Positions 1 to 64,000 of a stretch of 64,000 nucleotides of DNA are shown in pieces; positions within the stretch are counted from its first letter, which is position 1, and each line of letters begins with the position of its first letter. The DNA lies in assembly GCA_014859105.1 (NCBI GenBank), contig JACUUX010000003.1:1-64000 (forward strand), in the 5' to 3' direction. The DNA comes from Nitrospirota bacterium. GTDB taxonomy: Bacteria > Nitrospirota > Thermodesulfovibrionia > Thermodesulfovibrionales > SM23-35. Both the position numbers and the translations under genes were made by a program. The notes under the pieces were generated by a model. That model was given only the letters and a program-made list of their open reading frames with translations, was not told where the DNA came from and ran no database searches.

Positions 1-757
1 AATGCCACTGCCCTCCCAAGTAGCTCGGCATAGTCCGGGACGCGGAATAGTGTCTTAAGTGATGACAGGATACCTGTGTCCCGGTCTTCCGGGAATAGTA
101 TTGAATTCTCTTTTGAATGCCGCGCACTGATATCGGCTTCCCTTTTAGCGGTCCCTTCTGCACTAAGAACACTTTTTTCTCTTTAGCCCATTTGCGTTTC
201 TGCGTATACGACTGCAAGACACTCAGTGCATCCTCGCTGAGATAGACAACCCTGTCCTTGCTGCCCTTTCCATTAAAAACATAAAGCTGTCTGCTGCGAT
301 AATCTATCGCATCTAATGTCAATCGTGCAACCTCCTCAACGCGCAGGCCGCACCTTAGCATCAGCATAAACATAGCCCTATCTCGGGTATCGTTAATTTC
401 TTTGAAGAGTGTTGAGACCTGTTCGTCCCTGAGATGTTTAGGCAGTGGGTTGGGTAGTCGCAGCCTGTAATGTTTTCTTACCGGATTGATAAGAGTCATT
501 CTCTCATCTTCTATCAGATATTCATAAAAGGCATGGATGCAGCTGAAATGACAGTTGATAGTCTTTGGTTTCTTTCTATTCCTCAAGAGATGGTCCATAT
601 ACGAATCGGTTTCCTTGATGGTCGCCTCCTCTATGGGAATCTGCAGCCAGCTGCTGAAATGACTGAGAATGTTGATATAGTTCTTTACAGTGTGAATCGA
701 ACAGTTCCTTCGCTTTAGGAATCTGCGATACCTGCCAATGGCATCAGTAAGCTCCAT
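1..757 (-). CDS. Tyrosine recombinase, partial (runs off left edge)
   Basis: Reading the minus strand from the ATG at 757 gives about 252 codons with no stop before the window edge. The N-terminus (MELTDAIGRYRRFLKRR) looks like a SAM-like core-binding domain. A catalytic-domain arginine box (MLRCGLRVEEVARLTL) follows near residue 140, and an HHLRH box lies about 20 residues before the edge. The sequence after HHLRH departs from the family consensus, so a frameshift or degeneration there cannot be excluded. The ATG overlaps the last 14 bases of the recombinase gene upstream, which suggests translational coupling. The true C-terminus, with the catalytic tyrosine, lies outside the window. Confidence 0.75.
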   Translation of the reverse strand, partial: MELTDAIGRYRRFLKRRNCSIHTVKNYINILSHFSSWLQIPIEEATIKETDSYMDHLLRNRKKPKTINCHFSCIHAFYEYLIEDERMTLINPVRKHYRLRLPNPLPKHLRDEQVSTLFKEINDTRDRAMFMLMLRCGLRVEEVARLTLDAIDYRSRQLYVFNGKGSKDRVVYLSEDALSVLQSYTQKRKWAKEKKVFLVQKGPLKGKPISVRGIQKRIQYYSRKTGTQVSCHHLRHYSASRTMPSYLGGQWH

Positions 758-1769
758 GAATGCCTCCCTGCTCGATGATTTCCATAGCTCGGAAGTATTC
801 CTCTTCGCGGCTCTTATCGGTAAGACGGCCATACCGCCGGGTTATTTCTATGTCGTGATGACCCATGAGCACTTGCAGACATTCCAGGCGCATGCCGGCA
901 TTGAGCAGTTCGCTTGCAAAGGTATGGCGAAGACTGTGGATTGTGTAGCCTTTGTGTTGAAGCTCTGCTTCCCTCAAATATCGTCTAAAGATATTCCGGG
1001 CCGAAGTGTAGCATAAGCCATTCCTTAGGCCGGGAAAGAGATATTCTTTTGTCGGCTCTCTTTTAGGGAGCCAAAGTTTTATGGCCATCAGAGCATCATC
1101 GCTCAGATATACTACTCTGCCAAGGCAGTTCTTTTCGCCCTCATAAATGTGTATTTTTCTCTCCTGGACATCAAGATCTATCATCTTTAACCCAAGCACT
1201 TCACCTATTCTCATGCCCGTTCGTAAGAGCACGAGGATCAGGGCACGGTCGCGACTCTCCTTAATGACATCGAGTATCTTTCTTATATCGTCGGGTGCAA
1301 TAGCCCTCGGCAGAAATTCGGGAACCTTCAGTTTGATTTTACGTTTAAGTATGCGTCCATGAATAATATCCTGATCAAACAAAAACCTCAGAAAAGCCCA
1401 TAATTGCTTAACCCGTGTCACGATCGTTGTGATTTTGAGCCCTCTGTCCTGTTCATGTTCTACAAATGCTTCAACGTCACCGCTGACAATCTCTTGTAGT
1501 TGGTTCTTACCAAGGCCTGCATAGAACAGGAGAAAAGAATTCACAGCAATGAAGCTGCCCTGAAGAGTGCTTGGCTTGTGATTCATTCTCCACTTGTAGC
1601 GCATGTAATTCTCTAAATGCTCGCTGCCGGGAAGATCCAATATCAAGATCCTTTTAAGAATGCGATCAATAGGAGTCTCTGCTACTTTAGGAGTTTCTGC
1701 TACACTGTTAAAATTTACTGCTGCGATTTCACAGATGATTGCCCTAAGAATTGCACTTGATTGAGTCAT
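744..1769 (-). CDS. Tyrosine recombinase/integrase (phage integrase family)
   Basis: This 341-residue site-specific recombinase cuts and rejoins DNA through a tyrosine nucleophile. An N-terminal core-binding region (about 45-150) precedes the catalytic domain. Visible catalytic boxes are LRTGMRIGEVLGL (first arginine), HSLRHTFASELL (His-x-x-Arg) and GHHDIEITRRYGRLTD (second histidine and tyrosine), so the enzyme appears intact. The next recombinase starts inside its last codons. Overlapping tandem recombinases are typical of multi-recombinase elements such as the recombinase-in-trio (RIT) group. A third gene, if present, would lie to the left of the window. Its substrate sites are not identifiable. 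Confidence 0.88.
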   Translation of the reverse strand: MTQSSAILRAIICEIAAVNFNSVAETPKVAETPIDRILKRILILDLPGSEHLENYMRYKWRMNHKPSTLQGSFIAVNSFLLFYAGLGKNQLQEIVSGDVEAFVEHEQDRGLKITTIVTRVKQLWAFLRFLFDQDIIHGRILKRKIKLKVPEFLPRAIAPDDIRKILDVIKESRDRALILVLLRTGMRIGEVLGLKMIDLDVQERKIHIYEGEKNCLGRVVYLSDDALMAIKLWLPKREPTKEYLFPGLRNGLCYTSARNIFRRYLREAELQHKGYTIHSLRHTFASELLNAGMRLECLQVLMGHHDIEITRRYGRLTDKSREEEYFRAMEIIEQGGIHGAY

Positions 1770-1910
1770 TGCTCCTCCTCTTTCTCATTGAAAAAGCAGG
1801 ATTAATCATGACCCTTAAGCGCTCTAAGAATCAATTAATTTTGTTACGTATAGCTTCCTGAAAGTGTGATTTTTAAATATTGCCTCACAATACAACATTA
1901 CAAATTGAAA

Positions 1911-2058
1911 TTAACCCGAAAAATGCAGTTAGTTCCATAAAGCCTTACAAATACATGAGATGCTGAAATAAATTCAGCATGACATTATTATGCATAAAGC
2001 CTTGATAATTGTCATTCTGGACTCGATTCAGAATCTCTAACTGCATTTTTTGGGTTAA
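1911..2058. repeat. MITE-like element with 22-bp inverted ends
   Basis: The left end at 1911-1932 (TTAACCCGAAAAATGCAGTT, then AG) and the right end at 2037-2058 are reverse complements with one mismatch in 22. The interior contains a hairpin (GATGCTGAA at 1959 pairing with TTCAGCATG) that recurs at 49869-49893. There is no coding capacity. The TTAACCC outer bases recur at the ends of other repeats in this window, which suggests a related family of non-autonomous elements. Confidence 0.7.
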
Positions 2059-2116
2059 TAAGATAATATTTTTTAAACATGACCCTATGATGGTGATTAA
2101 CTCTATAAGATCCTTA

Positions 2117-2145
2117 TTGACAAGCCGAAAAATTAAATGTAATCA
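2117..2145 (+). promoter_or_regulatory. Possible sigma-70-type promoter for the subtilase gene
   Basis: TTGACA at 2117-2122 is followed after 17 bases by TAATCA at 2140-2145. The -35 match is perfect and the -10 is weak. It lies about 45 bases upstream of the subtilase start codon. This is inferred from consensus only. Confidence 0.3.
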
Positions 2146-2189
2146 TAATATTTGAATATCCTTATTATCAATCTCAAAAGGGGGTAACG

Positions 2190-3476
2190 ATGAAAAAGGA
2201 ATCTTATATATTACTTTTTTCGGTGATATTACTGGCATTGATGTGTATGCCAACCTATGCCGGCCAATTAGATATTCCGGCAGCAGATCAAGCAAAGCAT
2301 CAGGCAGTAGCTCCTGACCATTCACCCGTAATAGACGAGTATTGGAAACTGACACTTCCATATTATGTACTGTCTGATGATCCCGCAATAAAAAGACAAT
2401 TAGGGGTGAGACATGAATTCCCCGGGGCTTTTTCAACCAATCTGACACGAAAACAAATACGACTTCTTGATACCATAGGAGTGAAAACAGAACCTGTCCA
2501 GTTATATCAGATAAAAGGAAGGCCGGTTTGTGGTGACGGAGTTTGTCAAGGCAATGAACCAAGAACTTGTCCGGAAGATTGTCAAGTCCCTCCACCTGAA
2601 CCACCTTCAGCAAGATCTTGTTACCCATCTGATCAAAAACCATGGGGCATCATTAAGGTTAACGGGGGTTATGGAGGTAGCGGAGTAAAGGTAGCAATTC
2701 TTGATACAGGGGTAGACACTGACCATCCCGATTTAGCTACCAATATAATTGGCTGTGTGACTAAGGTTACCCACTTCAAAGTAGACACCACGAATTGTGA
2801 AGACGGTAATGGACACGGTACCCACGTAGCAGGAACAGTGCTTGCAAATGGTGGGTCAGATGGCTTAGGAATTTACGGTGTAGCACCAGCGGCCGGGCTG
2901 ATAGCAGTAAAAGTCTGCGACAGGAGGGGATGGTGTTACGGGGATGACATAGCAGCGGGAATTTACTGTGCAGCAGACGAAGGTGCTAATATCCTTTCGA
3001 TGAGCCTTGGTGGAAATTTGCCAGACTTACAGGTTTTGGCGGCAATAGATTACGCAGTTGATAAAGGAGCTTTAGTAGTTGCAGCAGCGGGGAATGACGG
3101 ACCAGGAACTGGAAGCATCGATTATCCAGGAGCTTACGTAAAGGTGATAGCAGCCGGGGCAATAGATATTAATGAAATGGTTCCTGATTGGAGTTCAAGA
3201 GGAATTAATGATGGCGATTATATAATAGAAGAAAGGGAAATTGAATTCGGAACACCAGGTGTTTCGATAGAATCAACATACAAAGATGGCTGTTATGCTT
3301 ATATGTCAGGAACGAGCATGGCAACACCTCATGTATCAGGGTTGGCAGCAAAGCTGTGGAGAGGAAATGCAGCAGACACGAGAAGTTATTTACAGGATAT
3401 AGATATAGCAAAAGACATTTGGGAACTCGGCGATGATACGGCAACGGGGATAGGTTTGCCAATATCACCCTTGTAA
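2190..3476 (+). CDS. Secreted S8 subtilisin-like serine protease
   Basis: This 428-residue subtilase is probably exported. Residues 1-24 form a signal peptide ending near TYAG. A propeptide-like region follows, then a small cysteine-rich motif (CGDGVCQGNEPRTCPEDC, 114-131) often seen on secreted proteins. The protease domain runs from about 150 to the end. The catalytic triad is visible: Asp172 in AILDTGVDTDHPDL, His209 in GHGTHVAGT and Ser376 in GTSMATPH, with oxyanion Asn302 in AAGND. The start has a good ribosome site (GGGGG five bases before ATG). The gene stands alone, followed by an intrinsic terminator, in a mobile neighbourhood. The substrate is unknown. Confidence 0.93.
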   Translation: MKKESYILLFSVILLALMCMPTYAGQLDIPAADQAKHQAVAPDHSPVIDEYWKLTLPYYVLSDDPAIKRQLGVRHEFPGAFSTNLTRKQIRLLDTIGVKTEPVQLYQIKGRPVCGDGVCQGNEPRTCPEDCQVPPPEPPSARSCYPSDQKPWGIIKVNGGYGGSGVKVAILDTGVDTDHPDLATNIIGCVTKVTHFKVDTTNCEDGNGHGTHVAGTVLANGGSDGLGIYGVAPAAGLIAVKVCDRRGWCYGDDIAAGIYCAADEGANILSMSLGGNLPDLQVLAAIDYAVDKGALVVAAAGNDGPGTGSIDYPGAYVKVIAAGAIDINEMVPDWSSRGINDGDYIIEEREIEFGTPGVSIESTYKDGCYAYMSGTSMATPHVSGLAAKLWRGNAADTRSYLQDIDIAKDIWELGDDTATGIGLPISPL

Positions 3477-3499
3477 AAATAATTGAAACCAGGTGGTTT

Positions 3500-3536
3500 A
3501 AAGTGGCAGGGTAAAACAATTTACCCTGCCACTTTT
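3500..3536 (+). terminator. Intrinsic terminator after the subtilase gene
   Basis: A perfect 15-base stem (AAGTGGCAGGGTAAA at 3501-3515 with its complement at 3520-3534) has a 4-base loop and is followed by a T run. It lies 24 bases after the subtilase stop codon. Confidence 0.85.
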
Positions 3537-3566
3537 TAAGTCTGAAAAGTAAGTAACTCTGAGAAC

Positions 3567-3908
3567 TTGCCAAGAAAATTTTTTAATATCACTATTCTTG
3601 TATTTTTTTTGTTTATAACAGCAAGTTGTAAATCTGCAGACGAAAGATACCTTACAGGTAATACATCCAGCTCTGATATGAAAGAAGAGATATGTTTTGT
3701 GGCAGAGGTCAGATGGCTCTCCCTTGAGGGAGGTTTTTACGGTCTTGTAACAGATGATGGCAGAAAATTTATACCCCTTAATCTGCCAGAGACATTCAGA
3801 AAGGAAGGATTAAAGATAAGGGTAAAAGGAAGAGTAAAAAACGTTGTTTCCATATATATGTGGGGAATCCCCTTTGAGATTTATGAAATAGATGTTTACA
3901 GCCCGTAA
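3567..3908 (+). CDS. Small lipoprotein with an OB-fold-like domain
   Basis: This 113-residue protein has a hydrophobic leader and a lipobox-like FITASC (cysteine at about 21), so it is probably a membrane-anchored lipoprotein. The mature part contains a pattern (YGLVTDDGRKFIPLNLPETF, then RVKGRV and MWGIPFEIYEI) that I recognise from small uncharacterised bacterial and archaeal domains with an OB-like beta barrel. The start is TTG with a weak ribosome site, so the exact start is uncertain. It sits between the subtilase terminator and an insertion sequence. The function is unknown. Confidence 0.6.
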   Translation: MPRKFFNITILVFFLFITASCKSADERYLTGNTSSSDMKEEICFVAEVRWLSLEGGFYGLVTDDGRKFIPLNLPETFRKEGLKIRVKGRVKNVVSIYMWGIPFEIYEIDVYSP

Positions 3909-3977
3909 GAGGTGATTTAGTTTAATCAACAGGTAAAAAATAGAGAAAGGAGCGATAAAAATAAATCTGCATCCACT

Positions 3978-5297
3978 ACTGTCCCAACGTTGAAATTAGA
4001 AAATAGTATAACACATTGAAAATACTGGGAACGAAGGGAGAAATGATTGTAATCGATTTGAAATTGAAATTATCAAAAGGCCATACTTCCGCACTAAAAC
4101 GGAAGGAGATGGCTTATAATGAATTCTGGCAAAACTATTTTTACTCAACTGATGGAGTTTCTTCCAGTCCATGAATTGCGGAAATGTGTTAAGCGGTACA
4201 ATGGCAACTACAAGATCAAGAGTTTTTCCTGCTGGGATCAATTTCTCTGTATGGCGTTTGCTCAACTTACCTATCGTGAGAGCTTACGAGACATTCAGGC
4301 ATGTCTTAGGGCATCTCAACAGAAACTCTATCACATGGGCATACGTGGGAAAGTATCCCGTAATACACTGGCTCACGCCAATCAAGTCCGTGACTGGCGA
4401 ATCTATGAAAACTTTGCACAGGTGCTTATTGGTATTGCGGGGGAGCTATACATCAATGAGAACTTTGGAGTTGAACTGGATCAAACCGCATACGCACTGG
4501 ATGCAACCATCATCGATTTGTGTTTATCGATTTTCCCATGGGCGAAATTTCGGAACCGAAAAGGAGCTATTAAATTGCATACCCTCATAGATTTACGGGG
4601 GAGTATTCCCGCCGTTGTGATTATTACTCATGGGAAGATCCATGAGGTCACTATTCTTGATGACCTTCTTATAGAGCCAGGGGCTATCTATATTATGGAT
4701 AGAGGATATCTTGACTTTGCACGTCTTCACAGAATTCATCAGTTATTGGGATTCTTTGTTACACGTGCTAAGAGGAATTTCAATTGCAAACGCCTTTATT
4801 CAAACAGAGCAGACAAAAATACTGGAATCCGATGTGACCAGATTGTGGTGCTACGAGGATTCTATGCGAAAAAAGATTATCCTGATAAGTTGAGACGTAT
4901 CCGCTACTATGATACAGACAATAAGAAAACACTGGTATTTTTGACGAACAATTTTCTGTTGCCTGCAGTAACAATTGCAAACCTGTATCGTAGTCGCTGG
5001 CAGATTGAATTATTTTTCAAATGGATAAAACAGCATCTTAGGATCAAGGCATTTTATGGGACTACAGAAAATGCGGTAAAAACGCAAATCTGGATTGCTA
5101 TCTCGGTGTATGTGCTTGTGGCTATTGTTAAAAAGCGATTGGAATTGAGCCTGAGTCTTTATACAATTTTACAGATTTTGAGCGTGACGCTTTTTGAGAA
5201 AATCCCCTTGTTACAAGCATTTGTAAATGTTGATGATGAAGAATTAAAGAGCGTTTTCTGTAAACAGTTGAATTTATTCACTTAACGTTGGGACAGT
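3978..5297 (+). mobile_element. Complete IS4-family insertion sequence
   Basis: The element is bounded by perfect 14-base inverted repeats: ACTGTCCCAACGTT at 3978-3991 and its complement at 5284-5297. It encloses a single intact DDE transposase. The ends are about 1.32 kb apart, a normal IS4-family size. Flanking bases share only ATCC on both sides, so no clear target duplication is visible. The flank may have changed since insertion, or the boundary may be a few bases off. Confidence 0.88.
4119..5285 (+). CDS. IS4-family transposase (DDE)
   Basis: This 388-residue transposase moves the surrounding insertion sequence by cut-and-paste. The N-terminal part (about 1-110) resembles the DUF4372 domain common in IS4 transposases. 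The DDE domain follows, with the first Asp in YALDATIIDL, the second in IYIMDRGYLDF, and the Glu in the YREK-like signature YRSRWQIELFFKWIKQHL. The reading frame is intact and preceded by GGAGATGG, a usable ribosome site. The stop falls within the right inverted repeat, as is common for compact elements. The element therefore appears recently active. Confidence 0.93.
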   Translation: MNSGKTIFTQLMEFLPVHELRKCVKRYNGNYKIKSFSCWDQFLCMAFAQLTYRESLRDIQACLRASQQKLYHMGIRGKVSRNTLAHANQVRDWRIYENFAQVLIGIAGELYINENFGVELDQTAYALDATIIDLCLSIFPWAKFRNRKGAIKLHTLIDLRGSIPAVVIITHGKIHEVTILDDLLIEPGAIYIMDRGYLDFARLHRIHQLLGFFVTRAKRNFNCKRLYSNRADKNTGIRCDQIVVLRGFYAKKDYPDKLRRIRYYDTDNKKTLVFLTNNFLLPAVTIANLYRSRWQIELFFKWIKQHLRIKAFYGTTENAVKTQIWIAISVYVLVAIVKKRLELSLSLYTILQILSVTLFEKIPLLQAFVNVDDEELKSVFCKQLNLFT

Positions 5298-5461
5298 ATC
5301 CCTGCTACCTTGGTGAATTATTTTTTGAACTCATATTGGACATTTAAAAAACACTACTGATGAACCAATACTTATGCGAATGCAAAGAAAGAAGATACTG
5401 TTTCCAAGGTCAAGATAGAAAAAGCTTCTAAATCGATGCTAAACGAAACCATAGAGAAAAT

Positions 5462-6970
5462 ATGACATCATCTAAGAATAGAGCAATATTACTGATGGCA
5501 ATTCTATTGCTGGGTTTATTTTTCAGGCTATATGATTTAGGTAGAGAAAGTTTATGGCTTGATGAAGCATTTTCAATTAAATTTGCTGAATTAAACTTAT
5601 CTCAGATATTTTTCCTGCCAGAAACAAATCCACCTCTTTACTATATCATATTGCACTGGTGGATTCATTTATTTGGCATTTCCGAAATTTCTGTAAGGTT
5701 TCCATCAGCAATATTTGGATTCCTCTCTTTATTCATGATGTACAAGATAGGCAGCGAACTGTTTGATATAAATGTGGGCAAATTGAGTTCTTTGTTAATG
5801 GCGTTCTCTTTATTTCATATTCAATATTCCCAGGAAGCAAGGACCTATAGTCTGTCGGTTCTTCTAACTCTCCTCTCCATGTATTTTTTTATAAAACTTC
5901 TTAAAAAAGTGAACCATAGATTTTTGATTGGATACGTCCTATCCAGCATTCTATTAATGTACTCTCATATTTATGGGTTATTTATAATAATTGCCCAAAA
6001 TATATATTTTATTGTCCTTTCTCTATTATCGAAAGAAGCTGAGAAACTCAATTATAAAAGATGGATATTAATACAATCTATATTAATTGTTCTCTTTGCT
6101 CCTTGGATTAGTATTTTTATCAATCAAGTACATGCAGTACAGAAGGATTTTTGGATAAAGGCGCCTCATATACACTCAATAATTTCTTCTTTCATAACAT
6201 ATTCTTCTAAATCCAGATTGCTGCTATCACTTTTTCTCATGTTGTCGTTATTTTCACTAATATCATATGAAAAACTTCAGGGCAGTATGGATAGGAGATA
6301 TTTTTTCAAATCTTTAGAAAGCTTTCACTGGAAAATACATTTGTTAAATACTGATAAGTTTCATTTCCTGTTACTGTGGCTAATAACGCCTATTATTTTG
6401 CCGTTTATCATTTCTCTGTTCTCACAGCCGATATATATGACTCGATACACAATAGTGGCTTCATCAGCTTTCTTCTTATTAATAGCCAGAGGAATAAGCA
6501 ATATGCACAGTAAGAATGTTAAGTCAATCACAATTAGTATTATCATTATATTATCATTGATATCTATCGGAGGATATTATAATAAAATTAACAAGGAACA
6601 ATGGAGAGATGTAGCTAACTGTATAGATACATATGCCCATAATGAGGATATGGTATTGTTCAATGCATATTATTGTATGCAAGTTTTCAATTATTATTCT
6701 CGTAGTGGCCTCCTAGTTAAAAAGGGATTTCCGGAGAAAGACAGAAATGTTGATGAAGAAAATATAAGTGAATTATTGGGGACAGTAGAACATTATGATA
6801 GAGTTTGGGTGATATTAGCGCACAGTGGGGATAAAAAAGAACTAATAACAAAAACACTTATTAAATCTTATAATTTATCGTATTACAAAGAGTATAAAGA
6901 CATCAAGTTATATCTTTTCGACAGAAAGTATGTAAAAACTGCTCCTATAATCTCTGAATATCAACCCTGA
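5462..6970 (+). CDS. Membrane glycosyltransferase, GT39/PMT-like
   Basis: This 502-residue integral membrane protein has about ten or more hydrophobic segments. The N-terminal motif RLYDLGRESLWLDEAFS carries the Asp-Glu pair typical of polyprenyl-phosphate-sugar-dependent GT-C glycosyltransferases, where it lies in the first periplasmic loop. NPPLYYIILHWW is also characteristic. It probably transfers a sugar from a lipid carrier outside the cytoplasmic membrane; the acceptor is unknown. The gene is AT-rich compared with the core genes to the right and stands alone next to an insertion sequence, which suggests horizontal acquisition. Confidence 0.8.
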   Translation: MTSSKNRAILLMAILLLGLFFRLYDLGRESLWLDEAFSIKFAELNLSQIFFLPETNPPLYYIILHWWIHLFGISEISVRFPSAIFGFLSLFMMYKIGSELFDINVGKLSSLLMAFSLFHIQYSQEARTYSLSVLLTLLSMYFFIKLLKKVNHRFLIGYVLSSILLMYSHIYGLFIIIAQNIYFIVLSLLSKEAEKLNYKRWILIQSILIVLFAPWISIFINQVHAVQKDFWIKAPHIHSIISSFITYSSKSRLLLSLFLMLSLFSLISYEKLQGSMDRRYFFKSLESFHWKIHLLNTDKFHFLLLWLITPIILPFIISLFSQPIYMTRYTIVASSAFFLLIARGISNMHSKNVKSITISIIIILSLISIGGYYNKINKEQWRDVANCIDTYAHNEDMVLFNAYYCMQVFNYYSRSGLLVKKGFPEKDRNVDEENISELLGTVEHYDRVWVILAHSGDKKELITKTLIKSYNLSYYKEYKDIKLYLFDRKYVKTAPIISEYQP

Positions 6971-7169
6971 ACGGGTTAATATATTTTCATGATCTTACTC
7001 TCATAACCTTATAACTCAACAATATATAATGTCATAAAATCGTCATAAAACTATATAAAAAACGATATAATTCTATGAAAACATATGAAAATATCAATAT
7101 TGTGTAATTTATTGAAAATTAAAGAAAAATGGGTATTTTCAAGTACTTGAGGGATCTCCTCAGTTTGAA

Positions 7170-7208
7170 TTAGGAAACCTGTGCTCTATCCTACTGAGCT
7201 AAGGGGGC
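7170..7208 (-). pseudogene. tRNA-Arg(CCU)-like 5' half, truncated
   Basis: Read on the minus strand from 7208, the sequence gives a 7-base acceptor 5' strand (GCCCCCT), TA, a D arm (GCTC AGTAGGATA GAGC) and A26. An anticodon 5' strand CAGGT and loop TTCCTAA follow, with anticodon CCU. The bases after the loop do not pair with CAGGT. There is no recognisable T arm and no AGGGGGC acceptor 3' strand. It is therefore a 5' tRNA fragment, not a working gene. It lies exactly where the mobile zone meets the conserved chromosome. Confidence 0.7.
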
Positions 7209-7253
7209 ACTCGCAGAAAGTTACAAGTTGAAAGTTAAAAGTTTAAAAATAAA

Positions 7254-7706
7254 CTAAGATTTTATAAGCTCGAAGGCTTTATTTACGGCATCAGCTGCGT
7301 TTTCAGCACCTATAACGCCCTTTATGTCCCAGGTCCTGATCCCGACGACCGGTTTTCCCATCTGCAAAGCAAAAGCAATCTCTGAAAGCGTTCCGTATCC
7401 TCCACCTATTGCAATAAGCACATCCGCAGCACGTGCTATAATAACATTTCTCGTAATTCCTAATCCAGTTGCTATCGGAATATCTATGTACTGATTTGCT
7501 TCTTTCGTATCATTGTGGGGAAGGATACCGACTGTCAGTCCGCCTGCGGATTTAACGCCTTTCGAAGCAGCCTCCATTACTCCACTGAGTCCACCACATA
7601 CAAAAGTCGCCCCGCTTTTAGCTATTAGCCTGCCGACTTCTTCTGCTTCAGCAAGCAGCGTTTTTTCAGTCCTTCTTCCACCAATAACGGCTATTATTTT
7701 TTCCAT
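7254..7706 (-). CDS. LOG-like/TIGR00725 family nucleotide-binding protein
   Basis: This 150-residue Rossmann-fold protein belongs to the SLOG superfamily, related to cytokinin-activating LOG and DprA. IAVIGG begins the first strand, CGGLSGVMEAASKG (37-50) forms the glycine-rich turn and GGGYGTLSE (101-109) the second signature. Length matches the small TIGR00725 group. The substrate in bacteria outside plants is unclear; a nucleotide or nucleotide-sugar is likely. It is transcribed away from the mobile zone and is the first conserved chromosomal gene on this side. Confidence 0.85.
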   Translation of the reverse strand: MEKIIAVIGGRRTEKTLLAEAEEVGRLIAKSGATFVCGGLSGVMEAASKGVKSAGGLTVGILPHNDTKEANQYIDIPIATGLGITRNVIIARAADVLIAIGGGYGTLSEIAFALQMGKPVVGIRTWDIKGVIGAENAADAVNKAFELIKS

Positions 7707-7744
7707 TATATCTTTACTAATTGCGGTTCAGGATATTTAAGTAT

Positions 7745-7913
7745 ATGGCTGGATGCTGAAGAAACACAATGACGACACCTTATAAAATTAATCCACTTAA
7801 TGTTTTCCATATATGGATATATGAGCGTTATCCAAAATATCTTAAAGAACGAAAAGAGCTTTGCCATATTAAATATCCTGTCGATTCAGTGTGTTTATGA
7901 GGCATCCAGCCAT
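7745..7913. repeat. Short MITE-like element with imperfect 28-bp inverted ends
   Basis: ATGGCTGGATGC with trailing bases at 7745-7772 matches the reverse complement of 7886-7913 at 23 of 28 positions. The 169-base interval has no coding capacity and contains a small palindrome (CCATATATGG near 7808). It lies between the LOG-like and radical SAM genes, and its ends differ from the TTAACCC repeats elsewhere. Confidence 0.55.
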
Positions 7914-7945
7914 AGATATTATTCTTATTTTGGACAAGTTCGATC

Positions 7946-8875
7946 TTAAATATATCCAACGTTAATCTTTGCCTTCCTGCCCTGATAAGTGTCTTTTTCC
8001 TCAAGTCTTTTTTCTATATCCCTCAAAATCTCCTGCCTGCTCTTACCCCACTGTGGTGCTATTAAAATACGGTCAGGTGCAGTGGCAAAGAGCCTCTGCA
8101 AGACTATCCGGTTAGAAAGCCTTACTATGAAATCGCTGACAAATTCGAGGTACTCTTCATATCCGAATACATGAAAAGGGCTGTTTCTGTAAAGAACCTC
8201 AAGCGGTGTATCTTTTATCACCTGAAGCTGGTGTATCTTGAGAAAATCTATTGGTAATTGGGAAATCTCATCCGCCATCGAGAGCATTTCTTCCCTTGTC
8301 TCTGTTGGGAATCCGACGATGACATGGGCACCGATATAAATACCCCTGTTCTCAGTAAGATTAAGGGCTTTTAAGAAAGTGCTGTAGTCATGTCCGCGGT
8401 TAATAAATTCCAGAGATTTATTATAGATTGACTGCATGCCGTATTCGATAAGTATAAAGTAATTTCTTGCAAGTGATTTTAGGAGTGCTATCTTGTTTTC
8501 ATCCACGCAGTCAGGCCTTGTGCCTATCGCAAGCCCGATAACAGAAGGTTCAGACAATGCATCTTTATAAAGACGTTCCAGTTCATCAACAGGAGCATAG
8601 GTGTTTGTATGTGGCTGGAAATAAACAAGGAATTTCTCTGCCTTATATCTTCTTCTGATATATTTAATCCCGCTTTGAATTTGTTCAGTTAAAGAGAGCG
8701 CCGGCCTGCAGGAATTTGCCCTGAAACTGTCATTATTGCAGTATATACAGCCTGAGGTGGCAATTTTTCCATCCCTGTTAGGACATGTGAATCCTGCATC
8801 CACACTGACCTTGTAGACAGTTGTGCCAAATCTTTTTTTAATATACGAGCCGAAAGAATTGTAGCGCCCCGTCAT
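7946..8875 (-). CDS. TIGR01212-family radical SAM protein (YhcC-like)
   Basis: This 309-residue protein has the longer cysteine spacing of the YhcC group: Cys31, Cys43 and Cys46 in FTCPNRDGKIATSGCIYC bind a 4Fe-4S cluster that cleaves S-adenosylmethionine. YFQPHTNTYAP and GTRPDCV match family signatures. In E. coli YhcC lies beside glutamate synthase genes, but its reaction is unknown. Here it follows the HAD-like gene by 38 bases and could be co-transcribed with the LonB-like gene further upstream. Length is normal. Confidence 0.88.
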   Translation of the reverse strand: MTGRYNSFGSYIKKRFGTTVYKVSVDAGFTCPNRDGKIATSGCIYCNNDSFRANSCRPALSLTEQIQSGIKYIRRRYKAEKFLVYFQPHTNTYAPVDELERLYKDALSEPSVIGLAIGTRPDCVDENKIALLKSLARNYFILIEYGMQSIYNKSLEFINRGHDYSTFLKALNLTENRGIYIGAHVIVGFPTETREEMLSMADEISQLPIDFLKIHQLQVIKDTPLEVLYRNSPFHVFGYEEYLEFVSDFIVRLSNRIVLQRLFATAPDRILIAPQWGKSRQEILRDIEKRLEEKDTYQGRKAKINVGYI

Positions 8876-8913
8876 ATTTTGATTATTTGTTCCTCACGAT
8901 AATTCTGTCAATT

Positions 8914-9630
8914 CTATCTGAGTTTCCTCTCGATTTCTTCCCAGTCGTTTACCATCTCGGCGCCTTCCACATCCTCAAAGCTGAATGCCCTGGGTTTATA
9001 TATCTTTGCCGATTCTATAACAGCCGCACTTCCTGTTAAAGCCTTTATCTTTAAACCCATTTCAGTTATTTCATCAAATATTAAACCACCTCTCCATGAA
9101 ATCACCGGCAAAACTACAAACCCGTTTTCTTTAAGCCATGTTTTAGCAACTTTAACCCCCAAAAGACCTGTTTGAAGAAATACAACAGGAAATTTTTCTG
9201 ATAATTTCCTTATGGTTTCCTGGCTTTCTTTCCTCGGCTTCCGGGTAAATATTTCTTCTAAAAGGCTGCCTTCCATATCGACAAAAATTATTCTGTCACC
9301 CTTTTTTAAAGAAAGAAGCAGTCCATTTCCTTCTTCTTCCCCGGATTTCAAGGTTATATGATGAATGCCGGTTTTAAAAGGCTTGAATTGCTTGTATGCA
9401 AAACCGTCTCCACCTGAAAGGGTCCTGCCAATAGATTTTCTATCAACAAAGAATTCAACGACTTCGCCGCCTTTTCTGAAAAATTTACCCCTTGTCTCTG
9501 CTTTGAGCATAATATTTTCTTCTTTTAGGGCTATTGTATCGTAGACGATTATTTCTGACTGAACAAGAGATGGAGGTAAGCACAATGTTAATGAAAGGAA
9601 GAATACAGATAATGAAATTCTTATTATCAT
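8914..9630 (-). CDS. Exported HAD-like domain protein of unknown function
   Basis: This 238-residue protein has a signal peptide (about 1-25, ending near LVQS). An N-terminal beta-rich region follows, then from about 110 a segment resembling a HAD phosphatase core. IIFVDMEGSL carries the first Asp (118), but Glu replaces the usual second Asp (120). FPVVFLQTG looks like motif II. The altered DxD motif suggests weak or no phosphatase activity. It starts 9 bases after the LonB-like protease gene, so the two are probably co-transcribed. I do not recognise a named family. Confidence 0.6.
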   Translation of the reverse strand: MIIRISLSVFFLSLTLCLPPSLVQSEIIVYDTIALKEENIMLKAETRGKFFRKGGEVVEFFVDRKSIGRTLSGGDGFAYKQFKPFKTGIHHITLKSGEEEGNGLLLSLKKGDRIIFVDMEGSLLEEIFTRKPRKESQETIRKLSEKFPVVFLQTGLLGVKVAKTWLKENGFVVLPVISWRGGLIFDEITEMGLKIKALTGSAAVIESAKIYKPRAFSFEDVEGAEMVNDWEEIERKLR

Positions 9631-9639
9631 AAAAATTTT

Positions 9640-12078
9640 TTACACTTCCTCTGACGCATGTGCGTGATACACTCTGAGCCTTTCAGCATATTCTCTGAGG
9701 CGCTTGTCAACCAGATAATTCACAGTGCCTTCCGGGTAACTACCATCTGCCCGTCTTTCACCCGAAGAAACACCTGTAAGGATCTCTATGCCTTCATCAA
9801 TGGTCTTTACTGAATATATGTGGAATTTACCTTCTTTTACTGCTTTTACTACATCTTCACGCAACATCAGGTTTCTTATGTTCTGGTGTGGAATCATCAC
9901 CCCTTGCTCACCTGTCAACCCCTTTGCCTTACAGACATCAAAGAAACCCTCAATCTTCTGGTTTGCGCCGCCTATAGGCTGAATTTCACCTTTTTGATTT
10001 ACTGATCCTGTAACAGCGATTGCCTGTTTTATGTGCATTTCAGAGAGGCTGGACAGTATAGCATATAGTTCCGTTGAAGAAGCGCTGTCTCCTTCAACAC
10101 CTGAATAAGATTGTTCAAAGCATATGCTTGCTGAGAGTGATAATGGTTTATCCTGTGCATATTTCCAGCCCAGATATCCGGATAATATAAGAACACCTTT
10201 ATCATGGATTCTTCCGCTTAGCTGGGATTCTCTCTCAATATTGATTACACCCCGCCTTCCTAAAAATGTTTTTGCTGTAATTCGATTAGGTCTTCCGAAA
10301 CTGAAAATTCCAAGGTCGTAAACAGACAGTCCATTAACCTGTCCTACAACTGCTCCCTCCACATCAACCATAACAGAGCCTTCTTTGATCATCTGCCGTA
10401 TATGCTCTGCTATCAGGTCTAACCTGTGAATTTTCTCTCTGACCGCTTTTTCTACATGTTCTCCGGTTATCATCTGGCTCTGAGACTCCCTTGCCCAGTA
10501 ATCTGCCTCCACTATCAAGTCCTTCATCGGCCCGAATCTGGCTGATAGTTTTTCCTGGTTACCCACAGCTCTTGCCGCATACTCCAGGATACCGGCAACT
10601 CCTGATTGGTCAAACGGCAACAACTTTTCGTCGTCGCAGCAACTGCGGATAAAACACGCATATGACTTCATGTTTTCATCCGAGCGTTCCATCTGATAAT
10701 CAAAATCTGCCTTTACCTTAAACATCTCCCAGAAATCCTCATCGTACATATTAAGAAGCTGATAAATTGAGTCTTCACCCATCACTATTATTTTAAATTC
10801 TACTGGAATAGGCTGGGGCCTCATGCCCTGCGGGGCAAAGAATCCAAAGTGTTCCATTGGGTCTTCAACACGGACTTCCTTGGTCTTTATAACTCTTTTC
10901 AGTCCCTCCCAGACACCTGAGCTGAGTAATACGTCCCGTATATTCAGAATTAAATATCCACCATTGGCTAACTGAACTGCACCTGCTTTGATCATCGTAT
11001 GATCACTGAGATATGTCCCCATCAAAGCCCTTCTTTCGATCTTACCAAACATATTAAACCAGTTTGGATTAGATTCAAAAATAACGGGAGGACCGATTAT
11101 AGAGCTATTATCAACGAAAATGTTTACTTTATAAGCCACAAAAAAATCTACCTGTTGAATAGGAGATAATCCGGGTGTCTGTTGAGAAATCGGAGCCTGT
11201 GAGAATAAATCTAATTTTGTCAGTGTATATTCTCTTAGCTCCCTTAGAAACTTTATTATTTCAGGATATTCACTATAAGTCCTGAACATATCTTCAAAAG
11301 GCCGAGTTATGGCAAATTCTCCAGCCTTTGAGTCTATCTCTTTCATCTTTTCGGCGATTTCCTTTTCGAGTTCGTGAAGCCTTGCATAGGTTTCCTCAAC
11401 CTTTCTCATCATTTCTAAACGTTTTGACTCTATGGCTTCTTTTTCCTTTGCAGGCAGTGCAAGAAATTCATCCCTTGACATTGGTTTACCGTTTACTAAC
11501 GGAACGACAGCAGCACCCATCGGAGAGACTTGTACCATTAGACTTTTTTCGTGTGATTCTTTATCCAGTGAATCCATCGCTTCCTGATACCGTCTCTGAT
11601 GTTCCTCCGTAATATCCTGTTTTCTTTTGTTGTATTCCCCGCTACCGAATGTTTTAGGTATCTCTTCTTTCAAAGTTTTAAGCAGTTTTTCCATGTTATT
11701 GCTGAACGACTTTCCAATGCCCTGCGACAATTTCAATATTCTCGGCTGGTCAGGCTCTGAGAAGTTATATACATAGCACCAGTCATCTGGTTGATACTTT
11801 ATACCCTTTGCCTCTCTCTCTTCGATGAATTTCTTCAGGCGTGCCTTAATAGTTGCTGCCTTACCTGTTCCGGTAAGTCCTGTCATGAATAAATTATATC
11901 CTGCCCTCTCGACCGCAAGCCCGAAATTTATAGAATCTACTGCCCTTTGCTGACCTATAAAATCTCGCAGGGGCTCTATATCTGCTGTGCATCCAAACTT
12001 CAAAATATCGGCCGGGCAAAACCATCTGAGTTTTTCCAAAGATACAGTGTATTTTTTAAGATCGATTATTTCCTCCAT
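9640..12078 (-). CDS. LonB-like ATP-dependent protease (AAA_32/Lon S16)
   Basis: This 812-residue protease couples AAA+ unfolding with a Ser-Lys active site. Walker A is GLTGTGKAAT (67-76), followed by a long coiled-coil-rich insert (about 150-280). The C-terminal S16 domain has Ser665 in GDSASSTEL and Lys708 in GGANQKIEGFFD. The architecture matches bacterial LonB/LonC-type proteins with an AAA_32 region, not classic Lon. I chose the ATG at 12078 because AAGGAGATAACC precedes it directly. An in-frame ATG at 12141 would add 21 residues without a good ribosome site. Confidence 0.9.
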   Translation of the reverse strand: MEEIIDLKKYTVSLEKLRWFCPADILKFGCTADIEPLRDFIGQQRAVDSINFGLAVERAGYNLFMTGLTGTGKAATIKARLKKFIEEREAKGIKYQPDDWCYVYNFSEPDQPRILKLSQGIGKSFSNNMEKLLKTLKEEIPKTFGSGEYNKRKQDITEEHQRRYQEAMDSLDKESHEKSLMVQVSPMGAAVVPLVNGKPMSRDEFLALPAKEKEAIESKRLEMMRKVEETYARLHELEKEIAEKMKEIDSKAGEFAITRPFEDMFRTYSEYPEIIKFLRELREYTLTKLDLFSQAPISQQTPGLSPIQQVDFFVAYKVNIFVDNSSIIGPPVIFESNPNWFNMFGKIERRALMGTYLSDHTMIKAGAVQLANGGYLILNIRDVLLSSGVWEGLKRVIKTKEVRVEDPMEHFGFFAPQGMRPQPIPVEFKIIVMGEDSIYQLLNMYDEDFWEMFKVKADFDYQMERSDENMKSYACFIRSCCDDEKLLPFDQSGVAGILEYAARAVGNQEKLSARFGPMKDLIVEADYWARESQSQMITGEHVEKAVREKIHRLDLIAEHIRQMIKEGSVMVDVEGAVVGQVNGLSVYDLGIFSFGRPNRITAKTFLGRRGVINIERESQLSGRIHDKGVLILSGYLGWKYAQDKPLSLSASICFEQSYSGVEGDSASSTELYAILSSLSEMHIKQAIAVTGSVNQKGEIQPIGGANQKIEGFFDVCKAKGLTGEQGVMIPHQNIRNLMLREDVVKAVKEGKFHIYSVKTIDEGIEILTGVSSGERRADGSYPEGTVNYLVDKRLREYAERLRVYHAHASEEV

Positions 12079-12299
12079 GGTTATCTCCTTTATTTTTTTA
12101 ATATTTGAGCTAATTATATCATTTACACTTTCTATCTTCAATTTTCCGCTTTATCATTAATCTTTTAAAACAGGCTACATAAAATTACCTGTACTGATTT
12201 CCTTCATATTTCTCAATGACTTTTCCACCTTTCTTTGATATACTTTTTAACAATAATCTTTATTTAATTGATTAAATTCCATAACTCCTGAAAATACAA

Positions 12300-12842
12300 A
12301 TGAGAAAAATCTCCGGGAAAGAACTCAAAAAACTCGCAAAAAAAATAAGACTTCTTATACTGGATGTGGATGGTGTACTTACTGACGGGAGCATTATCCT
12401 CGATAACAAAAACAATGAGTTAAAATCCTTTCATGTTCGTGACGGACACGGGATAAAAATGCTCTTAAAGGCCGGAATTAAGGTGGCTTTTATTACAGGC
12501 AGGTCTTCGAATGTTGTTAAAAGGAGATCTGAAGAACTGGGGCTTAAAGACATATTTCAGAAGTGTTATGACAAAATGCCCGCCTATAACCAGCTCTCTC
12601 AGAAATATTCTCTCGGTGACGATGAAATAGCATATGTTGGAGACGATATTATCGATATGCCTCTTTTAAAGAGATGCGGGTTTCCCGTGGCTGTATCGGA
12701 CTCGGATGACGAGGTAAGGTCTGTTGCAAAAATGATAACAAGAAATAAAGGCGGTCAGGGAGCGGTCAGGGAAGTATGCGATTTTATTTTGAAGTCTAAA
12801 GGACTCTGGAAGGGCATTATTGATGAGTACTCTAAGGCTTAA
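12300..12842 (+). CDS. kdsC: 3-deoxy-D-manno-octulosonate 8-phosphate phosphatase
   Basis: KdsC removes the phosphate from KDO-8-phosphate, making the KDO sugar of lipopolysaccharide in the cytoplasm. This 180-residue HAD enzyme lacks a cap domain, as usual. The nucleophile Asp22 and Asp24 are in LLILDVDGVLTDG, ITGRSS is motif II and YVGDDIIDMPLL is motif IV. It heads a plus-strand operon: pgsA begins inside its last codons. No KDO synthase gene is adjacent. The spacing from the divergent protease gene (about 220 bases) leaves room for promoters in both directions. Confidence 0.93.
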   Translation: MRKISGKELKKLAKKIRLLILDVDGVLTDGSIILDNKNNELKSFHVRDGHGIKMLLKAGIKVAFITGRSSNVVKRRSEELGLKDIFQKCYDKMPAYNQLSQKYSLGDDEIAYVGDDIIDMPLLKRCGFPVAVSDSDDEVRSVAKMITRNKGGQGAVREVCDFILKSKGLWKGIIDEYSKA

Positions 12843-13356
12843 TCTGCCGACAGTCCTTACACTCAGCAGGATTGTTATTATCCCTGTATTCATATTTTCT
12901 GTTTACCTTAATCCTTTATTCGGAGCTTTTATATTTATCATCGCTTCTTTAACGGATTTCCTCGATGGTTATCTTGCCAGGCGTTCAGGTGAGATTACAA
13001 AATTCGGGATCATACTTGATCCCATTGCCGATAAATTCCTGGTAATATCTGCCTTGATTGTGCTTGTTGATATGGCGAGGTTGCCGGCATGGATAGCAAT
13101 CACCATAATCGCCAGGGAATTCCTGGTAACCGGACTTAGAGTTGTCGCCCTTTCAAAAGATATAGTCATTCCTGCTGAGCTTGGTGGGAAAATAAAAACA
13201 ACTATTCAGATAGTTGCGATAATCTGTCTTATACTGATGAGGAGTATCCCGGAAATAGACCTTTATGACATAGGCATAGTACTGATCTGGATAGCGCTTG
13301 TGCTGTCTATTGTTTCGGGTATACAGTATACGATATCATTCTGGAAAAGGATATGA
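12823..13356 (+). CDS. pgsA: CDP-diacylglycerol-glycerol-3-phosphate phosphatidyltransferase
   Basis: PgsA makes phosphatidylglycerol phosphate from CDP-diacylglycerol and glycerol-3-phosphate in the cytoplasmic membrane. The protein is 177 residues with several membrane helices. The CDP-alcohol phosphotransferase signature is complete: Asp45, Asp48-Gly, Ala-Arg at 52-53, Gly62, Asp66 and Asp70 in the stretch from LTDFLDGYLARR to ILDPIADK. I prefer the ATG at 12823, with GGAAGG nine bases upstream, over the TTG one codon earlier. The start overlaps the end of kdsC by 20 bases. Confidence 0.92.
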   Translation: MSTLRLNLPTVLTLSRIVIIPVFIFSVYLNPLFGAFIFIIASLTDFLDGYLARRSGEITKFGIILDPIADKFLVISALIVLVDMARLPAWIAITIIAREFLVTGLRVVALSKDIVIPAELGGKIKTTIQIVAIICLILMRSIPEIDLYDIGIVLIWIALVLSIVSGIQYTISFWKRI

Positions 13357-13379
13357 ATTGATCTTTTAAGAGGTTGGCA

Positions 13380-13967
13380 ATGAAGACTGTTATTATCTTA
13401 AGCATAATTGGTTTCATTCTCGGTTCCATCCCTTTTGGTATAATAGTAGCTAAATTAAAGGGAGCAGATCTTAAGAAAGTTGGAAGCGGTAATATAGGAG
13501 CTACAAATGTATTAAGGTCTATCGGCAAATGGCCTGCATTTATAACCCTTCTTGGAGACATACTTAAAGGGACACTGGCTGTTGCAATAGGAAAGTATTC
13601 AGGAGTCGGGGTATTTTATGAAGGCCTTATCGGTATCTCGGCAATATTAGGTCATAACTTTTCCATCTTCTTAGGATTCAGGGGAGGCAAAGGCGTTGCA
13701 ACAAGCCTCGGGGTGCTCATTATCTATACCCCATACGCAGCGTTACTTACCCTTATAATATGGCTGGTGGTTGTTATTATGACAAAATATTCTTCTCTCG
13801 GGGCACTTGTGGCATTCAGCTTTCTCCCTCTTAATATTTTACTTTTTGACAGTAAGGATAAATTTTTTGTTGCAATTCTCATGACAGTTCTTATATTCAT
13901 AAGACATAGAGAGAATATCCTGAGGCTGATAAAAGGCACCGAAAGGAGAATAGGGCAACGGGAATGA
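13380..13967 (+). CDS. plsY: Acyl-phosphate:glycerol-3-phosphate acyltransferase
   Basis: PlsY transfers an acyl group from acyl-phosphate to glycerol-3-phosphate, the first step of phospholipid synthesis. The 195-residue membrane protein shows the family motifs GSGNIGATNV, GHNFSIFLGFRGGKGVAT and a final short membrane segment. The ATG at 13380 has AAGAGG six bases upstream. Together with pgsA it gives this operon a phospholipid role. Its stop overlaps the start of the TPR gene by 4 bases. Confidence 0.94.
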   Translation: MKTVIILSIIGFILGSIPFGIIVAKLKGADLKKVGSGNIGATNVLRSIGKWPAFITLLGDILKGTLAVAIGKYSGVGVFYEGLIGISAILGHNFSIFLGFRGGKGVATSLGVLIIYTPYAALLTLIIWLVVVIMTKYSSLGALVAFSFLPLNILLFDSKDKFFVAILMTVLIFIRHRENILRLIKGTERRIGQRE

Positions 13968-15625
13968 AAAAAGTTTTTTTAATTCTCCTCTTGTTATTAT
14001 TTATACCTTCGCTTTCCGCCGGAAAAAACTTGTATGAAGACCAGCTTAACAGAGGTATCAGAAACTCGGAGCCTTATTCATATCTGCTTATTAACCAATC
14101 AAAAATAGATAGAGATAACGCAAAAGACATTCTTAAAGAAGCTTTAAGATATTCTCCTGACCTTCCTGCTGTCTATTTTGAAATGGCAAAAGCAAGCTTT
14201 ACTTTTAAAACCGGGGGTGCATTCGAAGCCTTTGATTATATTATCCAGGGAATAGCTGCATACAAACGGAATTTCTGGTGGTCATTCATGATGATACTTT
14301 CGTTATTCACAAGTCTGGTTTTGTCTTTTATTGTCTCTCTTTTAATCATAACCCTGATAAGACTTCCAAGAGACATTCCTTTACTCTCCCATGATTTAAA
14401 AGAGGAGAAGACCAGAATAATGCTGCTTCTTGTTTTTATTTTTGCTGTATTCGGACCACTTTATTTTCTGGGGAGCCTGCTGATAATAATAAGTTTTTAC
14501 ATGAGGAAAAGGGACAGGATTTTAGTATATCTCTATCTTTTATTTCTGCTTGCATCTCCGTGGGTATATAAAGCATTTTCTGCAGGGCTCAGTGTACCTT
14601 CTTCTGGTGAACTGAGGGCTGTAGTACAGGTTAATGAAGCGAAAGGCAACAGATATGCACTTTCAGTTTTACAGGGCAGCAATGACCCGGGTGAGCTTTT
14701 CTCCTATGCCCTTGCACTAAAGCGTGAGGGCAGATACAGTGAGGCAATAGGTATTTATAATAGACTTCTAACTGTCAATCCGGATCCGCGCGCATATAAT
14801 AATCTTGCAAATTGTTATGTGGCGATAAAAGACTTCGAAAAAGCAGAAGAACTTTATAAAAAGTCAATTAAAATTCAACCCCTTGCATCTTCACTTTATA
14901 ATCTTAGCCAGATATATAGAGAAACACTGGATTTTGATAAAGGTGATGAATACTTTCTTGCAGCTCAACAACTCGATGCAGGCGCAGTTTCAAATTTCAG
15001 GTCAATATTCGGCAGGAATCCGAACAGATTTGTTATAGATGAGGAACTGCCTTACCCTGCTATCCGGGAATATGCTTTCAAAAAAATCAAAAATGCTCCT
15101 TCAGGACTATCTATAATTCCACCGATTTTAATTCCTTTGATAGTGATTGTTATGATAATCCTGTTTTATATTCTGGACAGGCGATTGAAGAACAGGGCTT
15201 ATAGATGCAACAGGTGTGGCAAGATTATGTGCAACAAATGCGAAAAACACATTCTGTGGGGACACATGTGCTTACAATGCTACAGATCGCTGGTAAAGCT
15301 CGAAGAACTCGATGCCAGGGAAAGGATTGCAAGGATACTGGCTGTGTACGAGTACAGGAAGAAGAAAAAGGACATGATTAAACTGTTATCTTTTATATTA
15401 CCCGGTTCAGGCCAGATATATGCAGGGTACCCCCTGTACGGCTTATTGTTCCTGTGGCCATTTTTGTTTTTACTGTTCATTCCCCTGGCCAATCTGGTTT
15501 TCAGAGTAGAAATGGCCGGTTTCTCTCATCTCTGGCTTAATATCTGCGCAGTATTTCTGATGTTCATGGTGTATCTGATTTCTAACATTATAACCAGACG
15601 GAGGCTTGCAAAAGGGTGGCTTTAG
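13964..15625 (+). CDS. TPR membrane protein with zinc ribbon and TM2-like tail
   Basis: This 553-residue membrane protein has no name I recognise. It has a signal peptide (1-19), membrane segments at about 108-132, 150-180 and 188-203, and TPR-like repeats at about 245-340 (SEAIGIYNRLLTVNPDP, then EKAEELYKKSIKIQP). A membrane segment at 383-403 and a zinc-ribbon with Cys415, 418, 423, 426, 436 and 439 follow. The C-terminus (about 475-545) has two or three membrane segments with GSGQIYAGYPLYG, which resembles TM2-type hairpins. The ATGA overlap with plsY and the overlap with the DUF4388 gene put it in the same operon. Confidence 0.75.
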   Translation: MKKVFLILLLLLFIPSLSAGKNLYEDQLNRGIRNSEPYSYLLINQSKIDRDNAKDILKEALRYSPDLPAVYFEMAKASFTFKTGGAFEAFDYIIQGIAAYKRNFWWSFMMILSLFTSLVLSFIVSLLIITLIRLPRDIPLLSHDLKEEKTRIMLLLVFIFAVFGPLYFLGSLLIIISFYMRKRDRILVYLYLLFLLASPWVYKAFSAGLSVPSSGELRAVVQVNEAKGNRYALSVLQGSNDPGELFSYALALKREGRYSEAIGIYNRLLTVNPDPRAYNNLANCYVAIKDFEKAEELYKKSIKIQPLASSLYNLSQIYRETLDFDKGDEYFLAAQQLDAGAVSNFRSIFGRNPNRFVIDEELPYPAIREYAFKKIKNAPSGLSIIPPILIPLIVIVMIILFYILDRRLKNRAYRCNRCGKIMCNKCEKHILWGHMCLQCYRSLVKLEELDARERIARILAVYEYRKKKKDMIKLLSFILPGSGQIYAGYPLYGLLFLWPFLFLLFIPLANLVFRVEMAGFSHLWLNICAVFLMFMVYLISNIITRRRLAKGWL

Positions 15626-16665
15626 AAGGTTCTCTTAAAGATTTCGGTCTTGCAGATATTTTACAGCTGATTTTTTTCCAGCGTAAGACCGGGGTTCTGA
15701 CGATTGAAGGGAAAATGGACAGGGTAAGACTTTTGTTTGCCGAGGGTAATATTGTCGGCGCAGAATCAAAAAGAAGAATGGAAGACAACCGCCTCGGCAA
15801 GGTGCTGACGAAAAAAGGTCTCCTGGAAGAAAAAGACCTCCAGGCTGTGCTTGATGAACAGCGAAGGTCTAATGTAAAACTCGGCAACATTCTTGTAAGA
15901 AAAGGTCTGGTTAAGAAAGAAGATATCGAAGAAATACTGAAAGGACAGATTAAAGAGACAGTTATTCAGATATTTGGATGGAAAGAGGGCACTTATGAAT
16001 TTACACCGCAGGCTGTCCCGGTTGACAAGGATATCCAGCTATTCATTGACACACAGCATTTACTCATGGAAGGTCTCAGAATACTTGACGAGTGGTCTCT
16101 CATTGAGGGAAAAATAACACTTGATACCGTATTTATAAAAAAGACTGAAGAAGTTGAGGCACTGAAGGATGAAGAAAAAGATATATTTTCTCTGGTAGAT
16201 GGAGAAAATGATGTAAGTACCATCATAGATATAACAGGGAAAGATGATTTTACTGTGTCAAAGACACTTGTTTCTCTCATGGAAAAAGGGGTTATAGAGT
16301 TAAAAGAAGACCTATCTGTCGTTGCTGAAGCTCCACTTATAGAAAAGAAAAAACCTGGAATCGGTTTAAATATTCTGCCTGTGCTGATTATTTTTATTGC
16401 GCTGATAGTTTCATTTTCAACCGTCTTCTTACATTCAAATGATATCTTCAAGAGGTTTTCTGCCTCAAAGGCTGTAGATGATCTGAGGCTTAAAATTGAA
16501 GCACACAGATTTGAATATGGCTCTTATCCTGAGTCCCTCGATCTAATTTCAGATAAAACAGACCCCTGGGGTAATCCCTATGTTTATGAGCAAAATGATT
16601 ATGCATTTATTGTCCTCAGTAAAGGGGCTGATGGCAGGAAAGGGACATCTGACGATATATTTTAG
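15616..16665 (+). CDS. DUF4388 (PATAN-like) protein with pseudopilin-like C-terminus
   Basis: The N-terminal MALEGSLKDFGLADILQLIF begins a DUF4388/PATAN domain (1-130), often found in gliding or signalling proteins. A second helical or winged-helix-like region runs to about 240. A single membrane segment (252-272) follows, then residues 284-349 resemble the C-terminal part of GspG-type major pseudopilins: KIEAHRFEYGSYP, TDPWGNPYVY and SKGADGRKGTSDD. No prepilin peptidase site is seen. The combination suggests a cytoplasmic regulator joined to a periplasmic pseudopilin-like domain. The GTG start at 15616 overlaps the preceding gene by 10 bases. Confidence 0.8.
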   Translation: MALEGSLKDFGLADILQLIFFQRKTGVLTIEGKMDRVRLLFAEGNIVGAESKRRMEDNRLGKVLTKKGLLEEKDLQAVLDEQRRSNVKLGNILVRKGLVKKEDIEEILKGQIKETVIQIFGWKEGTYEFTPQAVPVDKDIQLFIDTQHLLMEGLRILDEWSLIEGKITLDTVFIKKTEEVEALKDEEKDIFSLVDGENDVSTIIDITGKDDFTVSKTLVSLMEKGVIELKEDLSVVAEAPLIEKKKPGIGLNILPVLIIFIALIVSFSTVFLHSNDIFKRFSASKAVDDLRLKIEAHRFEYGSYPESLDLISDKTDPWGNPYVYEQNDYAFIVLSKGADGRKGTSDDIF

Positions 16666-16910
16666 CCCTTTTGATTCATAGCGAACTCTGTTCCAATGGT
16701 TGATACTTTAAGCCGTCATTCCCGCTTGCCCTGTTAGAAATAAACTTTCTAACAGGGCTTGTCGGGAATCCTTCTGAATCCCCCTTAGTAAAGGGGGTTA
16801 GGGGGTTGTTCAAAGAAAGATTCTGGACAAGCCAGAATGACAGAATTGAAAAACTTAAACAATTTTTAAGATCTTTGAGGATTAATAATTTTACGAATAA
16901 TGAGGGTTAG
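16662..16910. repeat. Dispersed repeat, module A copy 1
   Basis: This roughly 249-base non-coding element has imperfect inverted ends (TTAGCCCTTTTGATTCA at the left; CGAATAATGAGGGTTAG at 16894-16910). The stretch from 16675 (TTCATAGCGAACTCTGTTCC) to about 16885 is almost identical to 31011-31220. It contains a hairpin (CCCTGTTAGAAA with TTTCTAACAGGG) and a second CCCCCTTA/TAAGGGGG-type palindrome. The left end includes the TAG stop codon of the DUF4388 gene. Confidence 0.85.
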
Positions 16911-16925
16911 CAGGAAAAGTTAATC

Positions 16926-17657
16926 ATGGAAAAGAAGAACGCTGTTGTCCTCCTCAGCGGAGGGGTCGATTCATCAACAGTTCTTGCATTTGCAAAATCT
17001 CAGGGATATGAATTATACGCTCTTACCTTCGATTACAATCAAAAACATAAGAGAGAACTCGATTCCGCAAAGATGGTCTCCTATACCCTCGGTGTAAAAA
17101 AACACCTGGTTATAAAATTTGACCTCAGAGAGATTGGTGGTTCTGCGCTGACGTCAGAGATGGAAGTACCAAAAACTTCATCCTTCATCCTTCATCCTTC
17201 ATCCTTTATTCCTGCTACCTACGTTCCAGCCCGGAATACCATATTTTTATCCTTTGGCCTTGCATGGGCAGAGGTTCTCGAGGCAGAAAACATATTTATT
17301 GGGGCAAATGCAGTTGACTACAGCGGTTATCCTGACTGCAGACCGGAATATCTCAAGGCATTTGAAGCAATGGCAAACCTTGCCACAAAGATATCTGTAG
17401 AAGGCAGGTTCAGGTTTAAGATCAACGCACCTCTTATCTATATGAAAAAATCTGATATTATCAAGACCGGAATGGCTCTCGGGCTTGATTACTCGTTGAC
17501 ATGGAGCTGTTATGATCCGCAGCCCTTAACCCCCCCTTCCCCCCCCCTTCTAAAGGGGGGGAAGGGGGGGGTTATTCCTTGTGGAAGGTGTGACAGCTGT
17601 GTCTTCAGGGCAATGGCATTTCAAGAGGCAGGGGTTAAAGATCCTTTATTGAGGTAA
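16926..17657 (+). CDS. queC: 7-cyano-7-deazaguanine synthase with repeat-encoded inserts
   Basis: QueC converts 7-carboxy-7-deazaguanine to preQ0 with ATP and ammonia, in queuosine biosynthesis. The 243-residue protein has the PP-loop SGGVDSST (11-18), [11 protein letters not shown] (99-109) and zinc ligands Cys195, Cys219, Cys222 and Cys225. Two low-complexity stretches look inserted. Residues 84-95 come from a tandem CATCCTT repeat. Residues 199-217 ([17 protein letters not shown] core) come from a C/G-rich palindrome and lie between the first and second zinc cysteines, where homologues have only a few residues. The frame stays open, so the protein is probably made. Confidence 0.92.
17520..17576. 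repeat. C/G-rich palindrome inside queC
   Basis: Runs of C (7 and 9) and then G (7 and 8), each pair separated by two bases, form a long imperfect hairpin centred near 17552. It is read in frame within queC. Related shorter palindromes (CCCCCTTA then TAAGGGGG) occur in the intergenic repeats at 16780 and 31115, and inside hemD near 39012. Confidence 0.8.
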
Positions 17658-17713
17658 ATGCGAAAAACTCACCGGTAAAATTCAGAGGCCGTCATCTTAT
17701 CTGGAGAGTGTTT

Positions 17714-18250
17714 GTGAAAAAGCTGCAAGTGAACTTTGATGAAATACAGAAGGCTATGGAAGATGTATCAAGGGATACTTTTGATTATTACCTTGATACA
17801 GATACAGGTGATGTCATATCTTTTTCAGATGAAATCCTGAGGGATATGCAATCCAGACTGTATGAGGATGAATACGACGAGATAGATGAAGACATTGAAT
17901 ACATAGAATACGATGAGGAACCTGATTTGCCTGACTGGATGCTTGATGAGGCAGACCTCGCATTGGAAATCCTCCTCGATGAAAGCGGAAGATATGTTCG
18001 AATTCCCGAAAGAAGTTCGCATACAGCATATAAATCAATGGAAGAATTTATAAAAACAGTTAAAGACCCGACACTGAAAGAAAGACTAACACATGCCCTT
18101 CAAGGCAAAGGTGCCTTCAGGAACTTTAAAGACGTTCTCATTGATTATCCCAGGGAGAGGAAGAAATGGCACGGCTTTAATGCCAAGACAATGAAAAGGG
18201 AAATCATTGAATGGTTGAGGTCTACAGGGACAGAGCCAATGTCTTATTAG
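17714..18250 (+). CDS. UPF0158 family protein, copy 1
   Basis: This roughly 178-residue acidic, soluble protein matches the uncharacterised UPF0158 family. The typical features are LDTDTGDVISFSDE (about 30-43), a strongly acidic stretch rich in Asp, Glu and Tyr (about 50-75), RYVRIPERSS and a C-terminal GKGAFRNFKDVLIDYP followed by WHGF. I prefer the GTG at 17714 with GGAGAG six bases upstream; a GTG two codons earlier is possible. It lies 50 bases after queC. A paralogue is at 27502-27999. The function is unknown. Confidence 0.8.
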   Translation: MKKLQVNFDEIQKAMEDVSRDTFDYYLDTDTGDVISFSDEILRDMQSRLYEDEYDEIDEDIEYIEYDEEPDLPDWMLDEADLALEILLDESGRYVRIPERSSHTAYKSMEEFIKTVKDPTLKERLTHALQGKGAFRNFKDVLIDYPRERKKWHGFNAKTMKREIIEWLRSTGTEPMSY

Positions 18251-18273
18251 TAAATTTTACTGAAACAATTTTT

Positions 18274-18555
18274 TCATTCGAGCCCCATCTTTTTTAAAGC
18301 CTCACTCGCTGTATCCGTTGTATTAGGTGCTTCTTCCGGTAGATAGAGCATAACCCCACCTTTTACAGGTCTCATTACAATCTTTCCTTCCCGTGCAAGT
18401 CTGTTTGTTATCTCGACAGGATTTTCTCCTTCGAAATATTTTTTGAATGCATTATTAAACCCTGAATAGACTGTATGTATTCCCTTGTACCCCTCTTTCC
18501 TCAAACTTACTATCGCCTTTTTCACAAACTCCTCATGACTTAATCTCTCTGACAT
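18274..18555 (-). CDS. Small conserved hypothetical protein
   Basis: This 93-residue soluble protein begins MSERLSHEEFVKKAI. The start at 18555 is set by AAAGGAGGAAATC just upstream; an ORF extension of ten residues lacks a ribosome site. IHTVYSGFNNAFKKYF is followed by an EITNRLAREGKIVMRPVKGG segment that looks like the wing of a winged-helix fold. The C-terminus is a short acidic helix. It lies 52 bases downstream of rmuC on the same strand. No function is assigned. Confidence 0.65.
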   Translation of the reverse strand: MSERLSHEEFVKKAIVSLRKEGYKGIHTVYSGFNNAFKKYFEGENPVEITNRLAREGKIVMRPVKGGVMLYLPEEAPNTTDTASEALKKMGLE

Positions 18556-18607
18556 GATTTCCTCCTTTCGAAACTGAAAAGCCATTTATAATCTTTAATC
18601 AGAAAAC

Positions 18608-20032
18608 TCATTCGACTATACTCAGGTCCCTTGGTTTCTGGTCTATCTGTTCGATTACAGGTATTTCATCGGCACCGGTAACCCCGAGTTCTTTAAACCT
18701 CCTTACCGAAGGCAATATCCTCAATTCCATAGAACCAACTGCTTTATTATATGCACCTACAGCCTTTCCAAGATTGGAGCCGATGCTGTCCAGATGCTGA
18801 ACCAATGTGTTCATCCTCTCATACAGTTGACGGCCCAATTCACTGATCTCCTGTGCATTCTTTGTAATCTGCTCCTGCCTCCAGCCATAGGCGATAGCCC
18901 TGAGCAAGGCAATAAGGGTTGTTGGAGTTGAAATTATAACCCGTCTTTGTATGCCGTCTTCGATGAGGGTAGTATCTATGTCCAGGGCTGAACTTAAAAA
19001 GGATTCGCCGGGGATAAAAAGCACAACAAATTCAGGTGACTGACGGAACTGACTCCAGTATTCCTTGGATGCGAGTTTATTCATGTGTGCCCTGACCTGC
19101 TGAGCGTGCCTCTCCATCTTTGCCTTTCTTTCATCTTCTGTTTGAGCAGAGACAGCATCGAGATACGATTCCAGTGATACTTTCGAATCAACAACAATCT
19201 CCCTGCCCATAGGCAGATGCACTATCATGTCAGGTCTTATTCTGCCTTTCTCTGTGTCCATCGATTGCTGTTCAGTAAAATCGCAGTGCACAGACATCCC
19301 TGACAGCTCTGCAACTCTCCGCAACTGCATCTCGCCCCATCTTCCGCGAACCTGCGGTCTTTTGAGTGCCGTAACAAGATTGGTTGTTTCCCTCTGGAGG
19401 CTTTCATGTGTTGAGGCAAGTGCCCTGAGCTGTTCTTCGAGGCTTCCGTATGCTTTGTGTCTGCTCTCCTCGATTGACCTTATCTGCTCCTCATATCTTT
19501 TAAGCATTTCATGCAAAGGTTTTATCATCCCGTCCATTGCCACCTGATGCTCCCCGAGTTTACCTTTTGTATCTGCAACAACCTTCCCGAGGTGTTCAGA
19601 AGCAAGCCTGAGAAAATCCTCGCTGCTGCTTTTGAGAGCAGCTGATGAAAGAGCATTGAATGTATCTGTCATTTCAGTCTTCATCGCTTCGATAATCGCC
19701 TTCTGTTCATCGAAGTTCTTACGGGCTGCGTCAAGTTTTGTAAAAGCCTCAACCTTTGACTGTCTCTCGCTATCAAGCTCATTTCTCAACTTATCGATTT
19801 CGGATTCCCTCAAATGTACCTGCTGCCTCAGTTCTTCAATCCGTGCCTCTGCACTGCTTGCCTTTTTTTCGAGTTCAGTAAGTTGATTTGCACAGGAGGA
19901 TTGCATATCTGCAATCTGTTTTGTACAAATAGCCTGAAAACGGGCTTTTGACAGAAACCATATAATTGGTCCTGCGATTATAATACCACTTATCAAACCG
20001 ATGATTATACATACTGTCTGTGTCATGCACAT
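18608..20032 (-). CDS. rmuC: DNA recombination protein RmuC
   Basis: RmuC-family proteins limit inversions and other rearrangements at short inverted repeats, and they carry a restriction-endonuclease-like core. The 474-residue protein has an N-terminal membrane segment (about 7-26), a coiled coil (about 38-130) and the RmuC domain (about 150-440). The domain includes VRGRWGEMQLRRVAEL, RPDMIVHLP and VVDSKVSL, the last holding likely nuclease residues. A second ATG two codons in has better ribosome spacing. It lies next to the AddAB-like pair, consistent with a DNA-maintenance cluster. Given the many palindromes in this window, its presence is notable. Confidence 0.93.
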   Translation of the reverse strand: MCMTQTVCIIIGLISGIIIAGPIIWFLSKARFQAICTKQIADMQSSCANQLTELEKKASSAEARIEELRQQVHLRESEIDKLRNELDSERQSKVEAFTKLDAARKNFDEQKAIIEAMKTEMTDTFNALSSAALKSSSEDFLRLASEHLGKVVADTKGKLGEHQVAMDGMIKPLHEMLKRYEEQIRSIEESRHKAYGSLEEQLRALASTHESLQRETTNLVTALKRPQVRGRWGEMQLRRVAELSGMSVHCDFTEQQSMDTEKGRIRPDMIVHLPMGREIVVDSKVSLESYLDAVSAQTEDERKAKMERHAQQVRAHMNKLASKEYWSQFRQSPEFVVLFIPGESFLSSALDIDTTLIEDGIQRRVIISTPTTLIALLRAIAYGWRQEQITKNAQEISELGRQLYERMNTLVQHLDSIGSNLGKAVGAYNKAVGSMELRILPSVRRFKELGVTGADEIPVIEQIDQKPRDLSIVE

Positions 20033-20061
20033 CCCCTTTCATCTCTAAAGCCTTTCACATC

Positions 20062-22866
20062 CTACCTCCTTACCCATTGTGTTCCGCATATATATCTGAA
20101 ATTGCATAAAGGGCATACATTTTTAATATCCTTTGCAGGGGCAAAGGGCATTGAGGGATCAACTATTTCTTTTAATAAACTAATGATTATCTTCCTTAGC
20201 ATATCCATTGCCCTTTCAGTTTCTGACTCCTCGAAAGGAGGAATTTCTATATCCCTGCCCATCATTGAACGACCGAGAAGAAGATAGACCCCGCTCAGGT
20301 GTTTTATCTTTTTACCTTTTTCTAAAAAAAGCATGAGATAGAAGGGCATCTGCAGACTGCCGATGGCATTGCTCCAGGTATCTCTGTCATCGAGATCAAG
20401 CCTGTCCAGTCTGATTTTTAGCTTATCTTTACTGGAAGACGTTTTATAATCCAGTATAAAAATTTTATTGCCTCTTTTCTCTATACTGTCTATCCTGCCT
20501 TTTAATTTAAATGCGTCCATTTTTAGTATTATTTTCTTTTCGACATTAGAAATACTCACAACCTCATTTTTTATTAATGGCATATAATATCGTTCAAGAA
20601 ACTCCCTTAGACGATTTTTAATCTGTCTTCTTAACAAATAGATAGCACCGGTAATGTTCCTTCCGTATTCTTTTTCAAAGATTTCGTTCACGAGATTGTC
20701 CATTTCATGTAAATCGATATCCTTTTCTTTCAGAATATGGCCGGTCCTTTTTGAGAAATAGCGTTTAAGTGCATCGTGGACGATCTCCCCTATGTCACTC
20801 CTTTCAATGTCTCCTGTGACCTCATCTTTCTTTTCGAGTTTAAGGACATGGGTATAATAAAATTTCAGCCGGCATTTAAGATAATCATCTAAAGCACTCG
20901 GATTATAAGAAAATTCCCTCAAGAATCTTATTGCATTATCTGTTTTCTCTATTTCCTCCGGTATTTTATTTACGAGGCTTACCCTGTATTTGACCTGTTG
21001 AATATAGTCTTTTGAGTCAGTTTTAATATCTTTTTTCTGTCTTTCCCACAAAAGCCTCTCTACGAATCTTGACCTTTCCTTTTTGTCATTTTCTATAAAA
21101 AACAGATGAACCTCTTTTGCACCTTTCAGCAGGGTATCGAAATAATAGGCCATCAGTTTATCCCTGTCTGTATATGCAGGAATCCCCAGCATTTCTTTTA
21201 CCTTCAACGGCAGTAACGAGTCCTCCTTTTTTGTATCAGGAATTACCTCTTCATTTGCATCAAGGAAAAATATACGGTCAAATTTTATATTCCTTGTCTC
21301 TAAAAAACCCAGTATCTGCAAGCCTTTTAAGGGTGTACCTTCAAAGGGCAACCTTAAATTCATTATGTATTTTCTGAAAAAGGCAAAATAAGCCGGCACT
21401 TTCTCAAAGCAAACCTCTTTCATCAATGATTGCGCAAGCACATCCATCTGTTTTATGAAGGCTTCTGAAAACGGGTAAAAAAGCGGATGGAGTCTTGCTG
21501 TGCTGTTATTATAAATATAAGTCAAAACCTCCTTACATTTCATTGCGAAGTCTCTTATATCTTTAAAAGATACAAACTTCCCAATGGTGTTCTGATGAAT
21601 GATACTTAAATGCTCTTTAATATCCTTAACATTTATCCTTATCCCGTAATCAGAAATCTTATCCATGAGATGAGAAATATCTTCCTCTACCTCAGAAAGG
21701 GTTAAAAATGTCCTTGTCCTTTTCTTTGTGAGTTCATCTTCCATCGCATGGAGAATTATCCTTGTTATTTCAGCATTACCCCTGAAATAGATATTTTTGG
21801 TATAGGGATGAAGCATGAATCTCAGATAGTAAGGGATATATATCAATTCACCATCCATTGATGTTATGAGATCCATCAGATTATTCATAAAGCCAAAAAT
21901 CGGTGTTCTGTAAAGGGGATAACCCAGGGAGATGTTATAATCATCTTCATCTACAAACGTAAGTCCCTGTCTTATGAGAGGAAACAGTGTTTCAGAGGAA
22001 GGCAGGACAACAACAGTTTTTGTATCCAGGGGTTTATCTTTAAGGATATTGCCTGCTGCATATACCTCACCATGGGTATCAGGGCTGCTGTAAAAAAAGG
22101 TCTCCGGATAATTATTCCCGGTCTCTTTATTATTGGCAGTAATTCCTAAGTCCTTTAATTTATCTTTCAGGCCCGTTCCCTCCTGGAAGATGAAGAATGT
22201 ATTATCAAGGGAGGATAATTTTTTAAAAAGCCTCTTTTCTGATCCGGTCAGAGCGAAAAAACCTGCAAATATTATCTTTTGAAATTTATCTAAGATTGCC
22301 TCCTCTATTTCATCGGAGACGATTCTGTATCTTGAAGCCCTTGTCGAAAAACCAAGCTCTTCAATCCTCCTGTAAAATCCTTCGTAAAAATAAGACAGCG
22401 ACTGCAACCTGTTTAATGAATTTGCAGGTATGATTTCAGTTGTGTAAAACTCAACGTTTTTTAGCTGGTTGACAGTTACCTTTTCAATATACAACTCTTC
22501 CACGTCTTTATAGATCTTGAGACCTATGGGGAAAAATTCATCCGGGGTGATAAACCTCTGTCCGCCAGGTGGCAAGGGAATGCTTTTATGAATCTCGTAA
22601 AGTATGTAAATGGCATCTATTGTCTCCAGTTTTTTGCCTGACCTGATACCCTCGAAAACATAATCCACAAACTCATCCATGGAAAGTATAAGAGGCGGGA
22701 TAAAGCTTTTTCCGATTCTCCCTGCAATCTCCTTTCTCAGGAAATGGGAAGGTCTTTTTCCGGGGAAGACCACCATATTGTATGAATAATCCATCCCGCT
22801 GATCTTCAGATGCGGGATTATTTCATCAATAACGCTATTTTCGGGTGAAATGACAAGGGTATTCAA
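20062..22866 (-). CDS. addB: AddB-like exonuclease/helicase subunit, PD-(D/E)XK
   Basis: This 934-residue protein is probably the AddB partner of the AddA-like helicase encoded just upstream; together they resect double-strand breaks for recombination. The N-terminus resembles an inactivated helicase core without a clear Walker A. The C-terminal nuclease has IFILDYKTSSS (PD-(D/E)XK core). Cysteines in KCRLKFYY and in NVCPLCNFRYICG could form the AddB iron-sulfur staple. The gene overlaps addA by 4 bases (ATGA). Sequence divergence makes the exact subfamily uncertain. Confidence 0.83.
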   Translation of the reverse strand: MNTLVISPENSVIDEIIPHLKISGMDYSYNMVVFPGKRPSHFLRKEIAGRIGKSFIPPLILSMDEFVDYVFEGIRSGKKLETIDAIYILYEIHKSIPLPPGGQRFITPDEFFPIGLKIYKDVEELYIEKVTVNQLKNVEFYTTEIIPANSLNRLQSLSYFYEGFYRRIEELGFSTRASRYRIVSDEIEEAILDKFQKIIFAGFFALTGSEKRLFKKLSSLDNTFFIFQEGTGLKDKLKDLGITANNKETGNNYPETFFYSSPDTHGEVYAAGNILKDKPLDTKTVVVLPSSETLFPLIRQGLTFVDEDDYNISLGYPLYRTPIFGFMNNLMDLITSMDGELIYIPYYLRFMLHPYTKNIYFRGNAEITRIILHAMEDELTKKRTRTFLTLSEVEEDISHLMDKISDYGIRINVKDIKEHLSIIHQNTIGKFVSFKDIRDFAMKCKEVLTYIYNNSTARLHPLFYPFSEAFIKQMDVLAQSLMKEVCFEKVPAYFAFFRKYIMNLRLPFEGTPLKGLQILGFLETRNIKFDRIFFLDANEEVIPDTKKEDSLLPLKVKEMLGIPAYTDRDKLMAYYFDTLLKGAKEVHLFFIENDKKERSRFVERLLWERQKKDIKTDSKDYIQQVKYRVSLVNKIPEEIEKTDNAIRFLREFSYNPSALDDYLKCRLKFYYTHVLKLEKKDEVTGDIERSDIGEIVHDALKRYFSKRTGHILKEKDIDLHEMDNLVNEIFEKEYGRNITGAIYLLRRQIKNRLREFLERYYMPLIKNEVVSISNVEKKIILKMDAFKLKGRIDSIEKRGNKIFILDYKTSSSKDKLKIRLDRLDLDDRDTWSNAIGSLQMPFYLMLFLEKGKKIKHLSGVYLLLGRSMMGRDIEIPPFEESETERAMDMLRKIIISLLKEIVDPSMPFAPAKDIKNVCPLCNFRYICGTQWVRR

Positions 22867-25800
22867 TTGATGCTCTTTACCTCCCTCAAATCCACATAAG
22901 CGATTATCCCTTTTATCTTTTTATCAGGAAAGACATCGCGAAGTATCTTCATGTAACCTTTTAACTGTGCAATGTATTTTTCCTCTTCTTCTTTATCCCC
23001 TGTTTTGTAGTCAATTACGGTAACCCTATCTTTATCAATAATCAGTCTGTCCATCCTGTGGAGTTTCCCCTGTCCGTCAGAGAATTCCTGTTCTGTCTTT
23101 ATTATTCTTTCAGGCTTCAGTATGAAGAAATCCGAGATTTCATCGTGCGAGATTATTCCCTTTATAATTTTCGCCGCATGATTTTCATGATATCCAGAAC
23201 CTGTTACATCTTTTACTTTTCTTATTATATCGATGAGTTTTTCCTCAAAATTGCCGCCGGTATATTCTATATACGACAAAACCCTGTGGACAAACTCCCC
23301 TCTCTGTTTTTCTTCTATCCTGATTACCTCATCAGATTTATCCTTAAACTCTATAGTCTTATATTGATGATTAACAAATAAAAAATCAGAACTTTCAGTT
23401 CTTGCGACAGTTCTTCTTTCAGGTTTTTCTGAAGGAGAAAATTCTTCGACAGGAAGTACTTCAAAAGGAAATTTATCCTTCCTCCTTTCATCCCGGACTC
23501 CTATTAAATATAGTTCTTCTTCAGCTCTTGTAAATCCGACATAGAGGCTGTTAAGTCTGTTCACCATTTCCCCTGTCTTCTCAGTCCCGTATAACAATTC
23601 GAGTTCTTTATTACACCTTGAAATATCCCTGTTAATCTTCAGGAGATGAACAGCCTTCTCATCTTCTTTGACTATATAATCAAATCCCCTCCTCCTGTCT
23701 TCATAAAGAAGAATGATTACAACAGGGAAACCAAGACCTTTTGCCTTATGTATTGTCATTACGGAGACAGCATTCTCTTTCGGTATACTTATATTCCATT
23801 CGGATTCGCTGCCGCTGTCATCCGTCGCAAACTCAATAAATTCCTTAAGATTGTTATAGCCTTCTCCCTCAAGGTCCTTTATGACATCAAGTATTTTTAT
23901 GAGTGTTGCCTGTTCACCACCTTCGATATCAAAAATACGAAATACATTGAAAACTTCCGTGACAAGGTCATAGAGCGGCAGGTAACCGGCTGATTTGAAG
24001 AGCCTCGCAAAGTATTTCTCCCAGATTTCCTGAAACTCCTTCTGAAATGCCTTGTAAAGAAATTCCTCACCCTTGTAGGTCAATAAAAATTCTCTTAAGG
24101 TTTTTCTGTCTACACCGGATAAATCCCTTTTAAGAACTCCATTAAATATATCCCCGAGGATAAATGTTGCAAATGGCAGGTTGTCTCCGGGTGAATCGAG
24201 AAATTTTAATAAGGATACTATCTCACCTGTGACCTTTCTTTTCCTTATATCCAGGCTGCTGTAAGAAATGAAAGGAATACCTTTCTCATTCAGCCATGTA
24301 CTGATCTTTACAACATCATCATTTTCATGGGTAAGGATGGCAATGTCTTTATATGTATAACCCCTGTCGTATAGTTTACACACCAATGCCTGCAATTTTT
24401 CCTTTTCGATAGATACTCTTTCGTTTTTCTCACAGAGGACTACTCCGACATAACCGCTACCTTCATTTCCTTCCTTTACCTTTTGCTGAAAATCAGTAAG
24501 TCCGCTCATTGCCCCTGCATCTCTGTACTTCTCATCCTTTGAAACGTTTCTTTTAAAAACCTTTTCATTGAAATCAAGTATCTTTAAAAGGCTTCTGTAA
24601 TTGATGTCCAGTTCTTTCAATATATGCCGTGCTGATGGGAACGGGTTTTCTGTTTCAAGTTTTTTCATTATTCTATAATCTGCTCCGCGAAACCCGTATA
24701 TTGCCTGTTTCGTATCACCGACAACAAGGAGGCTTCCACCCTGTGAGAGTGAGTTTTCTACCAGGGGCAGGAGATCTCTCCACTGTATGGGTGAGGTATC
24801 CTGAAATTCATCGATAAGGAAATGATATATTGTCTCGCCAATCCTGAAATAGACATCAGGAACTATCTCTTCATTAAGATATTCCGAAAGATACCTGTTA
24901 ATATCCTCAATAAATACCTTATCCTGTTTTCTCTTTATATCCTCGATTGTGTCGGCAAATTTTTTATAGACTTTAAGATAGGATGAATAAAAAGACCTGC
25001 AATAAAATAATGCGAAATCTTCTCTCAACCGGGCAAGTTCCTTCCATAACCGGTCTATCTCTTCAAATGCCTTATGGAGAGAAGAAGCAGATTTTACGGG
25101 TTTTTTCACAGGAGGGTTTAAAAGACCTTTTTTCATTATGTCATTAAACACGCCGTCTCTGGCCAATGAGAGAATATCATTAAAGGAAGAATTGCCCCTC
25201 CTTTCCAGCCCCGATTCATTTATCTTTTCCTCTATCGATTCAACGAGATCACAGATTCTTTGTTTTATCGTTGCGAGCTCTTTTGAAGAGTCGTTTATCA
25301 CTGGTGTTTTCCCGACAGATGACAGCCTGGAGTAAACCTTGCATATTTCCCTGAAGAGGTTATCTGACGGATCCCAGAGGTAGGAGGAATCTGTCCCTCT
25401 GTACTCCTGAATTTTAGAGATAATCATTTCAAGAAGACCGGCCTTCTCTGTCCCTTCCCGGACATCTTTGAGAAATGTATTGAATGAATATTCCATTACA
25501 GATTCTTTATTCAGGAGAATGTCAAAGTCGGGATTATATCCAAAATCGATTGCAGATGCCTTGAAAACTGTTGTCATAAAACTATCAATTGTCCTGACCT
25601 GAAAATCAGAGTAATTATCCAGAATTTCTTCCATAAGCCGGCCTGCCTTTTCAATCAGCCTGTCTTTATCCAGGGAAACAATTTGAAAAATATTTCCTGC
25701 ATCATCAGTTTTGTTGAGATAAATAGATTTAAGCCACTTGAGTATCCTTCCCTTCATCTCCTGCGCAGCATTATTTGAAAATGTAATTGCAAGTATGTTT

Positions 25801-25952
25801 TTAAGCCTGTTTTTCGGTATCTTATCCGAGAGAATAAATTGCACATATCTCTGTGTAAGGGTATATGTTTTCCCTGAACCGGCGGATGCCTTTAATACCA
25901 GAAAATGGGGGAATTCAGTATCTGTATCTTTTTCTAATATTTGCGTAGACAT
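22863..25952 (-). CDS. addA: AddA-like UvrD helicase-nuclease
   Basis: This 1029-residue protein is a superfamily 1 DNA helicase with a C-terminal nuclease. Motif I is KASAGSGKTYTLTQRY (about 26-41). Further helicase motifs are LIDEFQDTSPIQW, VVGDTKQAIYGFRGAD, VMTIHKAKGLGFPVVI and YVGFTRAEEELYL. The nuclease motif VTVIDYKTGD lies about 50 residues before the end, with RMDRLI upstream. It probably acts with AddB on broken DNA ends. It starts 6 bases after the STAS-like gene ends, so the three genes may form one operon. Confidence 0.9.
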   Translation of the reverse strand: MSTQILEKDTDTEFPHFLVLKASAGSGKTYTLTQRYVQFILSDKIPKNRLKNILAITFSNNAAQEMKGRILKWLKSIYLNKTDDAGNIFQIVSLDKDRLIEKAGRLMEEILDNYSDFQVRTIDSFMTTVFKASAIDFGYNPDFDILLNKESVMEYSFNTFLKDVREGTEKAGLLEMIISKIQEYRGTDSSYLWDPSDNLFREICKVYSRLSSVGKTPVINDSSKELATIKQRICDLVESIEEKINESGLERRGNSSFNDILSLARDGVFNDIMKKGLLNPPVKKPVKSASSLHKAFEEIDRLWKELARLREDFALFYCRSFYSSYLKVYKKFADTIEDIKRKQDKVFIEDINRYLSEYLNEEIVPDVYFRIGETIYHFLIDEFQDTSPIQWRDLLPLVENSLSQGGSLLVVGDTKQAIYGFRGADYRIMKKLETENPFPSARHILKELDINYRSLLKILDFNEKVFKRNVSKDEKYRDAGAMSGLTDFQQKVKEGNEGSGYVGVVLCEKNERVSIEKEKLQALVCKLYDRGYTYKDIAILTHENDDVVKISTWLNEKGIPFISYSSLDIRKRKVTGEIVSLLKFLDSPGDNLPFATFILGDIFNGVLKRDLSGVDRKTLREFLLTYKGEEFLYKAFQKEFQEIWEKYFARLFKSAGYLPLYDLVTEVFNVFRIFDIEGGEQATLIKILDVIKDLEGEGYNNLKEFIEFATDDSGSESEWNISIPKENAVSVMTIHKAKGLGFPVVIILLYEDRRRGFDYIVKEDEKAVHLLKINRDISRCNKELELLYGTEKTGEMVNRLNSLYVGFTRAEEELYLIGVRDERRKDKFPFEVLPVEEFSPSEKPERRTVARTESSDFLFVNHQYKTIEFKDKSDEVIRIEEKQRGEFVHRVLSYIEYTGGNFEEKLIDIIRKVKDVTGSGYHENHAAKIIKGIISHDEISDFFILKPERIIKTEQEFSDGQGKLHRMDRLIIDKDRVTVIDYKTGDKEEEEKYIAQLKGYMKILRDVFPDKKIKGIIAYVDLREVKSIN

Positions 25953-25957
25953 ATCGA

Positions 25958-26518
25958 TTAAAGCCTCTTATATATCCAGACTCTTCCGCCGTTCCTTATT
26001 TCTTCTGTCCTTTTAACAAGTCTTTTCTTATGAAGATTCAGAAGCCGGGTGCCGCTTGTATTTGCAGGAAGTTTTAAAGATTCAGAAAGATCACCGGCGG
26101 TAATTTTACCTTTTTTAAGAATAAAATTAAGGGTCTCTTTGAGATAGTTATTGAGATCCCCGAGGAGTATTCTTCTGCCATTCCCCATTTCGGCAATAAC
26201 TGCAAGGTCTTTCCTCTCAAGGGCAACCTCAATATTTTCCTTCTGATTTTCATTCAGACCTGTCAGTACAATGTATTTATCTCCGTATTCTCCGCTTAAA
26301 AGCCTCGATATGAGCTTTGCGCCCACCTCATCGGCACATGAATAATCGATAATCCCTACATTTGAGAAATCGAGCGCGATTACCTCACCCTCTTTTTCTT
26401 TTTCGATATCCTTCTCAATACGTCTCCTTATCACCTGCCCCGACTGCCTCGTCACAAGGTCACGGGAGCCGTTCTGAAGCTCTTGTTTAAGGAGGTTATA
26501 AAGGTCATAGAATTTCAT
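25958..26518 (-). CDS. DUF4325 STAS-like protein with C-terminal winged helix
   Basis: This 186-residue protein has an N-terminal STAS-like region (about 45-100) with EVIALDFSNVGIIDYSCADE, the pattern of DUF4325. The C-terminal part (about 125-186) looks like a winged helix: GKITAGDLSESLKLP, then TSGTRLLNLHKKRLVKR and a wing with GGRVWIYKRL. This suggests a regulator whose DNA binding responds to a partner. It heads the addAB operon with a 6-base gap. A different STAS-like protein with an ATPase domain is encoded at 31407-32273. Confidence 0.68.
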   Translation of the reverse strand: MKFYDLYNLLKQELQNGSRDLVTRQSGQVIRRRIEKDIEKEKEGEVIALDFSNVGIIDYSCADEVGAKLISRLLSGEYGDKYIVLTGLNENQKENIEVALERKDLAVIAEMGNGRRILLGDLNNYLKETLNFILKKGKITAGDLSESLKLPANTSGTRLLNLHKKRLVKRTEEIRNGGRVWIYKRL

Positions 26519-26579
26519 TTGTTCTTTTTTAATTTATTCAAGATAGCGCCTATGAGTTTCACCGCATGCAACTTTCCTC

Positions 26580-26831
26580 TCATTTCTCCTCTACGAGCTG
26601 CCACTCTGCATAACCCTGTTTTCTCTCAGCAAGCTTTTTACCTTTTAATGTCACTTTCTTTATTGCAGGATGTGTCTTGACAGTAATGTAAGCCCGCACA
26701 AGATTGGCAATCGTGGCTTCCTGAAACACAAACTCTGTTCCGTCCTGAAGAACTATCGTGGTTATCAGATGCTTATGCCCTTCAGGAATCTCAGCAGTTA
26801 ATTCTTTTATGTCTTCGTTATGGAGAAGCAT
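26580..26831 (-). CDS. Small hypothetical protein
   Basis: This 83-residue soluble protein begins MLLHNEDIKELTAEIPEGHK. It contains an LITTIVLQDGTEFVFQEATI segment predicted to form beta strands and a basic, helical C-terminal half. It starts 2 bases after the four-helix-bundle gene ends, so it is probably co-transcribed with it. No family is recognised. Confidence 0.55.
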   Translation of the reverse strand: MLLHNEDIKELTAEIPEGHKHLITTIVLQDGTEFVFQEATIANLVRAYITVKTHPAIKKVTLKGKKLAERKQGYAEWQLVEEK

Positions 26832-26833
26832 AG

Positions 26834-27403
26834 TTATTTTCTTTTAACCTGTTGCCGCACCTGATAAAGTTTTTCTGTGAAGCCGCCTTCTTTTAGAAAT
26901 TGTTTTTCCAGTTGTCGCAGTTGCTGGTCAAGTAAGTAATTTGCCTGATGAATTAAGCAAATAAGGGTGTTAGCTGCAACTTCTGGAAGCGAAGCCTCGA
27001 TATAAGTCCTATAGGTCTTATAGGACCTATTCTTTTCCCATGCAAGCTTCCGGATGGCTTGTGCCTGCTGATGACCTTTCTCCCAGAGTGTCAGTCCCCT
27101 CTGACGTAAAAAATCTTTGTAGTCGAGCAGTAATTCTTCCAGGCTTGCACGCGCTATACCGAGCAGTTTTAGTTCGCTCTTTTTCGAAGTGCCTGATACC
27201 ATACTGCCTTCGGCAATATTCTGCTTGCCGCTGCGCGCTGCCTGTACCATCTGATCATGCGTGCGCGATCGTTTGTCAATAAACCGATTGCAGAATACTG
27301 CTGTTGCGTCATAGATGATTTCTGCGGTCTGGTAGGATTTCAGATTGCAGTATCCGCCATGAGGGGGTATAAGATCAGGCTTTTTATCTTTCTTGTTTAT
27401 CAT
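26834..27403 (-). CDS. Four-helix-bundle suffix protein (S23-type)
   Basis: This 189-residue protein resembles the four-helix-bundle group related to proteins encoded in 23S rRNA intervening sequences. ARSGKQNIAEGSMVSGTSKK (about 57-75) is the recognisable signature, and NTLICLIHQANYLLDQQL the C-terminal helix. Residues 126-134 (RSYKTYRTY) come from a small palindromic, tandem CCTATA-type repeat at a position where relatives often carry variable short repeats. Binding of RNA or protein is only a guess. It sits in an accessory block beside the restriction system. Confidence 0.75.
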   Translation of the reverse strand: MINKKDKKPDLIPPHGGYCNLKSYQTAEIIYDATAVFCNRFIDKRSRTHDQMVQAARSGKQNIAEGSMVSGTSKKSELKLLGIARASLEELLLDYKDFLRQRGLTLWEKGHQQAQAIRKLAWEKNRSYKTYRTYIEASLPEVAANTLICLIHQANYLLDQQLRQLEKQFLKEGGFTEKLYQVRQQVKRK

Positions 27404-27501
27404 AATTGTCCTATAAATCTTTTTTTAGCTCAATATTAAAATCCTGCGTCTATCGCCGATGATTATGGTGGTTTTATAATCATGAATACCTTTTTTTTAC
27501 A

Positions 27502-27999
27502 TCACTCCTTTGAATCTTCAATCGGCATTATACCTAAGGAATTCAACCATTCTATAACTTCCTGTCTTAACCTTTTATCTTTGAACGCAAACCATCTCTT
27601 TTCTTCTTCAGGATAATCTGAAATAACGTTCTTGAATCTCCTGAAAGCGCCTTTTCCGTAAAGGGCAATTTCAAGCTTTTCTCTTAAATCCTTGTTTGTT
27701 ACAGAGCTTGCAAATTCAACCATGAGATTATAAGCCTCATATGAGGGTTTTCTTGGTATATCTACATAACGCCCTCTTTCATCATTGATAATATTTTCTG
27801 CTGTTTCGATTAAATCCTTTTCCCAATCAGGAAGGTCTTGCAGTGCTTCTTCATCATCTGATTCTACTGCTGAAATTAATTCATTAGGAATACTTACTAT
27901 CTCTCCCGTTTCAGTGTCAAAGAGAGTTATGTTTTCAAAGTCATCAGAGGTTTCCATTATAAAAGCAATTTCACCAATCTCTGCTTTCAATTTTTTCAT
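27502..27999 (-). CDS. UPF0158 family protein, copy 2
   Basis: This 165-residue acidic protein matches UPF0158 and the copy at 17714-18250. Shared features are a DTETGEIVSIPNE stretch, a RYVDIPRKPSYEAY segment, GKGAFRRFKNVISDYP and a WFAF motif followed by a C-terminal helix. I chose the ATG at 27999, with GGGAG about ten bases upstream; a TTG at 28035 would add 12 residues. It neighbours small hypothetical genes in the accessory region. The presence of two divergent copies suggests separate roles. The function is unknown. Confidence 0.77.
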   Translation of the reverse strand: MKKLKAEIGEIAFIMETSDDFENITLFDTETGEIVSIPNELISAVESDDEEALQDLPDWEKDLIETAENIINDERGRYVDIPRKPSYEAYNLMVEFASSVTNKDLREKLEIALYGKGAFRRFKNVISDYPEEEKRWFAFKDKRLRQEVIEWLNSLGIMPIEDSKE

Positions 28000-28074
28000 A
28001 TAGTTTCTATCTCCCAGCCTTTTCCCCTTCTTCAAATTCCTTAAAACACCCTGTGCATCTCATGTTGTTCTCCC

Positions 28075-28362
28075 TTAAAGAAGCTTATTTAGAAGCTGCT
28101 CAAAATCAGTAATTTCTTCCCAGCCATCCAATTTAACACCGACTTCACCATTCCAGTAATAATATCGGGTTCCATCTATTTCTGAAGTGTTTCCGGCACC
28201 ATAATAGTTTTTGAGATATAAATGAATTTGCTTTTCTAAATCTTTTGGATTTTTTGCATAAAAAGCCTTCTGAAACATTTGCTCATATTCCCCGCAGACA
28301 AACTCAAAAGTTGCAAGATAAAGTTTTTCGCCATTTGAAGTTAGTATATTTTTATCACACAT
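28075..28362 (-). CDS. Small hypothetical protein
   Basis: This 95-residue soluble protein begins MCDKNILTSNGEKLYLATFE. It is rich in aromatic residues, with LYLKNYYGAGNTSEIDG and YYYWNGEVGVKLDGWEEI. No membrane segment or known motif is seen. It is transcribed in the same direction as the restriction endonuclease gene upstream, about 105 bases away, and could be an accessory gene of that block. No function is proposed. Confidence 0.5.
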   Translation of the reverse strand: MCDKNILTSNGEKLYLATFEFVCGEYEQMFQKAFYAKNPKDLEKQIHLYLKNYYGAGNTSEIDGTRYYYWNGEVGVKLDGWEEITDFEQLLNKLL

Positions 28363-28467
28363 ATAATGCCTTCCAAATTTATGTCTTTATTCAACTTTTA
28401 TCTGATAATGAACCAATTCTTTTAAAAACTCTTGCTTTTTCTTTTCGTCTGAAGGTAGTTTATCGAG

Positions 28468-29172
28468 CTAAATTCCAAGATTTCTGATGTTAGAGTATAA
28501 ATCCCATAAATTTATTTCTTTAATCCTAAAAGCTGTTCCTCGATTTCTCACTGAGCCATTTTCTTTAAGATGCATTCTCAAATCAATACCAACTTTGCCG
28601 GACCTAAAGGCATTTATAAAATTTTGTGGTATAGGATCGGTAAGTATATATGCCTCGTTATAGAAAAACTCTTCCTCACCATTTGTATTAAATCGTCTTT
28701 CTGCAATAACAAAGAGCACTCTGCTTAGCTTTGACATTAATTTTCCGACCATAATATAAACATCCCAGGTAGCTAATATATTTCCGGCCTCATCTATTAA
28801 ATTAACCTCATTGTTATGCTCATCAATTAGAAGACTTAACCCTTGAGATATTTGTCTCCCGTAATAGACGGTGTTTTTTAAAGCTTTTCTACCAGAATTA
28901 TCAATATAGCCATATCTTTCTATTAATTCCTTTTGAGGTATATTCCAAACCCCTCGGTTGAAGGTAAATAATGTTACAAGAGAAGTGGAATCTTTTCGCG
29001 TCGTTTTAATCTCCACTCTTCCACCCAGATCCGGGATCGGAATATTAGTTTCGGACAGCCCCATTTTTTGCTCAAAAGTATGTCCTACCCCAGTAGAACT
29101 CTTTCGGATCGTTGGAACATATCCCAAAGCTTTTAAAGCACGAAGTCTGCGTTCTATTTCTCTCAGAGTCAT
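28468..29172 (-). CDS. MvaI/BcnI-family type II restriction endonuclease
   Basis: This 234-residue enzyme resembles the monomeric MvaI/BcnI family, which cuts CCWGG or CCSGG. The family-like TGVGHTFEQKMGLSE (27-41) holds Glu34. The PD-(D/E)XK active site is visible as Asp48 followed by Glu54 and Lys56 in IPDLGGRVEIKTTRKD. Length and a helical N-terminus (REIERRLRALKALGYVP) also match. It overlaps the methyltransferase gene by 4 bases, so the pair forms a type II restriction-modification operon with the methylase translated first. The actual recognition site cannot be read from the sequence. Confidence 0.85.
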   Translation of the reverse strand: MTLREIERRLRALKALGYVPTIRKSSTGVGHTFEQKMGLSETNIPIPDLGGRVEIKTTRKDSTSLVTLFTFNRGVWNIPQKELIERYGYIDNSGRKALKNTVYYGRQISQGLSLLIDEHNNEVNLIDEAGNILATWDVYIMVGKLMSKLSRVLFVIAERRFNTNGEEEFFYNEAYILTDPIPQNFINAFRSGKVGIDLRMHLKENGSVRNRGTAFRIKEINLWDLYSNIRNLGI

Positions 29173-30605
29173 TTAATCTTCTCCATTATCACAATATATT
29201 CTTCAGTCATTGTTGAACCTAATACTCCAGTTCTATTACTAGGGCTATTTTTTGATGGCATTCTTTTATTAGGAATTTTACGAGTGATTGTCTCTATATG
29301 TCTAAAGCAATTAGATTCACCAAAATCTGCCACTATCTCATCTGTTGGCAATTGAATTCCTTTTACCGTTCTATTCCCCACCACCATGCATAAAAAACCG
29401 CCCTTTTTCATAATTCGGCTCAATTCAATAAAACATTTGTTCAAGTCGATATAGAATGCCATAACTTCTCTTGCTCTCTTTTTATCAATTCGGGATATCA
29501 TATCTAAGGCGTATCTCAAGTTTGGAGAGCTATATCCTAAGTGAAGATTATTGGTATCTAATCGCCCTCCCAATGATCGATTATCTGTATCTAAATCTTT
29601 CCCTTCAAATCCTAACCACTGCAAAGAGAGTCTTGAAAACTGTCCATAAGCAACAGTGGTTTTTGAATCGCCATATGGCGGAGAGGTTACGACTATATCA
29701 ATAGTGCTATCCTTAATACTTGTTCTATTGCGGGTATCTTCATTTAGAATATTTACTTGAGTTTTACTGTCTCTAAATTGTCTCCATAAATCGGTCATTC
29801 CAGCGATACTAAGTGCAGCTCTTTCTTTGAATATCCCTATAACATCAGGGCTGAAATTATTCAACTTTTCATCTTCAATGCGGTATAATTTGAACTCACC
29901 ATTCCTTGAATTTGAGGATGCTCTTACAGTAAAACTGAATACCACTCTGAAAAAATCTTTTATCTTCCTATCTTTAATTGAATCTATAGCCTTTCTTAAT
30001 GCAGCGAGCTTAAATATAACGTCCTTTTTAAACCAATACCCAATATTAAAAAAATTATAATTATCTACCTTCTTTATACTGGATACTTTTTTAAAGATTC
30101 TTTCTAATTCATTATGTAAAAACTTATAGTTAAGAGGGCTTGTTTTAACATTACTTATGAGAAGTGAAAGAGGGTTTATATCAATACCGCATGAATTACA
30201 GCCTCTTGTGAATGCTTCCAACAAAACAGAACCAGACCCGCAAAATGGGTCTAAGACAACCGCTTTGGGGTTTGCATACATATCAATAAGTCTTCCTGCT
30301 ACTTGCGGTATCATCATTGCAGGGTAAGGGTGAATAGAGTGTGTATATGCTCGTTTGTTATCTTCGGCATAATTCCAGCTTGGATCATACTTTTTATTTC
30401 GTGTCGAATCTTGCCATAAATGTTGTATGCTGGTTAACGAATCGTTCTCTATATTATCATCGATTTGGGATATTCCTAAGCGATTGTAAAAAGCTAACTG
30501 TTCTCTCAGCACAAGACAATGATCTATTTCTGAACAATTTGTACAGTTTTCTAAAGTAGCTATACACAAAGTCTGTTTAGGTTCTGCATATGTTTTAGCA
30601 CTCAT
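29169..30605 (-). CDS. Type II DNA methyltransferase (SPPY class)
   Basis: This 478-residue amino-methyltransferase protects sites of the adjacent endonuclease. Numbering from a longer in-frame start at 30620, DPFCGSG (124-130) binds S-adenosylmethionine, with the preceding HSIHPYPAMMIPQVAGRLI as motif X. TSPPYGDSKTT (312-322) is the catalytic loop, typical of N4-cytosine or N6-adenine methylases. With an MvaI/BcnI-like partner, N4-methylcytosine is likely. The stretch between motifs (about 165 residues) may hold target recognition. Several cysteines near the N-terminus (CIATLENCTNCSEIDHC) look like a metal site. The ATG at 30605 has AAAGGG six bases upstream. Confidence 0.88.
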   Translation of the reverse strand: MSAKTYAEPKQTLCIATLENCTNCSEIDHCLVLREQLAFYNRLGISQIDDNIENDSLTSIQHLWQDSTRNKKYDPSWNYAEDNKRAYTHSIHPYPAMMIPQVAGRLIDMYANPKAVVLDPFCGSGSVLLEAFTRGCNSCGIDINPLSLLISNVKTSPLNYKFLHNELERIFKKVSSIKKVDNYNFFNIGYWFKKDVIFKLAALRKAIDSIKDRKIKDFFRVVFSFTVRASSNSRNGEFKLYRIEDEKLNNFSPDVIGIFKERAALSIAGMTDLWRQFRDSKTQVNILNEDTRNRTSIKDSTIDIVVTSPPYGDSKTTVAYGQFSRLSLQWLGFEGKDLDTDNRSLGGRLDTNNLHLGYSSPNLRYALDMISRIDKKRAREVMAFYIDLNKCFIELSRIMKKGGFLCMVVGNRTVKGIQLPTDEIVADFGESNCFRHIETITRKIPNKRMPSKNSPSNRTGVLGSTMTEEYIVIMEKIK

Positions 30606-30629
30606 ACTTTGCCCTTTCATCTCCCAGTT

Positions 30630-30839
30630 CTACAAAGCGGCATTTTTACCATAATGTAAAATTTCATTTTGTATAACTGTATCAATAGCACCATACCAAT
30701 CTATGTAATCACCGATTTTATCTTCGATGATTTTCAATTCATTTTTAGTAAGCTTCCTTGCGAGTTCTTCTTCTGCAACATTCTGAACATCTTCAATGTT
30801 AATCGAGTAAATAATTTTGGAGGTGCCATTCTTTCTCAT
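30630..30839 (-). CDS. Small hypothetical protein upstream of the methyltransferase
   Basis: This 69-residue protein begins MRKNGTSKIIYSINIEDV and continues with a helical EELARKLTKNELKIIEDKIGD segment. The stop lies 24 bases before the methyltransferase start, so it could lead the restriction operon. It lacks an obvious helix-turn-helix, so I do not call it a controller protein. No family is recognised. Confidence 0.5.
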   Translation of the reverse strand: MRKNGTSKIIYSINIEDVQNVAEEELARKLTKNELKIIEDKIGDYIDWYGAIDTVIQNEILHYGKNAAL

Positions 30840-30996
30840 TACTAATCTTCCCCCACCCCTCTTTTTAAAAGAGGGGAATAAGGATTCTCTTTTCTTTCAA
30901 CTGATTCAATTGAATCATAAAATAAGATGTTTGTCAAGAAATAATTTTGATTGTTATATTTTATCTTATCACAGTACATATGATAGACAGATACAC
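30840..30996. other. Intergenic leader with a short palindrome
   Basis: This region holds CCCCTCTTTTTAAAAGAGGGG (30857-30877), a hairpin related to those in other repeats. An AT-rich stretch follows that may contain the promoter of the restriction operon on the minus strand. No gene is seen. Confidence 0.4.
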
Positions 30997-31401
30997 CTTA
31001 ACCCGGATAATTCATAGCGAACTCTGTTCCAATGGTTGATACGTAAAGCCGTCATTCCCGCTTGCCCTGTTAGAAATAAACTTTCTAACAGGGCTTGTCG
31101 GGAATCCTTCTGAATCCCCCTTAGTAAAGGGGGTTAGGGGGTTGTTCAAAGAAAGATTCTGGACAAGCCAGAATGACAGAATTGAAAAACTTAAACAACT
31201 TTTAATATCTTTGAGGGTTAATTCATAAATTTTCATGATCAAATATGGGATAGAGTATTTGAGCGGATTTTTTTGCCGATAGACAAATACACTATGTAAA
31301 AATAAAGAGGCAAAAGCCTCGGAGGGCGATAGCCCGAGAATGAGCGAAAATGCTCTATCCCATGTTAACATGCACAAACTTTGTGAATAATCCGGGCTAA
31401 G
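30997..31401. repeat. Dispersed repeat, composite A+B copy
   Basis: The outer ends CTTAACCCGGATAATTCA (30997-31014) and 31384-31401 are inverted repeats matching at 16 of 18 bases. Module A (31011 to about 31220) nearly duplicates 16675-16885. Module B (about 31240-31375) is a long imperfect palindrome: GGGATAGAGTATTTGAGCGG at one side, AATGCTCTATCCC at the other, with inner hairpins GAGGC/GCCTC and GGGC/GCCC. B recurs at 34420-34515 and, reversed, at 61811-62003. The right end stops 6 bases before the stop codon of the anti-sigma-like gene. An open frame across this region is spurious. Confidence 0.85.
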
Positions 31402-31406
31402 GTTAG

Positions 31407-32273
31407 TTAAACCTCCGGCAGCATGATATTGACCTGTGCGCCGGGAAAGTTGATGAGGCCACGTTCTTTTGCCCTTCCCTTTGACCATTCAGGTATTATA
31501 GAAAGCTTTGCAGTTCCAGAACGGATAGAAATTTTACCATTCCATTGTTTGACGAAGCGCCTTACTGCAGAAAGACCATGTCCTCTCCCCTTGTCAGAAA
31601 ACCTTGATGCACCGTGCAGAAGTCCTTTTTCAATAGCCTCAAGGTCATCTTTCAAGACAAACCTCTCTGATAGAGATTTTCTGAAACCTATGCCGATATC
31701 CATTACAGCAATCTTTACGACGTTTTTATTCAGATTCTGGAAATGATACTTCTGTATGCCTACAAATCCCTTATATCCACTGTGCTCGATTATATTCTGG
31801 CAAACCTCTGAAAGGGCAACAATAAAGTTATTAATGGTATTTTCGTCATAATGCAGATGTTTTGTAAGTATAGCGTGGCTCCTGTCCCTGACCTTGCCAA
31901 CAATGAAATGGATGTCATCTGACCTTTCTATCAGGGTTATTTCAAGAAGGACGTCTGAATCAAAGCTCCGTAAATATTTTACTGATATTTCCGGCTGCGG
32001 AGGTTCAAGGATGAAATATCTGTCCGCAGATATGAAGAAGTCCATTCTTTCAAGATATTTAAGAACTTCTTCTGAATCCGGGAGACGAAGAGTTTTTTGA
32101 TTATCTTCAGATTTTGAGAACTCTCCGACCTCAAGAAGTCCAACCATCCCATAGGGGTCTATAAAGGTTATTCCCCGAAGGTCTATGATTGATGAGTCTC
32201 TGTATAAAGAGAGAACCTGTTCAAAGGTTTCTTCTGTAATATGTGTGTGCATATTTATTGATTTAGATCTCAT
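31407..32273 (-). CDS. STAS-like and HATPase (anti-sigma-type) protein
   Basis: This roughly 288-residue protein combines an N-terminal STAS-like domain (SSIIDLRGITFIDPYGMVGL) with a C-terminal GHKL ATPase. In the ATPase part, ALSEVCQNIIEHSGYKG is the N box and GRGHGLSAVRRFV a G box. Such proteins act as serine kinases on STAS antagonists in partner-switching regulation. Here both halves are joined, which could allow self-regulation. The ATG at 32273 overlaps the beta-CASP gene by 11 bases, with AAAGGG upstream. No sigma factor gene is adjacent. Confidence 0.75.
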   Translation of the reverse strand: MRSKSINMHTHITEETFEQVLSLYRDSSIIDLRGITFIDPYGMVGLLEVGEFSKSEDNQKTLRLPDSEEVLKYLERMDFFISADRYFILEPPQPEISVKYLRSFDSDVLLEITLIERSDDIHFIVGKVRDRSHAILTKHLHYDENTINNFIVALSEVCQNIIEHSGYKGFVGIQKYHFQNLNKNVVKIAVMDIGIGFRKSLSERFVLKDDLEAIEKGLLHGASRFSDKGRGHGLSAVRRFVKQWNGKISIRSGTAKLSIIPEWSKGRAKERGLINFPGAQVNIMLPEV

Positions 32274-33645
32274 AAACTTGCCCTTTTTCAGGCACATAAG
32301 TTTTGAGTCCGAACCTTTCATTCACAATCTCGCTGAACAGTATCGATACCTCCTCTTCGCCATGGACTATAAAGACATCTGGTGAATCTTTGAAAAACGT
32401 CAACCATTCGATAAGTTCTGCTTGGTCTGCGTGAGCTGAAAAACCATTTATCGTGTATATAGATGCCCTGACAGCAATCTCCTCTCCGAGTATGTTAACC
32501 ACCTTTGCTCTATCTACGATTTTCCGCCCCAGTGTTCCCCTGCCCTGAAATCCGACAAATATAACACTGCATTCAGGCCTCCAGAGATTATGTTTCAGGT
32601 GATGCTTAATCCTTCCACCATCACACATGCCGCTTCCTGCTATAACAATTATGCCTGATTTTATTTTATTTATTGCCATTGATTCCTGCACACTCTGTAC
32701 GAAATGAAGTCTTATAGAGTCGTCAAAGTCCTCTGCTGTAAAACGCTTTGTCGCCTCTTCATCAAAACATTCAGGGTGTGCAAGATATATTTTTGTCGCC
32801 TCTTCTGCAAGAGGGCTGTCGAGATAGACATTGATATTGTAAAGTCTTTTTCCCCTCACAAGGCTATTCAGAATATAAAGTAAATCCTGTGTCCTGCCTA
32901 CGGCGAAAGACGGTATGAATACATTTCCACCTTTCTTAAAGGTTATCTTTATGGCATCTAAAAGCTCATCTATGCTTTCTTTCAAGGGTTTATGAAGCCT
33001 GTTGCCATATGTTGATTCCATTACAATAAAATCTGCTTTAACAGGAGTAAGCGGGTCTCTCACAATAGGATTGCCTTTTTTGCCAATATCTCCGGAGAAT
33101 ACGATTTTTTTCTCTTTCGGATTGTCCTGAAACCAAAGCTCGATTGTGCCAGAGCCCAGTATATGGCCTGCATCCAGAAATCTGTATTTGATGCCATTAC
33201 CAAGGTGGAATATCTCGCCATACTTTTTTACGTCAATCAGAGGGATTACGTCTCGCACATCGTCTGTTGTATAAAGCGGGAACACTGGTGGTTTTCCTGC
33301 CCGCAAAGCCTTTCTTGTAAGCCATTCTGCGTCGCTTTCCTGAATATGTGCTGAATCATAAAGCATCAGTTCAAGCAGGTCTCTTGTTGCAGATGTTGTG
33401 ATAATCCTGCCTCTAAAGCCTTCTTTGACAACCCTGGGAAGCACGCCTGAATGGTCAAGATGAGCGTGTGTGATGAAAATATAATCTATTTCTTCCGGAT
33501 CGAAATCAAATGCAGCTTTGTTAACTTCTTCTGCGCCTTCACCCTGGTAGATTCCGCACTCGATGAGAAATTTGAGCTTGTTACACTCCATATAAAAACA
33601 GGAGCCGGTAACTGTCCTTACTCCACCGAGAAATTTGAGTTTCAA
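32263..33645 (-). CDS. Beta-CASP metallo-beta-lactamase RNA-processing exonuclease
   Basis: This 460-residue metal-dependent nuclease belongs to the group related to CPSF73 and bacterial RNA-processing MBL proteins. ITHAHLDHSGVLPR is the zinc motif, DAGHILGSG and FSGDIGKKGNP follow, and the beta-CASP region has MESTYGNRLH and FIPSFAVGRTQ. GSGMCDGGRIKHHL, INGFSAHADQAEL and IVHGEE are later motifs. No KH domain is present. It probably acts on RNA in the cytoplasm. The start is TTG with AAAGGAG seven bases upstream. It is followed by the anti-sigma-like gene in the same operon. Confidence 0.9.
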   Translation of the reverse strand: MKLKFLGGVRTVTGSCFYMECNKLKFLIECGIYQGEGAEEVNKAAFDFDPEEIDYIFITHAHLDHSGVLPRVVKEGFRGRIITTSATRDLLELMLYDSAHIQESDAEWLTRKALRAGKPPVFPLYTTDDVRDVIPLIDVKKYGEIFHLGNGIKYRFLDAGHILGSGTIELWFQDNPKEKKIVFSGDIGKKGNPIVRDPLTPVKADFIVMESTYGNRLHKPLKESIDELLDAIKITFKKGGNVFIPSFAVGRTQDLLYILNSLVRGKRLYNINVYLDSPLAEEATKIYLAHPECFDEEATKRFTAEDFDDSIRLHFVQSVQESMAINKIKSGIIVIAGSGMCDGGRIKHHLKHNLWRPECSVIFVGFQGRGTLGRKIVDRAKVVNILGEEIAVRASIYTINGFSAHADQAELIEWLTFFKDSPDVFIVHGEEEVSILFSEIVNERFGLKTYVPEKGQVYEI

Positions 33646-33681
33646 AATATTACTCCTTTTTAAAATAGGTTTCCATGCTGT

Positions 33682-34182
33682 TTAAAGCCCGTCACAGTAC
33701 GCATTTATACCTGTTACACCAACAGCCATATCAGGTATCAGCATCCACTGCATTGACCATGTTTCGTCTTCGCCCCTTTTAAGACACACAACTCCCGCCA
33801 TTTTAAATGAAACAATATTTTTATTTGCATCCCCGCTGAGCAGAAGTGATGCCAGTCTGCTGAGATGTGGCAGATGGCCAACAAGCATAATGTCTTCAGG
33901 AACATCCTTCAGCCTTTCCGCCCAAATCTCGGGGGCATCGAGTGGCGCAAGGCCATCGACTTCTGTTATTCCTTTAGCAGGCTTAAATGCCCCTGACAGT
34001 GCCTCTGCTGTCTGTTTTGCCCTCAATTTATTGCTATGGAAAATGTTATGTACCCTGACATTTAATTGAGACAGATAAGAAGCCATCTTTTTGATATCCT
34101 CAAGCCCCTTTTCAGAGAGTGGTCTTGATGGGTCCACCTCTTCTTTCCTGGCCTCTGCATGCTGGACAAGATAAAGAAACAT
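33682..34182 (-). CDS. sixA: Phosphohistidine phosphatase SixA
   Basis: This 166-residue enzyme of the histidine phosphatase superfamily removes phosphate from phosphohistidine in signalling proteins. The catalytic His8 is in FLYLVQHAEARKEE, where Gln replaces the arginine usual in RHG and Ala the glycine; SixA proteins often show this QH form. VGHLPHLSRLASLLL carries the second histidine. The ATG at 34182 is chosen because AAAGGAGGGTTTAAA precedes it. It ends 36 bases before the beta-CASP gene begins and may be the first gene of that transcript. Confidence 0.88.
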   Translation of the reverse strand: MFLYLVQHAEARKEEVDPSRPLSEKGLEDIKKMASYLSQLNVRVHNIFHSNKLRAKQTAEALSGAFKPAKGITEVDGLAPLDAPEIWAERLKDVPEDIMLVGHLPHLSRLASLLLSGDANKNIVSFKMAGVVCLKRGEDETWSMQWMLIPDMAVGVTGINAYCDGL

Positions 34183-34210
34183 TTTAAACCCTCCTTTTTG
34201 ATTTTCTGAA

Positions 34211-34556
34211 TTTAACCCCTTTAATTCATAGCGAACTCTGTTCAAATGGCTGATTCGTTAAGCCGTCATTCCCTGGCTTGACCAGGGAATCCAGAAGTAC
34301 GACTTATACGAAAGGTTCTGGATTGCCCGATCGTGGTCGGGCAATGACAGAATTGAAAAACTTAAACAACTTTTAAGATCTTTGATGATTAATAGCATAA
34401 ATTTTTCATGACAGACGGAGGATATAGTATTAGAGCGGATTTAAATTCTGTCCTTGACAGAATTTACCTCGGAGTCCCGGTAAAATCGGGATGAGAATGA
34501 GCGAAAATACTATATCCTTCGTCGTTAATCAATATTTTGTGAATTATCTGACTCAA
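34211..34556. repeat. Dispersed repeat, composite A+B divergent copy
   Basis: Module A ends match the other copies (TTCATAGCGAACTCTGTT from 34225; AACTTAAACAACTTTTAAGA near 34358). The interior hairpins differ: TCCCTGGCTTGACCAGGGA and TGCCCGATCGTGGTCGGGCA. Module B (about 34420-34515) keeps GAGCGGATTT and GAATGAGCGAAAATACTATA, again with different inner hairpins. The outer ends begin TTTAACCCC and end in TGAATTATC. The element reaches the stop codon of the flippase-like gene (34553-34555). Conserved ends with exchanged hairpins suggest modular evolution. Confidence 0.75.
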
Positions 34557-35467
34557 AGCTTAAACCCTTCTTTCTTATATTTTAGGTACTCCATTAGACC
34601 GACAAGGTTACCAATAACCATGGCAATAAACCATGAAAAAGATATGGCGGCTGCAAATTCGGGCTTAACCCCGATAAACCCGAAAAATAAAACAAAAGAA
34701 CCTTCTCTAACACCAAGCCCGGAAATAGATATTGGAATCATTGTAAAAATTACTATTAGCGGGACAAATATCAGACACGCAAGAAATGGTATATGCTGTC
34801 CTATGCCGGTTGCAAGAACATATACAGAAGAAATTCCCAGTACCTGAATTAAAACTGATAAAAATAAAGCCTTACGAATCATATCCTTCTGATTACGGTA
34901 TGCGTGGAAATATTCATAAAAATCTGAAAGTAGTTTTATCCTTTTGCCGAGACGGAGACCGAATACAAGCAGGCTGGCAAATATGAAAGATATTACAACA
35001 AATGGCAACAGCCATTCGACCTGTGAACCTCTTAAATAATGATAACCAAACGGATAAGCAATCACACATATTGTGATCAATACGACAAAACCAAGATATC
35101 TTTCCATAAAAATAGATGCAAAAATAAGACTGCCCTTACCTGTAGCCTGATATAAATAGAAACCTTTAACGGCATCACCCCCGACTATACCGGGGAGAAG
35201 GGTATTGAAAAAGGCGCCTATCATATAGAGGGAAAAGAGGTTTCTTATTCCGAATGTATGCGGGAGAAGCAGTTTCCATCTTAATGTAGATATGAATTGT
35301 GACAGTATATATAGAAATACCGCCGTAATAAAATAAAAAGGGTTTATATTTCTTAAAATTGACAGAACACTTCCAAGCCCTGTTTTTGACAATACGACAT
35401 AAAGCAGTACAGAACTGATAGAAATTTTCAGTATGAAAAGGAATATCTTATTTGTTTTCAGGGCCAA
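34553..35467 (-). CDS. Flippase-like LPG-synthase-type membrane protein
   Basis: This 304-residue polytopic protein has about eight membrane segments and belongs to the lysylphosphatidylglycerol synthase transmembrane/UPF0104 group (AglD-like). RWKLLLPH near residue 65, GAFFNTLLPGIVGGDAVKGF (about 88-107) and PISISGLGVREGSFVLFF are signatures. It lacks the C-terminal lysyl-transfer domain, so lipid translocation or membrane-lipid-linked sugar handling is more likely than lysylation. The TTG start lies within the last codons of the GT2 gene upstream (20-base overlap). It is the last gene of a three-gene glycolipid cluster. Confidence 0.82.
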   Translation of the reverse strand: MALKTNKIFLFILKISISSVLLYVVLSKTGLGSVLSILRNINPFYFITAVFLYILSQFISTLRWKLLLPHTFGIRNLFSLYMIGAFFNTLLPGIVGGDAVKGFYLYQATGKGSLIFASIFMERYLGFVVLITICVIAYPFGYHYLRGSQVEWLLPFVVISFIFASLLVFGLRLGKRIKLLSDFYEYFHAYRNQKDMIRKALFLSVLIQVLGISSVYVLATGIGQHIPFLACLIFVPLIVIFTMIPISISGLGVREGSFVLFFGFIGVKPEFAAAISFSWFIAMVIGNLVGLMEYLKYKKEGFKL

Positions 35468-36395
35468 GGATTTTTTTAATCACGTAAATGGGTTTTCTCT
35501 GGCTTTCGTGATAGACCCTCACAATCATCTCTCCAAGAAGTCCCATTCCTATGAGCTGAATCCCGACTATAATCATTAACACACCGAGCAGCAGTAAAGG
35601 TCTGCTTCCGATATCACGTCCAAAAAAAAGTTTATCTATAGTCAGGGAGAGAGAGATAAGGAAGCCTATAAAGCTGCATATTATGCCCACCGGTCCGAAG
35701 AACTGTATTGGTTTGGTAGAGAAGCTCTGAAGGAATTTAACCGTTATCAGGTCCAAAACCACTTTTATTGTACGGGATATCCCATATTTTGATTTCCCTC
35801 TCATTCTCCGGTGGTGAACGGTCTCAACCTCAGCTACCCTTACGCCATACCAGCTTGCCACGGCCGGTATGAACCTGTGCATTTCACCGTAGAGTTTAAG
35901 GTTTTTTATCACATCCCTCCTGTAAGCCTTAAGTGAACAACCGTAGTCATGAAGTTTTACACCCGTAACTTTGCTGATCAGCCAGTTTGCTATTACCGAG
36001 GGCAGTCTCCTCGTAAAAAAAGGGTCTTTCCTCTTCTTCCTCCATCCGCTTACAAGATCATTGTCCTTTATTAACTCAAGAAGCTTCGGGATATCAGCAG
36101 GGTCATTCTGCAAATCTCCGTCCATTGTTACTATTATATCCCCGCGTGCGAAATCGAATCCTGCAGCAAAAGCCGCTGTCTGACCGAAGTTTCGCCTCAG
36201 GCTGAGCACAGTTACCCGTTCATCCTTTGCATGAATCTCTTCAAGGATTGAAAGAGTTCTGTCTGCGCTGCCATCGTCTACGAAAAGTATTTCGTATTCC
36301 TTGTTAAGTCTTCCGAGTACCTCCTTCAGTCTTTCATGAAGTAATCTGATGTTTTCTTCTTCATTGTAAACGGGAACAACGACTGATATTGTCAT
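35448..36395 (-). CDS. GT2 polyprenyl-phosphate glycosyltransferase (DPM1/ArnC-like)
   Basis: This 315-residue enzyme probably loads a sugar from a nucleotide donor onto undecaprenyl phosphate at the inner face of the membrane. The GT2 domain (1-210) has SVVVPVYNEEENI, LFVDDGSADRT, FDFARGDIIVTMDGDLQNDP (DxD-like metal site) and GCSLKAYRR. Two C-terminal membrane helices (about 230-250 and 265-285) are typical of the DPM1/ArnC/GtrB type. It starts 2 bases after the PAP2-glycosyltransferase gene, which could use its product as donor. Confidence 0.9.
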   Translation of the reverse strand: MTISVVVPVYNEEENIRLLHERLKEVLGRLNKEYEILFVDDGSADRTLSILEEIHAKDERVTVLSLRRNFGQTAAFAAGFDFARGDIIVTMDGDLQNDPADIPKLLELIKDNDLVSGWRKKRKDPFFTRRLPSVIANWLISKVTGVKLHDYGCSLKAYRRDVIKNLKLYGEMHRFIPAVASWYGVRVAEVETVHHRRMRGKSKYGISRTIKVVLDLITVKFLQSFSTKPIQFFGPVGIICSFIGFLISLSLTIDKLFFGRDIGSRPLLLLGVLMIIVGIQLIGMGLLGEMIVRVYHESQRKPIYVIKKILGPENK

Positions 36396-36397
36396 AA

Positions 36398-38500
36398 TTA
36401 ATATGTCTCCGGTAGTTGCATTTTTAAACCTTTAAAATTATAACACGTAAATATAGAATAATCCCTGATCTTGACATGCTTCTTAGTATAAGCACTGAAG
36501 AGCCTTTTCTCAACCTTATCAAAGGCTGCAGATACCTCTTCCGGCATTTTACTGTCTTCCAAACTCACATAAATTGCATTATAGTGGAGCAGGTCGTCAA
36601 ATCCTGGCCACAGGTCATACTGGTTCATTCTCCGGCCGAGATTAATGCAATAAGTCACAGGGTGACCTTTCACATAAAATGCAAGTTCGCTCGAAACCTG
36701 ATACCTGTCGGAAAATATGAACACTGGATGGGCAGAAGACATCTGTTCGTATATTTCTGTCACTTCAGCGCCGATTTCTTTCCAGCCTTGAAGACGCATT
36801 GTAGGGTCAAGTTTTACAGGAAGTCTGAGCAATGAAGGATAGTGACCTGTTGCTGTTACAATGACTGAAATTAATACAGCAGAACCTATTAAAACTTTCA
36901 TGCCTTTTCTCCCGGAATGTATTTTTCCTGTACAGAATGCAGTAAAAGCGACGATACCGGCTATATATCCGGGCAATGCCCAGTTTGCCTGTACCTTCGC
37001 CTGCAGACTTTTCAAAAGAAAAAAGGCAATTACCGGAACCGAAAACCAAAATAAAAGATAGCCTTTCCGGTCTTTTCTGAGCTTAAATATGGAAAAAATC
37101 ATAATTATTAATAAAACGGGTGTTATCACGCCTATTTGTGAACCCAAAAATTCAAAGAAGGTTTTAAGAGATATTTGTATCCCCTCTGCGACATGCGCCT
37201 GTCCGGCAGTATGCCTTAAAGTAACCCAGTCATTGTTGATATTCCATATAATCAAAGGGCTGAAAACTATGAGGCTGATAATAAAGGATAAATAAGGCCA
37301 TTTTGTCAGGAGTATTTTTCTGTATTCTCCCGATAACAACAAAGATAAAAATGCACAGGGATAAAAGAATGCCATGGTATATTTTGTTAAAAGGCCGAGG
37401 CCTGTTGAGAGGGCGAGAAGATACCAGTATATTAGTGATGAGTGATGCGTGTTTGGCACTGAATCATGATTCACAATGCATGATGAATGATTTTTATTAT
37501 CTTGTATCCTGTATCCTGCATCTTGCATCCTAATTCCTGCATTTATAGCCTTCCAGAAAAAGTACAGTGACAAAACCCAGAAAAATATGAAGGGGGAATC
37601 TATGGTGAAGACGATGCCATAAGTGGAAAAGAGGGGGATAAGTTGCAGCAGGATTGCAGCAGACAAACCGACTTTTTCATCATAAAGTTTTTTCCCGAGA
37701 ATGTACAGGATAATGCTGCTCAGGGCAGAGAGGACAACAGCCATTATCCTGATGCCGAAAACCGTATCGCCAAAAACAGAAGTCCCGAGAAAAATAAGAT
37801 AAGCAATCATAGGCCCCTTGGAGTAGTAACTCAAATCGAGCCTGCGGGACCATTCCCAGTAATGTGCTTCGTCAGGGCTCAAATCAAGCGGACCATTCAA
37901 AATATAGTAAATACGGAAAAGGCTGAGGGAAAGAAGAAAAACAAAGAGGACAGTCGTGTATGGTTTTTCTTTATATCTTTTTGATAACCATTTATACAGA
38001 CATACAACAGTAATCGCTAAAATTAAACCTACTACAGCACCCACAATAACATCAGATGGATAATGTACCCCGACGTATATTCTTGAAAAACCAATGAGTA
38101 TCGCTCCAGCAACAAAAGCATACCGCAACCTGTTTTTAAGCAAGACATAAAAGGGCATTGCAAAGGCAAAGGCATTTGCTGCATGGTTTGAAGGCATCGA
38201 AAAAGATTTTCCGCAACCCACAAGAACTCTGATAACATCAAGTTCATGACACGGTCTTATTCGCTCGAAATAATGTTTAAGAATATTTGAAGACCAGTCC
38301 GCTATCAGAAGCGATGAAAAGGCAAGGAAGAATAAAATCAGGGCATTTTTTTTGTCTTTAAAAAGAATCCATAAAAAAAGGGGCAAAAAAAATAGATATG
38401 CCTTTTTCGTTATAAGCGGCATCAAAAAGTCAAATAAACTATTCTGAAGGTTCCTGTTAATGAAGAAAAAAATGAGGGTATCTATTTCAGGAAGGCTCAT
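36398..38500 (-). CDS. PAP2 phosphatase fused to an ArnT-like glycosyltransferase
   Basis: This 700-residue membrane protein joins two enzymes. Residues 1-175 are a PAP2 lipid phosphatase: KHYFERIRP (75-83), SMPSNHA (101-107) and SRIYVGVHYPSD (139-150). Residues about 185-700 are a GT83/PMT-type transferase with LSPDEAHYWEWSRRLDLSYY (Asp210-Glu211) and a C-terminal soluble part. Such a fusion could transfer a sugar from undecaprenyl phosphate and dephosphorylate a carrier. Residues 321-356 look like a repeat-derived insert between membrane segments. The GT2 and flippase-like genes follow directly. Confidence 0.85.
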   Translation of the reverse strand: MSLPEIDTLIFFFINRNLQNSLFDFLMPLITKKAYLFFLPLFLWILFKDKKNALILFFLAFSSLLIADWSSNILKHYFERIRPCHELDVIRVLVGCGKSFSMPSNHAANAFAFAMPFYVLLKNRLRYAFVAGAILIGFSRIYVGVHYPSDVIVGAVVGLILAITVVCLYKWLSKRYKEKPYTTVLFVFLLSLSLFRIYYILNGPLDLSPDEAHYWEWSRRLDLSYYSKGPMIAYLIFLGTSVFGDTVFGIRIMAVVLSALSSIILYILGKKLYDEKVGLSAAILLQLIPLFSTYGIVFTIDSPFIFFWVLSLYFFWKAINAGIRMQDAGYRIQDNKNHSSCIVNHDSVPNTHHSSLIYWYLLALSTGLGLLTKYTMAFFYPCAFLSLLLSGEYRKILLTKWPYLSFIISLIVFSPLIIWNINNDWVTLRHTAGQAHVAEGIQISLKTFFEFLGSQIGVITPVLLIIMIFSIFKLRKDRKGYLLFWFSVPVIAFFLLKSLQAKVQANWALPGYIAGIVAFTAFCTGKIHSGRKGMKVLIGSAVLISVIVTATGHYPSLLRLPVKLDPTMRLQGWKEIGAEVTEIYEQMSSAHPVFIFSDRYQVSSELAFYVKGHPVTYCINLGRRMNQYDLWPGFDDLLHYNAIYVSLEDSKMPEEVSAAFDKVEKRLFSAYTKKHVKIRDYSIFTCYNFKGLKMQLPETY
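37433..37540. repeat. Short repeats inside the PAP2-glycosyltransferase gene
   Basis: Tandem and inverted short units (GTATCCTG, GCATCTTGCATCC, GATGAGTGATG, CATGATTCACAATGCATGAT) are read in frame as AGIRMQDAGYRIQD and a His/Ser-rich stretch. Coding capacity is retained over 36 codons. Confidence 0.65.
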
Positions 38501-38566
38501 CGACCACGTGAAAATTCAAAATTTAGAATTAAAACTTCAAAATAAAGGAATCCCATAATTTAATTT

Positions 38567-40150
38567 TTATTTTTTAATCTTACATTTTGCATCTAATTTT
38601 TCCTTTGTTGTCCATTTAATTATCTCATCTACCATTGCCTCTATGGTAGAGACTTCAGGAATTATGGCAACTTTAAGCCCGGCTTTTTCTATGACCCTGG
38701 CTGTAACAGGACCTATGGCTGCTATGGTTACATCTTCAAGCAAATCCTCGGCGTCTTTTCCCATCATTTCCATGAAGTTATTGAATGTAGATGCACTTGT
38801 GAATGTAGCTATGGAAATCCTCCCCTCTTTTAAGAATCTTCTTAATCTCTTTCCGTAAAGTTCCGGTTTTATCGTCCTGTATGCTACAGGCACATCTATC
38901 TCCCCTCCAAGTTCTCTTACCTTTTCCGGGAAGATTTCACGCGCCACTTCAGCTCTTGGAAAGAGAAATCGCATACCTTTTAGGAGTTCAGAGGATACCC
39001 CCTCTTCAATCCCACCCTTGCTAAGGGGGTGGTGGTGTGTAAACGCTTTTATCAGTCCCTCAGCACGAAATTCATCAGGGATTAAATCTATCTTTATGCC
39101 ATATTTTTTTATCTCTTTTGCTGTCTTTGTGCCTATAGCGCATATCTTTATCCCTTTTAAATCTCTGATATCTCTGTCTTTCTCGAAGAATCTTTTTAAA
39201 AAATATTTAATACCATTCCTGCTGGTAAATATAAGCCAGTCATAAGTCTCTATTTTATCTATTGATCTGTCAAGATCATTGTAATTCTCGGGGGGTACAA
39301 TTTCGATTGTTGGAAACTCTATTATTTCTGCACCGAATTCTTCTAAAATTTCGAACTCTCCGGCATGTTCCCTTGTAACAAGAACCCTGTGTCTAAACAT
39401 GGGTTTTTTCTCATACCACTTAAGAGATTCCCTGAGTTTTACAACATCTCCGATTACCATTACCGCAGGGGGTTTTATATCCCTGGCTTTTATAAGCCCG
39501 GATATGGTGTTGAGTGTGCCAACGATAGTTGTCTGCTCTGGTCTTGTCCCCCATCTGATCACTGCAACAGGTGTATCAGGAGCCCTTCCATGTTCTATTA
39601 ATTTCTCAGTAACCAGGTCTATATTTTTTACAGCCATCAGGAAAACAAGTGTTCCCACTCCCGTGGCAAGCTTTGACCAGTCAATCGAGCTTTCCTTTTT
39701 TGTGACATCCTCATAGCCCGGCAAAACCGCAAATGATGATGAATAAAGCCTGTGTGTCAGGGGTATTCCTGCATATGCAGGTGCTGCAATTGAAGAACTG
39801 ACTCCGGGAACAACTTCAAACTCTATACCCTCTTTTGATAACACCTCTGCTTCTTCACCACCACGGCCAAAGATAAAAGGGTCACCACCTTTAAGTCTGC
39901 ATATAACTTTACCCTCTTTTGCCTTCTTCACAAGAATATCGTTAATCTCATCCTGCGTCATGCTATGATGGCCGCCACGTTTTCCTGCATATATAAACTC
40001 CGCATCGTGGTTTATGTAATTGAGGACCTGAGCATTAAGGTGAAAGTCATATATGACCACTTCTGCTTTTTTAAGGCAGCGCAGTCCTTTTACTGTTAAA
40101 AGCCCGATATCACCGGGACCAGCTCCGACTAAATAAACTTTGCCTTTCAT
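38567..40150 (-). CDS. cobA-hemD: Uroporphyrinogen-III methyltransferase/synthase fusion
   Basis: This 527-residue bifunctional enzyme works in siroheme and cobalamin synthesis. Residues 1-240 are the SAM-dependent methyltransferase: YLVGAGPGDIGLLTVKG, RLKGGDPFIFGRGGEE (85-100) and VVPGVSSSIAAPAYAGIPLT. Residues about 253-515 are uroporphyrinogen-III synthase: VLVTREH, FTSRNGIKYF, AIGTKTA and FTSASTFNNF. Residues 371-388 (HHHPLSKGGIEEGVSSE core) are an apparent repeat-encoded insert between EGLIKAF and GMRFLFPRAEV, normally near neighbours. The last dozen residues are also low-complexity. No other heme genes are adjacent. Confidence 0.93.
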   Translation of the reverse strand: MKGKVYLVGAGPGDIGLLTVKGLRCLKKAEVVIYDFHLNAQVLNYINHDAEFIYAGKRGGHHSMTQDEINDILVKKAKEGKVICRLKGGDPFIFGRGGEEAEVLSKEGIEFEVVPGVSSSIAAPAYAGIPLTHRLYSSSFAVLPGYEDVTKKESSIDWSKLATGVGTLVFLMAVKNIDLVTEKLIEHGRAPDTPVAVIRWGTRPEQTTIVGTLNTISGLIKARDIKPPAVMVIGDVVKLRESLKWYEKKPMFRHRVLVTREHAGEFEILEEFGAEIIEFPTIEIVPPENYNDLDRSIDKIETYDWLIFTSRNGIKYFLKRFFEKDRDIRDLKGIKICAIGTKTAKEIKKYGIKIDLIPDEFRAEGLIKAFTHHHPLSKGGIEEGVSSELLKGMRFLFPRAEVAREIFPEKVRELGGEIDVPVAYRTIKPELYGKRLRRFLKEGRISIATFTSASTFNNFMEMMGKDAEDLLEDVTIAAIGPVTARVIEKAGLKVAIIPEVSTIEAMVDEIIKWTTKEKLDAKCKIKK

Positions 40151-40311
40151 GGATCTTTCCCTGAGTCTGATTATTTTATCATAAAATATACAAGACCTAA
40201 CGGGACGTATTGAAGAAGCCGTTTCTACCCGTGCTTTTTAAAACATCTATAATTTCTGTGGATAATACCCGGCAGTTTTCTAACCCTATTTTATTCGTAT
40301 ATAATAGGAAA

Positions 40312-40794
40312 ATGAAAAGGCTATTCATACTTCTCATAATATTATCCCTCCTTGGCAGTTGTGCCCATGTGGTCTCTCAACATATAATGGAACAAATTGA
40401 TAAGGAATTAAAACCCGGGGTTCTTTTCAAAGATCCCCATGCATATAAAGGGAAGACTGTCCTTTTAGGAGGGATTATAATAAGCTTAAAAAATACAGAT
40501 GAGGGAACCTATATTGAGGTTCTTCAGAAGCCGTTAGATTATCGCGGGCGACCCGAAGATGCAGATATAACGTACGGCAGGTTCATTATTTTTTACGAAG
40601 GATATCTTGATTCAGCGATTTATTCAATAGGCAAAGAGATCACAGTGGCTGGCGAGGTTTTAGGGAAAACAATACGTCCTCTCGGTGAGATACAATACCA
40701 GTACCTTCTCCTCAAGAGTAAAGAGATTCATCTCTTTAAACCGCGCCATCCTCTTCCAATACGGTTTTCTATAGGAATATGGACGACCTTTTAG
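40312..40794 (+). CDS. Slp-family outer-membrane lipoprotein
   Basis: This 160-residue lipoprotein has a signal peptide with lipobox LLGSC (cysteine 17). The mature part resembles the Slp family of starvation-inducible outer-membrane lipoproteins: GVLFKDPHAYKGKTVLLGGI, IEVLQKPLDYRGRP and GRFIIFYEGYLD. The ATG at 40312 with AGGA upstream is preferred; a longer frame from 40210 would put 34 non-signal residues first. It is a single gene transcribed opposite to its neighbours. The family function is poorly defined. Confidence 0.88.
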   Translation: MKRLFILLIILSLLGSCAHVVSQHIMEQIDKELKPGVLFKDPHAYKGKTVLLGGIIISLKNTDEGTYIEVLQKPLDYRGRPEDADITYGRFIIFYEGYLDSAIYSIGKEITVAGEVLGKTIRPLGEIQYQYLLLKSKEIHLFKPRHPLPIRFSIGIWTTF

Positions 40795-40869
40795 CACTCC
40801 ATTGATAGTGTCCTGTTCTAAGAATTCCTGCAAGTCTCGCTTGTTCCGTATGTAACAGCAGGGTAGAAT

Positions 40870-41151
40870 CTATTTTGGATTCATCGCCTCTCTAAGGGCT
40901 TTCCCTACCTTGAAGTGCAATACCCTCTTGGCCGGCACATCAACCTTCTCCCCTGTTTTCGGATTTCTCGCCCTTCTCGCCCTTCTTTGTTTTGGTTTGA
41001 AATTTCCAAATCCCCTTATTTCGATCTTCTCACCCCTAATTAAAGCTTCCTTTATACTTTCAAAAACAGTCTCAACAACAATCTCGGTCTGTTTTCTTGT
41101 AAGGCTTCCGATCCTTTCTGTAACCTTTTCTATTAAGACTGACTTAGTCAT
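40870..41151 (-). CDS. HU/IHF-family DNA-binding protein
   Basis: This 93-residue nucleoid protein bends DNA as a dimer. MTKSVLIEKVTERIG begins the helical part, and IRGFGNFKPKQRRARRARNP includes the beta-arm with the conserved RNPKTGEKVDVPAKRV signature. It could be HU or one IHF subunit; sequence alone does not decide. A good ribosome site (AGGAGG) precedes the ATG. The leader upstream carries two overlapping inverted repeat pairs (41168-41238). Confidence 0.95.
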   Translation of the reverse strand: MTKSVLIEKVTERIGSLTRKQTEIVVETVFESIKEALIRGEKIEIRGFGNFKPKQRRARRARNPKTGEKVDVPAKRVLHFKVGKALREAMNPK

Positions 41152-41167
41152 AATACCTCCTCTTAAA

Positions 41168-41238
41168 AATTCCGATAATCAAATTACATGTTACAAAATT
41201 AATAATATTGTTCTTTTTGGTTATCGGAATTTGATTAT
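41168..41238 (-). promoter_or_regulatory. Leader with two overlapping inverted repeat pairs before HU
   Basis: AATTCCGATAA (41168-41178) pairs with 41221-41231, and the overlapping ATAATCAAATT (41175-41185) pairs with 41228-41238. Both pairs are perfect over 11 bases and partly share bases. On the minus strand this lies just before the HU start codon. It could form alternative hairpins or hold two operators. Confidence 0.4.
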
Positions 41239-41257
41239 AGGTTATTATCTTTTTTCA

Positions 41258-42106
41258 TTATGGTGTATATAAATATTTTAGCCTCACAGCCGGGAAAACA
41301 TCTGTCAATTCATCTGCTATGGTGCCTCTGAGTAAATTGATTATGGAAAATTTCTCTTTTTTGCTTACTACAACTGGCTCGCCTTTAATCCCCGCGAGTT
41401 TTGCTGCTGCTTTTAAAGCGTCCTCGAGATTACCGAGTTCGTCTATTAGACCGGCGTCGAGTGCTTGTTCACCGGTAAAAATTCGGCCGTCTGCAATCTT
41501 CTTAACATCATCAACCTGCATATTTCTTGCTTCTGCAACTGCCCTGATAAATTGTTCATGTACATTGTCAAGAACATTTTGAAGTATCTCTCTTTCCTCC
41601 TTCCCGATACCCCTGAAAGCCGAAGCTATGTCTTTATGCCTGCCGCTCTTTATCACTTCGGTTTTCACCCCGATCTTATCCATGAGTCCTTCTATATTCG
41701 GAATTTCCATTATTACACCAATAGAGCCTGTGAGTGTACCGGGATTGGCGAGAATTCTTGTAGCAGGCGATGCAATATAGTAACCCCCTGATGCGGCGAT
41801 AGACCCCATGGAGACAACCACTTTCTTTTTTGATGCCGCCTTCTTAACCTCCTCATATATTTCCTGTGCAGGTGCTACTGCACCACCGGGACTATCAATA
41901 CGTAAAATAATAGCCTTAACAGAATGGTCTTTTAAAAAATCCTTGAGTTGATTGATAGTATCCTTTGAATCAATTACCGGTCCTTCTATCCGTATAAGTG
42001 CAACTTTCTCGCCTATGGGTACACTGTTCTGTAATAACAAAATAACGAATGTAATAACAATGAGAAGTAAAAATAGACTTAAAAATATCAAAAATATCTT
42101 TTTCAT
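41258..42106 (-). CDS. sppA: Signal peptide peptidase SppA
   Basis: This 282-residue membrane protease degrades cleaved signal peptides at the cytoplasmic membrane. An N-terminal membrane segment (about 3-24) precedes the Ser-Lys protease domain: RIDSPGGAV, SMGSIAASGGYYIAS (the first or second Ser region holds the nucleophile), GTLTGSIGVIM and KSGRHKDIASAFR with the catalytic Lys. Its length fits the short single-domain bacterial type. It starts 11 bases after rpsA ends and is in the same operon. Confidence 0.93.
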   Translation of the reverse strand: MKKIFLIFLSLFLLLIVITFVILLLQNSVPIGEKVALIRIEGPVIDSKDTINQLKDFLKDHSVKAIILRIDSPGGAVAPAQEIYEEVKKAASKKKVVVSMGSIAASGGYYIASPATRILANPGTLTGSIGVIMEIPNIEGLMDKIGVKTEVIKSGRHKDIASAFRGIGKEEREILQNVLDNVHEQFIRAVAEARNMQVDDVKKIADGRIFTGEQALDAGLIDELGNLEDALKAAAKLAGIKGEPVVVSKKEKFSIINLLRGTIADELTDVFPAVRLKYLYTP

Positions 42107-42117
42107 TCAGATGCCTT

Positions 42118-43692
42118 TTAAAGGTTTTTCATACTCAATCCAATCTTTCTCTCTTCACAATCTATCTTTATTATTTTTACCCTGACATTGCAGCCTGCTT
42201 TTAAAACATTTCCAATCTTTTCTGGTAGCGCCTTGTTTATCTCGGAGGAATAAACAAGTCCTTCAACCCCTCCTTCAAGCTCAACGAATATTCCGAAATC
42301 TGTAATCATTAGAACTTTACCATCAACCTCGTCTCCGAGTTTAAACTTCTGCGGGATTAAATTCAACCACGGGTCAGATTCAAGTTGCTTCAAACCGAGC
42401 GCCATTTTCTCTGCTTCAGGCTCTATGCCGAGGACAACAGCTTCTATCTTTTGACCTTTTTTCAGAACCTCTGAGGGGTGCTTTATATGTTTTGTCCACG
42501 AAAGATCGGAGATATGTATCAGTGCATCTACCCCTTCAGGGAGACCCACGAAAACACCGAAGTCTGTGATTGTCTTGACCTTGCCTGAAATTTTCTGACC
42601 GACTTTATATTTCTCTGGAATAATTTCCCATGGGCTCGGTTTTACCTGCTTTATGCTCAGCGAAAGCCGTCTTTCATCCTTATCCACCTTTAATACAACA
42701 GCTTCCACCGTATCTCCGATGGAGTGGTATTTTGAAGGATGTTTTGGTCTCGGTAACCAGTCTATTTCGGATATGTGTACAAGTCCTTCGAGGCCTTCTT
42801 CGAGTTCAATGAATGCGCCATAATCAGTAATACTTACCACCCTCCCCTCAACTCTCCTCCCGGGTGAATATTTTTCATCAACGATAGTCCACGGATCGGG
42901 TTTTTTCTGTTTATAACCTAATGTTACCTTTTCATTTTCTTCATCATATTTAAGAATTATAACCTCGACCTCTTCACCAACCTTGAAAAATTCGGATGGA
43001 TGGTTGACTCTTCCCCAGGAGATATCTGATATATGTAACAGACCATCTATACCACCCAGGTCGACAAATACACCGTAATCTGTGATATTTTTTACCGTGC
43101 CCTTCATAAGCTGTCCTTCTTTAAGTTTTTCAATGGTCTCGGCTTTCTTTTTTTGTATTTCTTTCTCAAGGATTACCCTTCGCGAGACAATTACATTGGA
43201 AAGTTTATTGTTAAGCTTCAAAACTTTAAAAGCCATTTTCTTCCCGATGATCCTGTCAATATCCTTGAGTGGTTTTACATCGACCTGTGAACCTGGAAGG
43301 AAAGCGATTACACCGGATATTTCTACTGTGAATCCACCCTTTATTTTTCCGGTAATTTTCCCTTCTACAGGACTTTCTTCCCGGAGTGCATTTTCAAGTG
43401 TCTCCCAGACCTTAATCTTTGTTGCCCTCTCCTTTGAAAGTCTTATAATGCCATCTGAATCTCTTAAGCTTTCGACGTATACCTCTATGCTGCTTCCCGG
43501 TTGCAGTTTTGTAATTTCTTCTTCAGAAAACTCCTCAATCGATATTATCCCCTCTGATTTATAACCTATATCAATAATTACCCTGTCTTCCTTCAATGCC
43601 AGTACCTTTCCTTTTAAAATCATACCTTCTCCAATGCTGCGAAAGGTCTCAGCATAGAGTTTTTCCATATCATTGTTTTTAAGTTCCACCAA
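42118..43692 (-). CDS. rpsA: 30S ribosomal protein S1
   Basis: This 524-residue ribosomal protein binds mRNA on the small subunit. Six S1-type OB domains are visible, each with the pattern of ITDYGVFVDLGGIDGLLHIS (domain 3). Domains 1 and 2 are more divergent, as usual for the ribosome-binding part. The start is TTG with GGAGGG seven bases upstream; GTG at 43689 is an alternative. It lies between ispH (4-base gap) and sppA, in the widely conserved cmk-ispH-rpsA neighbourhood. Confidence 0.96.
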   Translation of the reverse strand: MVELKNNDMEKLYAETFRSIGEGMILKGKVLALKEDRVIIDIGYKSEGIISIEEFSEEEITKLQPGSSIEVYVESLRDSDGIIRLSKERATKIKVWETLENALREESPVEGKITGKIKGGFTVEISGVIAFLPGSQVDVKPLKDIDRIIGKKMAFKVLKLNNKLSNVIVSRRVILEKEIQKKKAETIEKLKEGQLMKGTVKNITDYGVFVDLGGIDGLLHISDISWGRVNHPSEFFKVGEEVEVIILKYDEENEKVTLGYKQKKPDPWTIVDEKYSPGRRVEGRVVSITDYGAFIELEEGLEGLVHISEIDWLPRPKHPSKYHSIGDTVEAVVLKVDKDERRLSLSIKQVKPSPWEIIPEKYKVGQKISGKVKTITDFGVFVGLPEGVDALIHISDLSWTKHIKHPSEVLKKGQKIEAVVLGIEPEAEKMALGLKQLESDPWLNLIPQKFKLGDEVDGKVLMITDFGIFVELEGGVEGLVYSSEINKALPEKIGNVLKAGCNVRVKIIKIDCEERKIGLSMKNL

Positions 43693-43696
43693 AACC

Positions 43697-44533
43697 TCAC
43701 CCTCCTATATATCTAATTCTTTTCTGTACTTCTTTAATAATCCAATCAGGTGTTGAAGCACCTGCTGTTATACCAATTTTCTTTGCCCCTTCAGTCCATT
43801 CTTTTCTGATTTCTGATGATGTCTCTATGTGATAAGTAGGTACCGAAAGAGATTTACAGAGTTTTGTAAGTTGAGTTGTATTGGCACTGTTTTTACCGCC
43901 AACAACAAACATTACATCAACTTCACCAGCCATCTTTTCGGTCTCTTTCAACCTAATGGCTGTTGAATTACATATTGTATTATATACTTTTATTTCTTTT
44001 GCATGTTCTAAAGCATCTGATAACACCTTTTTCAATGCCTCCAGAGTCTGGGTGGTCTGGACAATTATGCCAACTTTAGTTTTCAATTTCATAAGTGGAG
44101 CTTTGCCATCAGTAACGATGGCATCATTATTGGCATAGCTTTTCAGGCTCTTCACCTCCGGATGGTTCTTCTCACCAAGAATAACTATCTGGTAACCTTC
44201 TTCACTAAGGAGTTTAGCATAATATTGTGCCTTTTTTACAAATGGACAGGTTGTATCTATTATTTCACATCCTTTAGAGACTATCTTTTTCGAAAGATTG
44301 AGAGGTATGCCGTGGGTTCTGATTATCAACGCCTTTACATCTTTTTTTGTATTGACTTCTTCGATTGGGACAATTCCTTTTTCTTTGAGCTTCTCTACTA
44401 CCTGGGGGTTATGTATAATAGGTCCGAGTGTATAAACCCCTTCACATTTTTCCCTGGCCATCCTGAAGGCTATGTCTATAGCCCTTTTGACACCAAAACA
44501 GAAGCCTGCCGTCTTCGCTGTGATTATTTTCAT
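43697..44533 (-). CDS. ispH: 4-hydroxy-3-methylbut-2-enyl diphosphate reductase
   Basis: IspH performs the last step of the non-mevalonate isoprenoid pathway, making IPP and DMAPP. The 278-residue protein keeps the three cluster cysteines: Cys12 in TAGFCFGVKRAI, one in IDTTCPFVKKA and one in VYNTICNSTAIR. EKNHPEV and GGKNSANTTQL are also signatures. Its position upstream of rpsA, as in many bacteria, supports the call. Confidence 0.96.
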   Translation of the reverse strand: MKIITAKTAGFCFGVKRAIDIAFRMAREKCEGVYTLGPIIHNPQVVEKLKEKGIVPIEEVNTKKDVKALIIRTHGIPLNLSKKIVSKGCEIIDTTCPFVKKAQYYAKLLSEEGYQIVILGEKNHPEVKSLKSYANNDAIVTDGKAPLMKLKTKVGIIVQTTQTLEALKKVLSDALEHAKEIKVYNTICNSTAIRLKETEKMAGEVDVMFVVGGKNSANTTQLTKLCKSLSVPTYHIETSSEIRKEWTEGAKKIGITAGASTPDWIIKEVQKRIRYIGG

Positions 44534-44597
44534 AATTTTTAACTTTTTAATTCCCCGTAGTCTTGCTACAGTAGACCCTGCGGTCTTGCAGGATGAT

Positions 44598-45209
44598 TCA
44601 TTTTTCTATTTTGAATTTTAAATGTTTAATTGCTTCCATTATACCGTTGCTTATCCTCTCCTTGAATTGTTTATCTGTTTCCTCCTTATCAATCTCTATA
44701 GGGTTGCCGAATATTACTGTTATTTTTACAGGTCTTAAAAACTTTGCGCCTACAGGAAGGGCTTTCTCTGTTCCTTTAATAAGTGTTGGAACAACAGGCA
44801 TTCTGCTTATAGCTACAATTAAGCCTACACCTCTCTTTGCATCAAGCACTCTACCATCAACGCTCCGGCCTCCCTCTGGAAACATAACAATGAGTTCCCC
44901 TTGCTTCAGTCTATGGATAGCCTCTTTTATTGTAGATGCCTGAGGTCTATCACGTTTTACGGGAAAAGAGAATGACCTGACAAATGCGCCCAGCAGAAGG
45001 ATTTTGAAAAGTCCTTCCCTGGCCATATAAGTCGCACGCCTTTTTAAGGCCACCCCAATAACAAGCGGGTCCAGATAGCTTACATGATTTGCAGCAACAA
45101 TAACACCGCCTGTCAGTGGAACGTTTTCGGCACCAATGACCTCGATCCTGTTGAATATTTTAAAAAAAATAAATAAGATTGCTCTGCAAATTAAATAAAT
45201 AAAACTCAA
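44598..45209 (-). CDS. plsC: 1-acyl-sn-glycerol-3-phosphate acyltransferase
   Basis: PlsC adds the second acyl chain to make phosphatidic acid at the membrane. This 203-residue protein has an N-terminal hydrophobic segment and the family motifs NHVSYLDPLVIG (HX4D), FPVKRDR and MFPEGGRSVDG. The start is TTG overlapping the cmk stop by 4 bases, consistent with translational coupling. The C-terminal KHLKFKIEK is AT-rich and lies beside a low-complexity spacer before ispH. Confidence 0.92.
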   Translation of the reverse strand: MSFIYLICRAILFIFFKIFNRIEVIGAENVPLTGGVIVAANHVSYLDPLVIGVALKRRATYMAREGLFKILLLGAFVRSFSFPVKRDRPQASTIKEAIHRLKQGELIVMFPEGGRSVDGRVLDAKRGVGLIVAISRMPVVPTLIKGTEKALPVGAKFLRPVKITVIFGNPIEIDKEETDKQFKERISNGIMEAIKHLKFKIEK

Positions 45210-45862
45210 GGGTCAGTTCTTAAAAAATCGAGTATTTTTTTAAAAACCTGCTCTACAGAGAGATTCGAAGAATCCACCAGAAAAGCCTCCGGCGCTGCCT
45301 TAAGTGGCGCTATATCACGGTTAGCATCCCTTTTATCTCTTTCTAAAATGTTTTTTCTTGCCTCATCCATTGTAATGTCAATTCCCTTTTCCTTGAATTG
45401 AAAATAGCGTCTCCTCGCCCTTTCTTCGTCAGATGCATACAGGAAAATCTTTTTCTGAGCGTGCGGAAAAACGACTGTTGTCGTATCTCTTCCTTCAATA
45501 ACCAGGTCATTATTCAAAGCTGCATTCCTTTGAAGGTCAAGCAAAAAGTCCCTGACAATTCTTTTAGCAGAAAAGACGGAAGAATAATGGTCTATCTCGG
45601 TAGTCCTTATCTCCTCCGAAACGTCTCTGCCGTTAAGAAACACCTTCCCGTTGTTGAATCCGATAACAGTATTGTCAAAAACCCTTTTTATTTTATCATC
45701 ATTGTCTTCTGGTGCCACCTTTTTTTCTCTCAATGCAATCGCAATAGCCCTGTATAATGCACCTGTGTCGAGATAACCGAAACCAAGCTCTTTTGCAAGT
45801 AGTTTTGCAATGGTAGTTTTTCCAGAGCCTGACGGGCCATCTATGGCAATCACCTTACCCAT
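45206..45862 (-). CDS. cmk: Cytidylate kinase
   Basis: Cmk phosphorylates CMP and dCMP with ATP. This 218-residue enzyme has the P-loop GPSGSGKTTIAK near the start, GYLDTGALYRAIA, VIEGRDTTTVVFPHA and the lid region DEERARRRYFQF. ATG at 45862 is chosen over an upstream TTG. In many bacteria aroA lies directly upstream of cmk; here about 4 kb of accessory genes intervene. The operon continues into plsC, ispH, rpsA and sppA. Confidence 0.95.
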   Translation of the reverse strand: MGKVIAIDGPSGSGKTTIAKLLAKELGFGYLDTGALYRAIAIALREKKVAPEDNDDKIKRVFDNTVIGFNNGKVFLNGRDVSEEIRTTEIDHYSSVFSAKRIVRDFLLDLQRNAALNNDLVIEGRDTTTVVFPHAQKKIFLYASDEERARRRYFQFKEKGIDITMDEARKNILERDKRDANRDIAPLKAAPEAFLVDSSNLSVEQVFKKILDFLRTDP

Positions 45863-45911
45863 TGTTAATTTCAATTTGTAAAGTGTAAAAATTTAATGAA
45901 ATAAGCAAGCA

Positions 45912-46274
45912 TTACCTGGATATTCTGAGTCTACCATCTTGAAATACACAAAATCTGTTCTGCATTTTATCCTCATACTCATGTAATATCTTTTTTATAA
46001 GCTCTACTTTTTCATTACCATTTGCATCTTCAATTCTTAAAATTAAGACACCTGCATGCGACTTACCAGATTTAAATACAAGCTCGCCAAAATCTTTATC
46101 CATGGTAATTACCATACGGGATTCAGATATAGCTATCTTAAGTATCTCCGTATCTTTTGCCTTCGGGTTAATACTTCTTACGGTTTTTATGTCATATCCG
46201 TTTTTTTCCAGCCATTCTTCTAACTTTTTTCCCACTCCAAGATCAACGAGAAATCTCAATTTACTTTCAGGCAT
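45912..46274 (-). CDS. DUF5615 PIN-like protein, putative toxin
   Basis: This 120-residue protein has a PIN-like fold: LRFLVDLGVGKKLEEWLEKN at the N-terminus and VITMDKDFGELVF in the middle supply acidic metal-binding residues, matching DUF5615. Such proteins are usually paired with DUF433 proteins, as here, and are thought to be toxin nucleases. In the first motif the usual second Asp/Asn after VD is replaced (VDLGV), so activity is not certain. It starts 6 bases after the DUF433 gene. Confidence 0.78.
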   Translation of the reverse strand: MPESKLRFLVDLGVGKKLEEWLEKNGYDIKTVRSINPKAKDTEILKIAISESRMVITMDKDFGELVFKSGKSHAGVLILRIEDANGNEKVELIKKILHEYEDKMQNRFCVFQDGRLRISR

Positions 46275-46280
46275 TAATAT

Positions 46281-46532
46281 TTACTCTACATTTAAAGCAA
46301 AGACCTGTTCTTCGCTAATACGTTCAGAGGCATACAGTAGGACTGCCTGAATATCCTCTTTTTCGATTTCAGGGTAATCCTCTAATAACTCATCAACTGT
46401 AACACCACCTGCAAGGGCTTTTAATATTTGCTCCACTGTTATTCTTAATCCTCTAATTGTTGGCTTACCAACCATTACAGCGGGGTCAACTGTGATGCGC
46501 TTTAATAAATCGGTAGCGTGTTGTTTATACAT
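46281..46532 (-). CDS. DUF433 protein, putative antitoxin
   Basis: This 83-residue protein contains the DUF433 signature: RITVDPAVMVGKPTIRGLRI, then VEQILKALAGGVTVDELLED and a YPEIEKEDIQAVL helix. These small helix-turn-helix-like proteins accompany PIN-like DUF5615 partners. The two genes form a 6-base-spaced operon in the accessory block between cmk and aroA. Confidence 0.82.
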   Translation of the reverse strand: MYKQHATDLLKRITVDPAVMVGKPTIRGLRITVEQILKALAGGVTVDELLEDYPEIEKEDIQAVLLYASERISEEQVFALNVE

Positions 46533-46770
46533 TTTCTAAGTACCTCCTCTTCAGACTTAAATTCCTTGTAACCGGATCTTTAATCTTGTCACTCTTTTTC
46601 AAAATATCAGATTTTCATGGGAAAACCCTTTCTTCGGTAAAGATTGCTAAACGATTAAATTCTACCTTAATTTAAAAATATATCTCAATTTCTATGAAAG
46701 ACCCTAAAATATTCCTGGCCAAAATTCAAAAATAAGATAACATCGGTCTTCAAAAACAAAGAGGAAGAAA

Positions 46771-46968
46771 TTACCACTTAGGTGCTCGACCTTTTAAATA
46801 ATAGTTACCGCTATCATATTCAAGAAAGCCTTCGCTAACAAGTTCTTCTATAGCATCTTTAGCGATATCTAATTCTTTTGCTGCAAAAAGATTGTCCTTT
46901 ATAAGTTCACTCCATCTTCGAGTAAAAGAAAAATGAGCGTTTCTTTGGCCATCTTGAAAAAATCGCAA
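46771..46968 (-). CDS. Small winged-helix-like protein, possibly incomplete
   Basis: A 65-residue frame starts at a TTG (46968) and looks like a winged helix: AKELDIAKDAIEELVSEGFL then EYDSGNYYLKG. The coding-like sequence extends further upstream (KKTKEQKRILKDRI) to a stop just before it, with no ATG, so the true start is unclear or the gene is a fragment. It lies 92 bases downstream of the large ATPase-DUF3883 gene on the same strand and may be a regulator of that block. Confidence 0.45.
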   Translation of the reverse strand: MRFFQDGQRNAHFSFTRRWSELIKDNLFAAKELDIAKDAIEELVSEGFLEYDSGNYYLKGRAPKW

Positions 46969-47060
46969 TATGCGATCTTTTAGTATTCTCTTTTGTTCTT
47001 TGGTCTTTTTGACTTAAAATCTAAATATTACATCTTTTATAAAATTGAAGCAACTCATGC

Positions 47061-49502
47061 CTAACCCTTATGTGCAAGCCACTTATTCTTTGGAACTGTA
47101 GCACGCTCAACAGGGTCACAGATATCTTTAACCTTAGTAATTTCTTTATATCTTACTTTATCGGGTTGATTTGGAAGATTATAAACGCAGATTAAAACAT
47201 AATCTTTATCTTGTACTGCCTTCCAGTGATTGGGGCCTAACGGTACATCTTCTGGTTCACTCATACCTTTCACTTCAAAGACTTTTTCACAATGACCCTT
47301 ACACTCGTAATCATAGCCTAACTTATCATGCTGGGTTACACGAGAAACGCTGTCGCGATGTTCACTCTCACGCAGTCTTTCTTCAAATATTGCGTATGCT
47401 GTTGTTTCGATCAGACTTCTATCTTTCTCTTTATTAAATCCATGAACACCCCACTTTTCGAAATATTCACTTATTCTATCCATATTCTGTTCTACGAGAT
47501 AGTTTTTATGAACAGGTTGATATCCAGGGAGCAGATAAGCTTTCCAAAGTGGTAACCAGTCCAATGGTGCTCTTGGAACAAACAAGTGTTTAGTTTCTAT
47601 AAAAGTTCCATCCTGTGCAATTAATCTATTTATTATGTAATCACCCCCTTCATTAATAATTAAAAGTGTGGCTTGAATAATATCGTTGAGAGCAAACTCA
47701 AGCTCATCATGGGAGCCTTTAAAAGTGTTAATTTTTTCCACTAATTCTTTAACAACTGTTTGCTTATTTATTTCTTTAAGACCACAACTCTTAAGACTTT
47801 CAACAGCATCTCTATTTCTTGCAATTTCTGGATGTAATAGCTTTTTGTCTTCTGGAATGACTTGTTTCAATAAGTTAGGTATTTGATCTAAACTTATTGC
47901 GATATTTATTACTTGATCTGCTGTATATAGCTCTCTGTCTTCGGCGAGTACGAATAAATTGTTAGATAAAGGTCTGTCTTTTGGTGCAAAGTCTTTAGGC
48001 AGGATATATATCTTGGCTAACTTTTGTGGTTTGTTTTTAAGATTATCCAAAATTTTCTTTTTACCAAAAATATTATATTTTTTTATCCTATCTCCCTCGC
48101 TTACTCTGGACCAGAGATGATCTTTTATACTATGCTTCACAATTTTTTTATTCGTTATTTCTTCTAACATGTTTAAGTCTTCTTCTCCAAAGATTTGTTC
48201 AATATCTTCATCCACAATCGTCAGTTCTTCAAGCTTACGCCTATTTCCATGACGATCAAAATAACAACTCTCGGTTTCAAGAAAAGTCTTGATAGGATCC
48301 CTTAATCTGCTATTCCAGAATTTTGCACTTTCACCTGAAAGGGAACCAAATGGTAAATCCTGAAGAAGTCTGGCTGGAAAGGACTCCCATTGTTCATGAT
48401 ATAAAAATATTTCTTTTATTATTTCTTTGAAAAATTCAAATATTTTATCAGATATCCAATGATTCCACTTAGCACTATAGCTAATTAACTCTCGTCCAGG
48501 TAGTGGAATAAAATCTCCAAAAATCCCAAATGGTAAACCAGTCTGTTCACCTTCTATCGGCAGAAAAGAATAAACACCCGCAAGCTTGCCATATAAAGGC
48601 TGAATATTCTTCGTATTGTCTAACTTAAAAACTACCCCTATCTCCCGCTTCGGAATTTCGGAACGACGAACACGCTCTGTTTCCTCATCTTTTTTGATCT
48701 CTTCGGGGATTGGAATAACCTTACGGAAAACTAAATACCAGTCTTCTTCGCTATACCGCTGTCCTACTATCTGCTTTTTTAAGATGATAACCTCTTTTTT
48801 ACCAACGGGAAGGGATTCAGAGGATTCAATTTCCTTTGTGATAGTAAAAGATAATGAAGTGGTCTGTATTTCTATGGCTTTAACATATTCCAATTGAAGA
48901 ATTGCTTCTTTAGGAAAATCAGGGCCTATAAGAAATTCCTTGATTTTTTGCAATATCTCTTGTCCTTTTGCACTTGCCATCGGAACATAAAAGCCAGTAG
49001 TGTAGCCCTCTGGCAAATCTACAGGATGGTTTTCAATCGGCAAAATTTCCCAAGGCCATTTTGAGAGAGGAACCCCTTGCCTTTTAGAATCTTCCCAGTG
49101 TTGCTTATCAAACTTAAAATGATAATCACCGGAGTGTATGTCTATACGATTGGTAATATGGAATATGGATTTAAAACCGATGCCAATGTAGCCACGAAAG
49201 CCCAAGGAAGGGAGTTTAAAGGAATTTACATCGCAAATGGCGTAGAAATCGTGATTATCAAATACCTTGCCGTTATTGAGAATCCATAACGAGTCTTGCT
49301 GAAGATGGATGGAGAATCTTTTTACATCGGCTCTATCAGCATCTTTTGTAGCATCTTCTGCATTCTGGAGAAACTCCAAAATCCAGTGTTTCGGAGAAGG
49401 GAATACAGACTCAAGAGTTTTTAGCATATTTACATAGCCACCCCACAGAGGGGTTTTTATCTGTGCCAGGAGATTTTGCAGGTGCTCTGAGACAATGCTC
49501 AT
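47061..49502 (-). CDS. Sacsin-like GHKL ATPase with C-terminal DUF3883
   Basis: This 813-residue protein has an HSP90-like ATPase domain at the N-terminus: ILEFLQNAEDATKDADRADV (41-60, N box with Asp) and GFRGYIGIGFKSIF (101-114, glycine-rich lid). This is the arrangement of the sacsin/NO VEIN group. A long central region of unknown fold follows. The C-terminus (about 720-813) matches DUF3883, with Asp731, Glu743 and Lys745 in GYDYEC and VFEVKG arranged like a PD-(D/E)XK nuclease. An ATPase joined to a nuclease-like domain, in an accessory block, suggests defence against foreign DNA, but this is not proven. Confidence 0.8.
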   Translation of the reverse strand: MSIVSEHLQNLLAQIKTPLWGGYVNMLKTLESVFPSPKHWILEFLQNAEDATKDADRADVKRFSIHLQQDSLWILNNGKVFDNHDFYAICDVNSFKLPSLGFRGYIGIGFKSIFHITNRIDIHSGDYHFKFDKQHWEDSKRQGVPLSKWPWEILPIENHPVDLPEGYTTGFYVPMASAKGQEILQKIKEFLIGPDFPKEAILQLEYVKAIEIQTTSLSFTITKEIESSESLPVGKKEVIILKKQIVGQRYSEEDWYLVFRKVIPIPEEIKKDEETERVRRSEIPKREIGVVFKLDNTKNIQPLYGKLAGVYSFLPIEGEQTGLPFGIFGDFIPLPGRELISYSAKWNHWISDKIFEFFKEIIKEIFLYHEQWESFPARLLQDLPFGSLSGESAKFWNSRLRDPIKTFLETESCYFDRHGNRRKLEELTIVDEDIEQIFGEEDLNMLEEITNKKIVKHSIKDHLWSRVSEGDRIKKYNIFGKKKILDNLKNKPQKLAKIYILPKDFAPKDRPLSNNLFVLAEDRELYTADQVINIAISLDQIPNLLKQVIPEDKKLLHPEIARNRDAVESLKSCGLKEINKQTVVKELVEKINTFKGSHDELEFALNDIIQATLLIINEGGDYIINRLIAQDGTFIETKHLFVPRAPLDWLPLWKAYLLPGYQPVHKNYLVEQNMDRISEYFEKWGVHGFNKEKDRSLIETTAYAIFEERLRESEHRDSVSRVTQHDKLGYDYECKGHCEKVFEVKGMSEPEDVPLGPNHWKAVQDKDYVLICVYNLPNQPDKVRYKEITKVKDICDPVERATVPKNKWLAHKG

Positions 49503-49511
49503 TTATTTTAC

Positions 49512-49778
49512 CTATTTATTAATTTTGATTAGATGGAAATATGGTTTGCCTCCAAAGAGCATACCTTTTATTTGTGACTTATTTACAATTACACTTGATG
49601 GTCGAAACTCTAAGATTATTTTTTCTACATTACCTTTCATCTCCTCATAAATATGGTCTATACGGTCTATCACTTTACAAATTTGGTTACCAAAAGTTTC
49701 TACATTTCCATTATAGTGTAATTCTAAATAAGGAAATGGATCATCCTTATATTTGAAGATTACCAAAATCTTCTTCAT
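49512..49778 (-). CDS. Small hypothetical protein upstream of the ATPase-DUF3883 gene
   Basis: This 88-residue protein begins MKKILVIFKYKDDPFPYLEL and ends in KPYFHLIKINK; the body has alternating strands and a helix (VIDRIDHIYEEMKGNVEK). The ATG at 49778 has GGGAG upstream; an extension of eight residues is possible. It ends 9 bases before the ATPase gene, so the two are probably co-transcribed. No family is recognised. Confidence 0.55.
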   Translation of the reverse strand: MKKILVIFKYKDDPFPYLELHYNGNVETFGNQICKVIDRIDHIYEEMKGNVEKIILEFRPSSVIVNKSQIKGMLFGGKPYFHLIKINK

Positions 49779-49868
49779 AATAGCTAATCTCCCTGTTACC
49801 AATTTCTTTATGGTCTTATTTTCTCTTCAGCCTAGCTGTTTTGGGGTTCATGACCATTGATTCTATCA

Positions 49869-49893
49869 GATGCTGAAACAAGTTCAGCATGAC
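49869..49893. repeat. Short hairpin repeat shared with 1959-1983
   Basis: GATGCTGAA, five loop bases, TTCAGCATGAC differs from 1959-1983 only in two loop bases. It lies between aroA and the accessory block, where a boundary could be expected. Confidence 0.6.
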
Positions 49894-49947
49894 ATCTTGC
49901 ACAGTTTGCTTTTTTTAAGAATTCTTAATTTGCAATCTGCACTTTCA

Positions 49948-51309
49948 TTATGCTGTTAGCCTCCTCAAAATCTCAAAAAAGCCCGGAAAAGAGATGTTAA
50001 CTGATGAAACATCACTAATAACAGTCTCCCCCTCTGCAATCAAAGCTGCGATGCTCAGGGCCATTGCAATCCTGTGATCTCCATGGCTTTCAAGAAATGC
50101 CCCCTTAAGTTTCGTTTTGCCTGTGATACTCAGGCCATCCTCAAATTCCTCTATTTCAGCACCCATCTTTTTTAGCTCTGTTGCCATGCTCTTGATTCTA
50201 TCTGATTCTTTTACCCTGAGTTCCTCAGCACCTCTGATAGTTGTATTACCTATAGCCTGGGTTGCTGCAACACATAACACGGGAAATTCATCAATTAATA
50301 CAGGAATTTTTTCTTCTGTAATATTTACGGGGTTTAGCTCCACAGTGCTTCTACATTTAATATCTGCAACAGGTTCACCGGATAAGTTTCTTATGTTATA
50401 AATCTCGATATCAGCACCCATCTCTTTGAGCACACTCAGAAGTCCTGTCCTTGTAGGATTAATTCCCACCCCTTGTATTGTGATATTAGAACCTTCTATT
50501 AATAATGCACCCACTATAAAAAATGCAGCAGATGAGAAATCTCCCGGCACATGAACCTCTGTTCCTCTTAATTCCGGTAATCCTTTTATCTTAATACTTA
50601 ACCCTTCAACTTTTATTTCGGCTCCAAAAGCCGGCAGCATCCTTTCTGTATGGTCCCTTGATTTTACAGGTTCTATCACTTCTGTTTCTCCGTCTGCATA
50701 GAGACCGGCGAGCAATATTGCTGATTTTACCTGTGCACTGGCAATCGGCATTATGTATTTAATTGCATGTAACATTTCCCCTTTTATTGCTATTGGAGGA
50801 AATCTATCACCGTCTCGAGCCATTATTCCTGCCCCCATCTTCCTTAAAGGGGCGATAACCCTTCCCATCGGTCTTGCTCTTAAGGATTCATCGCCTGTAA
50901 GTACAGAGAGAAACGGATTCCCTGATAGAATACCTGAAAGCATTCTTATCGTAGTCCCTGAATTTCCGCAATCAATCACGTTATAAGGTTCTTTCAGGCC
51001 ATATAGTCCTTTCCCGTTGATTATAAGTTCGGAGGCGGGAGTTAGGAGCTCGGAGCTTTCACCCCCTCCCTTACCCTCCTCCCTCGAGGGGGAGGGATGG
51101 GTGGGGGTGACTTCTGTAATTTCAACACCAAGCATCCTCATAGCATTCACGGTGCTTTTTGTATCTTCTGCCCTTAGAAAGTTCTTTATAATGCTTTTTC
51201 CGTTTGAGAGGGACGAGAATATTACTGCCCTGTGGGATATGGATTTATCAGGGGTAGGAGAAAATTTGCCTTTAAACTTCCTTGCTTTCCTGAGTTCAAT
51301 TCTGTTCAA
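49948..51309 (-). CDS. aroA: 3-phosphoshikimate 1-carboxyvinyltransferase with insert
   Basis: AroA (EPSP synthase) joins phosphoenolpyruvate to shikimate-3-phosphate. The 453-residue protein is about 25 residues longer than usual. Signatures are DKSISHRAVIFSSL, IDCGNSGTTIRMLSGIL, VPGDFSSAAFF and RVKESDRI. Residues 68-93 (THPSPSREEGKGGGESS core) fill what is normally a short loop before the ELIINGKGLYGLKEP strand and come from a G/C-rich palindrome. The start is TTG with GAGG seven bases upstream, overlapping tyrA by 14 bases. It is the last gene of the aromatic operon. Confidence 0.95.
   Translation of the reverse strand: MNRIELRKARKFKGKFSPTPDKSISHRAVIFSSLSNGKSIIKNFLRAEDTKSTVNAMRMLGVEITEVTPTHPSPSREEGKGGGESSELLTPASELIINGKGLYGLKEPYNVIDCGNSGTTIRMLSGILSGNPFLSVLTGDESLRARPMGRVIAPLRKMGAGIMARDGDRFPPIAIKGEMLHAIKYIMPIASAQVKSAILLAGLYADGETEVIEPVKSRDHTERMLPAFGAEIKVEGLSIKIKGLPELRGTEVHVPGDFSSAAFFIVGALLIEGSNITIQGVGINPTRTGLLSVLKEMGADIEIYNIRNLSGEPVADIKCRSTVELNPVNITEEKIPVLIDEFPVLCVAATQAIGNTTIRGAEELRVKESDRIKSMATELKKMGAEIEEFEDGLSITGKTKLKGAFLESHGDHRIAMALSIAALIAEGETVISDVSSVNISFPGFFEILRRLTA
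51031..51108. repeat. G/C-rich palindrome inside aroA
   Basis: CACCCCCTCCCTTACCCTCC near 51060 and GGAGGGATGGGTGGGGGTG near 51091 form an imperfect hairpin around CCCTCGAGGG. A short tandem motif (GGAGTTAGGAGCTCGGAGCT) adjoins it. All is read in frame in aroA as a Pro/Ser/Gly/Glu-rich stretch. Confidence 0.75.
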
Positions 51310-52231
51310 TACCTTCCCTCAGTGTCCGGGCTTTTTGAAAATCCTGCTCAAGGGATTCGGAATCATAAGCCCTGAGATACTGACTTACCCTATCGAGATT
51401 TTTTTTAAATACATCGATAGATTCAAGAAGATTTTCCTTATTAAGAAGACAAATATCACGCCATAATTCTGGTGAACTCGTTGCTATTCTTGTGGTATCC
51501 ATAAAACCCTGTCCTGAAAAATTAAGGTATGAACTGTCTATATCAGCTACTGTGTTTAATATTTCATATGCTACTAAATGAGGAAGATGGCTGACAACTG
51601 AATATATCTTATCATGTTCATAAGGATCGATAATTTTGATGACTGAGCCAAAGGATTTCCATAAAGCAATAATTTTTTCAAGGGCATTTTTATCAGTTTT
51701 GTCAGTGGGTGTAATAATACATTTTGCGCCCCTGAATATCTCTGCCGTTGCTGTATCGACACCTGAACGATTACTACCGGCTATTGGATGTCCTCCAACA
51801 AACCAGACACCATCCGGCATCAGTTCCTCCATTTCCTTTACGAGGTTCCCCTTTACACTGCCAACATCTGTAACTATTGAATCAAGCTTTAGCGAATTAA
51901 TTATTTTCCCTGCAATATCCGTAAAAGTACCAACAGGAGTTGCAAACAATATAAGGTCTGAATCAGCACATGCCTCTGAGGGATCAAGATCAAAGGAATC
52001 TACTATTCCTCTTTCCTTAGCTTTCTTCAGATTCTCAACATTCCTTCCAAACCCTGCTATACGGGTGCAGAGGTTATGCTTCCTCAATGCAAGAGCAAAA
52101 GATGCACCGATCAGTCCTACACCGATGATGGTGACCTTATTGAAAAAAATACGACCCGGTGACTCGGTGAATTGGTGAAGGGGCGAAGTGTCTCCGTGTC
52201 TCCGTGCCTCCGTATCTCTTTTTGTAATCAT
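51296..52231 (-). CDS. tyrA: Prephenate dehydrogenase with repeat-derived N-terminus
   Basis: TyrA oxidises prephenate to 4-hydroxyphenylpyruvate for tyrosine. This 311-residue protein has the Rossmann motif [17 protein letters not shown] at 33-49, about 30 residues later than usual. [16 protein letters not shown] and [14 protein letters not shown] are family motifs. The first 30 residues (with [10 protein letters not shown]) come from a tandem CGGAGACAC/GGTGACTCGGTGA-type repeat. The ATG overlaps the aroF stop by 4 bases and has GGGAG upstream, so translation probably starts there and reads through the repeat. No regulatory ACT domain is seen. Confidence 0.93.
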
Positions 52232-53253
52232 ATCTCCCGTCCAATGGCTTTTGCTATCGGTCTCAATTCGTCCATCAACATTTTAAAGTCATCGGGCCTT
52301 AATGATTGTTCTCCGTCAGACATAGCCTCTTCAGGATTTGTATGCACCTCTATCATGAGTCCATCTGCCCCTACTGCTACGGCAGCCTTTGCCATTGGAG
52401 GGACAAGCGTCCATTTTCCCACACCATGGCTTGGATCGACTATTACAGGAAGATGTGTAATTTGCTTCAGTACAGGTACTGCACTCAGGTCAAGAGTGTT
52501 TCTTGTTGAAGTTTCGAATGTCCTTATACCCCTTTCACATAGTATTACGTTCTGATTTCCTTTTGACATTACATATTCGGCAGCCATTAACCATTCTTTG
52601 ATGGTAGCTGACAAACCTCTCTTTAATAAAACAGGTTTTTTACATTGGCCTACCTCAAGAAGCAGTCTAAAATTCTGCATATTCCTTGCACCTATCTGTA
52701 TTATATCTGCATATTTCTTGACAACTTCTATATCCCTCGGATCCATTAATTCTGTTACAACCGGTAACCCTGTTTTCTTGCTTGCGTATGAGAGATATTT
52801 GAGCCCTTCCTCGCCGAGCCCCTGAAAAGAGTAAGGAGAAGTTCGCGGTTTAAAAGCCCCTCCGCGAATAAAAGTAGCTCCTGCATCCTTTACCTTTTCA
52901 GCTATATTCGTCAGCATGGTCTTGTTCTCAACAGCACATGGACCTGCAATTACGTGTATCTTTTTCCCTCCTATCGCTTTACCTTTTATATTTATAATCG
53001 TATCTTCTGCCCTGAAATCCCTGCTGGCGAGTTTAAAAGGCTTTAATATCCTCATCACATCTTCAACACCCGGCATCGCCTTTATCGAGTTTTCTTCTTC
53101 TTCTGTTATCTTTGAGGTATCCCCTATAACACCGATTATGGTTCTCTCGGTACCTTTTGAGATATTTGTCTTGAGACCCCGACGCTCGAGTTTCCTTGCA
53201 ATACGCTTAATGTCCTCTTCAGTTGCTCCTGGTTTTAAAACTATAATGTCCAT
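52228..53253 (-). CDS. aroF: DAHP synthase, type I beta
   Basis: This 341-residue enzyme condenses phosphoenolpyruvate and erythrose-4-phosphate, the entry step of the shikimate pathway. Residues 1-70 form a ferredoxin-like regulatory domain, as in Thermotoga-type enzymes, through which tyrosine or phenylalanine can inhibit. The barrel has [36 protein letters not shown] and [10 protein letters not shown]. The start has CGGAGGAATAATAA directly upstream. It follows hisC by 50 bases; the space holds a perfect 38-base palindrome. Confidence 0.95.
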
Positions 53254-53273
53254 TTATTATTCCTCCGAATATA

Positions 53274-53311
53274 GTCAATAGTCATTGGTTTTTAAACCAA
53301 TGACTATTGAC
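53274..53311. repeat. Perfect 38-base palindrome between hisC and aroF
   Basis: GTCAATAGTCATTGGTTT (53274-53291) and 53294-53311 are exact reverse complements with a 2-base centre. The right arm covers the last codons and stop of hisC. There is no following T run, so it is not a clear terminator. A third partial CCAATGAC follows within hisC. Confidence 0.85.
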
Positions 53312-54398
53312 CAATGACTTTCTGCAGTGCTTCAATAAATCTTTTATTCTCCTGTGGCAGACCTATCGTCACCCTTACTTCTTCAGGACCAACAGGTCTG
53401 ACAATCACACCTTTTTTCAATAATTTATTATACAGGTCATTAGCATCCTTTCTAAGCAGTATGTATATAAAATTTGCCTCTGTTGGTACATATTCTAACC
53501 CGAGTGTTTTCAGTTCCTTGTAGAGATTTTTTTTGCCCTGTTCGTTTATCTGTTTAGTGTATCTTATATGGTCATTATCCTTAAGAGCCCATAAAGCCGC
53601 CTTTTGTGCAATAGTGCTTGTATTAAAAGGCGGCCTGAGTTTATTTATTTCGGAAATTATATCCTTTCTTGCGATACCGTATCCAATCCTTAAGCCGGCG
53701 AGTCCGTATATCTTGGAAAAAGTCCTGAGAATCAGTATATCCCTTCCGTCTCTGAAATATTTCATGCTATCTGCAAAATCAGAATCTGTAACATATTCAT
53801 AATAGGCCTCGTCAACGATAACTAATATGCCATCAGGAAGTCGTCTCATGAGACGTTCTAATTCATCACTTTTATTTATAGTTCCAGTCGGGTTATTTGG
53901 ATTCCCAATAAACAGGACTTTTGTCTTTGATGTGACAGCTTCAGCCATCTCATCAAAATCGTGTGTGTAATTTTTTAAAGGTACCTCGACAGGCTTCCCT
54001 CCCATTGCCTGTACTGACATGGGATAAACTATAAAGGAAGGATGAGCCATCACAGCCTCGTCACCAAAACGCATAAAAGTTCTTACAGCAAGATCGATGA
54101 GTTCATTGGAACCATTCCCCAGAATTATTTCGTCTTCATCGACCGAAAGTTTTTCAGATAAAGTCTTTTTAATATAGTATCCACTTCCATCTGGATACCT
54201 GTTTAAACTATTTGACATATTTGAATCTGTCAAAGCATCCAGTATAGCCTTTATCGCCATTGGCGATGGTCCAAGAGGGTTTTCATTGGATGCAAGCTTT
54301 ACAGAATCCTTTATGCCCAACTCCCTTTCGAGTTCTTCTATCGGTTTTCCGGGAACATAGGGCTTTATGTCTGAAATGTACTCAGCAGGTTTAATCAT
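53304..54398 (-). CDS. hisC: Histidinol-phosphate/aromatic aminotransferase
   Basis: This 364-residue PLP enzyme belongs to fold type I. NENPLGPSP, NGSNELIDL, NPNNPTGT, VDEAYYEY and TFSKIYGLAGLRIGYG (with the PLP lysine) are visible. In this aromatic operon it probably transaminates phenylpyruvate and hydroxyphenylpyruvate, and it may also serve histidine synthesis. Its ATG overlaps the pheA stop by one base (TAATG). The final VIGQ codons lie within a palindrome. Confidence 0.92.
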   Translation of the reverse strand: MIKPAEYISDIKPYVPGKPIEELERELGIKDSVKLASNENPLGPSPMAIKAILDALTDSNMSNSLNRYPDGSGYYIKKTLSEKLSVDEDEIILGNGSNELIDLAVRTFMRFGDEAVMAHPSFIVYPMSVQAMGGKPVEVPLKNYTHDFDEMAEAVTSKTKVLFIGNPNNPTGTINKSDELERLMRRLPDGILVIVDEAYYEYVTDSDFADSMKYFRDGRDILILRTFSKIYGLAGLRIGYGIARKDIISEINKLRPPFNTSTIAQKAALWALKDNDHIRYTKQINEQGKKNLYKELKTLGLEYVPTEANFIYILLRKDANDLYNKLLKKGVIVRPVGPEEVRVTIGLPQENKRFIEALQKVIGQ

Positions 54399-55468
54399 TA
54401 AATCCCACCATGTGGATAGGAACCCAGTATTTTGAGATAAAGACAGTTGTCTTTAACTGTTTCTATTGCCTTACTCAATTTCTTGTCGTCTGTATGTCCT
54501 TCCATATCCACAAAGAAAATATACTCCCATGCCTTTCTTTTGGAGGGCCTTGACTCTATTTTTGTCAGGTTAACCTTTGCTTTCTTAAAAGGTTCAAGTA
54601 TGTTGTAAAGGCTTCCTGGTTTATCTTTTATTGAGAACATAATAGAAGTTTTATCTTTCCCTGTCCTTGGAGGAAATTCTTTTGAAATAACAAGAAATCT
54701 TGTAAAATTGTGCTTTCTGTCCTCGATGTTTTTTTCGACAAACTGCAGGTTATATACCTTTGCAGCCAGTTCACTCGCTACAGCTGCTGCTTCATCATCA
54801 CGCAATGCAAATTCTGCAGCTTTAGCTGTACTTGTAGTTTCAAGTATCGGTGCAGTAGGGAAATTTGCTTCAAGCCACTGCCTGCATTGTGCTGCTGCAT
54901 GTGGATTTGAGTAAATCTTTTTTATCTTTGACCTGTCTCCGCTATTCGAGATAAGATTAAGAGCTATCTCCAGCAGTACTTCAGCAGAAACTTTAAGGTC
55001 ATAGTCCATGAACATATCAAGCGTATATGTGACAACACCTTCATTTGAATTTTCTATTGGTACAACTCCAAATTCAGCCTTGCCAGCCTCAACAGTATCA
55101 AATACTTCTCTTATGCTTTCCACAGGTATAAAATGTGCGGATGAACCGAAATGCCTTAAAGCTGCCAGATGCGTAAAGGTCGCCAGTGGTCCAAGGCATG
55201 CAACTTTAAGCGGTTCCTCGAGTGAGAGAGAGGCTGAAAGTATTTCTCTATATATAACTCTTAAAGTATCATCAGGGAATGGCCCTTTGTTTATCGCAAT
55301 AAGTCGTTCCAGTATCTCGCGTTCACGCTCGGGTGAATAGAATTTTGCATTCTCGTTTCTTTTTATCCTGGCAATCTCAATAACAACTTCGGCTCTTTTA
55401 TTGAGAAGATCGAGAATTTTGTGATCTATCCCATCAATCTCTTTTCTTAATCTTTCAAGTTCACCCAT
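54398..55468 (-). CDS. pheA: Chorismate mutase/prephenate dehydratase
   Basis: This roughly 356-residue bifunctional enzyme makes phenylpyruvate from chorismate. A chorismate mutase domain (about 1-85: ELERLRKEIDGIDHKILDLL) is followed by prephenate dehydratase (about 88-265: CLGPLATFTHLAALRHFG, VPIENSNEGVV, NFTRFLVIS). A C-terminal ACT domain follows (SIMFSIKDKPGSLYNIL, TKIESRPSKRKAWEYIFF), the usual phenylalanine sensor. I chose ATG at 55468 over a TTG five codons earlier. It heads the operon pheA-hisC-aroF-tyrA-aroA. Confidence 0.95.
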   Translation of the reverse strand: MGELERLRKEIDGIDHKILDLLNKRAEVVIEIARIKRNENAKFYSPEREREILERLIAINKGPFPDDTLRVIYREILSASLSLEEPLKVACLGPLATFTHLAALRHFGSSAHFIPVESIREVFDTVEAGKAEFGVVPIENSNEGVVTYTLDMFMDYDLKVSAEVLLEIALNLISNSGDRSKIKKIYSNPHAAAQCRQWLEANFPTAPILETTSTAKAAEFALRDDEAAAVASELAAKVYNLQFVEKNIEDRKHNFTRFLVISKEFPPRTGKDKTSIMFSIKDKPGSLYNILEPFKKAKVNLTKIESRPSKRKAWEYIFFVDMEGHTDDKKLSKAIETVKDNCLYLKILGSYPHGGI

Positions 55469-55483
55469 AAAATATTTTAACAA

Positions 55484-56015
55484 ATTAATAAGATTTATAT
55501 ATTAATAAGCCATTCTGAATAAATTCTAATATTACTAATTTTTCTTCTTTTTTTCAATTTTTCCTTATTCTTTCTTTTAACAGCAAATTCGGGGTGTAAT
55601 TATATTACTTGACAGTATGCATAGAAAGGGGGTTAAATCTGACTTAGAAAAGAACCGATGAAGAAGGTATTACAAAGAAAGGCTGAAAAAGGAAACATTA
55701 CAGGAAACATAAAAGTATAATTTATTGAAAAGATATAATCTTTACCAACTGGTAAATTTAAAGTTTCTTTCAACATCCCGGTTCACCGGGGTGACCGCAG
55801 CAATTTTGCAATTTTATAATCTTGAGTATAGAATTTCTTAAGAAAAGAAATAATTTTTTGCGGACAGGCATTGGGCTTTTTATATTCTCTATAACTGCTT
55901 TTACGCCCGGCTTTTTATTCTGCATTCTACCCCTTTTTGACAATAAGATTTGTTTATATGCAGCACATCCATGTTAGTTATAATATTGTATTATACATAA
56001 AGGATCAGGTTTTAT
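55484..56015. other. Long intergenic stretch before the photolyase gene
   Basis: About 530 AT-rich bases without a gene I can support. It must hold the promoter of the pheA operon on the minus strand, but I see no clear consensus. Short frames here have no family features. Confidence 0.5.
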
Positions 56016-56195
56016 CTAAGTTATTAATCTTCAAAGATCTTAAAAGTTGTTTAAAATCTTTGGTTTGTATTTTTGTCATGCTGGCTTGTCCAGCATCCTT
56101 CTTTACGATTCCGAACAAGTCGGAAAGATTCCCGACAAGCGGGAATGACATACAACCATTGGAACAGAGTTCGCTATGAATAATAAGCGAGTAAG
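56016..56195. repeat. Dispersed repeat, module A copy in reverse
   Basis: Reverse orientation copy of module A: AAAGATCTTAAAAGTTGTTT near 56034 matches the end seen at 16880, and CCATTGGAACAGAGTTCGCT (56156-56175) is the complement of the module A start. The interior hairpins differ (CTGGCTTGTCCAG; GATTCCCGACAAGCGGGAAT). Its end supplies the ATG of the photolyase gene. Confidence 0.8.
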
Positions 56196-57522
56196 GATGA
56201 TTAAGAAAGGTGACAGGGGAAACGGACCTGTTGTTTACTGGATGAGCCGTGATCAGAGAGTAAATGATAACTGGGCTCTGCTTTTTGCTCAGAAACTCGC
56301 ATTAGAACAACATTTACCTCTCTTTGTAGTCTTCTGTCTGGTACCGAAATTCCCGGCAGCCACGATAAGGCAGTATGGTTTTATGATAAAAGGGCTGCAG
56401 GAATTGGAAATAAGATTGTCAGAAAAACAGATTCCCTTTTTCCTTCTAACAGGTTCTCCAGAAGATGAAATTCCTGAGTTTATTGAAAAACATAAAATTG
56501 GCATGCTGATTACAGATTTTAACCCTTTACGTATCATTAGAGAATGGAAGGAGGCTGTTGCAAGTAAGATTGATATAACTTATTATGAGGTAGATGCTCA
56601 TAATATTGTCCCCTGCTGGTTAGCTTCATCCAGGCAGGAATATAGTGCATATACATTTAGACCAAAGCTGAATCGTGCATTATCAGAATTTTTAACAGAC
56701 TTCCCGGTGCTTAAAAAACATCCCGGACCATGGAAAGAAAAAATTAAGAGAAATAATCTGGTAAATTCATTGAAAACGCTTAATATTGAACATAATATTT
56801 CAGAGGTGAAATGGATTAAGCCTGGTGAAAGAGAAGCACTGAAAGTTCTTAATAATTTTTTAAAAAATAAATTGTCTGTTTATGACACACAAAGGAATGA
56901 CCCTTCAAAATACGGGCAGTCTGATCTTTCCCCTTATCTGCATTTCGGTCATGTTTCAGCACAGAGAACAGCCCTTGAGGTATCAGCATCAAATGTGTTT
57001 AAAAAATCACGTGATGCTTTTCTTGAAGAGCTGATTGTAAGGAGGGAACTCTCTGATAACTTCTGCCTTTACAATGAAAATTATGACAATTTCTCTGGTT
57101 TCCCTGCCTGGGCACAAAAGACATTGAATGAACACCGGAAAGATAGAAGAAATTATATCTACACGCATGAACGATTAGAAAACGCTGATACTCATGATGA
57201 GTTATGGAATGCAGCTCAGATGGAAATGGTAAAAAGAGGGAAAATGCACGGTTATATGAGGATGTACTGGGCAAAGAAGATTCTGGAATGGACCGAGTCT
57301 CCCGAAGAGGCTTTGAATATTGCTATTTACCTTAACGACAAATATGAGCTCGACGGCAGAGACCCGAATGGCTATGCTGGAATTGCATGGAGTACAGGTG
57401 GGGTACATGACAGGGCGTGGAATGAACGTCCCGTCTTTGGAAAAATACGCTATATGAGCTATAATGGTCTAAAAACAAAATTCAATATTAAAAATTATAT
57501 CAAATTCGTTCAATCCTTATGA
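56176..57522 (+). CDS. phrB: Class II CPD photolyase
   Basis: This 448-residue flavoenzyme repairs cyclobutane pyrimidine dimers with light. The N-terminal domain (YWMSRDQRVNDNWALLFAQ) and the C-terminal FAD domain match class II enzymes: MEMVKRGKMHGYMRMYWAKK and GRDPNGYAGIAWSTGGVHDR. NNKRVR at the start matches other class II proteins, which supports the ATG at 56176. That codon lies inside a dispersed repeat, so the upstream control sequence is repeat-derived. The next gene overlaps its stop by 4 bases. Confidence 0.93.
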   Translation: MNNKRVRMIKKGDRGNGPVVYWMSRDQRVNDNWALLFAQKLALEQHLPLFVVFCLVPKFPAATIRQYGFMIKGLQELEIRLSEKQIPFFLLTGSPEDEIPEFIEKHKIGMLITDFNPLRIIREWKEAVASKIDITYYEVDAHNIVPCWLASSRQEYSAYTFRPKLNRALSEFLTDFPVLKKHPGPWKEKIKRNNLVNSLKTLNIEHNISEVKWIKPGEREALKVLNNFLKNKLSVYDTQRNDPSKYGQSDLSPYLHFGHVSAQRTALEVSASNVFKKSRDAFLEELIVRRELSDNFCLYNENYDNFSGFPAWAQKTLNEHRKDRRNYIYTHERLENADTHDELWNAAQMEMVKRGKMHGYMRMYWAKKILEWTESPEEALNIAIYLNDKYELDGRDPNGYAGIAWSTGGVHDRAWNERPVFGKIRYMSYNGLKTKFNIKNYIKFVQSL

Positions 57523-58019
57523 GAAGTGCAGTGAAAAGAACAAAGAAATCGATACCCGCCCGTGTAATAAGGGGAAATATCTCGGTGATTGAAAGACTTA
57601 AACATCTCGATGAAACTCAACTGCATGCGGTCATAGCAACCGATTCAAACGGACAACCTTATACATCGATCATATCCTTTGCACTTACACCTGACAAGAA
57701 GGGGATTGTTTTTGCTACCCCGGAGTCGACAAGTAAATATAGAAATATACTGAAAAACAGCAGGGTGTCTCTTCTTATTGATACAAGGTCGAATACAGAA
57801 AAAGATTATATGAGCGCGGAATCCATAACCATTTTAGGCGATGCCCGTTCCGTAAAAAAAGGGAGAAAATGGGTGGAACTAACAAAGATATTTGTCAAGA
57901 AACATCCGGGGCTCGAGGAATTTATTAATTCTGCAGAAACAAAACTTGTATTTGTCGAGTTAACAAGATGTATTCATGTCAGTAGATTTCAGACTGTTTC
58001 TGAATGGGTAGCTGAATAA
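57519..58019 (+). CDS. Pyridoxamine 5'-phosphate oxidase-fold protein
   Basis: This 166-residue protein has the split-barrel flavin-binding fold: LHAVIATDSNGQPYTSIISF, then GIVFATPESTSKYRNILKN and RVSLLIDTRS. The C-terminal part ends in ELTRCIHVSRFQTVSEW. These proteins bind FMN, F420 or heme; the substrate cannot be told. It overlaps the photolyase gene by 4 bases (ATGA), so they are co-transcribed, perhaps in a stress-response operon. Confidence 0.83.
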   Translation: MRSAVKRTKKSIPARVIRGNISVIERLKHLDETQLHAVIATDSNGQPYTSIISFALTPDKKGIVFATPESTSKYRNILKNSRVSLLIDTRSNTEKDYMSAESITILGDARSVKKGRKWVELTKIFVKKHPGLEEFINSAETKLVFVELTRCIHVSRFQTVSEWVAE

Positions 58020-58038
58020 GACATCTTTTCAGCCCAGA

Positions 58039-58224
58039 TTATTCAGAACTTGATTGGTTCAGTAAATTGACCTGCCTCCAGATTAGATGTTCATTTTGTA
58101 TGCTTTTAGGAATCTCATCTTCTGTTCTGTATGAAGCAACAATTTTATAACCAGGAGAATTAAGAAGTTGTTTGATAATATGTCGACCCACACAACCAGG
58201 CGCACCAAGAATTGCGATGTTCAT
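58039..58224 (-). pseudogene. Truncated NAD(P)-binding epimerase/reductase fragment
   Basis: MNIAILGAPGCVGRHIIKQL starts a Rossmann-fold domain of the SDR/NmrA type, but the frame ends after about 61 residues (complete members have 200-300). Upstream codons are possible but add no family sequence. It is convergent with the PNPOx-fold gene. It is most likely the remnant of a deleted gene. Confidence 0.6.
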
Positions 58225-58374
58225 AGTTTTTATCTCTTGAATTATCATTAATATGTCATGACTTACTTTTAAATATATCAAAATCAGATGCAAGATGCTA
58301 CTGATGTCCGGTGACGATTATATTCTTTCTTGTAGCTATAATGACTTAAAAGATCACTCAGGAAATTATTACAG

Positions 58375-59478
58375 TCAGACATATGAAAGAAGATGGATAT
58401 TCCCAATTCTCACATTATTGAGTCCTTCTTCCTTAGCCGCTTTGAGGCACTTTTCTGCAAGAGACTTTGAAATCAACGGCATATCTGACATATAAAAATG
58501 TGGATAAAAGGCGAGGAGACTGTATGGTATATCGGGATTTACAGACGCGATAAATTGAGCAATTTTTCTTATTTCATTCTCGTCTATATAGCCGGGGACA
58601 AGAAGTGTATTTGCAATGAGGAGGGGTGGGATAGGCCTTAATGTTATTTTTTCCCCGGTAAATGAAAAATTCTCTAAAGTTCTTTTGTTCGTTACTCCTG
58701 TCATCGCAATATGCAAATTGTCATCCCATGCCTTTAAATCAAACTTTATACAGCCCCCTGAATTCAATGCTATTTCAACAACCCTTTCAAGAAGCACCCG
58801 ATTCATTGAGCCGTTTGTTTCCCAGCATATCCTGAGAATCCTGTCTTTATTGTTCTCGATGGCGAGTTTTGATGCCCTGAGTGAAAATGGGAGTTGTGGT
58901 GTAGGGTCACCCCCGAAATAGCATATACATGAAGTCTTATCATCAACATCTGAAACGAGCATGTTAACCGGGAGCATATTGTTTTTCAGGGTCTCTTTTC
59001 TGAAGTGCCAGTTCTGACAGAAAAGACAATTGAATGAACAGGCATGAAAAAATACAGCGAGATTTTTATATCCGTATTCAGGCCCTGAACGGTAGGCATA
59101 TTCCGGATATCCTGCACCTGTCCCTCCCGGACATACCCAGTCTCCCACACAATTAGTTGGAAGCGGGTCCTTATACCATGAGAGATTCCCATCTTCAATG
59201 GATACCCCTTTAAGCTGTCCACCTTCATTTTTTCTTAATCCACAGTATCCTCTTCCGTTTTCTGGAATACTGCATTCATTTACACAGATATTGCACCGGA
59301 CACCACCGGGAGCATCCGGTGGTTTTTCCGGGAGTCCGAAAGCGGACCTGCTTCTTGCATGAGCCTTCATAGCAATTGGCAAGGCAAATTCAGGCTTTTC
59401 TCTTATACATCGAAGACATACAGAGAGTTCTTGAGAAATGTATTCTGAGGTAGTATTACAGACTTTACACTGCGCCAT
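58375..59478 (-). CDS. Radical SAM protein, PflA/AmmeMemoRadiSam-like
   Basis: This 367-residue radical SAM enzyme has the cluster motif Cys147, Cys151, Cys154 in CSFNCLFCQNWHFR. An N-terminal zinc-binding-like part (Cys4, 7, 21 and 24; then RCNICVNECS and GYCGLR) precedes it, as in relatives of the AmmeMemoRadiSam radical SAM enzyme and PflA-like activators. CYFGGDPTPQLPF and RICWETNGSMN are further signatures. No AmmeMemoRadiSam partner genes are in the window. Its substrate is unknown. Confidence 0.82.
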   Translation of the reverse strand: MAQCKVCNTTSEYISQELSVCLRCIREKPEFALPIAMKAHARSRSAFGLPEKPPDAPGGVRCNICVNECSIPENGRGYCGLRKNEGGQLKGVSIEDGNLSWYKDPLPTNCVGDWVCPGGTGAGYPEYAYRSGPEYGYKNLAVFFHACSFNCLFCQNWHFRKETLKNNMLPVNMLVSDVDDKTSCICYFGGDPTPQLPFSLRASKLAIENNKDRILRICWETNGSMNRVLLERVVEIALNSGGCIKFDLKAWDDNLHIAMTGVTNKRTLENFSFTGEKITLRPIPPLLIANTLLVPGYIDENEIRKIAQFIASVNPDIPYSLLAFYPHFYMSDMPLISKSLAEKCLKAAKEEGLNNVRIGNIHLLSYV

Positions 59479-59506
59479 TCTTTTACCTGAACGTGTTTTT
59501 GTCTTT

Positions 59507-59701
59507 TTATCCAGTTTCCTTTTTTAATTTCTCCATGATTTTATTAAATTTAAAATTGTATGCTTCTTCATGTTTGGAAAGAAACTCCATCATCCTTGCC
59601 TGCACAGCTTCATCAACTGACAGAGCCGTCTGAAAAACAGTCCTGCCATCAGGGGTTCTGACAGGTTGAAGCCTCAGTTGGGGATTTTTTCTCCATTGCA
59701 T
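59507..59701 (-). CDS. Short hypothetical protein or frameshifted C-terminus
   Basis: This 64-residue frame reads MQWRKNPQLRLQPVRTPDG and continues with a helical DEAVQARMMEFLSKHEEAY. It overlaps the end of the coiled-coil gene by 53 bases in another frame. The overlap contains an A6 run, so the two frames may be one gene broken by a shift, or two coupled genes. Confidence 0.5.
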   Translation of the reverse strand: MQWRKNPQLRLQPVRTPDGRTVFQTALSVDEAVQARMMEFLSKHEEAYNFKFNKIMEKLKKETG

Positions 59702-60098
59702 CTTTCAACTCATCAAAGGCATTTTCTTTGATTTTTTTATACTCCTTTTGCAGCATTTCGATTGAGTTCAAAATATTTTCAATAACTGATACCTTCTGCT
59801 TTTCCTTCAATGTTTCAATGGCTAAAATGCCGTCTTTTCTTATCTTAAATTCTTCTTCGGTGCTTGCCAAACCGATAGAATCTATCAGATTCTTCTGAGA
59901 TTCCCTTAAAAGTGAAAGTTTACTGCCTTTTAATTGTTGCCATAATCCGTCCCGGTCAATCCGACCTTTAAAAAATTCTGCCAGCAGCACTTTTAATTTC
60001 TCCTCGTCCTTTGTCTTTTCCTTTTCCTCTTGAGTAAACTCCCCGATCTCTGCAGCTTTTTCCATTGCCTTCTCAAAAGCGCTTTTTATCTTTCCCAT
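59649..60098 (-). CDS. Coiled-coil hypothetical protein
   Basis: This 149-residue protein is highly charged and mostly helical (MGKIKSAFEKAMEKAAEIGE, then EKEKTKDEEKLKVLLAEFF). The start overlaps the end of the 250-residue gene by 13 bases. The C-terminal tail (SPTEASTCQNP) after an A6 run looks unlike the rest; a +1 shift there would join it to the following 64-residue frame. Function unknown. Confidence 0.6.
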   Translation of the reverse strand: MGKIKSAFEKAMEKAAEIGEFTQEEKEKTKDEEKLKVLLAEFFKGRIDRDGLWQQLKGSKLSLLRESQKNLIDSIGLASTEEEFKIRKDGILAIETLKEKQKVSVIENILNSIEMLQKEYKKIKENAFDELKDAMEKKSPTEASTCQNP

Positions 60099-60838
60099 TT
60101 TTCTCTCTCCCCTTTAAAAAGATTGAAAAACCTTTCCTCGTATTCTTCAAAAACTTCCCACCTATCCAATTCTTCCTTTAATTCAAATAATCCCATTTTC
60201 CCTTCTTTAACCATATTAAACATGCTTTCTATTTCTCTCCGTGCGGTCACAGGAATTCCTGAACTGTCCTTAACGATTAAAGGACGTCTCTCTTTATCCA
60301 GATAAATAAATCCCCTTTTCTTCAGCTCGGGCAACTGGGCCAGATGGGCACTTTTTAAAGTCATCTCCAGAACGAATTTCATCAGGGAGACATCCCATAA
60401 TATATTTACTCCCTTGATGACGGCAGTTAATGAGTTTCTTCTGCTGTCTGTCTCCTGTTTTAACCATTCGTATGTCTTTCGCCAGTTACCTGATACAATA
60501 TTTGTTTTCTCTGACTCTATCTGTAATTCCAGCGGATACAATATCCCGGCAAGATCAGGATTTTCTCTTACTAAAATTTTATATGCCTTTCTGGCTTCTT
60601 CGCTGAATCCCTCGCTTTTAAGTATATAAGAGGGAGTTAGTATCTTCGGCTGTCCCCATGTTATCTTACCCTCCCTGATTACTGTCTCCGCAGAGCGATT
60701 TTCGAATTCAGAATACACAGGTTCGGTTAAAACATAATAATAGACAGTGGAAGAACCAAATGTGGCCAGCAAATGCTCAGGCCATTTTAGAATTTTAGTC
60801 TGTTTTAATACATGTTTTATTCTTTCATTTATTTTCAT
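60086..60838 (-). CDS. Conserved hypothetical protein, operon head
   Basis: This 250-residue soluble protein begins MKINERIKHVLKQTKILKWP. The first 110 residues (GSSTVYYYVLTEPVY, then GKITWGQPKILTPSYIL) look like a compact alpha/beta domain. Residues 120-180 (LTAVIKGVNILWDVSLMKFV) are helical. ELKEELDRWEVFEEYEERFF ends it. It heads a three-frame operon of unknown function, with a 13-base overlap to the coiled-coil gene. No family is recognised. Confidence 0.62.
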   Translation of the reverse strand: MKINERIKHVLKQTKILKWPEHLLATFGSSTVYYYVLTEPVYSEFENRSAETVIREGKITWGQPKILTPSYILKSEGFSEEARKAYKILVRENPDLAGILYPLELQIESEKTNIVSGNWRKTYEWLKQETDSRRNSLTAVIKGVNILWDVSLMKFVLEMTLKSAHLAQLPELKKRGFIYLDKERRPLIVKDSSGIPVTARREIESMFNMVKEGKMGLFELKEELDRWEVFEEYEERFFNLFKGEREKWER

Positions 60839-61039
60839 ATAAATTTTCCTTTCGGGCTAATCTATTAAATATATTTTAACAAATGTACCCTTTCTGTCCT
60901 AAATATTTCAGGTACAATCAAATTCGCTCATTTAAAGACACACCTGCCTGGAGAAAACTTTCTTCTGCTTTTTTTCTCTATCCCTGTTTGAGATTTTTAC
61001 TTGACAAAATACCCGCAGTTTAATAATGATAACAAAAAA

Positions 61040-61759
61040 TTATTTGATCTTTTCTATTCTTTCGATTATCTCGATAATTTTATTGACGATAAGGTCTATG
61101 GCTTTTCCCCCTTTTTCTGCCGAGGCTTTTTGTGGATTTCCCCAGACCCCTCCCGGCCAGTATTTTGTTTTGGCTTTTACTATAAATGGTTTTGGAATTG
61201 CAGGATATTCCTCAGGAGACCTGCCTTTAACCAATTCGGGTGCGAGATAAAGCATAATCGATGTCTCCAGTTCACCTGCATGAGAATCATTCGGTGTTTC
61301 AGCAACCTCTGATAGCTCTTTCCATAAGACATCATAGGGCGATAAAACCGCTATCCTGATATTTTCGAGTCTCTCTATTAATTCTTCAGCAGTCTCTTTC
61401 AGTGCTGACATGTGGAGACTGCCACCGTGACCTGATATAAGCAGGAAATTTCTCAGCCCCTTTTTGTAAGCATCTGTTACTAGATCAGAAGAAAGTCTTC
61501 TGAGTGTTTCAGGTGAGATACTTATAGTGCCCGGGTGGTCTTTAGTTGTCGTACAGACACCATATTGGACAACCGGTGCGAGAAAAAATTTCTTCATCTT
61601 CGCAGCTAACTTCAGTGCTTCATAAATAATGAAGGTATCCGTGTTAAGCGGCAAATGCTTCCCGTGCTCCTCTATCGTCCCGAAAGGAAATACAATAGTC
61701 TTTGTATTCCTTATATATTTCTTAAACTCACTCATCGTGATGTTTTCTAATAAGTACAT
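61040..61759 (-). CDS. Creatininase-family amidohydrolase
   Basis: This 239-residue metal-dependent enzyme matches the creatininase/MftE family. PFGTIEEHGKHLPLNTDT (metal ligands Glu, His and Asp), LISGHGGSLHM and SHAGELETSIML hold the binding residues. Family members cut creatinine, formylated precursors or peptide tails (MftE); the substrate cannot be decided, and no mycofactocin genes are near. It stands alone, beside repeats on the upstream side. Confidence 0.87.
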   Translation of the reverse strand: MYLLENITMSEFKKYIRNTKTIVFPFGTIEEHGKHLPLNTDTFIIYEALKLAAKMKKFFLAPVVQYGVCTTTKDHPGTISISPETLRRLSSDLVTDAYKKGLRNFLLISGHGGSLHMSALKETAEELIERLENIRIAVLSPYDVLWKELSEVAETPNDSHAGELETSIMLYLAPELVKGRSPEEYPAIPKPFIVKAKTKYWPGGVWGNPQKASAEKGGKAIDLIVNKIIEIIERIEKIK

Positions 61760-61810
61760 AGGTCCCCTTTCTGTTTATTTTTTTTCTAAAATTTTACAAT
61801 AAATATATAT

Positions 61811-62003
61811 CTAACCCAAATTATTCACAAAGTTGATGCATAGTAACATGGGATAGAGTATTTTCGCTCATTCTCGGGCTATCGCCCTGCGAGGCTTTTG
61901 CCTCTTTATTTTTACATAGTGTTTCTGTCTATCGGCAAAAAAATCCGCTCAAATACTCTATCCCATGTTTAATCATGAAAATTTATGAATTAACTGAGCT
62001 TAG
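61811..62003. repeat. Dispersed repeat, module B alone (reverse)
   Basis: The ends CTAACCCAAATTATTCA (61811-61827) and 61986-62003 are imperfect inverted repeats of the same type as 30997-31401. The interior (GGGATAGAGTATTTTCGCTC to CTCAAATACTCTATCCC) is the reverse of module B, with inner hairpins CGGGCTATCGCCC-like and GAGGCTTTTGCCTC. It occurs here without module A next to it, which shows that A and B are separate units. Confidence 0.82.
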
Positions 62004-62304
62004 TGTATTTTACAACAAAATTACCCGAAGTTTGTCGCCGGAAGATGCTTTATGTGCCCAGCCGGACATACATCCTCTCTCCTGAGGCGAATCCGCTAAG
62101 GCGGAAGCGACAGAGGCTACTTAGAGTTTGTCCATAAAGTATGCCCTAAATAAGCTGTCATTCCCTGACTTGATCGGGGAATCCAGTGTTTTCAAAAGGT
62201 TCTGGATTGTCCGGGCAAGCCGGAATGACAAATACAGAGCTTACTAACCACCTTTGATAACACCACTTGTTTGAGAGACACAACACTAGAAGTTAAAAGA
62301 CGTA
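62004..62304. other. Intergenic stretch after carB with hairpin repeats
   Basis: No gene is seen. The region holds an inverted repeat from 62153 (AGCTGTCATTCCCTGACTTG) to 62241, related to the interior of the 34211 repeat, and a small hairpin near 62095 (GCTAAGGCGGAAGC). Confidence 0.5.
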
Positions 62305-64000
62305 TTATTTTATATCAGCGTGGTAACTTTGCAGTGATTTAACGTCTCCGTGCCCGCGCCGGAAGGCCTCGATTCCCCGTACAGCAGCGACTGCTGCAGC
62401 TGATGTCGTAATATATGTCACCTTGTATTTAATCGCCGCCTTACGGATATAAGAGTCGTCGTACTTACTCAGTTTTCCGCTCGGTGTATTAATCACAAGA
62501 TGTATTTCCTTGTTCTTGATTGCATCAACAATGTTCGGTCGGCCTTGGTGGAGTTTATCGATGGGTTCGGCTTTGATACCGTTCTCGGTAAGGAACTGAT
62601 ATGTTCCACTTGTTGCCCTTATCGTGAAGCCAAGTTTCTCAAACCGTTTGGCTACGGGAAGCACAGATGGCTTGTCATGGTCTGACACTGTTAATAATAC
62701 CGTGCCTTCATTGGGAAGATGAGACCGGGCGGCCTCCATCGCTTTATAGAAAGCCAGGCCGAAGGAATCAGCCATACCGAGTACTTCCCCTGTTGAACGC
62801 ATCTCGGGGCCGAGGAGCGGGTCTACCTCCGGGAACATATTAAACGGAAAGACCGCTTCTTTCACGCCAAAATGCGGGATGTGTTTGGACGTGAGACCGA
62901 GGTCCGCGATTTTTTTGCCCAGCATTATTTGCGTTGCAAGACGGGCCATGGGGATATTGCAGACCTTTGAGACTATGGGAACGGTTCGGGAGGCCCTCGG
63001 ATTAGCCTCGAGAACGTATACCATATCATGTGCAATTGCGTATTGAATATTCATAAGACCTATGACATTGAGTTCAACCGCTATTTTTTTTGTGTATTCA
63101 TAAATTGTTTCCAGGTGTTTGGCAGGGATGCTTATTGGCGGTATGACACATGCAGAGTCGCCGGAATGGATCCCTGCAAGTTCAATATGTTCCATGACCG
63201 CAGGAACGAGAGCATCGGTCCCGTCAGCAATGGCATCTGCCTCAGCCTCTATGGCGTTCTCAAGAAACTTGTCAACAAGGATTGGCCTATCGGGAGTAAC
63301 CCCAACCGCTGCAGCTATATAGTGTTTCAGCATCTCCTCGTCATGAACAATTTCCATACCCCTGCCTCCCAGTACATAAGATGGCCTGACAATGAGCGGA
63401 TACCCTATTTGTTCAGACAATTCCATGGCTTCGCTGAGTGTGCTTGCCACACCCGCATCAGGCATGGGGATTCCCAGTTTTTTCATCATTTCCCTGAATC
63501 TGTCCCTGTCCTCAGCGAGATCAATCGTTTCAGTTGAAGTCCCGATGATTTTTACGCCTGCTTCAGCAAGTTCCCTGGCAATGTTGAGCGGTGTCTGCCC
63601 CCCGAATTGTACAATAACCCCTTCAGGTTTCTCTTTTTCATATATTGATAGAACGTCCTCTACTGTAATGGGTTCAAAGTACAATTTGTCAGACGTATCG
63701 TAATCGGTTGAGACTGTTTCGGGATTACAGTTAACCATGATAGATTCATACCCCTCATCCCGGAGCGTAAAGGCTGCATGCACGCAGCAGTAATCGAACT
63801 CGATTCCCTGGCCAATCCGGTTCGGACCGCCTCCGATAACCATGATCTTTCTGCGCGTGCTTCTTTCTACTTTGTCAGGCGCGTTATAGGTGGAGAAATA
63901 GTATGCTGCGTTTTCAACTCCGCTCACAGGGACTGGTTCCCACGCCTGAACTATACCTAAAGCTTTACGTCTTTCACGAAATTCTCTTTCAGGAACTCTT
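62305..64000 (-). CDS. carB: Carbamoyl-phosphate synthase large subunit, C-terminal part
   Basis: The frame continues past the right edge (VPEREFRERRKALGIVQAWE is read upstream of 63927), so this is the second half of CarB. It makes carbamoyl phosphate for arginine and pyrimidines. KIMVIGGGPNRIGQGIEFDY starts the second ATP-grasp half; IVRPSYVLGGRGMEIV, LEANPRASRTVPIVSK and the MGS-type allosteric domain (about the last 130 residues) follow. At the junction the common VDTCAAEF sequence is replaced by VPVSGVENAAYYFSTYN, a variant form. Confidence 0.95.
   Translation of the reverse strand, partial: RVPEREFRERRKALGIVQAWEPVPVSGVENAAYYFSTYNAPDKVERSTRRKIMVIGGGPNRIGQGIEFDYCCVHAAFTLRDEGYESIMVNCNPETVSTDYDTSDKLYFEPITVEDVLSIYEKEKPEGVIVQFGGQTPLNIARELAEAGVKIIGTSTETIDLAEDRDRFREMMKKLGIPMPDAGVASTLSEAMELSEQIGYPLIVRPSYVLGGRGMEIVHDEEMLKHYIAAAVGVTPDRPILVDKFLENAIEAEADAIADGTDALVPAVMEHIELAGIHSGDSACVIPPISIPAKHLETIYEYTKKIAVELNVIGLMNIQYAIAHDMVYVLEANPRASRTVPIVSKVCNIPMARLATQIMLGKKIADLGLTSKHIPHFGVKEAVFPFNMFPEVDPLLGPEMRSTGEVLGMADSFGLAFYKAMEAARSHLPNEGTVLLTVSDHDKPSVLPVAKRFEKLGFTIRATSGTYQFLTENGIKAEPIDKLHQGRPNIVDAIKNKEIHLVINTPSGKLSKYDDSYIRKAAIKYKVTYITTSAAAVAAVRGIEAFRRGHGDVKSLQSYHADIK

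Follow-up and report, generated by a model that had tools for sequence, protein, structure and literature searches.

The heptamer inserts in several conserved protein genes of a Nitrospirota bacterium are probably the remains of small hairpin elements that are defined by architecture, with C/G palindromes forming a separate class; we assign this interpretation a rough probability of 0.67. An element of this type would comprise a tandem heptamer arm, usually purine-rich, followed by a loop and then an inverted heptamer arm. The loop of a long form would hold an ORF for an S23/four-helix (TIGR02436) protein, the loop of a short form would be a short spacer that is often A-rich, and both forms would be found at many places. 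Within protein genes, selection would spare only the in-frame copies residing in tolerant loops or at ends. These copies would decay, drop an arm, or give way to an element carrying another heptamer, and the site itself would continue to be used. The C/G palindromes would represent a second, REP-like class that shares the same tolerant loops.

An earlier note on this DNA listed in-frame repeats in seven stretches of protein-coding sequence within the window (the entire 64,000-nucleotide stretch analysed). Six of these stand, located in QueC (two sites), a PAP2-glycosyltransferase, the HemD part of CobA-HemD, AroA and TyrA (see table). Five reside in loops and that of TyrA at the start of the protein, and the ORFs stay open, as the note had proposed. 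The seventh, a four-helix protein, was ruled out as an insert carrier: its core matches TIGR02436, its C-terminal part corresponds to the curated domain TIGR04258, and heptamer arms were not seen within 140 bp on either side of its gene. The note had also proposed that several repeat families are involved. There is indeed more than one, but they reduce to two classes, G/C palindromes and arrays with the heptamer architecture.

Repeat-bearing stretches and the S23-type gene in the window.
Feature	Position	Strand	Repeat, domain or predicted peptide
QueC loop 1	17174..17210 (array 17176-17206)	+	Heptamer array (TTCATCC)4; 12-letter predicted peptide
QueC loop 2	17527..17574	+	C/G palindrome; 16-letter predicted peptide
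S23/TIGR02436 four-helix gene, 'suffix' subfamily (TIGR04258)	26834..27403	-	Curated-domain matches; without repeat insert
PAP2-glycosyltransferase insert, ~33 aa	about 37439..37537	-	CAGGATA heptamer arm, A-rich spacer, degenerate partner arm
CobA-HemD, HemD part	about 38995..39035	-	Degenerate C/G palindrome; predicted peptide HHHPLSKGGIEEGV
AroA insert, about 24-26 aa	about 51034..51111	-	C/G palindrome (THPSPSREEGKGGGE), then degenerate CTCCGAA heptamers (SELLTPASE)
TyrA 5' end	52153..52231	-	Period-8 array 52153-52213 (CACGGAGA) and partner stretch; N-terminal extension of 25 aa

The heptamer inserts of the window are decayed, and their folding is not above that of shuffled sequences. The PAP2-glycosyltransferase insert and the TyrA 5' stretch give fold z values of 0.12 and -0.18, with shuffles equally good, and the QueC loop 1 array forms no structure when folded alone. 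The palindromes yield z values of -2.7 (QueC loop 2, folded as single-stranded DNA and better than shuffles), -3.3 (AroA) and -1.15 (HemD). Two of the stretches depart from the plan given above, since the TyrA array has a period of 8 and QueC loop 1 is single-armed, retaining only the pyrimidine-rich arm of a hairpin that usually has both.

Alignment reveals that the six stretches are inserts with respect to relatives, which at these places have either a short loop or a different repeat. The AroA loop is 42 aa long here. Of 28 aligned relatives, 17 have a loop of 17-19 aa, three of 24-30 aa and eight of 32-43 aa, and most of these eight long loops hold other palindromes or heptamers (G006, in which only a distant AroA paralogue was present, was excluded). 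The loop of the PAP2-glycosyltransferase spans 50 aa; among 24 relatives, it spans 17-25 aa in eight and 31-64 aa in the other 16. A homologous insert resides in one relative (G001, locus L323), and the remaining relatives are without it or have a different one. The HemD loop has 38 aa here; 28 relatives were compared, 11 of them with 21-29 aa and 17 with 31-59 aa. Seven families (35 genomes) have array-free QueC genes; where the loop motifs were found in these, the usual length of loop 1 is 7-13 aa, with a maximum of 18 (1 of 27), and that of loop 2 is 8 aa, with a maximum of 12. Only in G009 and G010 does the TyrA alignment start as early as residue 4; in the rest of the matched relatives it starts no earlier than residue 21. 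Relatives were not seen to conserve these stretches in a form lacking repeat character. Misassembly is unlikely to be the general cause, because two congeners share the QueC loop 1 array and complete plasmid records hold heptamer arrays. A search of papers for the insert peptides returned a single match, which was unrelated.

Heptamer periodicity extends well beyond these genes. A scan of 930,751 bases from this genome (with a 4-kb overlap between two stretches trimmed) gave 16 degenerate arrays scoring at least 15 at period 7, and zero or one at each other period from 4 to 16. A slightly different cut gives 17 at period 7 and 0-2 at other periods, and an order-3 Markov sequence gave zero period-7 arrays, even at score 12. 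Among 30 heptamer arrays of this genome, 20 lie within ORFs of at least 100 aa, eight are intergenic and two cross an ORF end, figures to be read against a coding fraction of 0.834, a permissive ORF caller and several arrays near the 5' ends of ORFs. The inserts are therefore not peculiar to the 35 kb in which they had been noticed, as heptamer arrays are found elsewhere in this genome sample. The 30 arrays are built from 21 distinct heptamer units with no common sequence, and the class is defined by its period and architecture (arms, often inverted) and not by sequence. Across 79 genomes, including this one, QueC open frames contain 49 arrays of period 7, versus five for periods 4-6 and 8-12 together. 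Heptamer arrays are present in QueC of 29 of these genomes, mostly in the same two loops (frames were read stop to stop, hence a few arrays outside them), and the heptamers differ even within one genus. The earlier note's proposal of a genome-wide process combined with a filter for reading frame is supported by these data, as arrays and palindromes are dispersed, do not interrupt ORFs, and at a given loop vary from one relative to another. Within the hairpin-element interpretation, we infer that the frame is preserved purely by selection.

Some of the same observations could be explained if the arrays arise in place through replication slippage or hairpin-templated repair, with selection keeping the frame and S23 genes merely lying in repeat-tolerant regions. 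Both the units along an array and their copy number are variable, the different arrays found at one loop could have expanded independently, and two congeners (G012 and G018) carry a related QueC loop 2 array that differs in extent. Slippage alone, however, does not predict a single period of 7, nor does it predict the occurrence of one heptamer in many phyla. Three copies of the QueC loop 1 unit (a 21-mer) are present in at least 120 stretches from many phyla.

Arm orientation provides further evidence on this question. Among 34 pairs of adjacent arrays, inverted identity exceeds direct identity in 23, falls below it in six and is tied in five (p = 0.0023), and reversing arm B worsens the folding relative to the actual arrangement, whichever strand is considered (p about 1e-4). 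For the six adjacent pairs in this genome, inverted identity is not clearly in excess over direct. Among the matches listed for 120 cross-phylum loci, GGATGAA/TTCATCC pairs no more than 1500 nt apart are in the purine-first hairpin order in 26 cases and in the opposite order in one, and slippage alone does not predict this 26:1 bias. For elements above an alignment score and with L414, L419 and L420 excluded, the autocorrelation of the arms reaches 0.545 at lag 7 and 0.484 at lag 14, compared with 0.25-0.36 at other lags. A strand comparison of hairpin wobble pairs on the same basis, used as a test for RNA, gives 85 sense versus 62 antisense (p = 0.069). Purine counts of arms carry the same restrictions and additionally exclude QueC of G016. 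The purine-rich upstream arm of long forms may derive in part from a double role as ribosome-binding region, and stop codons may be the cause of the polarity of coding short forms.

Standalone S23/TIGR02436 ORFs are located between inverted heptamer arms scoring at least 16 at 22 of 28 loci (those with short or duplicate flanks having been removed before counting), compared with 3 of 112 mismatched pairs and 0 of 112 random positions. The fraction is 20 of 26 when L116 and L133 are left out, which had been recruited by the heptamer pattern; in both, the QueC heptamer itself adjoins an S23 ORF. Complete plasmid records give the same arrangement in seven of nine cases (six Cyanobacteriota, one Bacteroidota), two of which (L413 and L414) are nearly identical copies. 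These nine were taken from 13 matches, leaving out three further Riemerella records and a second Calothrix record. At the remaining six S23 loci and two plasmid loci, no inverted arms reached the threshold. Flanks were measured from match ends because arms frequently overlap ORF ends. An earlier test that began at ORF ends was weaker, with 12 of 27 above threshold versus 3 of 52 control ORFs. Mean flank scores are 18.3 inverted and 14.2 direct, versus 8.8 and 9.1, respectively, at random places, such that S23 flanks favour inversion only modestly (p = 0.02). Searches of open-licence PMC papers turned up no statement of free-standing S23 genes between inverted heptamer arms.

ORF-bearing and shorter states occur among relatives at two sites. 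Two S23 units of G004 are absent at the matching places in G001 and G013. Judging from alignment coordinates, the first of these units (~450 nt) appears as an ORF-less hairpin in the congener G016 (98% identity), in which 17 nt between the arms correspond to 400 nt of the unit. This short form is known from those coordinates only and lies beside a contig end, with a right flank of 63 nt at 89% identity. For a further unit (L404), the match in G012 is on another contig (72%) and the stretch beyond maps elsewhere, and therefore no matching place is defined. Slippage alone predicts neither one ORF family between arms nor places that alternate between ORF-bearing and shorter states, and we consider it an unlikely explanation overall. 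Under the hairpin-element interpretation, the short forms in genes would descend from S23 elements, and the S23 protein would aid their movement.

Genome content bears on which proteins might be involved, although all of the following associations were computed ignoring phylogeny. Outside QueC, genomes with TIGR02436 contain 50 arrays in 1.459 Mb (34 genomes, of which this one contributes 29 in 0.93 Mb), and the 24 genomes without it contain one array in 0.363 Mb. The two features also occur apart: G046 carries arrays in QueC but lacks a TIGR02436 match, and families f7 and f8 have TIGR02436 and no QueC arrays. S23 proteins are similar to Avd, an accessory protein of diversity-generating retroelements, according to an excerpt of PMC10053308, and a reverse-transcriptase system (a DGR-like retroelement in which S23 would take the part of Avd) might accordingly make and spread the arrays. 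However, RVT_1 is about as frequent where QueC arrays are present (11 of 29 genomes) as where they are absent (18 of 50; p = 1.0), and its correlation with array density is nil (Spearman 0.02). Of the 29 array-bearing genomes, 18 lack the match expected of a diversity-generating retroelement. Reverse transcriptase was rejected as the driver because this association is absent, and such a system seems the most improbable of the explanations considered.

Y1/RAYT transposases, which move REP sequences, could instead move all of the hairpins. Y1_Tnp is common (62 of 81 genomes) and weakly associated with both QueC arrays (27 of 29 genomes with arrays, 34 of 50 without; p = 0.012) and array density (Spearman 0.29, p = 0.025). 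However, G003 and G043 carry QueC arrays with neither a Y1_Tnp nor an RVT_1 match, and the heptamer units have no sequence in common, making this route improbable for the hairpins as a whole. It is plausible for the C/G palindromes, which have a common sequence plan, unlike the heptamer units. This genome has five Y1_Tnp matches. The palindrome class is concentrated in this lineage. Our filter retains 15 palindromes from 0.93 Mb of sequence of this genome, with one of the 15 clearly different in sequence. It retains one from 0.26 Mb of family relatives, none from 0.37 Mb of four other families, and one, different in sequence, from 0.86 Mb of cross-phylum loci. A single family uniting palindromes and heptamers was set aside, given this concentration of the palindromes.

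A broader proposal, which we offer tentatively and hold to be somewhat less probable than not, is that S23/four-helix proteins are the hallmark of widespread tiny mobile hairpins, which would be recognised by the seven-base periodicity of their arms and not by sequence. The rRNA intervening sequences (IVSs), the Nostoc trnL P6b stem, dispersed heptamer repeats of bacteria and in-frame heptamer peptides in proteins would all be products of these elements, whose periodic stem might be bound by a protein ring and then cut and joined by host enzymes. The hairpin-element interpretation may link the bacterial excess of heptamers, the role of S23 proteins and rRNA IVSs, and the odd low-complexity peptides in conserved enzymes, and it supplies a candidate mobile unit that is testable. 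For annotation, it warns that such loops are lineage-specific inserts.

The known systems closest to the S23 units are 23S rRNA IVSs, which lie within a helix of 23S rRNA and are excised by RNase III; hairpin elements bearing an S23 gene have until now been known mainly from such interrupted rRNA genes. These IVSs have complementary stem ends and an S23 ORF in the loop, and in Coxiella burnetii tandem heptamers lie just upstream of this ORF (PMC4990558). Their size of 428-444 nt is comparable to the approximately 450 and 495 nt of two measured units, and the role of S23 proteins and rRNA IVSs is called unclear in the excerpt (PMC4990558). Complementary ends that can form a stem were found at 22 of the 28 loci and in 7 of the 9 plasmid records, and an S23p ORF occupies the loop in the long forms only. 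The units differ in that they are read here in or between protein genes and not in a 23S rRNA helix, and that short ORF-less forms reside inside protein genes. S23 units have the anatomy of 23S rRNA IVSs, but are free-standing.

Elhai et al. are said to have found in 2008 that small dispersed repeats of Nostoc often lie within tandem heptamers. Dispersed tandem heptamers are also described for TAACTGA in Beggiatoaceae, scattered over distant lineages (PMC4679880), and for GGGAATC-type units in Xanthomonas and Nostoc (PMC4692102), but these are mostly intergenic direct repeats, and the excerpts do not describe an S23 ORF or inverted-arm unit. The P6b stem of the Nostoc trnL group I intron likewise consists of complementary seven-nucleotide repeats whose class is swapped at the same place; this, however, is a cyanobacterial RNA gene, and an S23 ORF is not mentioned in the excerpt (PMC4476775). 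Borg tandem repeats are fast-changing and lie within ORFs with the frame kept, as seen here, but their in-ORF units are divisible by three (PMC9879509), whereas here the unit is 7 and the whole insert keeps the frame. MITEs are characterised by target-site duplication and by terminal inverted repeats that match those of a transposase-bearing element. Here, inverted arms are present, and the ORF of the larger partner belongs to the S23 family, which is not named as a transposase family.

Rickettsia palindromic elements share sequence within each family. These elements, of 105-146 bp, are in-frame hairpin DNA in conserved protein genes and are also intergenic (PMC2229807), and the earlier note's comparison with them is apt as an analogy. 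The heptamer arrays likewise occur both as in-frame inserts in conserved proteins and as intergenic copies, but what they have in common is period and architecture and not sequence.

Seven insert-bearing stretches had been claimed in conserved proteins of the window, and six of these, in QueC (loops 1 and 2), the PAP2-glycosyltransferase, the HemD part of CobA-HemD, AroA and the 5' end of TyrA, do carry inserts in the sequence. The four-helix protein was rejected as an insert carrier, as its core is a match to TIGR02436 (the S23 family) and its tail is the curated domain TIGR04258; no heptamer arms were seen within 140 bp on each side of its gene. Alignment of the proteins with relatives, a check proposed in the earlier note, revealed that the inserts in the QueC, AroA, PAP2-glycosyltransferase and HemD loops are missing or unlike in relatives. 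QueC was matched in 79 of 81 genomes, counting the window's own. Seven families (35 genomes) are free of QueC arrays; where loop motifs could be located in them, most loop 1 lengths are 7-13 aa (maximum 18, in one of 27) and most loop 2 lengths 8 aa (maximum 12). These loops reach 35 and 42 aa in genomes with arrays. The AroA loop has 42 aa in the own genome, compared with 17-19 aa in 17, 24-30 aa in three and 32-43 aa in eight of 28 aligned relatives. Corresponding values are 50 aa for the PAP2-glycosyltransferase (17-25 aa in eight and 31-64 aa in 16 of 24 relatives) and 38 aa for HemD (21-29 aa in 11 of 28 relatives, 31-59 aa in the other 17).

Two classes of repeat make up these inserts. 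The start of the PAP2 insert is common to two congeners (G004 and G016), after which a C/G palindrome follows in one and CTCATCC-like heptamers in the other. Heptamer hairpins in the window are decayed and fold no better than shuffled sequences (z 0.12 for PAP2, -0.18 for TyrA), and QueC loop 1 retains a single arm only. Palindromes fold clearly better than shuffles in QueC (z -2.7) and AroA (z -3.3), and weakly so in HemD (z -1.15).

The tandem arrays have a strongly preferred period. At a score of at least 15, the 930,751 bases of the own genome hold 16 arrays at period 7 and 0 or 1 at each other period from 4 to 16; at score 12 the numbers are 30 and 0-8. These 30 arrays comprise 21 distinct units with no common sequence, and are located within ORFs of at least 100 aa (20), between genes (8) or across an ORF end (2). 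Many units contain AGT (AGTTCAA, AGTCATT, AGTGAAA, AGTTCGG, AGTGACG), which, judged from the letters, is possibly a common core. QueC open frames from 79 genomes yield 49 arrays at period 7 and five at periods 4-6 and 8-12 together. At least one array is present in 29 of the 79 genomes, distributed among families f1 (17/20), f2 (5/6), f5 (3/6), f11 (1/1), f12 (1/5) and f13 (2/6), with none in the 35 genomes of f3, f4 and f6 through f10.

QueC usually has two arrays, A and then B, separated by a short spacer that is often rich in A. Among 34 non-redundant adjacent pairs, many of them from QueC loci, inverted identity exceeds direct identity in 23, falls below it in six and ties in five (p 0.0023). 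Folding of the best strand with RNA parameters gives a mean of -23.9 kcal/mol for the real arm order versus -16.9 with arm B reversed (p 3e-4). The six adjacent pairs of the own genome show no clear inverted excess by themselves; one of them (L040) is a near-perfect heptamer hairpin. In a cross-phylum set of at least 120 loci, picked by three copies of TTCATCC, GGATGAA and TTCATCC arrays no more than 1500 nt apart form 26 purine-first pairs in hairpin order, spaced by 10 to 167 nt, versus one in the opposite order, among the matches listed for 120 loci. The first arm is likewise the more purine-rich in 13 of 14 QueC pairs, a bias to which avoidance of stop codons could add.

Many S23 ORFs, on reading of their flanks, have inverted arms on either side, an arrangement that we call the long form; the short form is arm-spacer-arm without an ORF. 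When the 160 bp upstream were aligned to the reverse complement of the 160 bp downstream, 22 of 28 usable S23 loci scored at least 16. That score was reached by 3 of 112 mismatched pairs and by none of 112 positions drawn at random within these loci. Two loci (L116 and L133) entered the set through a heptamer pattern, and 20 of 26 are armed without them. An earlier test, measured from the ends of the ORFs, put 12 of 27 S23 loci above the threshold versus 3 of 52 control ORFs. Mean flank scores are 18.3 inverted and 14.2 direct, a modest preference (p 0.02), versus 8.8 and 9.1 at random places. Arm autocorrelation peaks at lags 7 (0.545) and 14 (0.484), with 0.25-0.36 at other lags. Of the 28 long forms, 24 have a purine-rich upstream arm (three fall below one half and one is a tie). 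Strong direct similarity was also observed around the S23 genes of L410, L034, L405 and the second unit of L398, accompanied by inverted similarity in all but L405, which suggests several elements stacked at one place. Twenty TIGR02436 genes were picked by their match to the family, in genomes from families that have arrays. These genes and the 500 bp on either side contain 20 arrays (score at least 12), a flank density of about 101 per 100 kb. Farther out there are four at 500-1500 bp, seven at 1500-3000 bp and five at 3000-5000 bp (10, 13 and 8 per 100 kb), and the own-genome sample background is 3.2 per 100 kb. Slippage alone, as the source of the arrays, would leave their period, their arm order and this link to S23 unexplained.

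This local evidence is stronger than the genome-level association. TIGR02436, RVT_1 (reverse transcriptase) and Y1_Tnp (Y1 transposase) are matched in 53, 29 and 62 of 81 genomes, respectively. With kinship ignored, TIGR02436 is present in 28 of 29 genomes with QueC arrays versus 23 of 50 without (Fisher 1.9e-6), and Y1_Tnp is weakly tied to arrays (27/29 versus 34/50; p 0.012). A reverse transcriptase as maker of the arrays finds no such association, with RVT_1 in 11 of 29 and 18 of 50 of these 79 genomes. Spearman correlations of array density with gene count, kinship again ignored, are 0.39 (TIGR02436), 0.29 (Y1_Tnp) and 0.02 (RVT_1). Outside QueC, and with kinship ignored here as well, 34 genomes with TIGR02436 contain 50 arrays in 1.459 Mb, with the 0.93 Mb of the own genome giving 29, and 24 genomes without it contain one in 0.363 Mb. 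Some TIGR02436 matches in four genomes (G030, G064, G102 and G123) have internal stop codons, indicating decayed S23 genes in several genomes.

One locus of G004 (L398) carries two armed S23 units. The left flank of the first aligns with G016 at 98% up to a point within the left arm, and alignment restarts within the right arm, over a right flank of 63 nt (89%) next to the end of a contig, such that 400 nt in G004 equal 17 nt in G016 by alignment coordinates. Together with the arm letters of G004, these coordinates predict a short hairpin of ~69 nt in G016 instead of ~450 nt. In G001 and G013, respectively, the first unit is missing (462 versus 115 nt; 455 versus 44 nt), as is the second (498 versus 105 nt; 495 versus 133 nt). 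Between these two genomes the alignment ends agree to 1-2 nt, apart from a difference of 8 nt on the right of the first unit. These absences fit gain or loss alike.

Agreement in other phyla is partial. An S23 relative was matched in 13 plasmid records, nine of which were read. Seven of the nine have inverted arms (six Cyanobacteriota, one Bacteroidota), Nostoc edaphicum and Calothrix brevissima among them; this raw count includes a near-duplicate pair of Nostoc records. S23 genes on Nostoc HK-01 and Gemmatirosa plasmids show no inverted arms at the threshold. The S23-like gene of the Gemmatirosa kalamazoonensis plasmid (L420) has CTCCTGCC-like units in direct arrays on both sides, which score 31 in direct and 10 in inverted orientation. 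The QueC loop 1 heptamer adjoins S23 ORFs in Desulforhopalus vacuolatus (L116) and a Verrucomicrobia MAG (L133), and no others were found at E 1e-4 among the 120 cross-phylum loci listed.

Features located by position in the window or by plasmid record
Feature	Coordinates	Description
Four-helix (S23) protein gene	26834-27403	
Dispersed repeat, about 230 nt	16654-16886, 30990-31222, 34211-34394, 56014-56187	Four copies: two full, two partial; the fourth is inverted
Inverted repeat pair, 183 nt	31217-31399, 61812-61994	93% complementary, 30 kb apart
Nostoc edaphicum plasmid S23 gene		GGGAACA repeats before, TGTTCCC repeats after
Calothrix brevissima plasmid S23 gene		GGGTGTA-like and CTACACC repeats

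The C/G palindromes (for example, CCCCCCTTACCCCCCTTTAGTAAAGGGGGGTAAGGGGGG) follow a common sequence plan, look REP-like and are concentrated in this lineage. The same filter passes 15 in 0.93 Mb of the own genome (one clearly different in sequence), one in 0.26 Mb of family relatives, none in 0.37 Mb of four other families and one, different in sequence, in the 0.86 Mb of cross-phylum loci. A looser pattern finds 47 in the own genome, 32 of them within ORFs of at least 100 aa. Searching with the AroA insert gave 25 further short matches elsewhere in relatives, 21 within open frames longer than 200 aa (candidate genes); two of these correspond to the HemD and QueC inserts described above. Full copies of the dispersed repeat carry a perfect 13-nt hairpin (GCCCTGTTAGAAA/TTTCTAACAGGGC); this repeat is possibly MITE-like, and no link to heptamers was seen in the window. 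The second copy of the 183-nt pair has an internal inverted repeat.

The window's arrays may descend from an S23 unit, a reading based on their common architecture, a heptamer found in both and a single coordinate-based comparison between congeners. Small hairpin elements would insert at many sites, some keeping the S23 ORF, a putative mobility helper, and others losing it. Selection would be the sole keeper of frame, such that only in-frame copies placed in loops survive in protein genes, where they would then decay and be replaced.

S23 proteins are similar to Avd, according to an excerpt of PMC10053308, and the solved structure of a Xanthomonas member (2gsc) is given as a homopentamer in the portion of PMC4990558 consulted. 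That portion also describes the Coxiella intervening sequence (IVS) of 23S rRNA as 428-444 nt, its ORF preceded by tandem GACAGAT heptamers. A further parallel is the P6b stem of Nostoc trnL, which an excerpt of PMC4476775 describes as paired seven-base repeats in which one class replaces another. IVSs and long forms alike have ends that are complementary to each other and a loop that holds an S23 ORF. However, IVSs are defined by their place inside rRNA and the units read here lie elsewhere; by that definition the long-form units are not IVSs themselves, and in anatomy they are free-standing relatives of IVSs.

Follow-up and report, generated by a model that had tools for sequence, protein, structure and literature searches.

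The gene at positions 47061–49502 (minus strand) of the window, that is, of the whole 64,000-nucleotide stretch of Nitrospirota DNA that was analysed, most likely encodes a small single-gene relative of the Tiamat protein TmtA. Its product carries a GHKL ATPase domain at the N-terminus and a DUF3883 domain, predicted to be a nuclease, at the C-terminus, and the gene probably constitutes an anti-phage (or anti-plasmid) system of one gene that was acquired by horizontal transfer and acts as an ATP-gated DNA nuclease. This reading is considered the most likely because the slot occupied by the gene, between aroA and cmk, carries other anti-virus systems in related bacteria. The kinship of this compact form with Tiamat and the hotspot character of the aroA–cmk slot are both new here and are the most informative points of the analysis.

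The reading frame noticed in the first-pass annotation of this DNA is real and intact; it begins with ATG, encodes 813 aa without internal stop, and is present in a single copy in its 3.16-Mb genome. The gene and its parts are the following:

47061–49502, minus strand: main gene, compact GHKL–DUF3883 protein (Tiamat-like), 813 aa, with full-length homologues of 44–54% identity.
48831–49457, minus strand: GHKL (sacsin/Hsp90-type) ATP-binding domain, about residues 16–224 (Pfam SACS, NCBIfam, model).
49353–49376, minus strand: N box, E43–D50, with putative catalytic Glu and Mg-binding Asn.
49170–49193, minus strand: G2 box, G104–K111 (GYIGIGFK), with the ATP lid glycines.
48081–48830, minus strand: transducer or Hsp90-middle-like region, about residues 225–474, with the DF-x4-GR337 loop (model, conservation).
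47421–48080, minus strand: variable linker, about residues 475–694 (the profile of the long relatives aligns at both ends only).
47064–47420, minus strand: predicted DUF3883/NOV_C PD-(D/E)xK nuclease domain, about residues 695–813, with D731, E743, and K745 (Pfam, model).

The N-terminal part is matched by the Pfam SACS (sacsin ATPase) profile (residues 27–134, E 1.2e-8, above the gathering cut-off), and a sacsin-type ATP-binding domain is also recognized by NCBIfam. The three GHKL boxes tested (N, G1, and G2) are present. In the 25 compact members compared, of about 800 aa, E43, Q46, N47, and D50 of the N box and G104, G107, G109, and K111 of the G2 box are invariant (25/25), and the earlier statement that the ATP-binding motifs are intact is correct for these two boxes; it needs a footnote for the G1 box, because the Asp that usually contacts adenine is replaced by Asn76, as in nearly all 25 members (His in three), so that the box takes the form N-[ND]-G. 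In an AlphaFold2 model of the protein (pLDDT 85), Hsp90 is matched over residues 16–474 (Z 16.1, 372 residues, rmsd 6.6); the model also matches the sacsin SR1 structure 5v44 (Z 14.3, 177 residues, rmsd 3.4), and TopoVI-B, MORC3, and GyrB match about residues 16–384 (Z 14–15). Residues 16–474 thus comprise a sacsin/Hsp90-type GHKL ATPase with its transducer. Within the latter, D330, F331, and R337 of the DF-x4-GR loop are invariant in the 25 compact members, and the loop resembles the catalytic-Arg loop described in Hsp90 and sacsin (PMC9880540), to which it may be equivalent.

At the other end of the protein, the Pfam NOV_C/DUF3883 profile matches residues 699–785 (E 5.2e-6, above the gathering cut-off). 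When the C-terminal 224 residues were modelled alone (pLDDT 90.8, pTM 0.82), an alpha-beta-beta-beta-alpha-beta nuclease core was obtained with D731 and E743/K745 on its central strands (strands 143–145 and 151–157, carrying D142 and E154/K156 in the numbering of the model). In structure this model comes closest to Hjc (Z 10.0, 107 residues, 2.7 Å), followed by Eco15I (Z 9.1) and the SPARDA nuclease (Z 9.0), each of which is a PD-(D/E)xK enzyme. Fold and D...ExK arrangement are therefore those of the PD-(D/E)xK superfamily, and the domain is predicted to be a nuclease of this type. The first-pass annotation had recognised a GHKL ATPase and, fused to it, a nuclease-like DUF3883 domain, and had singled out Glu743 and Lys745 for mutation; this description is borne out, including its numbering, and the Asp of the first motif can be placed at D731. 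Loss of the catalytic residues from the family had been named as grounds for giving it up; instead, an alignment of 28 C-termini, long Tiamat-like proteins included, shows no variation at D, E, and K, and the triad is near-invariant in the family. Three further residues that lie between D731 and the ExK motif, C734, H737, and C738 (CxxHC), are invariant solely among the five proteins of the close clade, and might form a metal site.

The earlier annotation could not match this protein to a named system, and this has now been corrected. The TmtA profiles of PADLOC match all 25 compact members tested, and profile PDLC03972 matches residues 26–593 of the main protein with an E of 3.2e-55. The match spans positions 29–578 of the 1302 in the profile (42%), to which the shared C-terminus is added. 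The long relatives (1473–1513 aa) match PDLC03972 end to end and have the same C-terminal nuclease domain; in L065, L066, L081, and L091, for example, the match runs to the end of the profile and the DUF3883 domain is found there. When a profile of long relatives (1471 positions) is aligned to the compact proteins, it is matched at its two ends alone, and some 650 central residues (about positions 700–1340) are absent from the compact forms. The main protein has, therefore, the GHKL profile match and the C-terminal DUF3883 domain of Tiamat, but not its full-length coverage; because of the missing centre it has been named Tiamat-like, and not Tiamat proper.

A mechanism can be proposed from these domains. 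The protein would act as a homodimer, in which the GHKL domain binds and hydrolyses ATP and, through the transducer region, closes a clamp similar to those of Hsp90, TopoVI-B, and MORC. The central region might sense some product of the infection as the trigger, and closure of the clamp would then license the PD-(D/E)xK domain to cut DNA, either of the phage or of the host, with an antiviral effect.

Concerning the distribution of the gene, single-sequence pattern scans of genome contigs and viral contigs yielded no match, and an alignment-based scan of GTDB genomes yielded 365 relatives, of which the best 80 were retained. Four of these best 80 are full-length and 44–54% identical to the main protein, and they come from MAGs of Euryarchaeota (L024), "Deltaproteobacteria" (L025), Marinifilum (L026), and Chloroflexi (L029). 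In a quick tree, the four group with the window protein in a single clade (SH-aLRT 100%), whose five members belong to five phyla and to two domains, archaea among them. Significant matches were found in 15 of 296 genomes of the window's own phylum, the other 14 being distant and mostly long sacsin-like proteins, and in one of 20 genomes of its family, namely that of the window itself. The GC content of the gene is 36.6% vs. 39.7–40.5% in its flanks. Since its nearest kin are in four other phyla and its presence is patchy, the gene is considered to be horizontally mobile and acquired.

The genes surrounding the relatives offer a mixed picture. The four closest homologues stand alone and not in clear defence islands; most of the genes around them are housekeeping or unrecognised ones, and a search of their immediate neighbours gave no indication of a defence role. 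Many other compact relatives are likewise solitary among mostly housekeeping genes. This situation, together with two relatives near Mre11/SMC-like genes (L028 and L032) and with the likeness of the folds to Hsp90/sacsin and to Holliday-junction resolvases, speaks for a DNA repair or stress protein, either a chaperone of the sacsin/Hsp90 kind that carries a nuclease tail or an Hjc-like recombination nuclease, in charge of ordinary cell maintenance. Such a role is nevertheless unlikely in view of the patchy presence and the transfer across phyla described above, and of the recent insert position of the gene, at which defence genes are the alternative cargo. In the wider family, PADLOC found defence families among the 78 neighbours analysed, a figure of raw occurrence and not of statistical enrichment. 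Archaeal compact relatives are near pAgo/PIWI genes in L034 (3308–5772) and in L042 (4273–9307), the latter with a helicase too, which could be a conserved association. One compact relative adjoins a ThsB-like TIR gene (L037/L039), several copies on haloarchaeal plasmids adjoin DISARM/Hma-like helicase and DUF1156 methyltransferase genes (L019, L020, and L052), and another lies on a contig that is listed as viral (L104). The expectation that relatives would occur in defence contexts is thus supported by these neighbours and by the aroA–cmk slot; the opposite finding, of homologues in housekeeping contexts only, is approached by the four closest ones, and it is the slot in the window and the wider family that point to defence. 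In two Desulfurococcales loci, the compact gene is followed by a similar-looking gene for a protein of 201–205 aa (L031, 4465–5070; L053, 12813–13430), for which no PADLOC match was found in L053.

The strongest new evidence for the defence reading comes from the position of the gene. In the order to which the window belongs, aroA and cmk directly abut (gap below 200 bp) in 54 of the 65 genomes that have both genes on the same contig; in the window about 4.1 kb separates them, and the interval contains the main gene and the following elements:

45206–45874: cmk.
45875–49947: insert between aroA and cmk, absent in most relatives.
45912–46274, minus strand: DUF5615 PIN-like protein, toxin-like (Pfam DUF5615 E 6.6e-23, Mut7-C RNase 8e-7).
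46281–46532, minus strand: DUF433 protein, antitoxin-like (Pfam DUF433 E 2.7e-24).
46771–46968, minus strand: 65-aa orphan ORF downstream of the main gene, without family match or relative.
49512–49778, minus strand: 88-aa orphan ORF with ATG at 49778 (open frame 49512–49802), without family match.
49948–51309: aroA.

In four members of the same bacterial family (G246, G286, G299, and G301), DUF433 is at the same position of the slot beside differing cargo, and in the last three it is accompanied by DUF5615; the DUF433 protein is part of the inserted segment and not of the nuclease system. In G246, an operon similar to BREX type 4/Ssp (L128, 1–10495; BrxP, SspB-, SspC-, and SspBCD-like, PglZ- and BrxL-type genes) lies between aroA and the same DUF433 gene, which begins after it. 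G301 has genes for a type III-like methyltransferase and for a ResIII protein beside this pair and cmk; in G286, a methyltransferase is present and the pieces of the G301-type arrangement are split over two contigs; and G299 has BrxP and BrxL remnants and the pair. A more distant genome, G067, carries an Mrr protein and other toxin–antitoxin genes. The slot is therefore a recurrent hotspot for defence cargo, and in this poorly studied lineage it could be mined for more systems. It is not exclusive to defence, because EttA, RNA/DNA repair genes, and small ORFs occupy it in other genomes. Between the genera concerned, the DUF5615 protein is 87–89% identical, vs. 62–72% for cmk, which suggests its recent transfer. 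The DUF433/DUF5615 pair (45912–46532, minus strand) also occurs by itself at other places in the order, with DUF433 proteins 69–95% identical (L128, L130, L131, and L164–L171), and it is possibly an addiction module that stabilises the inserts. Elsewhere in the window, a type II restriction-modification pair is encoded (28468–30620, minus strand):

28468–29172, minus strand: MvaI/BcnI-family endonuclease (Pfam E 2.5e-36).
29169–30620, minus strand: N4/N6-type DNA methylase, beside the endonuclease.

A slot that gathers toxin–antitoxin pairs, remnants such as those of G299, and non-defence genes, and in which the small ORFs next to the main gene are orphans, could also be a general-purpose insertion site with the main gene as a passenger or decaying gene devoid of present function. 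This is very unlikely, given that the frame of 813 aa is uninterrupted, that it can be aligned over its full length with homologues of 44–54% identity, and that it has kept every catalytic residue.

The two small ORFs had been regarded as potential components of a three-gene system. Both exist, and the 88-aa ORF, which stops 9 bases short of the main gene, may be co-transcribed with it, the 65-aa ORF being possibly a remnant. However, searches of Pfam, PADLOC, and NCBIfam gave no family match for either of them, and no convincing relative was found beside homologues of the main gene or on plasmids; in 175 genomes of the order, the upstream ORF had one weak match, interrupted by a stop (E 0.006, 29% identity), and the downstream one had none. 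The three-gene proposal is thus unsupported, because neither ORF occurs with any relative of the main gene. The distant relatives L018, L022, and L023 do have an overlapping small upstream gene, as would be expected if the main gene formed a true multi-gene system with one or both of its flanking ORFs, but these upstream genes are unlike one another and unlike the 88-aa ORF, and such a system is highly improbable here. Separately, two Micrarchaeota MAGs share the same two small genes around the compact gene (L041, 1007–1642 and 4184–4546; L046, 3911–4537 and 7079–7441), coding for 208–211 aa upstream and 120 aa downstream. A three-gene arrangement is possible in this sub-clade, and it may represent a single event because the two compact proteins are nearly identical.

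The defence reading has, on the other hand, several observations against it, namely the solitary closest homologues, the non-defence cargo of the slot, the 42% coverage of the TmtA profile, and the Asn of the G1 box. On a broader scale, we put forward tentatively that the GHKL–DUF3883 proteins of about 800 aa might constitute a single-gene defence family of their own, self-sufficient and distributed over bacteria and archaea, and that in the window's bacterial family they might be one of several interchangeable aroA–cmk cargoes held by the DUF433/DUF5615 addiction module; if so, the large central part of Tiamat would be dispensable.

Among the known systems, a precedent for this design is VcSduA, a Shedu-type protein in which a GHKL ATPase is joined to another PD-(D/E)xK nuclease and which protects against phages (PMC12137116). 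It is likewise a single gene whose ATPase controls a C-terminal nuclease, but this nuclease is DUF4263, whereas that of the window protein is DUF3883. Membership of Shedu was considered for the main protein and rejected, since no DUF4263 match was obtained with Pfam (E up to 1). Another precedent is the prediction of DUF3883 as a restriction-endonuclease domain in SNF2 helicase–DUF3883 proteins of restriction-like operons (PMC3710099), which share this domain with the window protein and differ in the N-terminal partner. A 2026 survey of BREX systems makes no mention of the GHKL–DUF3883 family. The PD-T4-1 and HmaA profiles of PADLOC also match the DUF3883 domain of the relatives, their N-terminal partners being unlike that of the window protein. 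The plant protein NO VEIN, from which the Pfam name of the C-terminal domain (PF13020) derives, combines a GHKL domain with the NOV_C domain, but it is a large developmental protein. Sacsin SR repeats and Hsp90 share the ATP-binding fold and the middle-like region, which in the window protein contains the invariant R337; they are eukaryotic chaperones without a nuclease domain, unlike the protein described here. Finally, Tiamat, which occurs in island hotspots of Pseudomonas (PMC12629846) and which a 2023 survey still counted among the systems whose mechanism is unknown (PMC10482375), has in the same order an N-terminal sacsin-type GHKL domain and a C-terminal DUF3883 domain of PD-(D/E)xK type, and differs in length (1063–1782 for the TmtA profiles vs. 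813 aa), as judged from PADLOC profiles and secondary papers. The clear Hsp90-like ATPase and PD-(D/E)xK nuclease of the compact homologue predict for it an ATP-gated DNA nuclease mechanism, which is open to tests with point mutants in a protein whose size suits structural work.
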